Origin: Closterium sp. NIES-65
Lineage: Eukaryota > Streptophyta > Zygnematophyceae > Desmidiales > Closteriaceae
DNA length: 64,000 bases
Direction of reading: 5' to 3'
Assembly (NCBI GenBank): GCA_948144175.1
Contig: CANXME010002414.1
Span: 62,001 to 126,000, forward strand
Each line of letters starts with the position of its first letter. Positions within the stretch are counted from its first letter, which is position 1. This document shows positions 1-64,000 of this stretch, piece after piece. A model generated the notes under the pieces. That model worked only from the letters and a program-made list of their open reading frames with translations, did not search any database and had not been told where the DNA came from. The position numbers and the translations under genes are program-made.

Positions 1-1509
1 ACGTTTTCTTCCCTGGCTCCCCCGGCTCCCTGCGCCCCCTCCGCCCACCCCATCCCCCTGAGGGCGAGGAGCTTGGCGGAGTTCTCATCGAGGGGCGTCA
101 CCACAAACACGTCTGCCTGCCCGTACCCCTCAACCCCCACCAGATTCGCCGCTATGGATGGCCCGGTCAGCTCAAACGTTCGCAGCTGCCCGACAAGGCA
201 CAGCGCCATGGAGTCCTCCGGCCAGGGCAGCTCAAAATCTGCAGTAGGCGCTGCTGCTTCTGCTGCTGCTACTGTTGACAGCCCTGGTGTGGGGGTCTGG
301 ACGAGGTATTGTATGGGAAATGCAGGGGGGGTGAGAAAGGATGGATGGAGAGGGGAGAGGTGGATGGGGTGGTGTGAGAGATCGACGGTGAGTGTGTGGT
401 AGGAACGTGGCGTCCCTTGCTCTGCTTGCAGGTGGCACAAGCAGAGCACACAAGCAACGGGTGTGCGCCGCTTGCTCTGCTCTGCTTGCTAACGCTCTTC
501 TCTCCCTCGCACACTCGTCCCTGCTCCGGCACCTTCCACCAGTCGACTTGCATCCCCTCACCGCATGTCACCGCACCTCACCTCACCGCACCTCACCTCA
601 CCACACTTCACCTCACCTCACCTCACCTCACCTCACCGCACCTCACCTCACCGCACCTCACCTCACCACACCTCACCTCACCTCACCTCACCTCACCTCA
701 CCTCACCTCACCTCACCGCACCTCACCTCACCTCACCTCACCTCACCTCACCTCACCTCACCGCACCTCACCTCACCTCACCTCACCTCACCGCACCTCA
801 CCTCACCTCACCTCACCTCACCTCACCACACCTCACCTCACCGCACCTCACCTCACCTCACCGCACCTCACCTCACCTCACCTCACCTCACCGCACCTCA
901 ACTCACCGCACCTCACCTCACCTCACCTCACCACACCTCACCTCACCTCACCGCACCTCACCTCACCTCACCGCACCTCATCTCACCTCCGTGTGAAGAC
1001 CCGTGTGGGGCAGGGCAGCATGGGTCACCAGCGATGGTTGCTGGCGGTGCCATGGGTGGGGGGAAGGCGAGAGCGGCGTGGGGGGGTGGGCGTTGAAGGG
1101 AGACAGATACGAGGATTGGGGTGGAGGATATAGGAGGGTGCAGCGAAGGGGAAGGGGTGAAGGGTATGTCATGTGGGACGTGGGAGGGTGGGGGGAGGGA
1201 AACAGCAGTAGGGGTACAAAAGGCGACAGGCACGTTGATACAGCACACACAACCCCTCTCTTCGCCCTTCCCCTCCAAATCGCCCGCTCCCCTCACCTCG
1301 CCCTCTGTCTGCGCGCCCCCGTGCGCGTGCAGCCACGGCGGCATCACGCTCGTGAACGCCAGCAGCGGCGTCAGCGCCAACACCGCCACCACCGCCACTA
1401 CCGCCACCCGCCGCGCCGCGCCCCTCCCCCCGCCTCCCCCGCTCCCCGGACCCCCGCTTCCCCTGCTGCTGGGCTGATCCGCGCCCGCGCTGCTTCCCCC
1501 CGCGCCCAT
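1..1509 (-). CDS. DUF7796-like type II membrane protein, exons 1-2 (3' part outside window)
   Basis: Two exons of a host gene are visible on the minus strand. Exon 1 (1509-1297, 71 codons) starts at the first ATG of the open frame and encodes a Gly/Ser-rich N-terminus, a basic RR pair and a hydrophobic stretch (about residues 36-56, AVVAVVAVLALTPLLAF) that looks like a single-pass signal anchor. It ends at a GTGAGG donor. Exon 2 begins at 296 after a CAG acceptor and keeps phase 0. It reads an Ala-rich linker, then ALCLVGQLRTFELTGPSI and ADVFVVTPLDENSAKLLAL, which resemble the LCLVGG-R-FELTGPSI start of plant DUF7796 proteins. The frame is open to base 1. The 1 kb intron holds a satellite. 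Function is unknown; a Golgi/ER type II topology is inferred. Exon borders were chosen from splice motifs and phase, not from transcripts. Confidence 0.65.
555..989. repeat. Pentanucleotide satellite (CCTCA)n with CCGCA/CCACA variants
   Basis: About 430 bp of nearly perfect 5-bp repeats lies in the first intron of the DUF7796-like gene. Three unit types alternate: CCTCA, CCGCA and CCACA. Because the unit is not a multiple of three, all plus-strand frames stay open and give false Ser-Pro-His-Leu-Thr proteins. On the gene's own strand the tract is purine-rich (TGAGG). Confidence 0.95.
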
Positions 1510-2319
1510 CCTGCTTCCCGCGCGGCTGCGCAACTGAAGCGCTCCCCCGACTCCGATACCCCCTGCGCTCCCGCGATAGCCCTCCCGCCCGCGCACTACT
1601 GCCGCCGGCTCCGCCAATCCCCGATCCGCCGCGCCCCGCCTGCGAACCTCGGAGTCCCGCGTCGCCGTGCGACGAGGCGACTGCGATTGGACAGGCGACG
1701 GCGGCGACAGTAACGGCGACGCTGCGAAACCTTCGCGGCCTCTCGCCACGCGACGACCTGCGACGGACTACAACCGCGAGGATGCGCGGGGGGAAGCGGA
1801 GAGGGGAGAAGAGGGAGTTGCGGACGGGCCGGGCGGAAAATGCGGAGAGAAAAAGGGCGCGACAGGGTTGGAAAGAGAGAGCTCACGTGATCGGGCGACG
1901 GATTGGCGGAGTGGCGGCGGGGGAAGGGGGAGGTCATGGCGGGCGCGGAGTCATGGCGCGCTGGATACGACGCTGGGCGAAGAAAGGCTGGCTGGGGTGT
2001 TGGAACGCTGGGCGATACGCATGGCGAATCGGCTGTGGGGTGGGTGGCTGCGTGATAGCCTGGCTGGTTGCTGGTAGTGGGGCAGTGATGGTGGGCGCGA
2101 ACGCGATACTACGTACTCGGTAAAACAATCAGAACATTCTATTGCAATCTACTTTCCTTAAGGGCGTGAAAAATCGCCGCACCTAAAAATTCGGCCACTA
2201 GCCAAATGGTCGAATCGGCGAAAGTAACCCGTTTGCGAAAACTACAAAGACCCTTGCGACCGTCGTTGACTTCGCCAATAAAAAACGAAATTGATGGCCG
2301 TTTTGAAAGTCGACTGGTA
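1510..2319. other. Upstream flank of the DUF7796-like gene; no gene seen
   Basis: The first ~600 bp upstream of the ATG is very G+C-rich, as expected of a promoter/5'UTR. From about 2120 the composition switches to A+T-rich. The stretch 2158-2225 (AGGGCGTGAAAAATC, then ATGGTCGAA and GCGAAAGTA) weakly resembles the reverse complement of the end of the dispersed repeat at 53640-54130. I see no coding exon. Confidence 0.5.
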
Positions 2320-2509
2320 TCCGATGTTGGGCTGAAACGCCCTAGGATCTTTGTAGAGTTAAAGTTTGAGTAGATGTTGTAATAGCGGAAGCGTTGAATT
2401 GAAGTCCTTGAACCACCTTGCGCTGGTATGTGAGGGAAAAGTAAGTTGATTAAAGCAAAGAGATACAAGAATATAAATAGATGAGTACAGAGAATATGAA
2501 GAGACATTA

Positions 2510-2528
2510 CCGTCACCCCCCGGATATA
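2510..2528 (+). repeat. Left terminal inverted repeat of the DNA transposon
   Basis: Nineteen bases, perfectly complementary to 5566-5584. It is followed by the small palindrome CCCCCATGGGGGG. Confidence 0.95.
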
Positions 2529-2722
2529 CCCCCATGGGGGGCTATAATATAACATGTTTTTTTGAGGGGGTGGGCTTATAATATAGTAAATTTATAAGCG
2601 CCGGCGTTTATAATTTGTCAAAATTGAATTTTGTTTTTAAATATACCAAATCGAAGCATTCTCAAAGGCGGATTCACCTGGGTCGAGAACGTTCGAAACT
2701 GTGCATGCATTGCGCGTGAAAC

Positions 2723-2950
2723 GGCCAACAAGGCGTGGCTTCACGCCTTCCACGCCTTGTTGGCCAGGCCAGGTTCATCGAACGTGAACCTGGCCCATGC
2801 CAGTGCACACGTACCTCGCATCACAGCGGCCCAATCAGGGTTGCATGCGATCGTGGGCACGTCGTGGTTCAGCCACGGTGTGCCCATCAACAGCAAAATT
2901 CCCCGCCACCGAGGCAAGGAGCTGCCCAGCTCAGCTCCTCTGCGGGGAAT
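2723..2950. repeat. Chain of four hairpins in the 5' region of the DNA transposon
   Basis: Consecutive inverted repeats precede the transposase frame. GGCCAACAAGGCGTGG at 2723-2738 pairs with 2750-2765. GGCCAGGTTCA at 2767-2777 pairs with 2785-2795. GGGCAC..CGTGG at about 2855 pairs with CCACGGTGTGCCC with two mismatches. ATTCCCCGC at about 2898 pairs with GCGGGGAAT at about 2950 around an inner AGGAGCTG/CAGCTCCT stem. They may act in the transcript leader or as transposase-binding DNA; the function is not known. Confidence 0.75.
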
Positions 2951-2997
2951 CTTGACTGGGGCCACCCTTTTCCCGCAGAGGAGGCCGGGCCGCGAAA

Positions 2998-5265
2998 ATG
3001 AAGGGGTCTCGGGCGAGGGCTTCATACAACCCTCATTCTCGACTTTTGCCTTCAGTTTCTTTGTTCGTTTGGCCTGCCGTGGCCATGGCGGGCCTTCCAC
3101 GCACGCATTTCTTGTTCCGCCGCCATCCTGCTGCCAGAGAAAACACCCGCCGAGACACCTGTGACTACTCTCAATGGCAGTCGCGCCCTGCGCCCGTCCC
3201 TCCGTGTCAACCAGTAGCTCCTCCCGTTCCTCCCACTCCTCCAACTCCTCCTGCACCTCCCGCTCCCCCGGCGCCTCCGGTTCCTCCAGCTCCTCCGTCC
3301 CCTCCTGACCCGCCTGTGTTTGGTGCTCCACGTCAGGGGGTCCTGCAGCTTCTCCTCCCTCCTGGCTACTCGGCGTTTGACGCGTACCTGTCCGAGCCCG
3401 ACCGCGCCGGTGGCGCATCGTCTTCCTCCGCACCGTCGCCACGCTGGGGAGCCCCGGCTGATTGCCCGTTGGACGAATCCGCGGCTGGTGCGGAGGATGA
3501 CGTGGAGTTTTGGGCTGCCGACGGTCTTCCAGAGCACCTGCCTATTCCCACCTTCCCCCCCCCCAATAAGAAACGACCCCACCCTTCTCGCGAGAATCGC
3601 GATGCCCGTCCTCCCTCCCCCAGGCACAAGCCTTCAAGTCACAAGCGGCACTCTTACACATCGCAGGAGAAACTGCAGTGGATTCTCAAGCTTGAGTCCG
3701 GGCACATGAGCGTGCGGCAGATGTCTCGCCAAACCGGCATCTCCCGAAGGTCACTCGCAGAATGGAAGACCCGGAAGGCTGACCTGGAGGGCGCGCATGC
3801 TGCTCGCAAGCGTCTTCATGGGCGCGGAAGGAGCTCGTGGTATCGCGACATGGAAGCTGAAGTCTACAGGAGGTTTCTTGCCCACCGTAAAAAATGTCTC
3901 GCGGTCTCGATCGCTCGCCTACAGAAGTGGTCGCATGAGGTGATGAAAGAATTGCACCCACAGGTAAAGTGGTCCGGCTCGCAGCGGTGGACTGAGCGGT
4001 TTCGCCGCCGTTGGAATCTGACAACCCGAGCGAAGACCAGGGTCGGCCAGAAGCTTGCTGCCAGTGAGTTTGTGGGAAATGGTTGCAGTTTAATGTGTAC
4101 TGCTTTGTGTTGTTTGTCTCTTTATGTTTCACGGTTGAATTTTAACGCGTCATTAATACTGTCTTCTCTCTTTCCCTCCCACCCGTACTCCCAGACTGCG
4201 AGACTGACGTCAGGAATTTCTGGAAGTTCGTGCGTCACACCCGCCGCCAATACAAGATTGACCCGCAGTGGATAATAAACGCGGACCAGACACCACTGTG
4301 GCTCGAGATGCCTGCCGAACGCACAGTCGAGGAGGTGGGTCTGCGCTCTGTGCCTATCCGCAGCGGCGGCTATCAGAAGGAGCGAGTTACGGTGATGCTC
4401 GCCTGCACTGCCAGCGGTGAGAAGCTGAAGCCGTGGGTCTTCTTCAAACGGAAGACCCTGCCTAAAGGGGATTTCCCTTCAGGTGAGCATTAACACCCAC
4501 TGCTGCATGTTTTTTTTTTTCAATGTCTACTGATGTTGTATGTGCGTTTGTGGCTGTGCAGATGTTACGGTGTCCGTCCATCCCAACGGTTGGATGGACG
4601 CGGACGGAGTCATTGAGTGGCTCGACGGGGCAGTGAAGCCGTTCGTCCACACCAAGTTTGGAGTGAGGCCCCGCAAAGCGATGCTCGTCTTGGATTCGTA
4701 CCGCGGGCACCTGACTGCGGAGGTGAAGAAGAAGTTCGGGGAGCTGAACATCGTCCCTGCCGTTATCCCAGCTGGCTGCACCTCGGAGATTCAACCTCTG
4801 GACGTCGCGGTGAATCGCTCCTTCAAGGCATCCGTTCGACAGCTCTACCAGGAGTGGTTCGAGAGCGAGGGGGTCGACACCTTGACAAAGAAAGGTGAGA
4901 GAGGCAGGCCATGCCTGTGCTGCTTTATCAGTTTGTAGCGGTGGCTGACTTTTGATTGTTTAAATTTTATGGCAGGCAACATCAAGAAGCCACCACCCGA
5001 GCTAACGCTCAAGTGGATATCACCGGCTTGGAAGGCCGTGCCCAGGGACTTGATTCAACGGGCTTTCCTCACCTGTGGCATTAGTAACGCCCTGGATGGG
5101 TCCCAGGACAAGATCTGCCTGCAACACAGGCGCGACCAGCTTGAGGGCGACGAAATAGACATCGACGACGACATTGCAGCAGATGGCTTTTTCTGCAACA
5201 ACGTAGAAGAACCAGAGTCGGACTCTGAGGCCGACCCGGATGATCCTACCGCAGCTGATGACTAG
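2998..5265 (+). CDS. pogo/Tigger-type DDD transposase, four exons, intact
   Basis: Joining 2998-4063, 4195-4482, 4562-4894 and 4976-5265 at GT/AG borders gives one uninterrupted frame of 658 residues, with phases matching at every junction. Residues about 70-100 are a Pro-rich run. Residues about 218-265 form a helix-turn-helix (SVRQMSRQTGISRRSLAEWK) of the CENP-B/psq type that binds the ends. The DDE_1 catalytic core shows INADQTP (Asp near 386), LVLDSYRGH (Asp near 496) and PLDVAVNRSFK (Asp near 532). The last two acidic residues are 35 apart, typical of pogo-like enzymes. The C-terminus is acidic. The predicted role is cut-and-paste transposition in the nucleus. The start could instead be Met30; no promoter was identified. 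Confidence 0.88.
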
Positions 5266-5565
5266 ATTACGTAGATCTAGAAATTGCTGTAGCCTGTGAG
5301 ACTCGTAGGTAGATTTAGAACTGTAATTAGAAAAAACTGTAGATAAACTGACTTTGTATTTAATTAGATGAAAATATGAGTTGTTAATGTGGTTAGTGAA
5401 GTTTGTAGAAAAAAAAATATTTAAAAAAGTGGCGGTTATAATGTGTAAGGTACAGGTATGCGGTTATAATCCGTACGACTCTAGGGTATGCGCTTATAAT
5501 CGAGGAGGGGATATAAGCGCCATATGCCAATTAGAAGCGCCAGGCGCTTATCCTAGGGTGGCGCT

Positions 5566-5584
5566 TATATCCGGGGGGTGACGG
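5566..5584 (-). repeat. Right terminal inverted repeat of the DNA transposon
   Basis: Perfect 19-bp partner of 2510-2528. Inside it the similarity continues only as scattered ATAAGCGCC-type motifs (about 5484-5560). Confidence 0.95.
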
Positions 5585-5830
5585 TATAACTAATTTTACT
5601 GTTGCGGTTCGATACAGTGCGACTCGGGCAACTGCTCAGTGTCGAGTCAGTTGTTTGTCCTTGCTGTCGCGCTGCGTCAGGTCAAGGGTCGCTGACCTTT
5701 GACTTTCTCGTAACCTCCAACGGTTACGTTAACCACTTTGGTTGACTCGCGATGCTTCGACTTGAGCTGCTTCGCTTTGTGTCTTGAAGTCTGACACGAC
5801 AGAGGCGCTTAACTTTATTTGTTCCCAACA

Positions 5831-6403
5831 CTCCCCTTCGCTTCTGGAGTGTCGCTGATGGTGACGTGGCTTTGTCCAGTCAGCAGCATGCAGTACTCGA
5901 ACTTCTTCTTTTCAAGTTTCTTGGTCAAGTAGTCAGCTGCCATCTCGGACGTGGGACAGTAGGATAGATCGAGTTTCCCTTTCTCGATTTCGTCTTTCAC
6001 GAAGAAGTATCGCAGGGCGATATGCTTCGTTCTGTTCGCGAATCCGCTCTTGTTGGCGATGCGAATTGCGGATTGGTTGTCGCAGAACAAGGTGAAGTTG
6101 GGTAACTCGGCTAACTTCGCTTCTTCCAGCAGCTCGCGAAGGTAGAGTCCTTCCTTGGTGGCTGAGCAGAGGGCGATATATTCTGCTTCAGCTGAAGAGA
6201 GCGCAATTAGTTCCTGCTTGCTTGATTGCCAGGAAATAGGTCCGATAGTTTCTAGGCGATAGATGTAGCCAGTGCGAGAGCGCCTGTCATCTGAGTCGCC
6301 GGCGTGATCGTCATCGACATAGCCGATTAGTTTCGTCGGCGTAGTTGTGTCTTTGTAGTACGTCAGGCCGATCGTTGCGGTGCTCACGAAATAGTGAAGA
6401 GCA
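5831..6403 (-). pseudogene. A1 RNase H domain fragment
   Basis: Reads the C-terminal Copia RNase H: KLIGYVDDDHAGD, SSAEAEYIALCSATKE, FCDNQSAIRIANK and TKHIALRYFFVKDEIEKG, ending beside the 3' LTR. The acidic catalytic residues of this domain appear present. The frame is cut from the rest of pol at 6404 by a solo LTR, so it is no longer part of a full polyprotein. Confidence 0.9.
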
Positions 6404-6534
6404 TGTCAGAATATTATCTTATTGTTCTAGCCTGTAGTGGGGTGCTCTATAGCGAGTACAACCCTTCTAGGGTTTGCTATTTGTATCCTCATTCTTGCTA
6501 GTTCAATCCTCTTTCTTTCTTCTAATTTTTCACA
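6404..6534. mobile_element. Solo short LTR (131 bp) inserted in A1 RNase H
   Basis: The sequence runs TGTCAGAATATTATC to TTTTTCACA and is flanked by the 5-bp duplication GAGCA (6399-6403 and 6535-6539). The A2 copy lacks it at the matching place (GGAGAGCGCGGTCGAG). It is closely related to the second solo LTR at 9843-9972 and to the LTRs of element D (34493-36039). No internal sequence remains, so it is a recombined solo LTR of a short-LTR family. Confidence 0.9.
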
Positions 6535-6539
6535 GAGCA

Positions 6540-7477
6540 CGGTCGAGTTCTGCTAGGTGTTCTGCTTCGGGCCTCTTGAGATAGGTGGCGAGTTGGCTAG
6601 CGGAGTAGGACAGGTCTGGGCGGCAGGTGACGGCTGCGAAGAGCAGACAGCCCAGTTTTCGCTGTTAGTCACGTATTCTGGCGGTCTTGAGTAGGACGGA
6701 GCTTCCTTTGCCATTTCCTGCCGTGTAGCGGTATGGCGTGTGGATAGTAGCAGGTGTGAGTGCGAACCGTTTGGCGATGGTGTCGGCGTACTTCTCGGCG
6801 CTGAGATAGATCGCATTTTCTTCTTCGCGAATGTTGAGCCCGAGATACTGAGTGGCGGTAGTGGAGACCATGAGTGTGAGGTCCTTTTTCAGCTCCCCTT
6901 CGAACCAGGTAGCTATGTCGTCGGTAGAACCGATGTAGAGTAGATCGTCGACGTAGACGATAAGTAGGATGTAGTTTGCGCCTTTGGTGAGTCGGTACAT
7001 GCCTTGATCGTGAGGTAGTTGACGGAATCCGATGCGGATGAGGCGGGTGTGTAGGTGCTGTTGCCACAGCCGTGGGGCCTGTTTGATCCCGTAAAGCGAT
7101 TTTAAAAGCTGGCAGACCTGATTGGGTTCCCCGTGGGTACCGTGAGGGAGCTCGACGAAGATTTCGGCGTCGACGGGTGCGTAGAGGAAAGCGTTAGCAA
7201 CATCGATTTGTCGCAGTTTCTTCTTCTTCATGGCGGCGATCGCAAGGAGGATTCGGAGAGAGGTGTGTCGGCTACCCGGGGCGAATGTCTTGGTGAAGTC
7301 CCGGCCTTGTTCCTGATCAAATCCTCGCACGACCCATCGTGCCTTGAACTTCTCGATTGTGCCATCTGCTTTCGTTTTTATGCGGAAGACCCACTTCCCG
7401 GTAAGGATGGTCTTGTTTCTTGCTATGCTTGCTGGAACGACTTTCCAGGTGTTGCGTTCCTCCAAGGCTTTTAACTC
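6540..7477 (-). pseudogene. A1 reverse transcriptase (two in-frame stops)
   Basis: The frame 7465-6665 shows Copia RT landmarks: WKVVPASIARNKTI, FKARWVVRGFDQEQGRDF, IDVANAFLYAPVDAE, LLKSLYGIKQAPRLWQQ, and the catalytic LIVYVDDLLYIG. A TGA separates it from integrase (A2 has CGA in the MDRELKALEER context), and a TAA replaces a Tyr codon of the A2 GIRDYQRK motif at its end. Function would have been cDNA synthesis in cytoplasmic particles; it is now broken. Confidence 0.88.
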
Positions 7478-9808
7478 TCAGTCCATGGCTTCACGCCATT
7501 TCTCCTTGTGTTCCCCCCCCAGAGCCTGTTGAACTGTCGCAGGCTCTTTAGGAAGAGAAGAGCCATGGACGGCGGTGACGAGCCCGAGAATCTGCAGTCC
7601 GGTTTGTGAGTAGCGGGGGAGTGTTGTGTCCTCGGGAAAAGCTGCTTCATCTCCCGCTTCTGGGTCGGGTATGAAATTCGGTCCTACTCTTTCTGCTTTG
7701 TTGGTGTTGGCTGTTATAGGTGTTACGTAACCATTGTCGGCGAAGTGATAGAAGACTTCGGCATTGGCGCTTTCGCGAGGATTTTCTTCGTCCATGGGGA
7801 GGTTGACGGAGCAGAACGGGAGAGGTCCGGCTTCTTCGGATGCGTTGTCGACGTTCGGCTCGTCCCAGTCTGCTTCGTCCGCTGCTGAGGCGAATGCTCG
7901 GTCACCACAAGAGCCACCTGTGGGGTCCTGATTCTCGTGCAAGTTGGCAAGGTACGTCTGAAGGGTGAGTCGTTCGTAGAAGATCACATCACGTGCTGCT
8001 ACTGTTTCCTTTGAGTGGACGTCGAAGATTTTCCACGCGTTGTAATTCTTTTCGATCCCGAGGTGTATTCCCCACTGTGTGCATTGTGAAAATCTTCCCG
8101 CTCGTGCCTCAGGGGGTCGGTACTGTACCATGCACCTGAAAACTCGTAACATTTTTGTGCTGCCCTGTTTCCCTGTCCACAGCAGATGCGGTGATGCGTT
8201 GTTCGGGAGTGAGGACGACGACATCAAGTTGTGCAGCATGACAGCGTGGTCCATTGCTGTAGGCCACTGGTGGTTGGGTAGCCGCATGCCACGTAACAGT
8301 TTGCGCATGCTGTTCTGCAGAGTCCTATTCATTCGTTCTGCGACACCTTGCTGCTGATGGGCGTAGGGAAGGGAGAGGAGTTGCTTGATTCCTCTTTCCG
8401 CCAGGTACTGCTTGAAGCGCTGAGAGGTGTATTCTCCTCCTCCGTCTAACTGGAAGCTTTCCAGCTGTGCTCCCGACTCTCGTTCTGCTACTGGTAGCCA
8501 GGCGGCGAACGCTGCGAGTGCTATGTCGCGGCTTGGTAGGTTTAGATGCCAGACATATCGAGTGGCGGCGTCGATGAAGGTAATCGTATAGTTGTAGGTG
8601 ACTTGTCCTGGTTCGCGATTGTAGAGGATGTCGCTGTACACCTTCTCGAGTGGTGCGTACGCCGGTGCGCTCGGGTTGTGATGAGGAGCGAACGGTCGAT
8701 GTGGTAAGTCAGCTTCGGGGCAGGTTAGACAAGTCCCTCGTGCCTTTTGAAGTTCTCTGCCATCGGGTAGTAGTAGGGAGTCTTTGTCGAGAACTCCTGC
8801 TCTTATCGTGTTGTTTAAGACTGTGTTGCTTGGATGTCCCAATCGTGCGTGCCAGGTTTCTTCGGAGGCGCGATGTCCGAGTGATCGTCGATACGTGTCG
8901 GAGTTGGAGTAGAAGCTGACGACGAAGTTTGCGCTCCTGTGGGCTTCTCGTGGAGTTGGTTTCAACCGCTGTGCGGGTGTTGGTGGTTCTTCGTCGACGA
9001 AGACTGGTGTCGTTGTTCCTGCTGCTGTTGCCGATGTTGTCTCTGCTACTGCCGATGATGTCTCTGCTGCTGTCGATGTTTTCTCTGCTGCTGCCGATGA
9101 TGTCTCTGCTGCTGCCGATGTTGTCTGTGCTGCTGCCGAATGTTGTATTGTTGCTAACGCGCGTGTTCTTTCTGCTTCAGGGATAGTATGCGAGTACCAG
9201 AAGCCTTCCGGGCTGAAGTCTGGATCAAGATCTGGAGGGTGCGTCCAGTCCGTGAAGTTAACAATAGCGTCGCTGTCTGCGATGCCCAGGTCCGGGACGA
9301 AGTCGAGAACGAAGACGTTGTTCTTCAGAACTGCCTTCCCGATGTAGAGGCCGCCTTTCCCGTGGTATAACTTAAATTCCTGGGTGGTACTGTCGGCTTC
9401 CAGGTGGATGCCCTTCGCCATCAACTGGCTGACGCTCAGTAAGTTGTAGCCGAGTCCTTCTGCTATTAGTACCTTTGACATATGCAGTATAACATTCGTC
9501 TCCCTGGACTGAAGCTGTACCACTCCTTGTCGTTGTGTGCGCAGGTTCTGATTGTTGGCAACTGTGATGACGACCTCTCGTTGAAGTCGATGTTCGCGTT
9601 GGACGAAGCGTCCCGAAGAGCACATGTGTTGTCCGCAGCAACTTTCCAAGAACCAAGTATCTTTCCCGGATGGTTCACTTTGAGCAATGGCGGCGTACGT
9701 CGGATTCGGTTGAAGAGATTCGCGGCGAGGCGTGCTGTTGTCGAGTTGTTCTTCGGGTGAGTAGTACGGTGGTGACTCGGTTGTGCATAAATCGGTTGTT
9801 TTTACCAT
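7478..9808 (-). pseudogene. A1 protease-integrase region of pol (776-codon open frame)
   Basis: One long open frame. Residues about 48-63 are the protease active-site region DTWFLESCCGQHMC, where Copia enzymes normally have an Asp-Ser-Gly triad. An Ala/Thr-rich stretch of 21-bp repeats (about 9005-9160) follows. Integrase follows with a zinc-binding HARLGHPS..CLTC-like segment, the core DAATRYVWH, a GGGEYTSQRFKQYL region and YAHQQQGVAERMNRTLQNSM. The frame ends at a TGA (7478-7480). It was part of a single gag-pol polyprotein before decay. The solo LTR at 9843-9972 separates it from gag. Confidence 0.88.
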
Positions 9809-9842
9809 GCAGTTGACAATATTTCTTGGCTTTTGCGCAGGT

Positions 9843-9972
9843 TGTCAGAATATTATTCTTATGTTCTAGCCTGTAGTGGGGTGCTCTATAGCGAGTACAA
9901 CCCTTCTAGGGTTTGCTATTTGTATCCCCATTTCTGCTAGTTCATTCCTCTTTCTTCTTCTAACTTTTGTCA
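9843..9972. mobile_element. Second solo short LTR (130 bp) inside A1
   Basis: TGTCAGAATATTATTC to CTTTTGTCA, flanked by CAGGT at 9838-9842 and 9973-9977. The uninterrupted context in A2 is GTGCAGGTTGTCCAGTTGG. It is aligned base for base with 6404-6534 apart from a few substitutions, so two solo LTRs of one family sit in the same host element. Confidence 0.88.
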
Positions 9973-10027
9973 CAGGTTGCCCTGTTGAAGTCGTTGAAGC
10001 TTGGACTAAAGTTGTTGGGGCTGCTTG

Positions 10028-10289
10028 TGTCGAGAGTCTAAGTAGTTTAAGAGTAGAAACGGGGGCCTAGGCTTAGTAGCCTAGGCCCTAACTTAGGTAT
10101 CGAGCGGGTTTTCCCCTAGGAGCAATGTCGAGTGAGTTGAGAGGGAAATTGGTGAAAAGGTGGTTTCACTATAGGTTCAGGGGTACATATAGCATAGAAA
10201 CAAAATAAGGTGCACCACCAACAAAAGTTTACATAACTACACTAACTACAACTACAAGCAATTATAAAACATGACAAAATATTTCGACA
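10028..10289 (-). repeat. 3' LTR of TRIM-1
   Basis: 262 bp, TGTCGAGAG to TTTCGACA. It contains the palindrome CCTAGGCTTAGTAGCCTAGG. Confidence 0.93.
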
Positions 10290-10721
10290 CGCCCCCATAA
10301 TGCTTGTAGGTAGGTATGTAGTTACAGCAACAGCAGGTACCCCTACCATCTCCTCACCCTCCTCCTTCCCCTCCCCCACACTGCTGCAGAAGCAGCAGAG
10401 AAAGGGGGAAGAGAGGAGAGGTGGAGGGACGGCTGCTTGTTGCCTCACACCCGCCACCCCGGTACCACTCCCCCTCCTCACCCACATCCTCACACCCTCC
10501 TCCCCCAGCGGCAGCTGCAGCGGTGGGACTGAAAGAAGGAGGAGGGAAAGGGAGAGAGTTGACCCCACGCTCCAACACCCTCCACCCCCATACCCTCCTC
10601 CCCACGGCTGCAGGGAGACAAGAGAAAGGGGGGGGTGGGAAGGAAGAAAGCCGCAGAGCGGCGAAGAGGCGTCGGTGCAGATGGGTCAGGGGCGGCAGCA
10701 GGGAGTGCAGGGGCGGAAAGG

Positions 10722-10951
10722 CCCGTCGCGGGCCAGTGCCACGGGGCGCACGACGGGTAGCATAAAAGGGCCCGATCGTGTGCCTCGGGGCACACGACGA
10801 GCAGGGCACCATCGTGTGCCACGGGGCGCACGATGGGCAGTAGAAGGGCACCGTCGCGTGCCACGGGGCGCGCGACGGGCAGGGAAGGAGTCACACGCCC
10901 GTGGGCGGGACAATGTAAAAATAAAGTCGTCACGCGCCCTAGGCGCGCGAC
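10722..10951 (-). repeat. Tandem hairpin array in the TRIM-1 leader
   Basis: At least five G+C-rich units, each an inverted repeat with a short loop. They are 10722-10757 (outer CCCGTCG/CGACGGG), 10776-10797 (9 bp, loop TCGG), 10809-10836 (12 bp, loop ACGG), 10851-10878 (12 bp, loop ACGG) and about 10926-10949 (loop CTA). Units three and four differ at two stem positions, and both arms change together. This points to selection on an RNA or DNA fold rather than on sequence. Confidence 0.75.
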
Positions 10952-11018
10952 CGGAAAACCTTAGCAGCGGAAGTGTAAAGTGGGCCCACAGGCCAGGACG
11001 AACCTAGCTCCGATAACA

Positions 11019-11280
11019 TGTCGAGAGTCTAAGTAATTTAAGAGTAGAAACGGGGGCCTAGGCTTAGTAGCCTAGGCCCTAACTTAGGTATCGAGCGGGT
11101 TTTCCCCTAGGAGCAATGTCGAGTGAGTTGAGAGGGAAATTGGTGAAAAGGTGGTTTCACTATAGGTTCAGGGGTACATATAGCATAGAAACAAAATAAG
11201 GTGCACCACCAACAAAAGTTTACATAACTACACTAACTACAACTACAAGCAATTATAAAACATGACAAAATATTTCGACA
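11019..11280 (-). repeat. 5' LTR of TRIM-1
   Basis: 262 bp. It differs from the other LTR at one position (AAGTAATTT versus AAGTAGTTT). The primer site and the shared leader block (sense CCTGTGGG) lie immediately next to it at 10984-11018. Confidence 0.93.
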
Positions 11281-12521
11281 GCTTGCGTCGAGGTGACTTG
11301 GCTGCTCGAAGGTCGGAGTTGTCGCTGTGGTGCTGCCGATTGATGACGATACGGGCAGTGCGTGCGAGGATGCCCTGAGGTCTTGCAGATATGGCAAAAT
11401 GGAGGTACTGACTTCGGTTGTTGTTGTTGTCGGTTGTTGCTGTTGTTCTAGCGTCGCTGGGTGTGAAAAGCGAACTCTGGTACTGACGCCTTCTTCTTAT
11501 GTCGTTCTTCTTGCAGGTCCATATCCTGTTGCTCGGCGTGGATTTCGGCGCAGAGTGCTGCTTCGGAGATTCTTCCGTGTGCTCGTAATATGGTGCGAGT
11601 GGAGCGCTAGTGAGGGCCGAGACCGCCGATGACGACCGTGACGAAGGCGTCTTCTGAAATTGATCCTCCACATCGAAGGAGCCTGTCGCGCAGTTCGCGG
11701 CAGCGACTGATATACTCCATGCCTTTCTCGCCGGGCTTCATTTCTATCGTTGTCAGCTGCGCCATTAACCGGCTTTGGTTTACACTGTCTATCGCTTAAT
11801 ACAAGTTCTTCAAATGGTTGTACGCGAGCTCCGCGGAGTTGCCGTAGCCTCGGTAAGGCCTGATGTTCTGCTGTTGAGTCGGGGTGATGTTCCTCAGCAG
11901 TATTGTGTACGCCATCATCAATTGATAAGTATACTGCTGCTTCTCATATTGTGTGCCGTTTGTTGGATATGGCAGGGACCCGTCGAAGAAGCCAAGGATC
12001 TGCGCTCCTTCCATCATCAGCTTGAATTCGAAGGACAAGGTAAAAAAGTCCTTTCCGTCAAAGGGCTTTGTCGTTTGCAGCTTTAGAACGTGCGCGAATT
12101 GCGACTGAACTTGTAATGCGTCTAGTGCTCTCTCTTGTCCCGGTGCAGGTTGTGGTTGCGGCATAAAGCTGACGGAGCCACGCTGGGGCTCGTACGGAGC
12201 AAAGGTGGGTTGTTGATGTTGATTCCCGCGTGCGTAGGATGAGCCATCGAGACTCATAGGTGTAGCGTTATTGTTGTTGTTGCTGTTGTTTGATTGCGCA
12301 GATGCTCCTTGCTGGTGCTGCTCGTAGAAGGACATGAAGGAGAAGAATTTCTCCATCATGCTTGGATCGAAGCCCGCGCCTTGGTTTGCGGGTGGTTCTG
12401 TAGACCCAGCTGCTGGTCTCGTCGTTGTCCCCTCCTCTGTCAGTAGGCCAGAGGCAGGTGGTGGAGTAGGGGTAGTACCGAGAGAGCCGTTGGAGGAGCT
12501 CCTCTCCTTTCTAGCAGACAT
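11281..12521 (-). pseudogene. A1 gag (stops and frame breaks)
   Basis: Starts at ATG 12521 with a Ser/Thr/Pro-rich N-terminus, MMEKFFSFMSFYEQHQQG, and a central region with QFAHVLKLQTTKPFDGKDFF and PTNGTQYEKQQYTYQ. The first frame ends at a TAA (11796) where A2 has CAA in SLYQATDG. Downstream, sequence similar to A2 gag continues in another frame up to the zinc-knuckle region, where TRIM-1 begins. It would have encoded the particle coat protein. Confidence 0.85.
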
Positions 12522-12580
12522 GTCTTCTTGATGTACTGAGTGTTGAATAATAAATTTTAACTCTAACTACTCTCATACCA

Positions 12581-13009
12581 TGTTGGGCTGAAACGCCCTA
12601 GGATCTTTGTAGAGTTAAAGTTTGAGTAGATGTTGTAATAGCGGAAGCGTTGAATTGAAGTCCTTGAACCACCTTGCGCTGGTATGTGAGGGCAAAGTAA
12701 GTTGATTAAAGCAAAGAGATACAAGAATATAAATAGATGAGTACAGAGAATATGAAGAGACATTATAACTAATTTTACTGTTGCGGTTCGATACAGTGCG
12801 ACTCGGGCAATTGCTCAATGTCGAGTCAGTTGTTTGTCCTTGCTGTCGCGCTGCGTCAGGTCAAGGGTCGCTGAACTTTGACTTTCCCGTAACCTCCGAC
12901 GGTTACGTTAACCACTTTGGTTGACTCGCGATGCTTCGACTTGAGCTGCTTCGCTTTGTGTCTTGAAGTCTGACACGACAGAGGCGCTTAACTTTATTTG
13001 TTCCCAACA
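12581..13009 (-). repeat. 5' LTR of A1 with adjacent primer binding site
   Basis: An uninterrupted 429-bp LTR. It preserves the empty target site GACATTATAACT that was split in the other LTR. Next to it at about 12568-12580 (sense TGGTATGAGAG) is an initiator-tRNA-Met-like primer binding site, which confirms the minus orientation. Confidence 0.95.
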
Positions 13010-13148
13010 TCCGATACCATGTCGACTCCAATTCGGCCAAGTCGTAGGGGTGACAATTCAAATATGGGTACCCTGTTTTCAATCCCCCAAAAAGAGATTT
13101 ACCCTGGAGGCACATTTTCAGCAAAACGCCAAGCCTGAGCCTTCTTGC

Positions 13149-13586
13149 TGTTGGGCTAAACGCCCTAGGATCTTTGGTAGAGTTAAAGTCTTAGTAAACG
13201 ATGTGGTAGCGGAAGCGTTTTAAGTAAAGTCTTTGAACCACCTTGCGCTAGTATGTGAGGGCAAAGTAAGTTGATTAAAGCAAAGGGATACAAGAATATA
13301 TATATGAATACAGAAAATATGAAGAGACATAATTATAACTACTTTACTGTTGCGGTTCGATACAGTGCGACTCGGGCAACTGCTCAATGTCCAGTCAGTT
13401 GTGTGTCCTTGCTATCGCGCTGCATTTGTCAGATCAAAGGTCGCTGACCTTTGACTTTCGTGTAACCTCCAGCGGTTACGCCAACCTCCGAGGGTTGACT
13501 CGCTGGTGCTTCAATAAGCGCTGCTTCGCTTGTGTCTTGGAGTTTCGACACGACAGAGGCGCTTAAGACTATTTGTTCCTGCCACA
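13149..13586 (-). repeat. 3' LTR of A2
   Basis: 438 bp. Its two ends differ from the other A2 LTR: GGGCTAAACGCCCTAGG versus GGGCTGAGTGCCCTTTAGG, and CCTGCCACA versus CCCAACA. The first of these makes it locally more like A1. Confidence 0.9.
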
Positions 13587-15554
13587 CCCCTTCGCTTCTG
13601 GAGTGTCGCTGATGGTGGCGTGGCTTTGTCCAGTCAGCAGCATGCAGTACTCGAACTTCTGTTTTCCGAGCTTCTTGGTCAAGTAGTCAGCTACCATCTC
13701 GGACGTGGGACTGTAGGATAGTTCGAGTTTCCCTTTCTCGATCTCGTCTTTCACGAAGCAATATCGCAGAGCGATATGCTTCGTTCTGTTCGCGAATCCG
13801 CTTTTGTTGGCGATGTGAATCGCAGATTGGTTGTCGCAGAACAGGGTGAAGTTGGGTAACTCGGCTAACTTCGCTTCTTCCAGTAGCTCGCGAAGATAGA
13901 GTCCTTCCTTGGTGGCTGAGCAGAGTGCGATATATTCTGCTTCAGCTGACGAGAGAGCGATTAGTTCCTGATTGCTTGATTGCCATGAGATAGGTCCGAT
14001 AGGTTCGAGGCGGTAGATGTAGCCAGTGCGGGAGTGCCTGTTATCTAAGTCCCCGGCGTGATCCGCGTCGACGTTGCCGATTAGTTTCGTCGGTGTAGTT
14101 GTGTTCTTGTAGTATGTCAGACCGATCGTTGAGGTGCTTACGAAGTAGTGGAGAGCGCGGTCGAGCTCCGCCAGGTGTTTTGTTTTGGGTCTCTTGAGGT
14201 TGGTGGCGAGTTGACTTGCGGAGTAGGACAGATCTGGGCGGCAGGTGACGGCTGCGAAGAGAAGGCAGCCCAGCTTTCTCTGGTAGTCGCGTATTCCGGC
14301 GGTTTTGAGTAGAGAGGACCCTTCATTGTGGTTTCCTGTCGTGTAGCGGTAGGGCGTAGAGATGGGGGTAGGTGTGAGTGCGAAGCGTTTGGCGATGGTG
14401 TCAGCGTATTTAGCGGCGTTGAGGTAGATTGCGCCTTCTTCCTCCCGAATGTTCAAGCCGAGGTACTATGTGAAGGTAGAGGAGACCGTGAGTGTGAGGT
14501 CCCTCTGTAGCTCCCCTTCGAACCAGGTGGTGATGTCGTCAGTAGAGCCGATGTAGAGTAAGTCGTCTACGTAGACGATCGGCAGAATGTAATCGGTGTC
14601 TTTGGTGAGTCGGTACATCCCTTGGTCGTGAGGCAGTTGGCGGAATCCGATGCGAGTGAGGCGAGCGTGTAGGTACTGTTGCCATAGCCGCGGGGCTTGC
14701 TTGATCCCGTAGAGCGATTTTAGCAGTTGTCAGACTTGGTTAGGTTCCCCGTGGGTACCGTGTGGGAGCTCGACGAAGATTTCCGCTTCGACGGGTGCGT
14801 AGAGGAACGCGTTGGCGACATCGATTTGCCGTAGTTTCTTCTTCTTCATAGCGGCGATCGCGAGGAGAATTCAAAGTGAGGTATGTCGGCTGACCGGGGG
14901 GAATGTCTCGGTGAAGTCCTGTCCGTGCTCCTGATCGAATCCACGCACGGCCCAGCGTGCTTTGAATTCCTCGATTGTGCCGTCTACCTTCGTTTTGATG
15001 CGGAAGACCCATTTCCCGGTGCGAATGGTCTTGTTCCTTGCCACGCTGATGGGAACGACTTTCCATGTGTTCGTTCCTCCAGCGCTTTTAATTCTCTGTC
15101 CATGGCCTCGCGCCATTTTTCCTTGTGTTCCCCCCCCCAGAGCCTGCTGAACCGTCGCAGGCTCTTTAGGGAGAGCGTTGCCGTGGACTGCGGTGACGAG
15201 GCCGGGAATCTGCAGTCCAGTCTGTGAGTAGCGGGGAAGAGTTGCGGGATAAGCTGCTTCATCTCCCGCTTCTGGGTCGGGTATGAAATTTGGCCCTATC
15301 CGTTCTGCTTCGTTGGTGTTGACTGTCGCAGGTTTTACGTAACCATTGTCGGCGAAGTGGTAGAAGACTTCGGCGTTGGCGCTTTCGTGAGGGTTTTCTT
15401 CGTCCATGGGGAAGTTGACGGAGTAGAACGGGAGAGGTCCGGCTTCTTCTGATGCATTGTCCACATTCTGCTCGTCCCAGTCTGCTTCGTCCGCTGCTGA
15501 GGCGAAGGCTCGGTCACCACGAAAACCACCTGTGGGATCTTGATTTTCGTGCAA
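13569..15554 (-). pseudogene. A2 reverse transcriptase-RNase H (multiple stops)
   Basis: Sequence related to A1 RT continues through LHENQDPTGG, NTWKVVP and FKARWAVRGFDQEHG. The RT domain then contains a TGA in the TSLRILLAI motif (about 14870), a TGA at QVCQLL (about 14731) and a TAG before YLGLNIREE (about 14467). RNase H (14456-13569) is open, with SSAEAEYIALCSATKE and FCDNQSAIHIANKSGF. A local double shift lies near 15140 in a C-run. The enzyme cannot be functional. Confidence 0.88.
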
Positions 15555-15642
15555 GTTAGCAAGGTACGTCTGAAGTGTGAGTCGTTCATAGAAGATTATG
15601 TCATGTGCTGCTACTGTTTCCTTGGAGTGGACGTCAAAGATT

Positions 15643-17490
15643 TTACACGCGTTGTAGTTCTTTTCGATGCCGAGGTGTAGTCCCCACTGTGCGCGTTGTG
15701 AAAAATCTTCCCGCTCGTGCTTCTAGGGGTCGGTACTGTACCATGCACCCGAAAACTCGTAACATTTTTGTGCTGCCCTGTTTCCCTGTCCACAGCAGAT
15801 GCGGTGACGCGTTGTTCGGAAGTGAAGACGACGACATCAAGTTGTGCAGCATGACAGCGTGGTCCATTGCTGCAGGCCACTGGTGGTTGGGTAGCCGCAT
15901 GCCACGTAACAGCTTGCGCATGCTGTTCTGCAGAGTCCTGTTTTTTCTTTCTGCCACACCTTGCTGCTGATGGGCGTAGGGAATGGAGAGGAGCTGCTTG
16001 ATTCCTCTTTCCGCCAGGTACTGCTTCAATCGTTGAGAGGTGTATTCTCCTCCTCCGTTTGACTGGAAGCTTTTCAGTTGTGCGCCCGACTCTCTCTTTG
16101 CTACTAGTAGCCAGGCAGCGAAGGCTGCGAGTGCCATGTCGTGGCTGGGTAGGTTTAGGTGCCAAACGTAACGAGTGGCGGCGTCAATGAAGGCGATCGT
16201 GTAGTTGTAAGTAACTTGTCCTGGTTCTCGATTGAAGAGGATATCGCTGTACACTTTCTCAAGTGGTGCGTACACGGGTGCGCTCGGGTTGTGATGAGGA
16301 ATGAACGGCCGGTGTGGTAAGTCGGCTTTGGGGCAGGTAAGGCAAGTTCCTCGTGCCTGTTGAAGTTCTCTGCCGTCGGGTAGTAGTAATGTGTCCTTGT
16401 CAAGGAATCCTGCTCTTATTGTGTTGTTTAACACAGTGTTGCTTGGATGTCCCATGTGTGCGTGCCAGATGTCTTCGGAGGCGCGGTGTCCGGGCGAGCG
16501 TTGATACGCGTCGGAGTTGGAGTAGAAGCTAGCGACAAAGTTTGCGCTTCTGTGGACTTCTCGTTGAGTTGGATTCAGCTGCTGTGCGGGTGTTGGTGGT
16601 GCTTCGTCAACGAGGACTGGTGTCGTTTCTCCTGCTATTGGTGACGATGTTTCTGCTGCTGCCGATGTTGTCTCTGCTGCTGCCGATGTTGTCTCTGCTG
16701 CTGCCGATGTTGTCTCTACTGCTGCCGATGTTGTCTCTACTGCTGCCGAATGTTGTATTGTTACTAACGCACGTGTTCGTTCTGCTTCAGGGATGGTATG
16801 GGAATACCAGAAACCTTCTGGACTGAAGTCGGGGTCGAGATCCGGAGGATGTGTCCAGTCGGTGAAGTTCACGATGGCGTCGCTGTCTGCAGTACCAAGA
16901 TCGGGGACGAAGTCAAGAACAAAGACGTTGTTCTTGAGGATCGCCCTTCCGATGTAGAGTCCTCCTTTCCCGTGGTACAGTTGGAATTCTTGAGTGGTAT
17001 TGTCTGCTTCGAGATTAATACCCTTCGACATCAGCTGGTTGACGCTCAGTAAGTTGTAGCCGAGTCCCTCTGCTATTAGGACTTTCGACATTTGTAGTAC
17101 GACGTTCGTCTCCCGTGACTGAAGTTGTACTATGCCTTGTCGTCTTGTACGCAGGTTCTGATTATTGGCGACGGTGATGACGACTTCTCGTTGAAGTTGG
17201 TGCTCGCGTTGAACGAAACGTCCTGAGGAGCACATGTGCTGTCCGCAGCAGCTCTCCAAGAACCAAGTGTCCCTTCCGGATGGCTCGCTTTGGGCGATGG
17301 CGGCGTATGTCGGGTTCGGCTGAAGTGACTCGCGGCAGGGTGTGGTTTCGTCGAGTCGTTCTTCTGGTGAGTAGTGCGGTGGTGACTCGGTGATGCAGGA
17401 GTCTGTTATCTTTGCCATGCAGTTGATGATGTTTCTTGCTCCTTGTGCAGGTTGTCCAGTTGGAGTCGTTGAAGCTTGAATCTTTGTCAT
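15643..17490 (-). pseudogene. A2 protease-integrase (615 codons, ends in a frameshift)
   Basis: Reads the protease region DTWFLESCCGQHMC, an Ala/Thr 21-bp repeat block (about 16640-16760), and integrase with HAHMGHPS, CLTCPKADLPHRP, DAATRYVWHLN and HQQQGVAERKNRTLQN. At 15700-15705 a run of five A (A1 has four) shifts the frame after GCMVQYRPLEARAGRF, so the C-terminal integrase and RT are disconnected. The same extra base occurs in A3. Confidence 0.88.
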
Positions 17491-17538
17491 GGGGTTTGCT
17501 TGCGTTGAAGTGACTTGGGTGCTTGAAGGCCGAAGTTG

Positions 17539-18726
17539 TCACTCTGGTGGTGTCGATTGGTGACGATACGGGCAGTGGGTACGAGGATGCCCTGAAGTTT
17601 TGCAGATGTGGCAAAACGGAGGTACCGGCTTCAGTTGTTGCTGCCGATTGTTGTTGTTGTTGTAGCGTTGCTGGGTGTGAAACGCGAACTCTGGTGCTGA
17701 CGTCTTCTTTTTATGTCGTTCTTCTTGCAGGTCCATGTCTTGCTGCTCGGCATGGATTTCGACGCAGAGTGCTGCTTCGAAGATTCTCCCGTGAGCTCGG
17801 AGGATAGCCTTTGTGGCGCGCCATTGAGGACCAAGGCCGCCGATGATGACTGTCACGAAGGCGTCTTCAGAGATCGACCCTCCCCATCGAAGGAGCTTGT
17901 CACGCAATTTGCGACATCGACTGACATACGCCAGTCCTTTCTCTCCTGGTTTCATTTCAACTGTTGTCAGTTGCGCCATTAACCGACTTTGACTTACACC
18001 GTCTGTTGCTTGATACAGGCTCTTCAGGTGGTTGTACGCGAGCTCCGCGAAGTTACCGTAACCTCGGTAGGTCCTTATATTCTGCTGTTGAGTCCGGGTG
18101 ATGTTTCTTAATAGAATCGTGTACGCCATCATTGACTGATAGGTGTACTGCTTCTTCTCGTACTGTGTGCCGTTTGTTGGATATGGCAGGGTCCCGTCGA
18201 AGAATCCGAGTATCTGCGCGCCTTCCATCATCAGTTCGAGCTCGAACGACCAGGTGAAGAAATCCTTTCCATCGAATGGTCTTGACGTCTGCATCTTCAG
18301 AATATGTGCGAACTGCGACTGGACTTGCAGTGCGTCCAGTTGTTTTTCTTGTCCATGTGAGGGCTGTGGTTGTGGCATGAAGCTGATGGATCTGCGCTCG
18401 TACGGAGCAAAGGTAGGCTGTTGTTGCTGGTTTCCCCGTGCATATGATGAGCCGTCGAGACTCATGGGTGTTGCTCCGTTGTTGTTGCTGTTGTGTGATT
18501 GCGCAGGTCCTCCTTGCTGATGCTGCTCGTAGAAGGACATGAAGGAGAAGAATTTCTCCATCATGCTTGGATCGAAGCCCACGCCTTGGTTTGCGGGAGT
18601 TTCAGTAGACCCAGCTGCCGGTCTTGTTGTTGTCCCTTCCTCTGTCTGTAGGCCAGAGCCAGGAGGTGGAGTGGGAGTAGTACCAGGAGAGCCGTTGGAG
18701 GAGCTCCTCTCCTTCCTAGTAGACAT
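17539..18726 (-). CDS. A2 gag, full-length open frame (395 aa) with CCHC zinc knuckle
   Basis: The best-preserved gag of family A. The N-terminus is Ser/Pro/Thr-rich. It is followed by the conserved FFSFMSFYEQHQQGG, the UBN2/DUF4219-like region (PFDGKDFFTWSFELELMMEG, LRNIT..QQQNIRTYRGYG, LMAQLTTVEMKPGEKGLAY) and a C-terminal zinc knuckle CHICKTSGHPRTHC (C-x2-C-x4-H-x4-C). It packages element RNA in cytoplasmic particles. In A3 the same position continues into pol with CGC/CAA codons, so the TGA at 17539 that ends the frame here replaced an Arg codon and gag-pol was one frame. Confidence 0.9.
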   Translation of the reverse strand: MSTRKERSSSNGSPGTTPTPPPGSGLQTEEGTTTRPAAGSTETPANQGVGFDPSMMEKFFSFMSFYEQHQQGGPAQSHNSNNNGATPMSLDGSSYARGNQQQQPTFAPYERRSISFMPQPQPSHGQEKQLDALQVQSQFAHILKMQTSRPFDGKDFFTWSFELELMMEGAQILGFFDGTLPYPTNGTQYEKKQYTYQSMMAYTILLRNITRTQQQNIRTYRGYGNFAELAYNHLKSLYQATDGVSQSRLMAQLTTVEMKPGEKGLAYVSRCRKLRDKLLRWGGSISEDAFVTVIIGGLGPQWRATKAILRAHGRIFEAALCVEIHAEQQDMDLQEERHKKKTSAPEFAFHTQQRYNNNNNRQQQLKPVPPFCHICKTSGHPRTHCPYRHQSTPPE

Positions 18727-18786
18727 ATCTCTTGGTGTATTAAGTATTGAGGAGAAATAATTTAACTCTAACCTGCTCTCATACCA

Positions 18787-19226
18787 TGTTGGGCTGAGTG
18801 CCCTTTAGGATCTTTGGTAGAGTTAAAGTCTTGGTAAACGATGTGGTAGCGGAAGTGTTTTAAGTAAAGTCTTTGAACCACCTTGCGCTAGTATGTGAGG
18901 GCAAAGTAAGTTGATTAAAGCAAAGGGATACAAGAATATATATATATGAATACAGAGAATATGAAGAGACATAATTGTAACTACTTAACTGTTGCGGTTC
19001 GATACAGTGCGACTCGGGCAACTGCTCAATGTCGAGTCAGTTGTGTGTCCTTGCTGTCGCGCTGCATTTGTCAGGTCAAAGGTCGCTGACCTTTGACTTT
19101 CGTGTAACCTCCAGCGGTTACGCCAACCTCCGAGGGTTGACTCGCTGGTGCTTTGGTTTGCGCTGCTTTGCTTGTGTCTTGGAGTTTCGACACGACAGAG
19201 GCGCTTAAGACTATTTGTTCCCAACA
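18787..19226 (-). repeat. 5' LTR of A2
   Basis: 440 bp, TGTTGGG to CCCAACA. The tRNA-Met-like primer site (sense TGGTATGAGAGCAGG) adjoins it at about 18772-18786. Confidence 0.93.
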
Positions 19227-19521
19227 CTTGCAAAGTTCAAGGTTCACGAAATCGTAAGTCTGGGCAGTCAGGGTTGGCGAATCGAACTCAGGGTTGATTT
19301 TTTTTTTCTAGTTTGGCGAGAAAAACAGTGACGTGTTTGACGCGAGAAATCTAGCTGGATTGGCGGATTGGCTGGAGGGAGTGCATGTGGCGTAGGAGGA
19401 TCTCCTAGGGGCGCAGGGGCGAGAGCGAGGGGTGTGCAAAGGGGGAAGGAGCAAGTGAGTGGGGTGGGTGGGGGCTATTTCGTGACCGCGGGTCGTCCGC
19501 ACAAAAGGGGGAGAAAGGGGG

Positions 19522-19960
19522 TGTTGGGAACAAACAGTCTTAAGCGCCTCTGTCGTGTCAAAACACCAAGACACAAGTGAAGCAGCGCATATCGAAGCAC
19601 CAGCGAGTCAACCCTCGGAGGTTGATGTAACCGCTGGAGGTTACGCGAAAGTCAAAGGTCAGCGATCTTTGACCTGACAAATGCAGCGCGACAACAAGGA
19701 CACACAACTGACTGGACATTGAGCAGTTGCCCGAGTCGCACTGTATCGAACCGCAACAGTAAAGTAGTTATAATTATGTCTCTTCATATTCTCTGTATTC
19801 ATATATATATTCTTGTATCTCCTTGCTTTAATCAACTTACTTTGCCCTCACATACTAGCGCAAGGTGGTTCAAAGACTTTACTCCAAACGCTTCCGCTAC
19901 TACATCACTTTACTCAGACTTTAACTCTACCAAAGATCCTAAAGGGCACTCAGCCCAACA
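19522..19960 (+). repeat. 5' LTR of A3 and primer site
   Basis: 439 bp, TGTTGGG to CCCAACA, followed at 19961 by TGGTATGAGAGCAGG, complementary to the 3' end of initiator tRNA-Met with small differences. Confidence 0.93.
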
Positions 19961-20020
19961 TGGTATGAGAGCAGGTTAGAGTTAAATTATTTCTCCTCAA
20001 TACTTAATACACCAAGAGAT

Positions 20021-21712
20021 ATGTCTACTAGGAAGGAGAGGAGCTCCTCCAACGGCTCTCCTGGTACTACTCCCACTCCACCTCCTGGCTCTGGCCTACA
20101 GACAGAGGAAGGGACAACAACGAGACCGGCAACTGGGTCTGCTGAAACTCCCGCAAACCAAGGCGTGGGCTTCGATCCAAGCATGATGGAGAAATTCTTC
20201 TCCTTCATGTCCTTCTACGAGCAGCATCAGCAAGGAGGACCTGCGCAATCACACAACAGCAACAACAACGGAGCAACACCCATGAGTCTCGACGGCTCAT
20301 CATATGCACGGGGAAACCAGCAACAACAGCCTACCTTTGCTCCGTACGAGCGCAGATCCATCAGCTTCATGCCACAACCACAGCCCTCACCTGGACAAGA
20401 AAAACAACTGGACGCACTGCAAGTTCAGTCGCAGTTCGCACATGTTGTAAAGATGCAGACGTCAAGACCTTTCGATGGAAATGATTTCTTCACCTGGTCG
20501 TTCGAGTTTGAACTGATGATGGAAGGCGCGCAGATACTCGGGTTCTTTGACGGGACCCTGCCATATCCAACAAACGGCACACAGTACGAGAAGCAGCAGT
20601 ACACCTATCAATCAATGATGGCGTACACGATCCTACTGAGAAATATCACCCCGACTCAATAGCAGAACATAAGGACCTACCGAGGTTACGGTAACTCCGT
20701 GGAGCTCGCGTACAACCACCTGAAGAGCCTGTATCAAGCAACAGACGGTGTAAGTCAAAGTCGGTTAATGGCGCAACTGACAACAGTTGAAATGAAACCA
20801 AGAGAGAAAGGACTGGCGTATATCACTCGATGTCGCGAATTGCGCGACAAGCTTCTTCGATGCGGAGGGTCGATCTCTGAAGACGCCTTCGTGACAGTCA
20901 TCATCGGTGGCCTCGGTCCTCAATGGTGCGCCACAAAGGCCATCCTACGAGCTCACGGGAGAATCTCCGAAGCAGCGCTCTGCGCCGAAATCTATGCGGA
21001 GCAGCAAGACATGGACCTGTAAGAAGAACGACATAAAAAGAAGACGTCAGCACCAGAGTTCGCGTTCCACACCCAGCGACACTACAAGAACAACAACAAT
21101 CAGCAGCAACAACTGAAGCCAGTACCTCCGTTCTGCCACATCTGCAAGACTTTAGGGCATCCTCGTACGCAGTGCCCAAATCGACAACGCCAACTTCGTC
21201 CTTCAAGCAGTCAAGTCGCTTCAACGCAAGCAAACCCGACAACCTCAGTCCACGTCTCAACAACATCAACGGGACAACCTGCAAAAGAAACAAGAAACAT
21301 CATCAGCTGCATGGCAAGGCTAAGCGACTCCTGCGTAACTGAGTCACCACCATATTACTCACTGGAAGAACAACTCGACAACAGTACGCCTCGCCGCGAG
21401 TCACTCCAACGAAACCCGACATAAGCTGCCATCGCCCAAAGCGAGCCGTCTAGGAAGGATACATGGTTCTGGGACAATTGTTGCGGACAACACATGTGCT
21501 CTTCAGGACGTTTCGTTCAACGCGAGCACCAACTTCAACGAGAAGTCATCATCACTATTGCCAATAATCAGAACCTGCGCACACGACGACAAGGGGTAGT
21601 GCAACTTCAGTCACGGGAGATGAATGTCGTACTACAAATGTCAAAAGTCCTGATAGCAGAAGGACTCGGCTACAACCTACTGAGCGTCAGTCAGTTGATG
21701 GAGAAAGGCATA
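20021..21712 (+). pseudogene. A3 gag and protease part (several stops)
   Basis: Starts MSTRKERSSSNGS like A2. TAG at 20660 replaces the CAG found in A2, and TAA at 21020 replaces CAA. The zinc knuckle CHICKTLGHPRTQC follows and runs on without a stop into pol (RQRQLRPSSSQV), showing the ancestral fused frame. The protease region reads DTWFWDNCCGQHMC. The frame stops where Copia B begins, inside LLSVSQLMEKGI. Confidence 0.85.
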
Positions 21713-21839
21713 TGTCAGATTTATATGACATAGCTGTTGTAGGCTATAGTGGGGTAGCACATATGGGGTACAGCTTTCTAGGGTTGTATTTGTACCCAAA
21801 TTTCACTTAGTCATTCTCATTCTCATTCTAATTTCCTCA
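21713..21839 (+). repeat. 5' LTR of B1
   Basis: 127 bp, TGTCAGATTTATATGACA to TTTCCTCA. The first 18 bases can form a TGTCA/TGACA stem. Confidence 0.93.
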
Positions 21840-21873
21840 TGGTATCGAGCACGTTCCCTCCTGGGAACTGTGC
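21840..21873 (+). promoter_or_regulatory. B1 primer binding site and adjacent stem-loop
   Basis: TGGTATCGAGC directly follows the LTR and resembles the initiator-tRNA-Met primer site. GCACGTTCCC-TCCT-GGGAACTGTGC right after it can fold as a stem-loop. Element D has a comparable stem with the same TCCT loop at its primer site. Confidence 0.7.
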
Positions 21874-21904
21874 CTAGGGCCCACCACATCAAACCCTTTT
21901 TTTT

Positions 21905-22760
21905 TTCCTGCCCGGAGCGCCCTAAGCCCGAGTCGCGCTCCAGCCTCTCACTTCGTCGAGCCACCCTAGCGGCCCCAACGCCCTAGTGGCCCCAACGCCC
22001 TAGCGGCCCCGTCCCCCTAAGCGGCCCCGCCGCCCTTCGCTGCGGCCCCGCCGCCTTTTACTACGGCCCCGCCGCCCATTGCTATGGCCCCGCCGACCTT
22101 CGCTGCGGCCCTGCCGCCTCTCACTGCGGCCCCGCCGCTCTTCGCTGCGGCCCCGCCGCCCTTCACGGCTGCCCCGCCGCCCTTCACTGCGGGCCCATCA
22201 GCCGTCGCTGCGGCCCTGCCGCCCTTCACTGCGGCCCCGCCGCTCTTCGCTGCGGCCCCACCGCCCTTCTCTGCGGCCCCGCCGCCCTTCGCTGCGGCCC
22301 CGCCACCTCTCTCGCTGCGGCCCCGCCGACTCCCTTGCGGCTCTGCCGCTCTTCGCTGCGGCCCCGCCACCCCTCTCGTTACGGCCCCGCCGCCCCTCTC
22401 GCTGCGGCCCCGCCGACTCCACCGCGGCCCCGCCGCCCCTCTCGTTGCGGCTCCGCCGACTCCACCGCGACCCCGCCGCCCTTCGCTGCAGCCCCGCCGC
22501 CCCTCTCGTTACGGCCGCGCCGCACTTGTCGCTGCGGCCCCGCCACTTACCTTGCGGCCTCGCCGCCCTACCCGCGGCCCTGCCGCTCTACACCACTAAG
22601 CCGCCCGCGCCGCTACGCAGCCCGAGCTGCCCGAGCCGCTCGACCTGCCCGAGCCGCCCGAGCCGCCCGAGCCGCCCGACTCGCCCGAGCCGCCCAAGCC
22701 GCCCGAGCCGCCCGACCCGCCCGAGCCGCCCGAGCTGCCTGAGCCGCTGAGGAGCCAAGC
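21905..22760 (+). repeat. G+C-rich tandem leader array of B1
   Basis: Degenerate repeats built on GCTGCGGCCCCGCCG and CCGCCCTTC, then from about 22610 a CCGAGCCGCC run. It lies between the primer site and gag. All frames are nearly open and give false Ala/Pro/Arg-rich proteins; none has a recognisable domain. Confidence 0.85.
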
Positions 22761-22932
22761 CGCTTGTGCCGCAGAGCCGCAGTTGCTGCTTAGCCGTCAG
22801 AGTCGCCCGAGCCGCCATGTTGCCGTGTTGCTGTGCCGCTGAGCTGCCCGAACCGCACTGTCTTGTGAGAGCAGCGCTTCTGTCACTGCACTGCCCCTGT
22901 CCTACAGCTTGTACTGCTAGTCCACTGCTGTC

Positions 22933-24186
22933 ATGGCTACCCCCAGTGTTCTCGCTTTTGACGGTGAGGGTCGGGCCATTGACTTTGAGGTCTGGGTAGA
23001 TGACCTGCAGCTTTTCCTACAGTGCGATAGGGCAGATGGTCTCTCCCTCTTTGACCTCCCCTCTGGCGCCTCTCCTGCCCCTGCTGCTGACGCTGACGCC
23101 ACTGTTCGCTCCCAGTGGGCCACGCGCAATGCTGCTGCACGTCTTGCTGTGTGTCACCACCTGCCTAGCACTGAGCGCGCGCACTTTAGTCAGTACAACA
23201 GTGCTCAGACCTTGTACGACGCTGTAGTTGCGCGCTACTCTTCCCCTGCCACTGCTGCACTAAGCCGCCTCATGCTACCGTACCTTTTCCCTGACCTTGC
23301 TGCCTTTCCCACAGTCGCTGACCTCATTACGCACCTCCGCACTAGTGACCCTCGCTACCGCGCTCCGCTTCCTGCTGCCTTCTGCGCCAAGAACCCCCCC
23401 CCCCCATGTACATCACTCTCTATTACATAGTCACCCGGCTCCCTGACTCTCTTCATGTAACCAGGGACCACTTCCTCTCAGTCTGTCCCACCACTCTTAC
23501 TGTTGACCTCCTAGAGAAGGCCCTCCTACCAGCGGAGAAGAGCATAGTCGCTATAGGAGCCTCTCGTGGTGACCCCCGCACCCCCATCTTTGAGGGGTGT
23601 TCCCCTTCCCCCCTTTTGCCCTCTGTCGCCTCTACTGCTGCGGCCGACCTCGTTGGTCTTGAGTCGGTCGGTGCAGCGTCTGCCCCTAGCGGGAGACGCC
23701 GCTTTGGCAAGGGCAAGGGGGGCAAGGGCGCAGGTCAAGTTAGCGGGGGTGGTGGAGGTGGCGGTGGAGGCGGAGGGGGGAGTGGGGGTGGCGGTCGGAG
23801 TGGTGGCGGGGGTGGAGGTGTCGGTGGCAGCAGAGGAGGCGGAGGCGGAGGAGGCGGTAGTGGTGGGAGCGGAGGCGGCGGTGGTGACGGAGGTGGAGGA
23901 GGCGGTGGTGGAGGAGGTGGAGCTGGTCGAGGTGGCGCTTCGCAGCGGAGCGGCTCCGGTGGTGGTCAGTGCCAGCAGCAGCAGCGTTCTCGGGACATTC
24001 CCCCCCCCTCAGTGGTACACGCAGCGTCAGCATGGTGGGGGTTTTGGTCCGTGCACCTACGTCCTTCGCTCCAGCGACCGCGCGGGTGAGCAGTGTGGGG
24101 GTACCCACTCCACCCAGCGCTGCTTTGGCCGCCTGACGGACGCTTGGCGTCAGCAGTTCCCGAAGGCTAGTGAGATCCCCCGCTAG
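22933..24186 (+). pseudogene. B1 gag (one frameshift) with Gly-rich tail
   Basis: Begins MATPSVLAFDGEGRAIDF. The coat region includes LQLFLQCDRADGLSL, VARYSSPATAALSRLMLPYLFPDL and TRLPDSLHVTRDHFL. A C-run near 23395-23405 breaks the frame. The tail is an unusually long Gly repeat (about 23740-23940), followed by a Cys/His-spaced stretch (GPCTYVLRSSDRAGEQCGGTHSTQRC) in a shifted frame that may bind RNA. It resembles E1 gag in plan. Confidence 0.85.
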
Positions 24187-24249
24187 GGAGAGCTGTCTAG
24201 GGCAGGTGTCGCTATCTATGATCTTGACTTTGATGCTATCCTTGCTGCC

Positions 24250-25917
24250 ATGTATGCTGTGACTATTAGTGATGAGGGTGACTGTTACCGGTGTTTCCCG
24301 CCCGACCAGGGCATTGGTACTACTGCGCTAGGTGCTAGTGAGGCTGCTGCTCTAGGTGCCAGTGCGTCTGCGCCCTCAGGTACTGGTGAGTCTGCGCTCT
24401 TAGGTACCACGTCGGCTTCGGCCTCCCTCACCTTCACACTTGACTCCGGGGCTTCTCGCTCCTTCTTTCGAGACCGCACCACACTCACGCCGCTTGGTCA
24501 GCCAGTTGCAGTCTCCTTGGCAGACCCCTCTGGGGGTCGTGTCCTCTCTCACTTCTCCACTGTCCTCCCGTGTCCAGCTGCCCCCTCTGGCACCTTGTCT
24601 GGTCTTTACCTCCCCTCGTTCTCTACGAACTTGGTGAGTGGTGGTGACCTACAGGATGCGGGGGTTCACCAGTTTACTCCTGTGAGTCAGCGGGTTACCC
24701 ACTGCTCGGACGCTCGCACAGGCCGGCACCTAGCCACGTTTACGCGTCGGCCGGGGTCGAGCCTCTACACCCTGACCACTGGGTCTCCTCCTATCCCTGC
24801 GTCTGGCCAGGTAGCTGCGTCGAGTCAGGTGCTTGCTGCAGCGTCCAGGTCTGGTCCTGAGTCTAGCCCCTGGTTGTGTCACCTCCTGTCTCACGAGACT
24901 CTCCTGTGGCACCACCGTCTTGGTCACCCCTCCCTGCCTCGTCTCCGAGGCATGGCTTCCCGTGTCCTTGTTTCTGGTCTTCCCCGGTCCCTCCCTCCCC
25001 TTCCTCGTGGACCTGGTCCTTCCTGCATCCTCTGTGTCGAGGGGCGGCTCCGGGATGCCCCTAACTCCTCTCAGTTTCCCCCGACAGAGGTCCCGCTGCA
25101 GACTCTTCACATGGACGTGTGGGGCCCAGCCCGCGTCCGCGGACACGTTCACGAGCGCTACTTCCTGCTGGTGGTTGACGACTACTCGCATTACACCACA
25201 GTCTTCCCCTTGCGCAGCAAGGGCGATGTCACTGAGGTGCTGATCGACTAGATCCGCGCAGCTCGTCTCCAGCTCAGGAGGAGCTTCGGCTCGGACTTTC
25301 CTGTTCTGCGTCTGCACTCTGACTGAGGCGGAGAGTTCTCCTCTGGCCTTCTACGAGCCTACTGCCGTGCGCGAGGCATCCGCCATACCTTTACGCTTCC
25401 GGAATCTCCACAGCAAAATGGGATTGCTGAGCGCCGCATTGGCATGGTCATGGACGTCGCTCGTACGTCCATGATGCATGCGGCTGCCCCCCATTTTCTG
25501 TGGCCGTTTGCGGTTCGGTACGCGGCGCATCAGATCAACCTTCACCCCTGGGTCTCCATGCCGGAGACCTCCCCAGCCTTGCTGTGGACGAGGAAGGTCG
25601 GCGATGCGTCTGCGTTCCGTGTCTGGGGATCTCGGGCGTTTGTCCGCGACTTGTCTGCGGACAAGATGTCCCCTCGTGCTGCTCCCTGTGTCTTCCTTGG
25701 CTTCCCCCCTGACGCCCCAGGGTGGCAGTTCTACCACTCCACCTCTCGACGTGTTCTCTCCTCCCAGGACGTCACGTTCAACGAGTCCGTCCCCTACTAC
25801 CGCCTCTTCCCCTACCTCACTCCTTCCCTCCCCTCGCCACAGCACTTCCTTGTGCCAGGTCCCCCCCCGGTAGACCCCCTCCCCCCTCAGGGTCCTGCCC
25901 CTTCAGGTATGTCCTAG
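24250..25917 (+). pseudogene. B1 protease-integrase (stops at 25249 and about 25324)
   Basis: Protease has the canonical FTLDSGASRSFFRDRT. Integrase shows HHRLGHPSLPRLR, a distal CILC pair, LHMDVWGPAR, YFLLVVDDYSHYTTVFPL and, after the stops, APHFLWPFAVRYAAHQINLHP and DVTFNESVPYY. TAG at 25249 replaces a Trp codon (E1 and E2 read LIRWLL), TGA near 25324 replaces Arg of HSDRGGEF, and TAG ends the frame at 25915. Confidence 0.88.
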
Positions 25918-27524
25918 GTAGACGCAGTCGAGCCGGTCGAGGTTGCTGGTGACTCTGGTACTGCTGCGGGTGCTGAGCCTGGGGGTACTAGCTCTGTGGG
26001 TGCTGCGCTAGTGGGTGCTGGGCCTGAGGGTGCTGAGCCTGGGGGTGCTGCGACAGGGGGTGCTGAGCCTGGGAGTGCCACGACTGGGGTTGCTGAGTGT
26101 GGGGGTCCTTCGCCTGGGGGTGCTGCGTCTGGAGCTGCTAAGCCTGGGGGTGCTGTGTCTGGAGCTGCTGAGCCTAGGGGTGCGGAGCTAGCGGCCGCTC
26201 GACCTGCTCGTGTGGCGTCTGGCGGTGCTGGGCCTGGGGGTTCTCCTGGTTCTTCTCGCCGGGAGCCACTCTCTCCACAGAAGTTGCGCAAGTGGTTTGC
26301 CTGACGCTGGCGGCGTCCTGCTGGCGCTGGAGCTTCTTCGGCCGCTGAGGGTGTTGGCGTTGAGGCTACTGCTGTCACTCCTGACAGCGGTCCTGCTGCT
26401 GGTGCTGCTGGAGGTACTACAGCTGGAGGTGCTGTTGGCGCTGGTGCTGCCGGAGGTGCTTAGGGTGCTGGAGGTGCTGGAGGTGCTGAGGGTGCTGGTG
26501 CTGTCCCTGTTGTGTCTGGAGTCCTGGTGCGGCCTCGGCCGTACTTCGTTCCGCTCCTTCAGCAAGTTCTTGGTCCTCCTCCTGTAGAGTGTCCACCGCC
26601 TGTCCAGTCACAGTCACAGTTACCCCTGGCCTCCCCACTGCCTGCTCCCTCTCCCTAAACTTGTCCTACTGGAGGTCTTGCTGAGCGTCGTGAGCCTGCG
26701 TCTCGTCCTGCGTCGCCTGTTCGTGCTGCTCGCGCTAGTGGTCGCGGTTCGCGTCCGCGTCCTCCGCCTGTCCGTGGCACGCACCGGATGTCTCTGCGTC
26801 CGTCCACTGCTCCTCTGCATGTCCCTTTGCCTTCTCCTCCTGAGTCCTCTCTTCCTTCTCTTGCTGACCCGAAGTCTGACTCCCTTCGTGCTGCTAGTCC
26901 TTCGGTCATGCGCCTTCTTGCTACTGTCGTCACTGACCCCTCTTTTGAGTCCACTGCTGCGTCTGCTCTAGTTGGTGAGCTTGTCAACTTCGCTGCTCGC
27001 TGTCGTCTAGACTACGCTGCCTGTCTCGTTGCTGAGTCTGAGTCAGTCTGTCCTCCGTCCGTCGGGGGTGAGTGTGCTCTTAGCACGGACGTCCTTGAGG
27101 ATAGGCAGGAGGAGTTCCAGTGTCTAGCTGCTGCTTCACCCTATCTCGTGTCTGTACTGCTAGTCCTACTATCACGCGTCTCCTTGCTACTGTCGTCACT
27201 GACCCCTCCTTTGAGTCCAATGTTGCGTCTGCTCTAGTTGCTGAGCTCGTCGACTTTGCTGCTCGCTGTCATCTAGACTACGCTGCTAGTCTTGTTGCTG
27301 AGTCTGCGTCTATCTGTCCTCCGTCCGTCAGGGGTGCGTGTGCCCTTTGCACGGACGTCCTTGAGGACAGGCAGGAGGAGTTCCAGTGTGTGGCTGCTCC
27401 TTCACCTCATCTCGTGTCCGTACTACTTACCCCTGAGGGAGACCCGGATGCACTAGACATCCCGATTCCGCGTTCTTACGCGAAGGCCGTAGAGGATCCC
27501 TACTCCTCTTAGTGGCAGGCAGCT
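25918..27524 (+). pseudogene. B1 linker between integrase and RT, with internal tandem duplication
   Basis: About 25950-26300 encodes a GAAxPGGA-type degenerate repeat. Further on, about 26905-27160 and 27163-27420 are a head-to-tail duplication of roughly 260 bp (RLLATVVTDPSFES, LDYAA..VAES, CPPSV.G.CAL, TDVLEDRQEEFQC occur twice). In E1 and E2 the matching stretch is single. A TAG at 27510 replaces the CAG kept in E2 (SQWRAAMDAEMAS). Confidence 0.75.
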
Positions 27525-29039
27525 ATGGATGCAGAGATGGCTTCCTGGAAGTCCACAGGCACCTACGTTGACGCGGTTCCCCCGCCTGGGGCGAACATCG
27601 TCAGTGGCATGTGGATCTTCAGGGTGAAGCGGCCGCCAGGTTCTCCACCTGTCTTCAAGGCGCAGTACGTGGCTCTTGGCTTCAGTCAGCGGCAGGGAGT
27701 TGACTACTTTTAGACCTTCTCTCCCACCACGAAGATGACCACTCTTCGGGTTCTGCTGCACATAGCCGCTCAGCGTGACTACGAGCTTCACTCCCTTGAC
27801 TTCAGCACTGCTTTCTTGCAGGGTAGCCTTCACGAGGAGATCTGGCTGCGCCGTCCACCTAGCTTCACTAGGACTTTTCCTCGTGGCACCCAGTGGAGCC
27901 TCCGACGGCCAGTCTACGGTCTCCGCCACGCACCGCGTGAGTGGCACGACACACTGAGGACTACACTTGCGGCTCTTGGGTTTGCTCCCTCTACTGCCGA
28001 CCCGTCGCTGTTTCTACGCACCGACACCTCTTTGCCGCCGTTCTACATCCTCGTGTACGTCGACGACTTGGTCTTTGCCACAGCTGACACTGCTGGACTC
28101 GCCCACGTGAAGTCCGAGCTGCAGAAGAGACACACGTGCACAGACCTAGGTGAACTGCGCAGCTACCTTGGCTTGCAGATCACCCGGGATAGAGCACGCC
28201 GCACCATTACCCTGACTCAGTCACACATGGTGCAGCAGGTCCTTTAGCGCTTCGACTTCACGTACTCTTCGCCTCAGGCCACTCCTCTGCCTACTCGCCA
28301 CTCGCTCTCAGCTCTGCCTTCGGATGAGTCCGTAGAGTCGAGTGGCCCGTACCCAGAGCTTGTTGGCTGCCTCATGTACCTGATGACCTACACACGACCT
28401 GACCTTGCATACCCTCTTAGCATTCTTGCACGCTATGTTGCTCCTATGAGACACAGACCAGAGCACATGGCTGCAGCGAAGAGGGTGTTGCGCTACTTGT
28501 GCAGTACGTCGAGCATGGGGCTAGTGCTTGGAGGGCGGAGTCCAGTGGTCCTCACTGGGCACGCGGACGCTTCTTGGGCTGATGACCAGGCTACGCAGCG
28601 GTCGTCACAGGGTTACACCTTCAACCTTGGTTCCTGCTCTGTTTTGTGGCGGGCTACTCGCTCGTCTTCTGTTCTCGGCTCCATTTGTGAGGCTGAGATC
28701 TACGCCGGGGCCATGGCTGCACAGGAGCTTTGCTGGCTCACCTACCTGCTGACCGACCTTGGAGAGCCGCCTCGTTCTCCTCCAATCCTGTACGTAGACA
28801 ACAAGGCCATGCTGGCCTTGTGTTGAGAGCAGAGACTGGAGCACAGAACAAAGCACATTGCTCTTTGCTACTTCCTTGCTCGTGAGCTAGAGCAGCGTGG
28901 TTAGTTGCGGCTTGCGTACGTGGCCTCTGAGGCCAACACTGCTGATGTTTTCACCAATGCACTTCCGCCTTGTGATCATCAGCGCTTCTCCACTCAGCTG
29001 GGTCTTGTCCTTGTCTTGCCTCACTTGCTCACCCCTTGA
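27525..29039 (+). pseudogene. B1 reverse transcriptase-RNase H (stops)
   Basis: RT motifs VPPPGANIVSGMWIFRVKR, SLDFSTAFLQGSLHEE, RRPVYGLRHAPREWHD and the catalytic FYILVYVDDLVFAT are followed by RNase H with VLTGHADASWADDQ, SSVLGSICEAEIYAGAMAAQE and LYVDNKAMLALC. In-frame stops at 27711, 28244, 28824 and 28903 fit CAG to TAG or CGA to TGA. The frame ends at 29037-29039. Two short (TA)n runs follow at 29058-29110. Confidence 0.88.
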
Positions 29040-29257
29040 CCTTGCTTGTACTCTTACATATATATATATATACCTGCTCTTGCTTGTTTAGCCTTATATA
29101 TATATATATATGTGTACTCCTGCATGTGAACTGGCCTTGTGGCCTTGACCTTGTGCTCGCACTGTGTGGTGACTTTGTGATCCACCCTGAGCTTTGCTTT
29201 ACTTTGCTTGACTGGTCTTGTGACCCCTTGTTCTCCCTCACTTTGCCTATGGGGGTG

Positions 29258-29384
29258 TGTCAGATTTATATGACATAGCTGTTGTAGGCTATAGTGGGGT
29301 AGCACATATGGGGTACAGCTTTCTAGGGTTGTATTTGTACCCAACTTTCACTAAGTCATTCTCATTCTCGTTCTAATTTCCTCA
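29258..29384 (+). repeat. 3' LTR of B1
   Basis: 127 bp, the same length as the 5' LTR, preceded by the purine tract CTATGGGGGTG. Confidence 0.93.
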
Positions 29385-32300
29385 GCATACATCTGGAAGC
29401 CAACAGTACCACCCAGGAGTTCAAGTTGTACCACGGGAAGGGCGGCCTCTACATCGGAAAGGCGATCCTGAAGAACAATGTCTTCGTCCTCGACTTCGTT
29501 CCAGACCTGGGCACCGCAGACAGTGACGGGATCGTCACCTTCACATCCTGGACGCACCCGCCGGATCTGGACACCGACTTCAGTCCGGAAGGCTTTTGGT
29601 ATTCACGTACCATTAATGAAGCAGAACGAACACGTGCGTTAGTAACAATACAACATTCGGCAGCAGCATAGACAACATCGGTAGCAGTAGAAACATCATC
29701 GGCAGCAGCAGAGACAACATCGGCAGCAGCAAAGACAATATCGGCAGCAGCAGAAACATCATCTGCAGCAGCAGAAACATCGTCAGCAGTAGCAGGAACA
29801 ACGATACCAGTCCTCGTTGACGAAGCACCACCAACACCCGCACAGCAGGTGAATCCGACTCTACGGGAAGTCCACAGAAGCGCAAACTTCATCGCCAGCT
29901 TCTACTCCAACTCCGACGCGTATCGACGCTCGCCCGGACACCGCGTCTCCGAAGATATCTGGCACGCACACATGGGACACCCAAGCAACACTATGTTGAA
30001 CAACACAATAAGAGCAGGAGTCCTTGACAAGGACTCATTACTACTACCCGACGGCAGAGAACTTCAACGGGCACGAGGAACTTACCTTACCTGCCCCGAA
30101 GCCGACTTACCACATCGACCGTTCATTCCTCATCACAACCCGAGCGCACCTGCGTACGCACCACTCGAGAAGGTGTACAGCGATAACCTGTTCAATCGGG
30201 AACCAAGACAAGTTACATACAACTACACGATCACCTTCATCGACGCCGCCACTCGTTACGTCTGGCACCTAAACCTACGCAGCCGCGACATGGCACTCGC
30301 AGCGTTCGCTGCCTGGCTACCAGTAGCAGATAGAGAGTCGGGCGCACAACTGAAAAGCTTCCAGTCAGACGGAGGAGAAGAATACACCTCTCAGTGATTC
30401 AAGCTGTACCTGGCGGAAAGGGGAATCAAGCGACTCATCTCCCTTCCCTACGCCCATCAACAGCAAGGTGTAGCAGAAAGAATGAACAAGACCCTGCATA
30501 ACAGCATGCGCAAGCTGTTACGTGGCATGCGGCTACCCAACCACCAGTGGCCTGCAGCAATGGACCACGCTGTCATGCTGCACAACTTGATGTCGTCGTC
30601 TTCACTTCCGAACAACGCGTCACCGCATCTGCTGTGGACAGGGAAACAGGGCAGCACAAAAATGTTACGAGTTTTCGGGTGCATGGTACAGTACCGACCC
30701 CTAGAAGCACGAGCGGGAAGATTTTTCACAACGCGCACAGTGGGGACTACACCTCGGCATCGAAAAGAACTACAACGCGTGGAAAATCTTCGACGTCCAC
30801 TCCAAGGAAACAGTAGCAGCACGTGACGTAATCTTCTAGGAACGACTCACGCTTCGGACGTACCTTGCCAACTTGCACGAAAATCAAGATCCCACAGGTG
30901 GCTTTCGTGGTGACCGAGCCTTCGCCTCAACAGCGGACGAAGCAGACTGGGACGAGCAGAATGTGGACAATGCATCAGAAGAAGCCGGACCTCTCCCAAT
31001 CTGCTCCGTCAACCTCCCCATGGACGAAGACAACCCTCGCGAAAGCGCCAACGCCGAAGTCTTCTACCACTTCGAAAACAGTTACGTAACACCTTCGACA
31101 GTCAACACCAACGAAGCAGAACGGATAGGGCCGAATTTCATACCCGACCCAGAAGCGGGAGATGAAGCAGCTTATCCCGAGGACGCAACTCTTCCCCGCT
31201 ACTCACAGACTGGACTGCAGATTCTCGGCCTCGTCACCGCAGTCCACGGCAACATTCTCCCTAAAGAGCCTGCGACGGTTGGGGGAACACAGGGAAAAAC
31301 GGCGTGAAGCCATGAACAGAGAATTAAAGGCGCTGGAGGAACGGAATATCTGGAAAGTTGTCCCCATCAGCCTGGCAAGGAACAAGACCATTCTCGCCGG
31401 GAAATGAGTCTTTCGCATCAAAACAAAGGCAGACGGCACAATTGAGAAATTCAAAGCACGCTGGGTTGTACGTCGATTCGATCAGGAGCACGGATGGGAC
31501 TTCACCAAGACATTCGCCCCGGTCAGCCGACATACCTCACTTTGAATTCTCCTCGCGATCGCCGCTATGAAGAAGAAGAAACTACGGCAAATCGATGTCG
31601 CCAACGCGTTCCTCTACGCACCCGTCGAAGCGGAAATCTTCGTCGAGCTCCCACACGGTACCCACGGGGAACCTAACCAAGTCTGACAACTGCTAAAATC
31701 GCTCTACGGGATCAAGCAAGCCCCGCGGCTATGGCAACAGTACCTACACGCTCGCCTCACTCGCATCGGATTCCGCCAACTGCCTCACGACCAAGGGATG
31801 TACCGACTCACCAAAGACACCGATTACATTCTGCCGATCGTCTACGTAGACGACTTACTCTACATCGGCTCTACTGACGACATCACCACCTGGTTCGAAG
31901 GGGAGCTACAGAGGGACCTCACACTCACGGTCTCCTCTACCTTCACATAGTACCTCGGCTTGAACATTCGGGAGGAAGAAGGCGCAATCTACCTCAACGC
32001 CGCTAAATACGCTGACACCATCGCCAAACGCTTCGCACTCACACCTACCCCCATCTCTACGCCCTACCGCTACACGACAGGAAACCACAATGAAGGGTCC
32101 TCTCTACTCAAAACCGCCGGAATACGCGACTACCAGAGAAAGCTGGGCTGCCTTCTCTTCGCAGCCGTCACCTGCCGCCCAGATCTGTCCTACTCCGCAA
32201 GTCAACTCGCCACCAACCTCAAGAGACCCAAAACAAAACACCTGGCGGAGCTCGACCGCGCTCTCCACTACTTCGTCAGCACCTCAACGATCGGTCTGAC

Positions 32301-32852
32301 ATACTACAAGAACACAACTACACCGACGAAACTAATCGGCTACGTCAACGCCGATCACGCTGGCGACTCAGACAATAGGCGCTCCCGCACTGGCTACATC
32401 TACCGCCTCGAACCTATCGGACCGATCTCCTGGCAATCGGGCAAGCAGGAACTAATCGCTCTCTCATCAGCTGAAGCAGAATATATTGCACTCTGCTCAG
32501 CCACCAAGGAAGGACTCTATCTTCGCGAGCTACTGGAAGAAGCGAAGCTAGCCGAGTTACCCTACTTCACTCTGTTCTGCGACAACCAATCTGCGATTCG
32601 CATCGCCAACAAAAGCGGATTCGCGAACAGAACGAAGCATATTGCTCTGTGATATTTCTTTGTGAAAGACGAGATCGAGAAGGGGAAACTTGAACTATCC
32701 TACTGTCTCACGTCCGAGATGGCAGCGGACTACTTGACCAAGAAGCTCGGAAAACAGAAGTTCGAGTACTACATGCTGCTGACTGGACAAAGCCACGTCA
32801 CCATCAGCGACACTCCAGAAGCGAAGGGGAGTGTTGGGAACAAACACTCTTA
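29385..32852 (+). pseudogene. A3 integrase-RT-RNase H (continues after Copia B)
   Basis: Resumes at the duplicated GCATA with HLEANSTTQEFKLYHGKGG-type sequence, then the Ala/Thr repeat block, HAHMGHPSNT, DAATRYVWHLN and GVAERMNKTLHNSM. It has TAG/TGA stops at about 29669 and 30395, the extra-A frameshift near 30721 and RT stops at about 31405, 31544, 31684 and 31948. RNase H (31960-32652) is almost open with one TGA. Dead as a coding element. Confidence 0.88.
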
Positions 32853-33270
32853 AGCGCCTCTGTCGTGTCAAAACACCAAGACACAAGCGAAGCAGCGCAT
32901 ATCGAAGCACTAGCGAGTCAACCCTCGGAGGTTGATGTAACCGCTGGAGGTTACGCGAAAGTCAAAGGTCAGCGACCTTTGACCTGACAAATGCAGCGCG
33001 ACAGCAAGGACACACAACTGACTCGACATTGAGCAGTTGCCCGAGTCGCACTGTATCGAACTGCAACAGTAAAGTAGTTATAATTATGTCTCTTCATATT
33101 CTCTGTATTCATACATATATTCTTGTATCTCCTTGCTTTAATCAACTTACTTTGCCCTCACATACTAGGGCAAGGTGGTTCAAAGACTTTACTCAAAAAG
33201 CTTCCGCTACTACATCACTTTACTCAGACTTTAACTCTACCAAAGATCCTAAAGGGCACTCTACCCAACA
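32832..33270 (+). repeat. 3' LTR of A3
   Basis: 439 bp, matching the 5' LTR in length. The boundary with the RNase H end is the shared GGGGAG|TGTTGGG junction. Confidence 0.93.
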
Positions 33271-34290
33271 TGGTATGAGAGCAAATGGGGGAACAGACTG
33301 CTCATGGGAGGGGTGTCGAGACTCGACTTGGTTTTGGTGGGGGGAGACGTTTTTCAAAATTAGTCTCTCGTTTAGTTTCACACCTATTATAATTTACACA
33401 TGTCTTTTTCTCAAAAGTTAACGAAAAACAGCTGATGACTATAAATTATCAGTCACATGGCAAAACGGTGTTTCACTACGGATGGTTTTTTTTAATCTCC
33501 TGCCGAATCACTTTGCGATCCGCCAGATCGCGATTTGTTTCTCGGTTTAAGTTTACAGCCACCAAATCAGAAACTGAACTTTGAATCATTTTAACAGAAA
33601 CTTAGTGTACTACGATAACCTGGATAGCGCGCATGGAGTCCTTGAGATGGGTGCAAGCGTAATCATGATTACGCACATGGGGGTTATCGGGACGAAGTTT
33701 CCTGGAAGCTTCGTCCCGATAACGTTGGACAGTGTCCTAAAGAACACTACTTTGTGAGTGTACACAAAATTCCAGGGTTCGCTAAAGCACTACTCTTACA
33801 AGATCAGTGTTCGGAAGACGATAAACCTGAAATCACAGGGACTAGAATGTGACAAGTCTGAAATCACCCTGAAATCAGGGTAATTACCCTGATAAAATCA
33901 GCCCTGCCAATTAGTTGACACCGTGAGCGACTGTCACGTACGACGTTGCACGGTCTCGCAGAACGACTGAATTTTTTTATCCTGTCCAATCAAAGTTTTC
34001 CTCGTCAAATGTGCGACCCCGTCGCACATACGTTCCTACTGTAGCCACTGCAAATTTTACAGCTTTTCTAAAGCCAGCAGCTAAAATAGTGAACCACGAC
34101 CCAGCTTGAAAGAGTGATGCGATGAGTTTCTCAGCGAGAAAGATAACAGGGCGAAAAAGCACTGTTTCAATCATCCAAACTTTCAGATCGAACTGATGTG
34201 ATTGGCTATCGCCAAAACGATAATATAACTGTCCCCGCCAAAAGAATGTTAGCCGTCGCACGTCTATGTGCTGCACTCGAACGAGCATGC
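33271..34290. repeat. Non-coding, palindrome-rich dispersed repeat
   Basis: No gene is seen. 33657-33674 is a perfect 18-bp palindrome (GCGTAATCATGATTACGC), and 33683-33697 pairs perfectly with 33709-33723 (15 bp, 11-nt loop). The reverse complement of about 33980-34290 (TTTTGGCGATAGCCAATCACAT, then TCACTATTTTAGCTGCTGG) parallels 53755-53940, so this is one copy of a dispersed repeat, probably a non-autonomous DNA element. It lies between A3 and element F. Confidence 0.6.
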
Positions 34291-34482
34291 TATCATAATG
34301 TAATATTCTTATATAATTGCATGTTTAGTTAGTGTAGTATCACCTATCTTATCTTAGGTGGTCTACCTCCCTTCACCACCTCCCCTGTTTCCTATAAGTT
34401 GTAGTGCATTCTATAGTGCAGCCCTCTTCACTTGGCCAAACCCTCTCTTCACAAACCCTAGCCTCTAGCTACTATTCTAACA
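34291..34482 (+). repeat. 5' LTR of element F
   Basis: 192 bp. Its first bases are TATCATAATG, where the other LTR has TGTCATAATG. Confidence 0.85.
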
Positions 34483-34492
34483 TGGTACACAG

Positions 34493-34635
34493 TGTTAGAA
34501 TCTAGTAACAGGAATGAGAATGAAGAAAGGAGGGTTTGCACTAGCAGCAGTTGGCATAGATATACGAAACCCTAATTGGGTTGTACTCGCTATAGAGTAC
34601 CCAACTGCAGGCTAGACAATAATAACATTCGGACA
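34493..34635 (-). repeat. 3' LTR of element D
   Basis: 143 bp, TGTTAGAATC to ATTCGGACA on the plus strand. Confidence 0.88.
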
Positions 34636-35224
34636 CATCCCCATAGTCAAAGTGGGGTATAATCAGTAGAGCAAACAGTCATAGGGCAGGTTCACAAGGG
34701 CAAGCAAAGCTAGAGGCATTCACAACGGGCACGTGCGGATGAGGAGGATGGACTATCAGAGGAGAGGAGATGGGAGGCGACGGCTGAAGCTGTAGACACA
34801 CGGGCAACAGGAGCCGCTGGCACAGTGGCTACCAGGACAACCCCCGGGACTACTGACTGGAGTAACTGGCTATGCAGCTAACTCTGAGCGGCAGAAGCAA
34901 CGGACCCACGGGCAACAGGCGCAGCAGGCTCTCTGGGCTACCAGGACAGCGCCCCAGACTACAGGTGCTGCTGACGACAAGACGGCAGCCTCCGCTCAAC
35001 CTCCCCCAACTGTCCCACCCCCCCTTTCACACACCCCTTGCTGTACCCCTAGCTCCACTCCCACGTCACCCCCCTTAAACCCTAAACCCCCGGCTCCCAC
35101 ACACCCACCCTCCTCAGCGGCAGCTGCATAGTGGGAGACGGAGGAGGAGGAGGAGCTGCAGGTTACCCACACCAGTCACCCCCATGCCCGCCACCCCCAA
35201 ACCCTAACGCAGACAGGAGCGCAG

Positions 35225-35815
35225 GAAGCAGCAGGGGCGGTTCACGGAGGGAAAGGGAGGCGGCGGAGGGGTCTCCTGGGCGCCACGAAGAAGCAGGGCA
35301 CGGGCCACCCGAGGGCGCCACAGCGGGTGACGGGAAGGGGGCCGCGCACGGGCCCCCGAGGGCGGCTCGACGGGCGACAGAAGGGGCCGCGCACGGGCAA
35401 CCAAGGCGCCGCGACGAGGTGACGAGAGGGGGGCGGCGCGCGGGCCCCCAAGGCGCCGCGACGAGGCGACGGTAGGTGGCCTCGTCGCGGGCCCCCAAGG
35501 TGCCGCGACGAGGCGATGGGAAGGGGGGACGCGCGGGCCCCCGAGACGCCGCGACGAGGCGACGGGAGGGGCCGGCGCGCGGGCCCCCACGGTGCCGTGA
35601 CGAGGCGACGGGAGGAGGGCAACGCGCGGGCCCCGAGGGCGCTGCGACGGGCGATGGGGGGCAGCGCGCAGGTCCCCGGGGGCGCCACGACGGGCAAAAA
35701 ACTGCCGTGCGAAGCAGGAAACCGCCGCGCGCCCGCCCCGAGCGCACGGCGGGATGAAAAACGCCGCGGGCTCCGAGTGCGCGGCAGGAAGAAAGGGTCG
35801 CACACCCGGGGCGCG
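35225..35815 (-). repeat. G+C-rich leader array of element D
   Basis: Degenerate units built on GACGAGGCGACGGGAGGGG and GCGCGGGCCCCC. One unit forms a perfect 12-bp hairpin (35479-35490 with 35503-35514). Long open frames here on both strands are composition artefacts. Confidence 0.85.
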
Positions 35816-35896
35816 CAACAACATTAGAGCAGCGGAAGCAACGGGTGGGGCCCACCCACAGGATCGACCCAGGAGGGTCGACCTGCTCTGATAGCA

Positions 35897-36039
35897 TGTT
35901 AGAATCAAGTAACAGGAATGAGAATGAAGAAAGGAGGGGTTGCACTAGCAGCAGTTGACATACATATAGGAAACCCTAATTGGGTTGTACTCGCTATAGA
36001 GTACCCCACTGCAGGCTAGACAATAATAACATTCTGACA
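35897..36039 (-). repeat. 5' LTR of element D
   Basis: 143 bp, with the primer site immediately to its left (35879-35896). Confidence 0.88.
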
Positions 36040-36115
36040 CAAAGCACAGTCTAAGGACCTAATTTTTTTCTTAAGTAACATGGGTCCGCCCACTGAAGCG
36101 CGAAATGCGTCATTT

Positions 36116-36480
36116 TTCTTCGTCCTGTCGCGCCCTGCGCCCGTCGCGCTCGTCGCCCTGCACTCTGCCCGTTCTGCCCGTCGCGTCCCCCGCGTCGCCC
36201 CGAGCTGTTTCGTGGACCCGCGGTCCCCCGCGTCGCTCCGCATCGTTTCGTCGCCACGAGGCCCGCACGTCGCCCCGCGCCCTTTCGTCGACCCGCGGCC
36301 CGCGCGTCGCCCTCGCGGATGCCAACGCCACGCGGATGCCAACGCCACGCGCCAGCGCCCGACATGGACGCCAACGTCAGCGGGAAGCGCAAGCGCCAAC
36401 GCCAACGCATGCGCCCAACGCCAGCGCCAATGCCAGCGCCAGGTGCCAGCGCCCGTCATCAGTGAGGACGCCAGCGCCAG
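36116..36480 (+). repeat. CCCGTCGC-rich array inside element F
   Basis: Degenerate repeats of CTGCGCCCGTCGC and CGTCGCCC type, then GATGCCAACGCCACGCG twice at about 36318. The position corresponds to a leader between primer site and body. Confidence 0.75.
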
Positions 36481-36698
36481 GCGCCTTCATGAGCGCCAGC
36501 AGCGGCTCACGCCGCCCCCCCTGCCCTCCCTTCCGCGGCTTATGCCATGGGGGGGGGGGGGGGACGTGGGGGGGGCAAGTGTGAGCAGCCAGCAACCCGT
36601 CCCTCCCTTGCCTCTACCTCTCTCCCTGCAGCACTTGCTGCTGTGGGGGGGGGGAGAGAAAGGTTAAGGGGGGATGAGAGAGGTTAAAGGGGGATGAA

Positions 36699-36804
<106 letters not shown>

Positions 36805-37020
36805 TCGCATTTTTTTGTTTCCTTGTCTATTCTCTATCCGTCGTATCTGGGCGCCTTTGTCTTTCCTCATCGCGCGCACACACTGGGCATCCACTGCGGG
36901 GGTTGAATCCGCAGGCGGGCATTCCACCGTACTCGGCGTGGGCCCAGCTGCGGCACGGTGTTGCTTGCCCTTCCAGATGAGCCCCTTCACTGGCTACACT
37001 GGCATGCAATTAAGGGGGGA

Positions 37021-37242
37021 TGTCATAATGTAATATTCTTATATAATTGCATGTTTTGTTAGTTAGTGTAGTATCACCTATCTTGTCTTAGTTGGTCTAC
37101 CTCCCTTCACCACCTCCCCCGTTTCCTAAAAGTTGTAATGCATTCTTTAGTGCACCCCTCTTCTCTTGGCGAAACCCTCTCTTCACAAACCCATGGAAGA
37201 GGGTTTACTAGCTACCCATGAACACTAGCTACTATTCTAACA
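37021..37242 (+). repeat. 3' LTR of element F
   Basis: 222 bp. It is longer than its partner because of a local insertion near 37191-37222 around ATGGAAGAGGGTTTACTAGC. Confidence 0.85.
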
Positions 37243-37247
37243 CATGC

Positions 37248-37325
37248 TAGAGCGATCGGTTGAGTCGTCTGGCGAACTTCAGTTTCAAGCTGGAAGTGGG
37301 TTCAAATCTCTCTTTGACACTTCCA
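37248..37325 (+). other. tRNA-like / SINE-head-like segment
   Basis: AGAGCGATCGGTTGAGTCG resembles a pol III A box, and GGGTTCAAATCTC some 45 bases later matches a B box. A CTTC..GAAG stem lies between them. A full cloverleaf with a paired acceptor stem is not convincing, so this may be a decayed tRNA or SINE head. Confidence 0.3.
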
Positions 37326-37589
37326 TAGTCACTAGTTTATGCCTAGCTAAGAACTCCTGAAATCCTAGTCGCCCTTCTCATAGGCACGCAATTAGCAACG
37401 TAGCTCGAGTGCGTAATGTAGTAAGCAGCGTAATGTCCCTTTTTTTCCATCTCGCGCGAAATTGTCCTACTCCCGTCCATGGCATATTCGACCCGTGACT
37501 AAACTATTATCGCCACTCACTCATCGCTATCGCGCTCGCCTTTCACTACAACCCTCCCATTACTCATATCTCCCCTTCCCATTACTCGC

Positions 37590-38420
37590 CTCGTGGTACT
37601 CTCCCTTAATCCGCCGCCAGTTCCTACTTCACGTCCCATAAAACCACATCGCATCTCTATCTCCTCTCGCTGCTTGTCACTTCGCTCACCCTTGCTGTTC
37701 CGTCGCCCTTCTGTCGCCCATCCCGTTTCCTACCCGCCGCCCTCCCGCCATGTAAGTCACGTCACCCTCCATGCACCATCGCGATCGCCCTCTCGATTTC
37801 CCCTCCCATCCCGTCGCCCTCCCCTTCTCACGTTCTCTGGCCCTCGTTCTCGATTTCTCTGCTCTCCTCCCGTCACTCGCTTTCTCCGCTCTCCTCCCGT
37901 CGCTCTCGATTTCTATGCTCTCTTCCCGTCGCTCTCACTTTCTCCGCTCTCCTCCCGTCGCTCTCACTTTCTCTGCTCCCGTCTTTTCTCGTCCCGTCCA
38001 ATCGCCCTCGTCCTTTCCCTTCCCATCCCGTCACTTTCACAATTTCCCTTCCCAATCCCGACGTTTTCGTCCTTTCCCTCCTCGCGCTAACGATCTCCTC
38101 TCGCTGCCCATTGCCCTCGCTATTGCTACCGGGGCCGGCCGTTGCCTCGCTATCTCGTCCGTCCCGTCGCCATGCCATTGCCCTCGCAAACTCACGCTAG
38201 ACCATTCCCTCGTCGCCCTCACAATCACCCACCCCGTCGTCTCGCCCTCACGATTTGCCTCCAATTACGTCGATGTCTCCCCTTCCCTCCCGTCGCTTTT
38301 GCTACCTCTGGTGCACTTCCGTCAACATTACTCTCTCCCATCCCCTCCCGTCGCTCTCGATGTCTCCGCTTCCTCGCCGTCGTATTCCCCTGTTCCCTCC
38401 CGTCCAGACGCCTGAGCTGT
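37590..38420 (+). repeat. Degenerate CCCGTCGC minisatellite, plus-strand orientation
   Basis: A pyrimidine-rich tract of imperfect ~25-35 bp units such as CTCCTCCCGTCGCTCTC and CATCCCGTCGCCCTC. No gene is seen. It has the same core as the LTR-element leaders and is the reverse complement in type of 51950-53460. It may be the leader of a decayed element. Confidence 0.7.
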
Positions 38421-39221
38421 CACCGATCCGCTTATTCCTTCCTTCACATCACATTGTTTTCCATCGTTTACCCCCTCGTTATTGTACCTCTTCCAGTCCC
38501 GGGCCCAAAGTCCAAGGCGATACTTTTCTCACAGCTCTACTAACCCTCTAAGCGTCGCAGCTCTTCCACTCTCATCTCGAATATATATGTGTGCTCGGGA
38601 TTGTGTCTATGCTATTGATAGATGTGGATTTGATGAAGTCACAACTCTACTAAATGTGGCACTGCATTGCACGTCGCTCAACTTTGCGCCAAAATCGCAC
38701 ATCTATTTGGCAGCCAATCGGAATTGAGAAAGAACTCTTGTTCTCGGTTCTCTCCGAAACTTGTGTAGAGGTGGAAACAACACGGAGACAGCACTTCAAC
38801 TTTTCAAAAAAGCTCAGAGGGACTTGAGCCTTCAAGTTGGATCCAACTAGAAGGGGGGGTCACTATTTTAGCTGCTGGTTTTAAAGCCCGCATGCAAAAT
38901 AGTGACCCCCCCCTTCTAGTTGGGTCCACTTGATACACTGATTCAGAGGTTTTGTTTGTAGGGTGTAATGTGTTGCAGTTTTTCTTTTTTTCTAGATACT
39001 GAACCATCTTCACGATTTTGATCGAGGAATCTGGTCGCAGGGTTGGGCAAATGTGTCGTAAGGGGTGCCAAAATCACGTTCATGACACATTCACATTCGT
39101 GCCACATTCACATTCGTTCCACATTCAAATTCCCAGTTCTACATCGTGGGAATTCCACATGCAGAGACAAACACTTGCATCGGTAGCGCCTGAGCCTTCT
39201 GCAAAAAGCGAGAGCTGTAGG
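38421..39221. other. Intergenic stretch with a small palindromic element
   Basis: No coding feature is seen. 38839-38869 and 38896-38927 are ~31-bp inverted arms (GGATCCAACTAGAAGG, then GTCACTATTTT) with one mismatch and one G-run length difference, enclosing 26 bases. One half matches the repeat near 34060 and the other half that near 53905. About 39065-39130 repeats ACATTCACATTCGT-type words. Confidence 0.6.
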
Positions 39222-39331
39222 TGTCAGAATGAGGAATGGGTGTTCCATTGATGTTGGTTGGGGTACATATAACAAACCCTAACTTCTGTACCCCCTAAGA
39301 CAAACCTCATTACAGGCTACAACATTTGACA
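39222..39331 (-). repeat. 3' LTR of E2
   Basis: 110 bp, TGTCAGAATGAGG to CATTTGACA, the GGAATGGGTG variant. The purine tract (sense CTATGGGGGTG) adjoins at 39332-39342. Confidence 0.92.
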
Positions 39332-39381
39332 CACCCCCATAGCCTAAGTGAGGGGTGTCTAGCAAAAACAAAAAAAAGAGT

Positions 39382-39492
39382 TGTCAGAATGAGGAATGAA
39401 TGGTTCCATTGATGTTGGTTGGGGTACATATAACAAACCCTAACTTCTGTACCCCCTAAGACAAACCTCACTACAGGCTACAACATTTGACA
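39382..39492 (-). repeat. 3' LTR of E1
   Basis: 111 bp, GGAATGAATGG variant, identical by eye to 46487-46597. Confidence 0.93.
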
Positions 39493-39695
39493 CACCCCCA
39501 TAGCCTAAGTGAGGGGTGTCTAGCAAAATCAAAAAGAGTACGGTCACAAGACCAGTCCAAAAGAAAACAAAGCTCAGGGTGGATCACAACGTCACCACAC
39601 ACTCTGAGCACAAGCAACAGTGGCCACAAGGCCAGTCCAAGAGATCACAAGTATATATAGTAAGTGTACAGACGAAGCAGGCAATAACCTCAAGT

Positions 39696-41140
39696 CTACG
39701 CATGACTAGAACCTGTGTCAACAAGGCCTAACTGCACACAACACCTCTGGTGGTCACAAGGCGGAAGCGCCTTGGTGAAGATGTCGGCAGTGTTGGCCTC
39801 GGACTCCACGAACTCGAAGCGAGCCTGTCCACGTCTCTGCAACTCTCGCAGAAGAAAGTACCTGACGTGAATGTGCTTCACTCTGCTCTCCAGTCGCGGC
39901 TCACGACAGAGGAGGATCGACGCCTTGTTGTCAGTAAACAAGGTCGGTGCAGAGCTCGGCCGCTCACCAAGGTCGGCGAGCAAGAAGGTCAACCACCGCA
40001 ACTCCTGTGCCGCCATGGCACCAGCGTAAATCTCAGCCTCAGCTGTAGAGGTCGAGACAGAAGAGGAGCGCGTGGAACGCCAGGAAACAGCTCCAGAACC
40101 CAGACTGAAACAGTACCCCTGAGTAGACCTGTGAGTCTCAGCGTCGTCAGCGTAAGAGGAGTCACAGTGACCAGTGAGTACGACAGACGGCTGCCCTCCA
40201 AGAACTAGCCCCACGCCTGATGTAGTCGCTAGGTACTTCGCCACCCTCACAGCTGCCGTCCAGTGAACAGGACGGTGTCTCCCTGGCGCAACAAAGCGCG
40301 CAAGGATGCTGAGAGGGAAGGCGAGGTCCGGGCGAGTACAAGTCATCAGGTACATGAGGCAACCCACAAGCTCTGCGTAGGGACCACTAGGCTCAAACGG
40401 CTCGTCAGGAAAGGGACCAGTGAGTCTGTGGTCAACAGCGAGAGGTGTGCGCTGTACGGTGGAGTGCTGAAGCCCGAACCGCTGAAGGACCTGCTGCACC
40501 ATGTGTGACTGTGAGAGTGTAATGGTGCGAGCGGCTCTGTCCCTGGTGATCTGCAGGCCAAGGTAGTGGCGCAGCTCACCAAGATCAGTGCACGTGTGTC
40601 TCTTCTGCAGTTCGGACTTCACGTCTGCCAAAGCAACCCTGTCCGGAGTGGCGAAAACGAGGTCGTCGACGTAGACCAGGACAAAGAACGGTGTGGAGCC
40701 ACGACGAACGAACAGCGACGGGTCGGCAGAAGACGGCTGGAACCCAAGGTCAGAGAGGGTAGAACGCAGAGTGTCGTGCCACTCACGAGGGGCCTGGCGA
40801 AGACCGTAAACAGGTCGCCTCAGCCTCCACTGGGTCCCAGGAGGGAAAGTGCCAGTGAAGGCCGAGGGACGACGTAACCAGACCTCCTCGTGTAGGCTGC
40901 CCTGAAGGAAAGCAGTGGAGAAGTCGAGAGAGTGTAACTCGTAGTCTCTCTGTGCTGCTACGTGTAGTAACACCCGAAGAGTGGTCATCTTCGGGGTAGG
41001 TGCGAAGGTCTGAAAGAAGTCAACTCCCTCGCGCTGACTGAAACCTCTAGCCACGTAGCGCGCCTTGAAGACCGGGGGAGATCCCGGTGGCCGCTTCACC
41101 CTGTAGATCCACATGCCGTCGACTACGTTCGCCCCCGGGG
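39696..41140 (-). pseudogene. E1 reverse transcriptase-RNase H (open, disconnected upstream)
   Basis: The frame is open from the G-run at about 41133-41145 to the stop at 39696. It shows RT motifs PPPGANVVDGMWIYRVKR, SLDFSTAFLQGSLHEEVW, RRPVYGLRQAPREWHD and FFVLVYVDDLVFAT, then RNase H with LTGHCDSSYADD, SSVSTSTAEAEIYAGAMAAQE, LFTDNKASILLC and FVESEANTADIFTK. One extra G in the G-run relative to E2 separates it from integrase. Confidence 0.9.
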
Positions 41141-41211
41141 GGGGGAACCTCATCGACGTAGGTGCCTGTGGATCTGTAGGAGGCCATCTCTGCGTCCATG
41201 GCAGCTCTCCA

Positions 41212-43680
41212 CTAAGAGTCCCAAGGCCCTGACACTGCCTCAGCGTAAGTGCGAGGAGTCGGAATGTCAAGGGCGTCGGGGTCACCCTCAGGGGCGAGGA
41301 GCATGGCACAGAGATGAGGGGAAGCGGCCGCCAGGAACTCTAGCTCAAACTGCCTGTCCTCTAGGGCGTCACAGCCAAGGGCAGACACACCCCCGACGGC
41401 CAGAGGACTGGTAGGAGGAGCAGCCACAAGCGTGGTGGCGTAGTCAAGGCGACGCGTAGAGGCAAAGTCAGTAACTGCGGCAGTAAGAGCGGACACAGAG
41501 GACACAGAGGCACGAGGGTGAGTAACAAGAGAGGCGAGAACACGAGAGAGAACAGGACGGTACGTGCGGTAGTAGTCAGTGACGGGAGCAGGGAGCGACA
41601 CGGTGAGGGCCGACTCAGGAGGAGACGGAAGCACAGACTGAGACGGACGAGGTGGACTAGAACAAAGTAAGGCAGTACAAAGGTCAGTGAAGGGAACAGG
41701 AGACGAGGGACGAGCACGAGGGGAGCGACGAGTAGCCCAAGAACGAGACGGAGGAGGAGAGGACAAAGGCGGAGAACTGGAGAAAACAGCGGGGGAGGAG
41801 TCAGGCGGAGGAAACGTGGGACCGTAGACAGGAGGAGAGGCGGAGGAGGGAGGAGAAGGGGAGGGGAGACCAAGGGCCCGAAGACCCGAGACAGGAGGAG
41901 GAAGTGGCTGCTGCTGCTGCTGCTGCGACTGCTGCTGCTGCGGACGCGGCTGCTGCTGGGACTGCTGCTCCTGCGGGTCCAGCTGCTGCTGCTGCTGCTC
42001 CTGCGGGTCCAGCTGCTGCTGCTGCTCCTCCAGCCGCTGTAACTCCCTCTCCTCTCTCTCCAACGCCAGCTACTCGTCACGGGCACGGCGAACACGAGCC
42101 TGGTGCCTAGTCGGGTAGGGGTGGGGGGGCGGAGTAGTGTCCGAAGCAGCGGTAGCTCCAGAGTCCACCCCCGAAGAACCAGGCGCACCACCCCCAGAGG
42201 CAGCACTAACACCAGCTCCAGACCCAGGCTCACCAGAACCCGAAGGAGGTGCACTCTCACCCCCAGTGTCCGCGCGACCAGCACCAGCTCCCGGACGACA
42301 AGAGTCCTCTGCACCCACCGGGTCAGCTCCAACTCCAGAACCAGAAACTCCAGCTCCAACTCCAGCACCCCCAGAACCAGAAACTCCAGTGCCTCCTCCA
42401 GCTCCACCTCCTGCTCCAACACCAGCTCCACCTACAGCTCCAACACCAGCTCCAACACCAGCACCCCCAGAACCAGAAACCGGTACAGGAACAGGCGCCG
42501 CACCAACCTCTCGAGAGCTTGCACCAGCGGCACGCTGCGAGGAGGACTGTGGGGAGGGAGGCTGTACCGGAGGAGCTACCGAAGGAGGAGGGGTAGCCTG
42601 GGACACACCTGACGGGGCTGGGCCAGGGGGGGGAGGCTGTACCGGGGGAGCAGGAGGGGGAGCGGCAGTCAGGAAGAGGGGGGGAGGAGGAATCGGGAGA
42701 CCTCGACTGGGGTACCTGACGTAGTACGGAGTGGACTCCTCGAAACGGACGTCACGGGAGTCAAAGAACCGGTGAGAGGGAGGGTGGTAAAAGGTGAAGT
42801 CAGAGGAGTCCTCAGGGAAACCAAGGAAGACACAGGGGACGGCACGAGGCGAGAGCTTGTCCGCGGAGGTGTCGCGGACAAGAGCCAAGCACCCCCAGAC
42901 ACGAAACCGCGACGCAACACCAGGGGACCCTGTCCAAAGACTGGTCGGTGAAACCTCTGGTCGAGAGACACGTGGCCAGAGGTTCAGCTGGTGCGCGGCG
43001 TACCTGACCGCGTAGGGCCACAGAAAATGGGGGGCACAGGCGTGAGTCAGGGAGGTGCGGGCGATCTCCATGACCAGGCCTATGCGGCGCTCAGCAACCC
43101 CATTCTGCTGTGGGGACTCTGGAAGCGTCCAGGACTGACGAATGCCCTGCTCGCGACAGAATCCAGCGAGAATGCCGGAGCGAAACTCACCCCCACGGTC
43201 GGAGTGGAGACAGCTGACACAACGACCACGAGTGTCCTCGGTGGTGAGCAACCACCTGATCAGCGTAGAAGTCACCTCAGACTTCTTCGCCAGAGGGAAC
43301 ACTGTGGTGTAGCGGGAGAAGTCGTCAACGACCACCAGAAAGTAACGCTCACGCTCAGGGCCTAGACGAGGGGCGGGGCCCCAGACGTCCAAGTGAAGCG
43401 TCTCAAAAGGCTCGGTGGCCGGACGAAGGGAGGAGGAGTGAGGGGTGGCGCGCAGCCTACCCTCGACGCAGGGACGACACGGCGGCGCAAGCGAAGGCGG
43501 CAGCGACGGCAAGACACGTGGGAGGCCTAGGACAAGACGCTGACTAGACATAGCGCGCAGACAAGGAAGGGACGGGTGCCCCATCCGGTGGTGCCACAGA
43601 ACGGTGGGGTGGGCAAGCGACCGGCAGGAGCACGACGCAGCGACTGGAACAGACGTAGGAACCTGACACGACACAGACAC
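41212..43680 (-). pseudogene. E1 integrase and Pro/Gln-rich linker (two CAG to TAG stops)
   Basis: Integrase reads LWHHRMGHPSLPCLR, PCRPCVEGRL, LHLDVWGPAPRLG, YFLVVVDDFSRYTTVF, SDRGGEFRSGIL, SPQQNGVAERRIGLVMEIART and a C-terminal FRVWGCLALVRD. A Gly/Val/Ala repeat block and a polyglutamine linker (about 41900-42050) follow. TAG at 42070 stands where E2 keeps CAG (RARDEQLAL), and TAG at 41212 where E2 has CAG (ASQWRAAMD). All pieces are in one frame. Confidence 0.9.
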
Positions 43681-43794
43681 CTGGGGGGACGAAGCAACCT
43701 GGTGAGACGCGGGGACCCGAACGGGGGGGGGAACCGGGGGCAGTGGCAGTAGGGGGGGCTGCTGGTGCGGCCGCTGGTGCTGCTGCTGCTGCTG

Positions 43795-45732
43795 CTACTG
43801 CGGCTGCGGCTGCTGCTGCTGCTGCGGCTGCTGCTGCGGCGCACGCGGGCCAGTGTGAAGAGTGTAGAGACCCGAGCCCGGCTCAGCAGTAAAGGTAGCA
43901 AGAGGCTGGTAAGAGTCTCCGTCAACACACACCGCAGTCTCTCCAGAAGGCTCAAACCACACACCCACGTGCTGACTCACGAGGGGTCGCACGCCCACCA
44001 AGTTCCGGGAGAACGAGGGGACGTGAAATCCAGTGAGAGACCCGGAGGGAGCAGCAGGACACGGTAAAGTGGTAGTGTGACGTGCAGTGACTGGTCCCGT
44101 AGTGGGATCAGCCAACGCTACAGAAACAGGCGCAGGAAGTGGTGTAAGTGTCGTGCTGTCCCGGAAGAAGCAGTGGGAGGCTCCAGAGTCCAGTGTGAAC
44201 GACAGCGAAGCGTCGTCTGAGGTAGTCGCTGGTCTAGAGTCTACACAAGTACCTACACTAGCAACAGGCAACTGAGCAAGACTAGCACCTAAGCTAACAA
44301 CACCAGAGTAAACAGAGTCAGAAACACTAGAGTCAACAACAGCATACATAGCATGAGGAGCACTAATCAGATCAACTAACTGCTCAGCAGACATGCCCCA
44401 CAGAGCGAAGCCGTAGCGCTGAACCAGAGGAAGCCAGTCAGGAGCAGGACCGCCAACCCCGTAGGTCAACCGGACCGTGTCAGTGAGCTGAGCAAAGCAC
44501 TGACTAGGGGGGTGAAAGCGGCCACAAGGGTGGCCCCGACGAGGACCTGTCTGAACCTGGTAGGGGCAGGGAGGGTAAGCCGCACCGCGCTGGGGCTGAC
44601 GCAGCCCCGACCCCGGAGCCAGCTGCTGACGCTGCTGCTGCTGAGGCTGCTGGGAGGAAAGGGGCTGATGCTGCTGCTGAAGGTGCTGCTGACGCTGAGC
44701 CTGGTACCACGCCGCTGCTCCACCTAGCGGGGCCGGCAGTACAGGAGGCGACTGACGAGCTCGGGGGTCGCCGCCACCAGCAGGTGCAGTGGAGTCACCA
44801 GCCGCTGCACGAGGGGTCTCTCCAGACGCTGCACTCCCACCACCGCCAGTCGCAACAGCACCCCCACTACCTCCGCTACCTCCGCCTCCACCTCCACCAG
44901 AACCACCTTTCTTGCCCCCCCTGCCGCGGGACCGCGACGCAGTCGTAACAGCAGCCGCAGTCGCGTCAGTAGCGGCAGTGGCAAGAGAGGCAGTGAAGGT
45001 GGGTAACTGCGGGACTGTGCACCCGTGGAAGAGTGGGGGGGACACAGTACCAGAGGCGGCAGCTACCGAACGAAGGTTGCTCTCGACGTCCTTGAGTGCA
45101 GACTCAAGGACCTCGATAGTCAGCTCACTAGGGTGCTTCAGCAGAAGCGCGTCACGAACAGAGGCAAGGCGGTCAGGGAGGCTAGTGGCGATGAAATAGA
45201 CAGTGATCGCCATGGGGGGAGGAAGCAGTGCAAGCTGTGCCTCAGTGCAAGCAGCGCGGTAACTAGCGTCGAGCGAGCGGAGGTGAGCGATCAAGTCAGC
45301 AGAGCGCTCAAACGAGGCAAGATCAGGAAACAGGAACGGGAGGAAAAGACGGCCAAGAGAGACAGTAGCGGGAGTAGAGTAGCGGGCCTTAATCGCAGTG
45401 AGGTACGCAGCAGCGGTGCGAACTTGAGTAAAGTGGACCTCCTCAGACTCAGGGAGGAGGCTGCTGAGTGCGATGCAGGCCGCAGCGTCACGCGACGTCC
45501 AAGCCGTCCGGTCAGCGCGCTGACGGGCAAAGCGAGCCGTAGCAGCGTCGTCAGGAGCAGGGCCTAAAGCTGTAGGCTCGGGGGGCTCGGGGAGGTCACC
45601 AGTAGCGTGTGACCAGAGGGTCTCGCCCCCCTGGACCTGACTCTCTAACAGGCGGCGAGCGCAAAGAAGCCAGACGGAAAAGTCAAGTGGTCTACCGTCA
45701 GCGTCGAAACGAAGAACTCGCGGAGTCGCCAT
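43795..45732 (-). CDS. E1 gag-protease open frame (645 aa)
   Basis: Starts at ATG 45732, MATPRVLRFDADGRPLDF, parallel to B1 gag. The coat region includes LLESQVQGGETLW, RYSTPATVSLGRLFLPFLFPDL and FIATSLPDRLASVRDALLL. A Gly-rich basic segment, a Gln-rich segment and the Cys/His spacing PCPYQVQTGPRRGHPCGRFH..C follow. The protease FTLDSGASHCFFRDS is canonical. The frame ends at TAG 43795, where E2 has CAG in a polyGln tract, so the ancestral frame continued into integrase. It would form particles and process the polyprotein. Confidence 0.88.
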   Translation of the reverse strand: MATPRVLRFDADGRPLDFSVWLLCARRLLESQVQGGETLWSHATGDLPEPPEPTALGPAPDDAATARFARQRADRTAWTSRDAAACIALSSLLPESEEVHFTQVRTAAAYLTAIKARYSTPATVSLGRLFLPFLFPDLASFERSADLIAHLRSLDASYRAACTEAQLALLPPPMAITVYFIATSLPDRLASVRDALLLKHPSELTIEVLESALKDVESNLRSVAAASGTVSPPLFHGCTVPQLPTFTASLATAATDATAAAVTTASRSRGRGGKKGGSGGGGGGGSGGSGGAVATGGGGSAASGETPRAAAGDSTAPAGGGDPRARQSPPVLPAPLGGAAAWYQAQRQQHLQQQHQPLSSQQPQQQQRQQLAPGSGLRQPQRGAAYPPCPYQVQTGPRRGHPCGRFHPPSQCFAQLTDTVRLTYGVGGPAPDWLPLVQRYGFALWGMSAEQLVDLISAPHAMYAVVDSSVSDSVYSGVVSLGASLAQLPVASVGTCVDSRPATTSDDASLSFTLDSGASHCFFRDSTTLTPLPAPVSVALADPTTGPVTARHTTTLPCPAAPSGSLTGFHVPSFSRNLVGVRPLVSQHVGVWFEPSGETAVCVDGDSYQPLATFTAEPGSGLYTLHTGPRAPQQQPQQQQQPQPQ

Positions 45733-45769
45733 AGTGAGAACTAAAGCGAACGAACAGGCGAGTAAGAAC

Positions 45770-46475
45770 CGGGGGGGAAGAGGACTCAGGTGCAGCGGAA
45801 GAGCGGGCTAGGGCGACGGGCCAGGACGTAGGGAGGGCAACGGGCCAGAGCCTAGGGTAGGGCGACGGGCCAGGGCCTAGGGTAGGGCGACTGGCCAGGG
45901 CTTAGGATAGGGCGACGGGCCAGGGCTTAGGGAGGGCGACGGGCCAGGGCCTAGGGTAGGGCGACGGGCCGGGGCCTAGGGTAGGGCGACGGGCCAGGGC
46001 CTAGGGTAGGGCGACGGGCCAGGGCGTAGGGCAGGGCGACGCGACGGGGGAAAGGGCGGGAGCGACGCGATGGGGCAGGGCGACGCGACGACACAGGGCG
46101 ACGCGACGGGGCAGGGCGGCGCGACGTGGCAGGGCGACGGGACGGGGCAGGGCGACGCGACGGGGTAGGGTGACGCGACGGGACAGGGCGACGGGACGGG
46201 GGGGTACCAGGCGGGCACGACGCGACGGGGGGAACGGGCGCGACGCGACGGGGGGGAAAGGGCGTGACGCGACGGGGGGAAAGGGCGCGACGCAACGGGG
46301 GGGAGGGGAAAGGGCGCGAGGCGACGGGGAGAAAGGGCGCTAAGCGACGGGGGAAAGGGCGCTAGGCTCGGTACTAGGCGCGGTAACAACGGAACTGGTA
46401 CGAACGAGAGGTAGGATCAGGCTCGGGAGGTACGAACGGAGAACGGAGGAACGGGATCCCACAGGATCCTAACCT
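45770..46475 (-). repeat. G+C-rich leader array of E1
   Basis: Between gag and the primer site. The first part has a 25-bp period (plus-strand AGGGCGACGGGCCAGGGC then CTAGGGT), the second shorter GGGCGACGCGACGGGGC and GCGACGCGACGGGGGG units. On the sense strand the core reads CCCGTCGC. Open frames across it are Arg/Pro-rich artefacts. Confidence 0.88.
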
Positions 46476-46486
46476 AGCTGATACCA

Positions 46487-46597
46487 TGTCAGAATGAGGA
46501 ATGAATGGTTCCATTGATGTTGGTTGGGGTACATATAACAAACCCTAACTTCTGTACCCCCTAAGACAAACCTCACTACAGGCTACAACATTTGACA
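46487..46597 (-). repeat. 5' LTR of E1
   Basis: 111 bp. The primer site TGGTATCAGCTAGG (sense) ends at 46486. On its right the E2 body restarts at AGAGT. Confidence 0.93.
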
Positions 46598-46758
46598 AGA
46601 GTACGGTCACAAGACCAGTCCAAAAGAAAACAAAGCTCAGGGTGGATCACAACGTCACCACACACTCTGAGCACAAGCAACAGTGGCCACAAGGCCAGTC
46701 CAAGAGATCACAAGTATATATAGTAAGTGTACAGACGAAGCAGGCAATAACCTCAAGT

Positions 46759-49700
46759 CTACGCATGACTAGAACCTGTGTCAACAAGGCCTAACTGCAC
46801 ACAACACCTCTGGTGGTCACAAGGCGGAAGCGCCTTGGTGAAGATGTCTGCAGTGTTGGCCTCGGACTCTACAAACTCGAAGCGAGCCTGTCCACGCCTC
46901 TGCAACTCTCGCAGAAGAAAGTATCTGACGTGAATGTGCTTCACTCTGCTCTCCAGTCGCAGCTCACGACAGAGGAGGATCGACGCCTTGTTGTCAGTAA
47001 ACAAGGTCGGTGCAGAGCTCGGCCGCTCACCAAGGTCGGCGAGCAAGAAGGTCAACCACCGCAACTCCTGTGCCGCCATGGCACCAGCGTAAATCTCAGC
47101 CTCAGCTGTAGAGGTCGAGACAGAAGAGGAGCGCGTGGAACGCCAGGAAACAGCTCAAGAACCCAGACTGAAACAGTACCCCTGAGTAGACCTGTGAGTC
47201 TCAGCGTCGTCAGCGTAAGAGGAGTCACAGTGACCAGTGAGTACGACAAACTGCTGCCCTCCAAGAACTAGCCCCACGCCTGATGTAGTCGCTAGGTACT
47301 TCGCCACCCTCACAGCTGCCGTCCAGTGAACAGGACGGTGTCTCCCTGGCGCAACAAAGCGCGCAAGGATGCTGAGAGGGAAGGCGAGGTCCGGGCGAGT
47401 ACAAGTTATCAGGTACATGAGGCAACCCACAAGCTCTGCGTAGGGACCACTAGGCTCAAACGGCTCGTCAGGAAAGGGACCAGTGAGTCTGTGGTCAACA
47501 GCTAGAGGTGTGCGCTGTACGGTGGAGTGCTGAAGCCCGAACCGCTGAAGGACCTGCTGCACCATGTGTGACTGTGAGAGTGTAATGGTGCGAGCGGCTC
47601 TGTCCCTGGTGATCTGCAGGCCAAGGTAGTGGCGCAGCTCACCAAGATCAGTGCACGTGTGTCTCTTCTGCAGTTCGGACTTCACGTCTGCCAAAGCAAC
47701 CCTGTCCGAAGTGGCGAAAACGAGGTCGTCGACGTAGACCAGAACAAAGAACGGTGTGGAGCCACGACGAACGAACAGCGACGGGTCGGCAGAAGACGGC
47801 TGGAACCCAAGGTCAGAGAGGGTAGAACGCAGAGTGTCGTGCCACTCACGAGGGGCCTGGCGAAGACCGTAAACAGGTCGCCTCAGCCTCCACTGGGTCC
47901 CAGGAGGGAAAGTGCCAGTGAAGGCCGAGGGACGACGCAACCAGACCTCCTCGTGTAGACTGCCCTGAAGGAAAGCAGTGGAGAAGTCAAGAGAGTGTAA
48001 CTCGTAGTCTCTCTGTGCTGCTACGTGTAGTAACACCCGAAGAGTGGTCATCTTCGGGGTAGGTGCGAAGGTCTGAAAGAAGTCAACTCCCTCGCGCTGA
48101 CTGAAACCTCTAGCCACGTAGCGCGCCTTGAAGACCGGGGGAGATTCCGGTGGCCGCTTCACCCTGTAGATCCACATGCCGTCGACTACGTTCGCCCCAG
48201 GGGGGGGAACCTCATCGACGTAGGTGCCTGTGGATCTGTAGGAGGCCATCTCTGCGTCCATGGCAGCTCTCCACTGAGAGGCCCAAGGCCCTGACACTGC
48301 CTCAGCGTAAGTGCGAGGAGTCAGAATGTCAAGGGCGTCGGGGTCACCCTCAGGGGCGAGGAGCATGGCACAGAGATGAGGGGAAGCGGCCGCCAGGAAC
48401 TCTAGCTCAAACTGCCTGTCCTCTAGGGCGTCACAGCCAAGGGCAGACACACCCCCGACGGCCAGAGGACTGGTAGGAGGAGCAGCCACAAGCGTGGTGG
48501 CGTAGTCAAGGCGGCGGGTAGAGGCAAAGTCAGTAACTGCGGCAGTAAGAGCGGACACAGAGGACACAGAGGCACGAGGGTGAGTAACAAGAGAGGCGAG
48601 AACACGAGAGAGAACAGGACAGTACGTGCGGTAGTAGTCAGTGACAGGAGTAGGGAGCGACACGGTGAGGGCCGACTCAGGAAGAGACGGAAGCACAGAC
48701 TGAGACGGACGAGGTGGACTAGAAAGAAGGAAGGCAGTACGAAGGTCAGTGAAGGGAATAGGAGACGAGGGACGAGCACGAGGGGAGCGACGAGTAGCCC
48801 AAGAACAAGACGGAGGAGGAGAGGACAAAGGCGGAGAACTGGGGAAAACAGCGGGGGAGGAGTCAGGAGGAGGAAACGTGGGACCGTAGACAGGAGGAGA
48901 GACGGAGGAGGGAGGAGAAGGGGAGGGGAGACCAAGGATCCGAAGACCCGAGACAGGAGGAGGAAGTGGCTGCTGCTGCTGCGGCTGCGACTGCTGCTGC
49001 TGCGGACGCGGCTGCTGCTGGGACTGCTGCTCCTGCGGGTCCAGCTGCTGCTGCTGCTGCTGCTGCTCCTGCGGCTCCAGCTGCTGCTGCTGCTCCTCCA
49101 GCCGCTGTAACTCCCTCTCCTCTCTCTCCAACGCCAGCTGCTCGTCACGGGCACGGCGAACACGAGCCTGGTGCCTAGTCGGGTAGGGGTGGGGGGGTGG
49201 AGTAGTGTCCGAAGCAGCGGCAGCTCCAGAGTCCACCTCAGAAGAACTAGGCGCACCACCCCCAGAGGCAGCACTAACACCAGCTCCAGAACCAGGCTCA
49301 CCTGAACCCAAAGGAGGCGCACCCTCACCCCCAGACACAGCACCCCCAGTGTCCGTGCGGCCAGCACCAGCTCCCGGACGACAAGAGTCCTCTGCACCCA
49401 CCGGGTCTGCTCCAACTCCAGAACCAGAAACTCCAGCTCCAACCCCAGCTCCAACTCCAGCACCCCCAGAACCAGAAACTCCAGTGCCAACTCCAGCTCC
49501 AACTCCAGCTCCAACTCCAGCACCCCCAGAACCAGAAACCGGTACAGGAACAGGCGCCGCACCAACCTCTCGAGAGCTAGCACCAGCGGCACGCTGCGAG
49601 GAGGACTGTGGGGAGGGAGGCTGTACCGGAGGGGCTACCAAAGGAGGAGGGGTAGCCTGGGACACACCTGACGGGGCTGGACCAGGGGGCGGAGGCTGTA

Positions 49701-50739
49701 CCGGGGGAGCAGGAGGGGGAACGGCAGTCAGGAAGAGGGGGGGAGGAGGAACCGGGAGACCTCGACTGGGGTACCTGACGTAGTACGGAGTGGACTCCTC
49801 GAAACGGACGTCACGGGAGTCAAAGAACCGGTGAGAGGGAGGGTGGTAAAAGGTGAAGTCAGAGGAGTCCTCAGGGAAACCAAGGAAGACACAGGGGACG
49901 GCACGAGGCGAGAGCTTGTCCGCGGAGGTGTCGCGGACAAGAGCCAAGCACCCCCAGACACGAAACCGCGACGCAACACCAGGGGACCCTGTCCAAAGAC
50001 TGGTTGGTGAAACCTCTGGTCGAGAGACACGTGGCCAGAGGTTCAGCTGGTGCGCGGCGTACCTGACCGCGTAGGGCCACAGAAAATGGGGGGCACAGGC
50101 GTGAGTCAGGGAGGTGCGGGCGATCTCCATGACCAGGCCTATGCGGCGCTCAGCAACCCCATTCTGCTGTGGGGACTCTGGAAGCGTCCAGGACTGACGA
50201 ATGCCCTGCTCGCGACAGAATCCAGCGAGAATGCCGGAGCGAAACTCACCCCCACGGTCGGAGTGGAGACAGCTGACACGACGACCACGAGTGTCCTCGG
50301 TGGTGAGCAACCACCTGATCAGCGTAGAAGTCACCTCAGACTTCTTCGCCAGAGGGAACACTGTGGTGTAGCGGGAGGAGTCGTCAACGACCACCAGAAA
50401 GTAACGCTCACGCTCAGGGCCTAGACGAGGGGCGGGGCCCCAGACGTCCAAGTGAAGCGTCTCAAAAGGCTCGGTGGCCGGACGAAGGGAGGAGGAGTGA
50501 GGGGTGGCGCGCAGCCTACCCTCGACGCAGGGACGACACGGCGGCGCAAGCGAAGGCGGCAGCGACGGCAAGACACGTGGGAGGCCTAGGACAAGACGCT
50601 GACTAGACATAGCGCGCAGACGAGGAAGGGACGGGTGCCCCATCCGGTGGTGCCACAGAACGGTGGGGTGGGCAAGCGACCGGCAGGAGCACGACGCAGC
50701 GACTGGAACAGACGTAGGAACCTGACACGACACAGACAC
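46759..50739 (-). CDS. E2 integrase-RT-RNase H, one frame with a single TGA
   Basis: The best-preserved pol of family E. From 50739 one frame runs through integrase (HHRMGHPS, CRPCVEG, VVVDDSSRYTTVF, QNGVAERRIG), the Gly/Val and polyGln linkers (about 48960-49100), RT (VLVYVDDLVFAT) and RNase H (TAEAEIYAGAMAAQE after the stop) to 46759. The only break is TGA at 47155-47157 in GYCFSLGS, where E1 reads GGA. The upstream protease is in another frame because of G-runs at 50783-50808. Needed for cDNA synthesis and integration; without gag it could act only in trans. Confidence 0.88.
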
Positions 50740-50809
50740 CTGGGGGGACGAAGCAACCTGGTGAGACGCGGGGACCCGAACGGGGGGGGGAACCGGGGGG
50801 GGGGAACCA

Positions 50810-51273
50810 GGGGCAGTGGCAGTAGGTGGGGCTGCTGGTGCGGCCGCTGGTGCTGCTGCTGCTGCTGCTGCTGCGGCTGCGGCTGCTGCTGCTGCTGCGG
50901 CTGCTGCTGCGGCGCACGCGGGCCAGTGTGAAGAGTGTAGAGACCCGAGCCCGGCTCAGCAGTAAAGGTAGCAAGAGGCTGGTAAGAGTCTTCGTCAACA
51001 CACACCGCAGTCTCTCCAGAAGGCTCAAACCACACACCCACGTGCTGACTCACGAGGGGTCGCACGCCCACCAAGTTCTGGGAGAACGAGGGGACGTGAA
51101 ACCCAGTGAGAGACCCGGAGGGAGCAGCAGGACACGGTAAAGTGGTAGTGTGACGTGCAGTGACTGGTCCCGTAGTGGGATCAGCCAACGCTACAGAAAC
51201 AGGCGCAGGAAGTGGTGTAAGTGTCGTGCTGTCCCGAAAGAAGCAGTGGGAGGCTCCAGAGTCCAGTGTGAAC
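50810..51273 (-). pseudogene. E2 protease fragment fused to the leader array (gag deleted)
   Basis: Reads SFTLDSGASHCFFRDSTTL, VSVALADPTTGPVTARHTT and a Gln-rich tail, equivalent to the end of the E1 gag-protease frame. Upstream the match to E1 stops at GTGAACGAC and jumps to leader sequence GCGACGGGGGAAAGG, removing all of gag (about 1.8 kb in E1). Short shared GCGAC/CGAC words at both ends suggest microhomology deletion. Confidence 0.88.
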
Positions 51274-51830
51274 GACGCGACGGGGGAAAGGGCGGGAGCG
51301 ACACGACGGGGCAGGGCGACGCGACAGGACAGGGCGACGCGACGGGGCAGGGCGGCGCGACGGAGCAGGGCGACGGGACAGGGCAGGGCGACGTGACGGG
51401 GTAGGGCGACGCGACGGGACAGGGCGACGGGACAGGGCAGGGCGACGCGACGGGACAGGGCGACGGGACAGGGCAGGGCGACGCGACGGGACAGGGCGAC
51501 GGGACGGGGGGGGGTAATAGGCGGGCGCGACGCGACGGGGGGAACGGGCGCGACGCGACGGGGGGGAACGGGCGCGACGCGACGGGGGGAACGTGCGCGA
51601 CGCGACGGGGGGAACGGGCGCGACGCGACGGGGGGAACGGGCGCGACGCGACGGGGGGAACGGGCGCGACGCGACGGGGGGGGACGGGCGTGACGCGACG
51701 GGGGAGATGGCGCGAGGCTCGGTACTAGGCGCGGTAACAACGAAACTGGTACGAACGAGAGGTAGGATCAGGCTCGTGAGGTACGAACGGAGAACGGAGG
51801 AACGGGATCCCACAGGATCCTAACCTAGCT
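51274..51830 (-). repeat. G+C-rich leader array of E2
   Basis: Repeats of GGGCGACGGGACAGGGCAGG and GGCGCGACGCGACGGGGGG. It is the same type as the E1 leader but has a different unit count. It ends with GGATCCCACAGGATCC and AACCTAGCT next to the primer site. Confidence 0.88.
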
Positions 51831-51837
51831 GATACCA

Positions 51838-51947
51838 TGTCAGGATGAGGAATGGGTGTTCCATTGATGTTGGTTGGGGTACATATAACAAACCCTAACT
51901 TCTGTACCCCCTAAGACAAACCTCACTACAGGCTACAACATTTGACA
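51838..51947 (-). repeat. 5' LTR of E2
   Basis: 110 bp, the same GGAATGGGTG variant as 39222-39331. The primer site (sense TGGTATCAGCTAGG) adjoins it. Confidence 0.92.
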
Positions 51948-53480
51948 TTAGGAATGGGTTTGGGGGTGTGAATTATGCAAAGAAAAACAAACAGGAGAAG
52001 GTGATAAACAAAGTGAGTCAAGGAGTCGGAAGAGGAGAGTGAGAGGCCGACGGAAACACGGACGCGAGGGGAGAGGGAGAGAACAAGGGGCCAAAGGTTA
52101 CTGGTTGGGTGATGGGAGGGGCATTGGGGAGGGGAGGGCACGAGGGCGACGGTACGGGACGGGAGGTGCGAGCGCGAAGGCGACGGGACGGGACGGGAGA
52201 ACACGAGGGCAACAGGAAGGGACGGGAGGTGCGAGCGAGAAGGCGATGAGAGACGAGAACGTGAGCACGAGGGAGATGGGAGGGGAGACCATGAGCGCGA
52301 AGGTGGTGCGAAGATGGGAGAACGTGAGCGGGATGGCGGGGGAAGGGGAGAACGTGAGCGCAATGGCGGGGGAAGAGGAGAACGTGAGCGCGATGGCGGG
52401 GGAAGGGGAGAACGTGAGCGCGATGGCGGGTGAAGGGGAGAACGTGAGCGCGATGGCGGGGGAAGGGGAAAACGTGAGCGCGATGGCGGGGGAAGGGGAG
52501 AACGTGAGCGCGATGGCGGGGGAAGGGGAGAACGTGAGCGCGATGGCGGGGGAAGGGGAGAACGTGAGCGCGATGGCGGGGGAAGGGGAGAACGTGAGCG
52601 CGATGGCGGGGGAAGGGGAGAACGTGAGCGCGATGGCGGGGGAAGGGGAGAACGTGAGCGCAATGGCGGGGGAAGGGGAGAACGTGAGCGCGATGGCGGG
52701 GGAAGGGGAGAACGTGAGCGTGATGGCGGGGGAAGGTGACAAGCACAAGCGCGGTGGCAGCTTGTGAAGGTTCTGCAAAGAGCGAGAGAGGTTAGGATTA
52801 TTTGCTGCGTATGAAGACTTTGGGCCTGAGAGAGGGCGGCAAAATCGCTGAGAAAACCAAAAGGAGGGAAAAAACAGAGAGAAACAATGTGAGGGAAGAG
52901 GAGAGAGAGGGCGACAGAAACAATGAGGGCTACTGGACAAGAGCCCGGTTCGAGGGCGAGATGAGAGGGGAACACGAGGGCGACGGGATGGGAGTGGAGA
53001 GATGATAGGCAACGGGAGGGCGGCTCAGAGCGAGCGCAAAGGCGACGAAGTGGGTAATGGGAGGGGAGTGAAGAAGGGAGCCGCGAGGGCGTTTCAAGGC
53101 CAGCGGCAGGGCGATGGGCGAGGAGAGTCGACTGTGCGCAACAAGAGGGCATTGCGGGCTTAGGGCGACGACGATGATGTGGGTAATAGGAGGGGAGACG
53201 TGGGAGGCGACGAGAGTGCGCCTCGATTTCGAGGCGAGCGCATAGGCGACGAGGTGGGTGACGGGAGGGGAGAAAGGAAGGGCGACGAGAGGGCGTTTCA
53301 GGGTGAGCGAGAATGTAACGATGTGGGTGATGGGAGGGGAAACGGGGAGGGTACGCGAAGTGCGACGGGTAAAGGGGGGGCGAAGGTAATGGCGAGGGAA
53401 AGGCGACATGGGCTGACGGCGATGCGGAGGTTGACGATTGTGCTACTGGCGGGAAAAATAGCACTGCGCTACTAGGCTAC
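51948..53480. repeat. Degenerate CCCGTCGC-type minisatellite region, minus-strand orientation
   Basis: A purine-rich tract of imperfect units such as GAGGGCGACGGGATGGGAG and GGTGACGGGAGGGGAGA. It encloses the regular 30-bp array at 52321-52740. Long open frames on both strands have only repeat composition. No gene is supported. Confidence 0.75.
52321..52740. repeat. 30-bp tandem repeat, 14 copies
   Basis: The unit AACGTGAGCGCGATGGCG plus GGGGAAGGGGAG repeats in exact register 14 times (420 bp), with few substitutions, mostly CG to CA/TG. It ends in GGTGACAAGCACAAG. Confidence 0.95.
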
Positions 53481-54130
53481 GTAATACTAAATCACCTATT
53501 CATGCGAATAAACGCAGTCGTCGATAATTCCGTGCCTATGACACAAGCACATATGCTTTCCGCTATACTATGCGTGTGGAAAAAGACTACGGAGTAAGGG
53601 AGTAGAAATCAGGGAGTTATGAACCCAGGACCAGCTTGATATTGAAGTTGGCCTTGCGATGGAACACATCGCAAGGACGATGGAAACCATCGCCAGGGAA
53701 CGGTCGTGCAAGTGCAGGTCGCAGAAATGTGAGCGGGAAAGTCCATTCTGGCGGGAGCGACAACATCCCATTTTGGCGAGAGCCAATCACATGAGCTCAC
53801 TCTGCCCGCACGTTTTGTTTCAAGCAGTGTTTTGTCAGACTTGTTTCATTCTCTCTTCGCTTCAAAAAATATTTTCGCAACACCACTTTCAAGTTGGGAC
53901 GGGGGTCACTATTTTGCATGCGGGCTTTAAACCGGCCTGGAATTTGGCCCTCAAACCTGTAAAGTTAGCAAATCTGCAAATAGTGGCTGTAAATGTGACG
54001 ACACGAAGTCGACCAATCCGTCTACTTTCGCGAGAGAAATGTCGACCAGATGGTCGACGTAGAACCGGCCAAAAGCAGATTTCGCATATTTGCGGGGATT
54101 TTACACGCCCTAACACACAAAGAGCGTAAA
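53481..54130. repeat. Dispersed non-coding repeat, second copy
   Basis: No gene is seen. TTTTGGCGAGAGCCAATCACAT at about 53771 and GGGGTCACTATTTTGCATGCGG at about 53904 match the reverse complement of 33980-34290 and the palindrome at 38839-38927. The end GCGGGGATTTTACACGCCC (54096-54114) resembles the 2158 flank. Probably a decayed non-autonomous DNA element. Confidence 0.6.
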
Positions 54131-54506
54131 TCATTCCTCTCGTTGATCAAGGGGTAACAATTGAACCTAAACTTGCTCATTCCTGCCTGCATCTCCATAA
54201 CTAGCCAGAACTACTTGAGTACGTACTCACACCGGCCTGAGAACAAACTAGGCAGAAAAAACTAACAGCTGATTAACTGAACATGCTTTGCTATGGCTTC
54301 TAGACCTAACGCGTGTGGCTGTGTGGCCGGAGCTGGCTGCCATGGGCTTGTAGTTAGTCCTTGGAGCTTGCATCCTGTTGAATAGAAGGGGTTGCATTGA
54401 ATGTGGGGAGGAGAGGTTGATTCAAAACAATCCAGGGACCAGGAGCAACTCAAGGGACTGCAGCCATGATTCATCCCTTGCTAGCAGGGTACTCTATCAG
54501 AAGTAG
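54131..54506 (-). other. 3' flank of the RRM/STEEP1-like gene
   Basis: Downstream of the predicted stop at 54507 on the minus strand. A/T-richer unique sequence, presumably 3'UTR and intergenic. I do not see a clear polyadenylation signal or another gene. Confidence 0.4.
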
Positions 54507-56393
54507 TCAACACAGGGGGACCGCACGCACCTGTGCCCTCCTCTCCTCTTGCCTGCTTTCGCCATTGACACTGCTTCCATCAACCTCCTCCTCCCCTGCC
54601 TTGCCTTCTTCACCCTCCTTCCCTCCCTTCACCGTCTCCCCCTCTCCACCCCCCTGCCCATCCCTACCATCACCACCACCTCCACCAGCAGCATCAGCGC
54701 CATCAGGCACAGCAGCAGCGGCAGCAGAGTCCTCAGCAATGGCAGGGAGGGGCATGCCGGGGAGGCCAAGGATGGAGGGAAGTCCATCAGCAGCCACAGT
54801 GACAGGCCGCAGCTGAGCCACTGCTGGGGACACCGCCACGCCCGCTGCCACCGCTGCCGCCACCGCTGCTGCCGGGGAGGAGTGGCTCGGCTGGCCTGGC
54901 TTGGATTCCGTCAAGGCCTGGTGGGTGAGTAGGGGGGGGGCAGGAGGGAGAAAGGCTGAAATATAGTGTGGTGGCCACGGTGACGGGGCGCAGCTGAGCC
55001 ACCTCTGGGGACACTGCCACGCCCGCTGCCACTGCTGCCGGGGAGGAGTGGCTCGGCTGGCCTGGCTTGGATTCCGTCAAGGCCTGGTGGGATGAGTGGG
55101 GGGAGGGGGCGGGCGAGGGAAGAGGGAGAGTGTGTGTGGTCGGATTAGCGTTGGAGAACTGGAGGGGACAGGCTGACAGTGCGATGGTTGATGCTGCGGT
55201 GCTATTGAGGCGCGTCAGAAGGTTTGATGTGTTGTGGCGCTCAGAATGGTGGCAGGGTGTGGCAGTGAGCTCAGGGAGGTGGTTATGCTGAAAGTCGTGC
55301 GTGCATGCCTGCCACCAGGCAGTACCATTCTCTGGAGCCTCTTTTCAAGGCGCATGAAAGCGCACTGACCTTGAGGATGTAGTACACGCATGCACTTTGA
55401 CGGCACGGACCTCGGGGAAGAGGTAAATGTACTTGCAGTCTTGCTCGTTTGGCACTGAGGGGTATAGACTGGTAGATGCCTACATGTTCTGCGCCTCAAG
55501 AGTGCACTGAGGGGTATAGACTGGTAGATGCCTACATGTTCTGCGCCTCAAGAGTGCACTGAGGGGTATAGACTGGTAGATGCCTACATGTTCTGCGCCT
55601 CAAGAGTGCACTGAGGGGTATAGACTGGTAGATGCCTACATGTTCTGCGCCTCAAGAGTGCACTGAGGGGTATAGACTGGTAGATGCCTACATGTTCTGC
55701 GCCTCAAGAGTGCACTGAGGGGTATAGACTGGTAGATGCCTACATGTTCTGCGCCTCAAGAGTGCACGGACGGACCTCGGGGAAGAGGTAGATGTATTTG
55801 CAGTCCTGCTCGTAGGGCACGGAGCGGTACAGACTGGTAGGCGCCTACCTTTTGATGTGCACGGACGGACCTCGGGGAAGAGGTAGATGTATTTGCAGTC
55901 CTGATCGTAGGGCACGGGGCGGTATGCGATGCAGGCGTCACACAGCTCACAGTTGTACCGGAACTGCCGCTCCACCCCCTTCTCCCTGCCGCGGTTTTCA
56001 CACCGCACCGCACACCCACGGCGTTGGTGGTGCCAAGTGGACAAGCGAGCAGAGCACCGAGAGAGAGAGGAGGTGCGGTGCCGAGGACCAGGTAAGGCAG
56101 TTGAGGCAGCGTGCCGGCGCAGGCAGCACATGAGTAACGGCATTGCCGGAGTGGCGTTGAGAAGGCAAGGCATTCCCGATGTCATGGTTGGGCGTTGATA
56201 AACCGTGCTCCACGTGATGTCCGCACACCAATGCCATGGTTGCTGCCCATCACAGTCCGCATGGCATGATGCATGCATGCACATTGACATGCAGGGCAAG
56301 GCATACACAAGCATGCATGCATGTATGCAATGCATGTATAAAAAGTCACTCGGTCGCACAGAGCACACGCAATCAAATGATGCAAGCGCATGT

Positions 56394-56471
<78 letters not shown>

Positions 56472-58316
56472 ACACGCGCGTGCGCGCGCGCGCACGCGCA
56501 CACACACACACACACACACACGCACAGTCCACAAGAAGCGGGAGCAGCAGAAGAGATGAAGAGGCGAGCCCTCTCAGCGTGTGCAAGAACAACAGGAACG
56601 AGAGCAGCCAAGAAGAAAACGCCAAGGTAAGAAGAACAAGGCCGATGCAGACGAGTATAAGCTGCGATACGGGTCTTTGAAATGAGTGCACGTGCCTCTC
56701 CACCCACCTCTTGAGCAGCTTCTGCCCGCCTTTAACGGACATCATGGTGACAAGGTCCGTTTTTAAGTCGACTCAAAAGCAAAGTCACCTAAGCGTTGCT
56801 CCGCCCACCTCTTGAGCAGCTTCTGGCCGCCCTTGACGGCCATCATGGTGACCAGGTCCGTTGCCGCCTCCACCACCCTGCTGCCGTCCGTGCGCCGCTC
56901 TGGCAGGGCTGACAAGGGGCGCGCTGCCAGGCAGTCATGCAGTGAGAGAGAGACAGAGGAATGGGGGACGATGGAGGGCGGTGAACAAAGCAAAAGTCAG
57001 AGAATGGACGCCTCCACCACCATGCTGCTGCTCTGGCAGGGACGACAGGGGGCGTGCTGCACGGCAGTCATGCGGTTGCAAGCAGAGTGAAGAACAGAGA
57101 GTGGGAGACAGTGTGGCGAGGGATGCAGGTGCAATTGCAGAGCCAGAGGATCCGGTGAGTGATAGCAGGACTCAAGCAGTAGCGCTACTCCTGCCACCCA
57201 CATGCATGTGGCAGCAGCCGCACTGACTGAGGTGAGGTCTCACCGAATTTGAAGCAGAAGTGGTTGCAGGCGGCGCAGCGGTAGAGCACGCGGGAGAGGT
57301 CTGCCTCTGCCTTGCGCTGCCGCTCCTCCACTCGTTGCCTCATGCTCCACCCGCCCTTCTCCTCCCCGTCGTCCTGCCGGGGAAAGGGGGGGTATGGGTG
57401 GGGGAAAGGGGGGTGGGAACGGTATAGCAGTTGAGTGGGACGAAAGTGGTGTGCAGGGGCAGAGGGTGGAAGGGGCAGACGGAGCTGAATGCGCCCGTTA
57501 ATTGGATGAAGGGCAGGGTGGGTCGTGATACCTTGTCGTAGCTGACGAGAAGCCCGTCGTGGTGCGGCTTGAACTTGTGCCCATTGGTCTTCCACATGGC
57601 TGCTGTAGCCTGCCGGGCCAAGCACGCAAGGCGGTGGGAGGGGAAGGGAGGCATGTATGAGGCGAGATGAGATGAGGCAAGAATGGGAAGCTGCCCGCTA
57701 GAAGGAAGCTGTTTCCAGGCGCTCTTCTCGTGGCGGTTGAACTGCGCTGCCACGAGACGAGGTGGACGGGGATTGGTGGTTGGCGTGGGCAGGTGCAGTG
57801 AGAGGCGAGTAGATGCAGAGAGGTGCGGCATGGGAACCAGCAGCACCACGACTAACAGGGCACACACTGTGCAGCAGGAATTGCACCCACTGGTGACAGA
57901 CAGTGGCACGGACAGCAGTGAAGGGCATCCGATCAGCAAAAAGAGGTACCAAGGGAGCATATAGTAGGCTGATGTGCCAAGGGTTCACAAGCTACCAGCC
58001 TCTCACTCACACGCTACTAACATCCCAGTTACTGCTGCTAGCCTGCAACTACTGGCCAGCATCCCACTCACATGCTGCTTCTCGTCAAAGTCAACGAAGC
58101 ACATGCTGCGCACCTGCACACCACGTGCAGAGACCAGATTATGATGAGCGCATGTGACGTACAAGACATGTTACGGTACACACATGGCAGCGCCTGCATG
58201 AGTTGCTTGGAGCAGAAAGGGCGAGTCAGATGCATTTCGGGTTCACAGCGGTGTGAAACACAAGAGGATACGAAAGCAGGATTCAACAGCAAGCGACTCG
58301 TTCAAAGCAAGCATCG

Positions 58317-58358
<42 letters not shown>

Positions 58359-59143
58359 GCAGTAGAATGGCATCTCACCCGACGAAAGGCAATAAAGCCC
58401 TCCAGATGGCGAAAGAGCTGTGCGACGAGAGTGAGTCCACATCACATGCCCAGGGCGAGGTGGGCACACAGACGAGGGGTGGAGGGCGAAGGAAGGGGAA
58501 TAGGAGAGGAAAGAGGGGGAGGAGGGTGGGAGAGGAAACAGAGGAGGGTAAAGAGACTGAGTTGCACATCATCGCACAGCTCCTGCACCAGTGTGTGTGA
58601 ACGGTGCAAGGTTAGCAAGCATGCGGTAGCGTGTGCTATGAGCGTGCAGCGTGGGCTGGCGCAAGGCACAGAATTAGCTACAGCTCAGTCGGCACAGGGA
58701 AAGGGAGACACGTGTACCAAATCGTTGCTCTCTTGATTGCTCGCGCGCATCGCTCTCGCACGCACAGTCCGTCGGTCAGGCAGGATCAAGAAACGGCCCG
58801 GCGATCCCATGTGGAAAACAGCGCGATCTCGCGGCCAACATAGGAAAAAAAAATATTCTGGCCACAATTGTTCTGGTGCAGTACACCCAAACACGCTGAA
58901 CGCTGCAGGAGCGGGAAATTAAATAAATAAAAATATTCCCGCAACGTCCCGGCGTTGATCCCGCGGTGCGCTCACCCCTTCGAGCTGCTCCGTGGAGGCG
59001 CCGGGCGGCACGTTGGTGATGTAGAGCGTGCGCGACGGGTTCACCCACGTCTTCTCCTTGAACGTGCTCTTCTTCCCCTTTATCCCCGCCGCGCGCGCCG
59101 CCTCCTCCGACAGGCCGCCATAGTTAATGCTTCCGCCACTCAT
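54507..59143 (-). CDS. Host gene: RRM domain joined to STEEP1-like zinc-binding domain, about eight exons
   Basis: Exons on the minus strand: 59143-58976, 58417-58379, 58113-58072, 57609-57532, 57373-57244, 56923-56809, 55985-55871 and probably 54917-54507. GT/AG borders and phases agree, giving about 365 residues. Residues ~38-110 form an RRM: RNP2 LYITNVP, helix EQLEGLFRHLEGF, RNP1 RSMCFVDF, then HATAAMWKTNGHKF. After SYDKDDGEEKGG and a charged helix comes YRCAAC, ALPERRTDGSRVVEA, QKLLKR and EKGVERQFRYNCELC. These align in order and spacing with the two CxxC pairs and the DRSRVIDA / GIERQYRKKC motifs of STEEP1-family proteins (human STEEP1, plant At5g63440-like). The last exon is Ala/Gly/Glu-rich and the least certain. 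RNA binding is inferred. Confidence 0.7.
54797..55083 (-). repeat. Tandem duplication of the last-exon start
   Basis: Two copies 166 bp apart (acceptors before 55083 and 54917), each CACCAG then GCCTTGACGGAATCC and ALTESKPGQPSHSSPAA, AQLRPVTVA. Both keep phase 0 with exon 7. Only the 54917 copy continues open into a long tail, while the 55083 copy is followed by a pyrimidine tract and the second acceptor. Confidence 0.8.
55403..55923 (-). repeat. Three partial copies of exon 7 donor half plus 52-bp x6 tandem array
   Basis: The donor-side half of exon 7 (QDCKYIYLFPE and the GTCCGT donor) occurs at 55861-55923 (true exon), 55766-55837 and 55403-55472. Between the last two lies a 52-bp unit repeated six times (55454-55765), beginning ACTGAGGGGTATAGACTGG. 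On the gene strand each unit contains CATCTACCAG, a possible 3' splice site. The copies lie in the intron between exons 7 and 8. Confidence 0.85.
56396..56524. repeat. (CA)n microsatellite with CG-rich interruption
   Basis: About 35 CA units, then CGCGCGTGCGCGCGCG, then more CA. Within the intron between exons 6 and 7. Confidence 0.97.
56705..57080 (-). repeat. Partial duplications of exon 6
   Basis: True exon 6 is 56923-56809. The 3' half with its donor is copied at 56757-56705 (TDLVTMMSVKGGQKLLKR then GTGGGT). The 5' half with its acceptor is copied at about 57080-57003 (CTGCCAGAGCAGCAG context). Neither copy has both splice sites in good order. Confidence 0.75.
58319..58364. repeat. (CAG)n microsatellite
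   Basis: About a dozen CAG units with one AAG, close to the donor of exon 2 (58379) in the second intron of the host gene. Confidence 0.95.
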
Positions 59144-59255
59144 GGCTGTAGTAGTCGTGTTCACGATGCGGGACGCTTTGGATGGCGCTGAGACGCTGAC
59201 TGCTGCACGTCAAGCTCCCAAAGAGAATTAGGTTTGCGACCCTGCGCAGTTGCAG

Positions 59256-59536
59256 TGTTATGAGTTGTATGAAAGAAGAGTGCGCAGAATGCAATATCGC
59301 GGAATTGATTACAACTACTGAGCAAACATCGGGGCCTAGGCATAATATAGCAAGGCTAGCTAAGCCCGAGGTCGCGAAGTCGTGCGAGGGTTGGGTGTAG
59401 GTTTGGGTTTGGAAAACCCGAAGGCGACGCGGAGGACGTTCGGGAGGCGAGGTCGTCGGACCGAGCCTGAACTCCGAAAAGTTGGAAATGTACGCGTAAG
59501 CGGTGCCTCAGTAAGGAATTAGCAAAATTCCTTACA
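59256..59536 (-). repeat. 3' LTR of the Ty3/Gypsy element
   Basis: On the minus strand it starts TGTAAGGAATTTTGCTAATTCC directly after the purine tract GAAGGGGGGGGTAG, so that edge is firm. The inner edge is set at TGTTATGAG/CATAACA (59256) only from the TG..CA rule and could be off. It lies between the element and the RRM/STEEP1-like start codon. Confidence 0.5.
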
Positions 59537-59548
59537 CTACCCCCCCCT

Positions 59549-62500
59549 TCAAGAAAGGTGGTCAATATCAGGCACGTGTCGGCGAGAAAGATACTGCCGG
59601 AGTACCGAGTGCCCTTCTAGTGAGTCAGCCGGGACCCACGTGTCGTCGTCACTTGTGCGATCCACCCATCGCAGTAGAAAATCGACGTGGCGGCCGGCTG
59701 GGGTCGCACGAATGCGATGATTCAATATCTTCCAGGGTTGGAGCGTGGGATCTGCTACCGGTCGGACACTTGGCGCCTGGTGGGGTCGAGCGACGTCGGA
59801 GGACTGGGGTGCCACGTAGTGGCGAAGTAAACTGACGTGGAAGGCGTCGTGGATTTGCGAGTCGTCCGGGAGGAGAAGTTTCGCAGTGACCGGTGTCAGC
59901 ATTCGAATGATGCGGAAAGGTCCCACGTATCGAGGACGCAGTTTTGCGGGTTGGGGCAGTCTGAGGTTTTTGGTGTCCAGGAGAACCATCTGCCCCTCGC
60001 GGAAGGGTAAATTTCGTCGGTGTTGGTCAGCGTAGCGGCTAGCGGTCGAATTCGCTTTTCGGATAAAGTCAACTGCTTTGGCACGCGCGTCCTGGAGTTC
60101 CGAAATAAACTGCTGTGACCTGGGTACCGGGTTGTCGGGAGTTGTCGATGAGGGTACCACCGGGTCTATCCCGTAATTCAGGTAGAAGGGTGATTGCTTG
60201 GTCGTTGCAGATGGGGCGTTATTGTACGCAAACTCGAGCATGGGAAGGTAATCTTCCCACTTGGTGATGTCCGGGCAGTTCGTGCGAATCAGCTGCTCCA
60301 TCGTTTGGTTTGTCCTCTCCGTCTGTCCGTCGGTTTGCGGGTGGTAGGACGACGAAAATTGCAGGCGGGTGCCGTACTGTGCCCATGTCTCCTGCCAGAA
60401 TTTCGACGTGAATTTCGGATCTCGTTCGCTGATGATCGCCGAAGGTAACCCGTGGAGGCGTACGACGGTCGAGATGAAGAGTCGCGCTGTTTCTTCGGCT
60501 GTGATCGTTGTACGGCAGGGCGCGAAATGCGCCATTTTCGTTAAGCGATCAACGACGACGAGCACGGAGTCGTTGCCACTTGCGCCAGCTGGAAGGCCCG
60601 TGACGAAATCCATAGTCACCTGTTGCCACGGTCGTTCGGGTGGCTCGAGGGGCTGCAGTAAGCCAGATGGTCGTTGTCGTGATGACTTCATTGCCTGGCA
60701 CGTCGGGCAGGCGGACACATAGCGCTGCACGTCCGACGCCATGTCGGGCCAGTAGTAGTTCCGCTGCAGCAGCTTCAATGTTTTGTCGATGCCGAAATGC
60801 CCGGAGAGGTTGGAGTCGTGTACTTCTTGCGTTAGTAATTCGCGTAAGGGTCGGTAGGAAGGTACCCAAACTCGGTTAGTACCGACTTTTAGGTAGTAAC
60901 TTCCATGCGGTGTAGTGACCCCGCGGTGTTGATTGGTCCTGAAAAATCTGTCGATCCTGTAGCCGTGCTTGAATAATCATGCCAATAAAGGGTTGGAATG
61001 GGCGATTAGTACTGCTGCGGTCTGCATGGAAGGGCGGGTCAGGGCGTCGGCGATGTTGTTGGCGCCCTTTTTATATGTGATGGTGTAGCGGAAATTTGAT
61101 TCGAGGTAGTCAAGCCACCGGATTTGTCGTGGGTTGAGCTGTGGTTGGCTGCGCATGTACTGTAGTGACTTGTGGTCAGTTCGGATTGTGACATCCGCTC
61201 CCGTGAGGTAGCATCGCCATGTTCGAAACGCCTGCACGATGGCGAGCATTTCCTTGTCGTGAACCGGGTAGTTGCGCTCGGGCGGCTGCATTTTTCTTGA
61301 CTCGTACGCGATGGGTTGCAGTCCGTTGCCGAAGTCCTGTAATAGCACAGCGCCGACCGCGAAATCGCTGGCGTCCGTCACGACTTCGAACGGTCGAGAT
61401 GGATCTGCCAGTCGAAGCACCGGGGGTGAACTCAAAATTTTCTTCAGCTCGTTGAAAGCCAGCTGTTCTCTCTCCCCCCAAAAAAACTGCACGCCCTTAT
61501 GCAGGAGATCGGTTAACGGCCTGGTTACCCCCGCCATATTGGGTACAAAACGGCGGACGTAGTTAACGAAGCCGAAGAAACTCTGCAACTCAGTGATGTT
61601 CGTGGGCGGCTTCCACTCCAAAATCGCTTTTACTTTTTGAGGGTCGATTTTAATGCCTTCCCCAGAGACAACGTGCCCCAGAAACTCCAGCTCCGACCGT
61701 AAGAACTCGCACTTAGAGCCCTTCGTAATCAGCCGGTTCTGCTACAAGCGTCGGAACACTTCGTCTAAGTCCTGTAAATGCTGCTCCCGAGTCTTGCTGT
61801 ACACCAGGATGTCGTCCAGGTAAACAATAACTTTTTTATCCAACATGTCCCGAAACACTCCATTCATAGTGAGCTGGAAAGTCGAGGGTGCGTTCGTCAG
61901 CTCGAACGGCATCACGGTGTACTCATAACTGCCGTAGCGGGTGCGGAATGCGGTCTTCGGGCAGTCGTCGGCGAACACACGAATTTGATGGTAGCCACCT
62001 CGCAAATCGATTTTCGAGAAGAAACGAGCCCCGCGAAGTTGATCCAGCAGGTCGTCTGCTCGTGGGATCGGATAACGCGACTTGATTGTGACCCGATTCA
62101 ACACTCGATAGTCGATGCACATGCGCAGGCCTCCGTCCTTCTTCGGTGTGAATAGTATCGGGGCGGCGTACGGCGACGTGCTCGGCCGGATAAAACCCTT
62201 AGAAAGCAGATAATCCAACTGTTTCTGCAATTCGTCGAGCTCCGTTTGGCTGAGCCGCCATTGGGACCGAACGGTTGGTTTCGCGCCTGGTTCCAGCTCA
62301 ATCCTGTGGTCTTCCGGACGCTGAGGTGGCAGCCCATCAGGTAGGTCATCTGCGAATATTTCGGGGTACCTCCGAATTATGCTCGCCACGTCGTCGGGTA
62401 CAGCAGCGCAGAGCATGTCGATGTCGGCAATTTTTTCATAAGCCACCACCTCGTACAGCTGTACGGCGTAGCCTTGTGCTCCCCGTTTTATCGCCCTCTT

Positions 62501-62860
62501 CAGCGTTATCGCGTTGACACATGTTGTCGTCGGCTCCGGCTCCGCCCATTTCGGAAGTGTCACGCGCCCCTTGTTGCACAGCACCGTGATCGCTCCCGTC
62601 GTCCAGTCGATGGTCGGATTGAAACGCTGCAGCCAATCCCTTCCGAGCAGCACATCGCAACCGTCCTGTGTTGTCGCCAGCATTCGCATGGAGAACCCGA
62701 AATCGTCGCCACACTTCATCCGAATTTGTCGGACCTCGTCCTTGATCGCCAGCGGTGTTCCGTCCACCAATCGCGCATCAATCTCTGGTAGACACCTGTC
62801 CAGCTTGACTCCGATTTTTTTTGCCGTCGCCAGGTTGACGAGACTGTGGCTCGCCCCACC
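59549..62860 (-). pseudogene. Ty3/Gypsy chromovirus pol with C-terminal chromodomain (two stops)
   Basis: One frame with TAG at 61742 and TGA at 60977. Order: protease ([14 protein letters not shown], its catalytic Asp side cut off by the B2 insertion; later LLGRDWL), RT ([32 protein letters not shown]), RNase H ([22 protein letters not shown]), integrase (HFGIDKTLKLL, CPTCQAM, MDFVTGLPAG, SERDPKFTSKFW, YHPQTDGQTERTNQ) and a chromodomain (HRIRATPAGRHVDFLLRWV). This order is Ty3/Gypsy, and the chromodomain places it in the chromoviruses, which target chromatin marks. Gag and the 5' LTR must lie beyond the right edge. Confidence 0.92.
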
Positions 62861-62992
62861 TGAGAAGAAGTGAACGAGAATGGAATGACTATGAACGAAG
62901 TGAGTACAAATAGGAAACCCTAATTGGGTTGTACCCCCTATGAGATACCCCACTATAGCCTACACAAATAAATAAGCTATAATGTTCTGACA
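62861..62992 (-). repeat. 3' LTR of Copia B2
   Basis: 132 bp (TGAGAAGAAG to TGTTCTGACA on the plus strand), related to the B1 and D LTRs. The purine tract (sense CCTATGGGGGTG) follows at 62993-63003. It interrupts the Gypsy protease. Confidence 0.88.
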
Positions 62993-63204
62993 CACCCCCA
63001 TAGGCAAAGTGGGGGAGAACAAGGGGTCACAAGACCAGTCAAGCAAAGCAAAGCAAAGCTCAGGGTGGATCACAAAGTCACCACACATTCCGAGCACAAG
63101 TTCAAAGGCCAGAAGGCCAGTCCACATGCAAGATCATATACAGAGATATACAAGAGTCAAGCAAGCAAGGGCAAGAGTATATATAGGTGAAGGTACAAGC
63201 AAGG

Positions 63205-64000
63205 TCAAGAAGTGAGCAAGTGAGGCAAGACAGGCACAAGACCCAGCATCGTGCAGCAACGCTGATGATCACAAGGCGCAAGAGCCTTGGTGAAGACATC
63301 AGCAGTGTTAGCCTCAGAGGCCACGTACACAAGTCGCAACTGTCCACGCTACTGCAGCTCACGAGCAAGAAAGTAGCGGAGAGCAATGTGCTTTGTCCTG
63401 TGCTCCAGTCGCTGCTCTCGACATAAAGCCAGCATGGCCTTGTTGTCTACGTACAGGACTGGAGGAGAACGCGGCGGCTCTCCAAGGTCGGTCAGCAGGT
63501 AGGTGAGCCAGCGAAGCTCCTGGGCAGCCATAGCCCCCGCGTAGATCTCAGCCTCACAACTAGAGCCGAGAACAGAAGACGAGCGGGTAGCCCGCCACGA
63601 GACAGAGCCGGAACCAAGGCTGAAGGTGTAACCCTGTGACGACCGCTGCGTAGCCTGGTTGTCAGCCCAAGAAGCGTCCGCGTGCCCAGTGAGGACCACT
63701 GGACTGCGCCCTCCAAGCACTAGCCCCATGCCCGACGTGCTGCACAAGTAGCGCAACACCCTCTTCGCTGCAGCCATGTGCTCTGGTCGGTGTCTCCCAG
63801 GAGCAACATAGCGTGCGAGAATGCTAAGAGGGTATGCAACGTCAGGTCGTGTGCAGGTCATCAGTTACATGAGGCAGCCAACAAGCTCTGCATATGGGCC
63901 ACTCGACTCTACGGACTCATCCGAAGGCAGAGCTGAGAGCGAGTGGCGAGTAGGCAGAGGAGTGGCCTGAGGCGAGGAGTACGTGAAGCCGAAGCGCTGA
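63205..64000 (-). pseudogene. Copia B2 RNase H (5' part beyond window)
   Basis: Similar to B1: TRPDVAYPLSILARYVAPGRH, LTGHADASWADNQ, SSVLGSSCEAEIYAGAMAAQE, LYVDNKAMLALCREQ, YVASEANTADVFTKAL, with the stop at 63205. TAG at about 63346 stands where B1 has CAG, and a TAA interrupts CLMYLM at about 63864. The RT should continue to the right of the window. Confidence 0.9.

Follow-up and report, generated by a model that had tools for sequence, protein, structure and literature searches.

The C+G-rich tandem arrays in this Closterium-like alga are real, and they are located in the leaders of short-LTR Copia elements. The reading that we favor, with a probability of roughly 0.45, is that one group of such elements has an inherited, exchangeable leader module of which these arrays form the variable part. 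In this module, the primer site would be followed by a palindromic hairpin, then by a C-rich, CpG-rich tandem array, and then by gag or, in the TRIM-like elements, by non-coding sequence; the array would be built on variants of GCGGCCCCG(T/C)CGCCCT, among which CCCGTCGC, hereafter the core, is a very common word. For such a module, the analysis establishes the place and strand, the common word, LTR homology, a covarying hairpin and one mosaic element. Non-coding LTR elements pose the standing question of how they stay mobile, and in few systems is it known by which signal they enter the particles of other elements. Here, coding and apparently non-coding families have in common a compact leader whose hairpin covaries, and this leader yields short candidates for such a mobilization signal.

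Leader arrays in the window

The window, a stretch of 64,000 nucleotides analyzed in its entirety, contains C+G-rich tandem arrays in the leaders of TRIM-1, D, F, E1, E2 and B1, as the sequence-only reading had noted. TRIM-1 (10028..11280, minus strand), in which no coding domain was named, is bounded by LTRs at 10028-10289 and 11019-11280 and by the TSD GCTTG; its leader includes an array (10736-10884) and the palindrome GGCC-TGTG-GGCC (10983-10994) adjoining the primer site. B1 (21713..29384, plus strand; LTRs at 21713-21839 and 29258-29384; TSD GCATA) carries the hairpin GTTCCC-TCCT-GGGAAC (21853-21868) and an array of 21-bp and 9/36-bp units (21964-22747). F (34291..37242, plus strand; TSD CATGC) extends from a 5' LTR at 34291-34482 to a 3' LTR at 37021-37242, with the primer site starting at 34483, an array at 36182-36453 and a (GA)n stretch at 36702-36802. 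Nested in the F leader is D (34493..36039, minus strand), with LTRs of ~145 bp at both ends, CACAG/CAAAG flanks, an array at 35329-35677 and the hairpin TCGACCC-TCCT-GGGTCGA (35864-35881).

E1 (39382..46597, minus strand; TSD AGAGT; gag frame 43795-45807) interrupts the 3' end of E2, and its leader combines an array of 25-, 18- and 23-bp units (45809-46362) with the hairpin GGATCC-TGTG-GGATCC (46454-46469). This insertion separates the 3' piece of E2 (39222..39381, minus strand), which consists of the 3' LTR (39222-39331) and the polypurine region, from the main part of the element (46598..51947, minus strand), which contains pol (47155-50955), lacks most of gag compared to E1, and ends with an array (51298-51704), a hairpin (51805-51820) and the 5' LTR (51838-51947). 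The outer flanks of E2, GTAGG/TTAGG, match in 4 of 5 positions, and this nesting rules out a single LTR common to E1 and E2. The 18-bp unit is present in 7.8 copies in E1 and in 11.8 copies in E2.

By domain order in the E2 frame (gag_pre-integrase 85-146, rve 161-262, RVT_2 919-1151), E is a Ty1/Copia element, and E1 has the complete ends of an LTR element, namely LTRs, the TSD, the primer site TGGTATCAGC and TATGGGGGTG ahead of the 3' LTR. TRIM-1 and D display the ends typical of TRIMs, that is, two short LTRs, a TSD (with one mismatch in D), a primer site and a polypurine tract; in their interiors of 729 bp and 1,259 bp, respectively, the stop-free frames are at most ~270 aa long and lie on C+G-rich sequence. 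Neither tRNA genes nor Rfam families at the gathering score were detected in the window. The earlier description of the array as adjoining the primer site in E, D and TRIM-1 extends to F if the nested D is disregarded.

The core occurs 57 times in the window compared to 3.5 occurrences expected from shuffles. The exact copies run in the sense direction in E1 (18 sense, 0 antisense), E2 (16/0), D (3/0) and F (2/0), as had been proposed; the proposed bias does not extend to the exact core of TRIM-1 (1/1, with the match at 10722 being antisense), where allowing one mismatch gives 6 sense and 2 antisense copies. The B1 leader contains no exact copy in either direction. Its array had been considered different, but the B1 unit GCGGCCCCGCCGCCC holds the core with a T to C change, and 17 one-mismatch sites are found in B1 compared to 4.8 expected. 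The exact core is inside the consensus unit only in E (all three unit types) and in D. The 5- to 8-mers common to the units of E, D, F, TRIM-1 and B1 are not in excess over shuffled units; the arrays of D, F and E have two 8-mers in common, below the mean of 6.0 for shuffled whole arrays; and the sharing of the core in the window alone does not rise above a tandem-aware dinucleotide null. Given that k-mer sharing in the window is no higher than in shuffles, the window by itself is no proof of a common core.

Two free arrays that had been interpreted as decayed leaders proved to be the inverted arms of another element, which rules that interpretation out; four similar non-leader loci were found elsewhere. 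The left arm (plus strand) is split by F into an outer part (34069..34290) and a remainder (37243..38485) with the free array at 37525-38420, and the right arm (51990..53929, minus strand), inverted relative to the left one, contains the free array at 51990-53460; the two arrays are inverted relative to each other, and their non-repetitive flanks are collinear.

The core in leaders across the genome

Genome-wide, paired cores number 10,651 compared to 1,191 for the reversed pattern. We sampled 41 clusters of paired CCCGTCGC on contigs C1-C32, chosen by the core among the first 100 places listed. Among the places listed, 32 of these clusters follow a short LTR at a distance of 154-607 bp and share its orientation, a single cluster has an opposite-orientation LTR nearby, and four are not leaders but resemble the free arrays of the window. 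A set of 15 leaders was picked without using the core; the B leaders among them are related, so that the 15 are not independent. Tandem repeats are present in all 15, and the core is present in 11, compared to a mean of 2.6 and a maximum of 7 in 200 shuffles, with 84 copies in sense and 3 in antisense, although in the average shuffle of this set some word also reaches 11 leaders. The locus L038+4353 was excluded ahead of this count and of the hairpin counts described below because it is located behind a 3' LTR, and L009 was excluded ahead of the hairpin counts because its apparent primer site reads as what we take to be tRNA-type sequence.

The genome data support the shared core, which the window by itself does not prove. 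The strand and enrichment check that had been suggested for the core came out in favor of a sense bias and a leader location; against it, the word is also present in non-leader arrays. The putatively non-coding families that carry arrays or core-bearing repeats are TRIM-1, D, C and the T-like elements; TRF coverage is low in the T-like element of L044, at 98 of 938 bp. The two cores of the window copy of F have no counterpart in the L038 copy.

Kinship, leader hairpin and a mosaic element

The families had been described as having different LTRs, which is wrong for most of them. The LTRs of E, D, B1 and B2 align with each other (z of 6.9-15.4 against single-letter shuffles), and the C LTR matches those of E, D and B in the other orientation, with scores of 81-158; we consider the LTRs of E, D, B1 and C to be homologous on the basis of these alignments. 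By the same single-letter shuffles, the TRIM-1 LTR reaches a z of 5.9 to E but 2.1-3.7 to D, B1 and B2. The word CCTGTGGG adjoins the primer site in TRIM-1, D and E (any common 8-mer arises in 2 of 5,000 shuffled triples), and the polypurine end TATGGGGGTG is found in E and B1, with close variants in TRIM-1 and D; the LTR and polypurine tract of F differ from those of the group. TTCCGCTGC follows the array in E but precedes it in TRIM-1, D and C, so that the arrays may lack positional homology.

Within approximately 10-20 nt of the primer site, there is a palindromic hairpin, with a stem of at least 5 bp in 28 of 35 distinct leaders; as single stems, only 12 of the 35 have p<0.05. On an alignment cut by hand around the stem, the covariation score is 0.663 compared to 0.196 in shuffles, and none of 500 shuffles reaches the observed score; this alignment contains the compensatory changes expected of a Ty1-like stem. 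The hairpin, with its covarying stem pairs, is more constant in place than the array and would be the better packaging candidate of the two.

The array unit changes fast, even inside one family: it measures 47 bp in the window D and 21 bp in the D element of L038, although the LTRs of the two are 93.5% identical. The first 58 nt after the primer site of the L038 element score 38 to the T16 leader, 24 to TRIM-1 and 18 to the window D, and its array aligns to two B leaders with scores of 201 and 194, to T16 with 131 and to the window D with 92; when the 10-mers in common are counted over 700 nt, the closest leader is that of a C element (68), followed by B (56 and 54) and T16 (50). This one element, the only mosaic examined in detail, combines the LTR of D with a primer-proximal leader of TRIM type and an array that is nearest to B leaders by alignment. 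In our reading, the leader is a module open to exchange; gene conversion may be an alternative origin of the mosaic.

Under the module reading, slippage would make the array grow and shrink, and reverse transcriptase switching between two co-packaged RNAs would move it between families. Since the repeats offer matching sequence for such switches, the array would be kept mainly by descent and exchange, with no exact sequence required. The retained primer site, hairpin and polypurine tract would allow coding families to carry the non-coding ones, with the hairpin, rather than the array, as the likelier dimerization or packaging contact. The observations related to such mobilization of TRIM-1 and D in trans are the common primer-proximal motifs, the polypurine ends and the single mosaic.

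Roles of the array and related systems

The array itself could be the packaging or copying signal, for example, a set of many weak Gag-binding sites that gives non-coding elements their mobility. We consider this improbable: it would fit the arrays or core-bearing repeats of TRIM-1, D, C and the T-like elements and the 84:3 sense bias, but the unit sequence and period vary within a family, no common RNA fold was found among array pieces of 136-149 nt (z from -5.2 in TRIM-1, whose array folds as hairpins, to +1.1 in F), TRF coverage in the T-like element is low, and no leader array was detected by TRF in three long-LTR A copies. Improbable to a similar degree is that the arrays are neutral minisatellites that arise in C-rich leaders, with a common word due to composition and shared ancestry alone. 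The window nulls that are not exceeded, the core in arm-type, non-leader arrays and the rapid change of units are all compatible with this possibility; it is opposed by the pre-named word in 11 of 15 leaders and by tandem repeats in all 15, compared to none by TRF in the three A leaders. A purely compositional accident is likewise supported within the window and weakened by the genome leaders. A more elaborate scheme, somewhat harder to credit, would have the hairpin and the C-rich array form a portable cassette swapped by template switching among coding and parasitic families, with the array acting both as a homology landing strip and as a many-site Gag contact; a short LTR pair that gained the module would become mobile, and F, given its unrelated LTR and polypurine tract, would have captured the array part separately.

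A regulatory role, as a CpG-rich enhancer or island with repeated binding sites past the transcription start, seems still less plausible. The CpG observed/expected ratio is 1.11-1.52 in the six leader arrays compared to 0.35-0.75 elsewhere in these elements, and there are precedents in the palindromic motifs that border CpG islands in Sireviruses (PMC2829016) and in the Drosophila copia leader enhancer, a title in the reference list of that paper; however, an enhancer would not be expected to show strand bias, and the interior of the A family has a CpG ratio near 1.0 without arrays. Translation of the array as an N-terminal extension of Gag is highly unlikely. By eye, ~20 of the 219 gene models retrieved have a Pro/Arg-rich stretch preceding gag, and in another count so do 6 of 14 models with at least 40 residues upstream of the gag start; the E2 array lacks stops in every sense frame and continues in frame into the polyprotein; but gene models are biased toward open frames, the 25- and 23-bp units shift the frame, and sense-frame stops (2, 5 and 3 in E1; 2, 3 and 2 in B1) rule out a coding function of the array in these two elements.

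Literature searches, in the portions of text available, returned no description of leader arrays in Closterium retroelements, and scanning IMG/VR for a word from the E LTR and for a word from the array gave 0 matches in each case. In the available parts of the papers cited here, TRIMs are reported from plants and some algae, including Chlamydomonas and Volvox, with a short non-coding interior, which is putative in TRIM-1 and D, and with short LTRs, a primer site and a polypurine tract, as in these two elements; in contrast to the present elements, no common interior tandem array or leader hairpin is described in that part of the source, where "tandem repeat" is used only for discarded sequences (PMC4717578). 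About half of the studied Gypsy elements of the Retand lineage have family-specific internal tandem arrays, but these are located downstream of pol, ahead of the 3' LTR, whereas the Closterium arrays follow a Copia primer site (PMC11963269). Sireviruses are Copia elements with repeated CGG-CCG palindromes at CpG island borders; these are found not in the 5' leader but next to the ENV gene and, within the 3' LTR, upstream of the TATA box (PMC2829016). In Ty1, 5'-terminal hairpins and palindromes serve dimerization and packaging, and a helper moves mini-Ty1 (PMC5454406); BARE1 particles package BARE2, with conserved signals (PMC3735527). Unlike in these two systems, the Closterium hairpin is predicted from covariation, and it adjoins a tandem array. 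Changes of partner between autonomous and non-autonomous elements in wheat have been proposed to result from LTRs transferred through template switching or gene conversion (PMC9744471); in the L038 element, by contrast, the LTR remains of the D type, and it is the primer-proximal leader and the array that differ in origin, which would make it a natural record of retroelement RNA recombination in an algal relative of land plants.

Anatomy and kinship of the elements

The genome searched is an assembly of 874 Mb (2,400 contigs), in which the window is C2116, 62001-126000. The ends of TRIM-1, B1 and F are recognisable (TSDs GCTTG, GCATA and CATGC, respectively), as are those of D, which has the flanks CACAG/CAAAG and is nested in F, behind the F primer site. 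E1 (39382-46597, TSD AGAGT) sits within the 3' end of E2 and splits it into 39222-39381 and 46598-51947. E2 has the Copia domain order (gag_pre-integrase, integrase, RVT_2), and its pol frame (47155-50955, minus strand) has 7,427 database matches; among the 120 listed, 108 are named Closterium, including strains NIES-53, NIES-54, NIES-64, NIES-65, Yama58-4 and Naga37s-1.

The independence of the families, as proposed from their LTRs in the sequence-only reading, is overstated. Alignments among the E, D, B1 and B2 LTRs give z of 6.9-15.4, and the LTR of C, a non-coding short-LTR family, scores 81-158 against E, D and B LTRs in opposite orientation. The TRIM-1 LTR reaches z 5.9 against E but 2.1-3.7 against D, B1 and B2 (single-letter shuffles throughout for z). 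The sequence TATGGGGGTG preceding TGTC is common to E and B1, with near variants in TRIM-1 and D; F is different. On these LTR and end comparisons, E, D, B and C form a single group, TRIM-1 is likely a distant member, and F is separate from them.

Two single C-type LTRs (6404-6535 and 9843-9975) lie within a copy of the long-LTR family A, and elsewhere in the genome (locus L022) a C LTR pair flanks a non-coding interior with an array. At 33271-33282, behind the right-hand LTR of an A copy, lies TGGTATGAGAGC, which resembles a primer site, as though another A interior started there. The B1 coding region contains a 266-bp tandem duplication (26887-27424, 87% matches), and in E2 (50586-51767) a deletion puts the array in frame with the remaining polyprotein, yielding a 393-codon open frame.

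Leader arrays and the core word

The leader arrays are real and general, as had been proposed. TRF detected tandem arrays in the leaders (between primer site and gag, or in the non-coding interior) of TRIM-1, D, F, E1, E2 and B1. Exact copies of the core, the word named in the sequence-only reading, number 18 sense and 0 antisense in E1, 16/0 in E2, 3/0 in D, 2/0 in F, 1/1 in TRIM-1 and 0/0 in B1. Tandem copies are not independent, so repeat units were shuffled as the null for word sharing; by this measure, 5- to 8-base words in the window arrays are common to no more families than expected by chance, and D, F and E have two 8-mers in common versus a mean of 6.0 in shuffled arrays. Sense sharing of words exceeds antisense sharing (D-E 23/2, F-E 25/0, D-F 18/5, TRIM-1-E 10/8), but shuffled arrays tilt likewise (45/11 expected for D-E), so composition largely accounts for this excess in the window; the sense strand has more C than G in each of the five arrays compared.

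Across the genome there are 10,651 sites with paired cores, versus 1,191 for the reversed pattern. Among 41 distinct clusters, chosen by the core from 100 places listed (contigs C1-C32), 32 have a same-orientation short LTR ending 154-607 bp upstream; best match and leader type assign these to E (9), B-like (17), TRIM-like (4), C (1) and D (1). At L009 and L036 such an LTR lies farther upstream (949 and 1,294 bp), and seven clusters lack one, including L032, with an opposite-orientation LTR at 546 bp. Four of the seven (L011, L026, L030 and L032) have arrays resembling the free arrays of the window.

The sampled loci also yielded 11 leaders not picked by the core, one of which was discarded as false; the core is present in sense in 7 of the remaining 10, and also antisense in one. 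Together with TRIM-1, D, F, E1 and B1 of the window, these form a set of 15 leaders, the B leaders among them being related to one another. All 15 contain tandem repeats (TRF). The claimed strand bias holds in this set (84 sense versus 3 antisense copies), although not in TRIM-1 of the window. Eleven of the 15 leaders contain the core (shuffle mean 2.6, maximum 7; 200 shuffles), two its reverse complement and three the reversed word. No 8-mer is commoner than the core, and GCGGCCCC and CGCCGCCC are equally common; GTCGCCCT and GCCCGTCG, parts of the same phrase, each occur in 10 leaders (1.0 and 1.4 expected by shuffle, respectively). In an average shuffle, too, the most frequent word reaches 11 leaders, and the case for the core therefore depends on its having been named beforehand. 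The leaders of three family A copies, where gag lies near the LTR, contain no TRF array.

A search with one leader stretch retrieved 8 proteins including the query, every one a Copia gene model from Closterium. Among 219 proteins retrieved (221 records minus two window translations), 37 passed a rough screen for stretches rich in Pro and Arg; by eye, about 20 of these stretches are ahead of gag or replace it, and 17 are in pol or elsewhere. Of 14 models with at least 40 residues before the gag start, six show such a stretch, two of them apparently from one locus. All of these are translated sequences, from which the core in the underlying DNA is inferred.

Other arrays in the window include a perfect one at 55452-55767 (52-bp unit, 6.1 copies) and, at 556-989, a 434-bp array of the pentamer CCTCA, the plus strand of which is rich in C.

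Proposed exchange of leaders and a predicted primer-site hairpin

Between the D element of locus L038 and the window D, LTR identity is 93.5% over 124 bp, yet their array units measure 21 and 47 bp, respectively. The 58 nt behind the L038 primer site score 38 to T16 (a TRIM-like leader), 24 to TRIM-1 and 18 to the window D; the LTR of the L038 element matches both TRIM-like elements at noise level. The array of this element scores best against two B leaders (201 and 194), then against T16 (131), two more B leaders (107 and 103), a C element (101), the window D (92) and E (70); no shuffle exceeded 65. By shared 10-mers over 700 nt, however, this leader is nearest to a C element (68), followed by B (56 and 54) and T16 (50); the 3' interior is again D-type (69.9% over 674 bp). 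We read this element as a mosaic of at least D and TRIM-like sources with a B-like array. Such a mosaic would arise by template switching between co-packaged RNAs, a mechanism named in passages of PMC9744471; gene conversion is a possible alternative origin. The array is a shared, sense-oriented, fast-evolving portion of a leader that we read as exchangeable. The CpG pattern would be compatible with an enhancer role: the observed/expected ratio is 1.11-1.52 in the six leader arrays versus 0.35-0.75 in the remainder of the same elements; the free arrays reach 1.4-1.5, and family A is near 1.0.

For a signal carrying the non-coding elements, a predicted hairpin behind the primer site appears to be a better candidate than the array. 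Of 35 distinct leaders (reduced from 46 by removing duplicates), 28 have a perfectly paired stem of 5 bp or more, and 12 of the 35 are individually significant (p<0.05). The stems are GTTCCC/GGGAAC in B, GGATCC/GGATCC in E, TCGACCC or TCGATCC with matching partners in D and C, and TAGGTCG/CGACCTA and GGTCC/GGACC in TRIM-like leaders. In an alignment of 15 distinct fragments cut by hand, the covariation score is 0.663 versus 0.196 in shuffles (0 of 500 as high) and at best 0.284 when slid, with 85.7% versus 58.7% paired cells.

The word CCTGTGGG is common to TRIM-1, D and E (any 8-mer is shared in 2 of 5,000 shuffled triples); beyond it, pairwise leader scores are modest. The word TTCCGCTGC lies 45-62 nt past the primer site in TRIM-1, D, C and one TRIM-like element, at 171 and 867 nt in two others, and behind the array in E (661-726 in 9 of 10 genome leaders, 686 in the window E1). 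The window has three copies of CTTCCGCTGC (10964, 35829 and 45792, minus strand), all of them in the TRIM-1, D and E1 leaders, before the array in the first two and behind it in E1.

The free arrays

The free arrays (37525-38420 and 51990-53460) had been misread as decayed leaders. The segment 34069-34284 matches 53929-53704 inverted (66.5%, E 2e-19), as does 37252-37400 with 53672-53519 (65.6%); these flank matches are inverted and collinear, and the two arrays lie further inward. By this arrangement, the free arrays belong to an inverted-repeat element of roughly 4 kb once F and E2 are set aside, which has the core word though it is not a leader. It spans 34069-53929, has long array-bearing arms and outer flanks that match inverted at 66%, and is broken by two insertions, F carrying D and E2 carrying E1. 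At 38840-38925 there is a short near-palindrome (TCACTATTTT...AAAATAGTGA), the halves of which resemble the outer ends of both arms; it could represent either a related element of small size or the joint of two arm ends.
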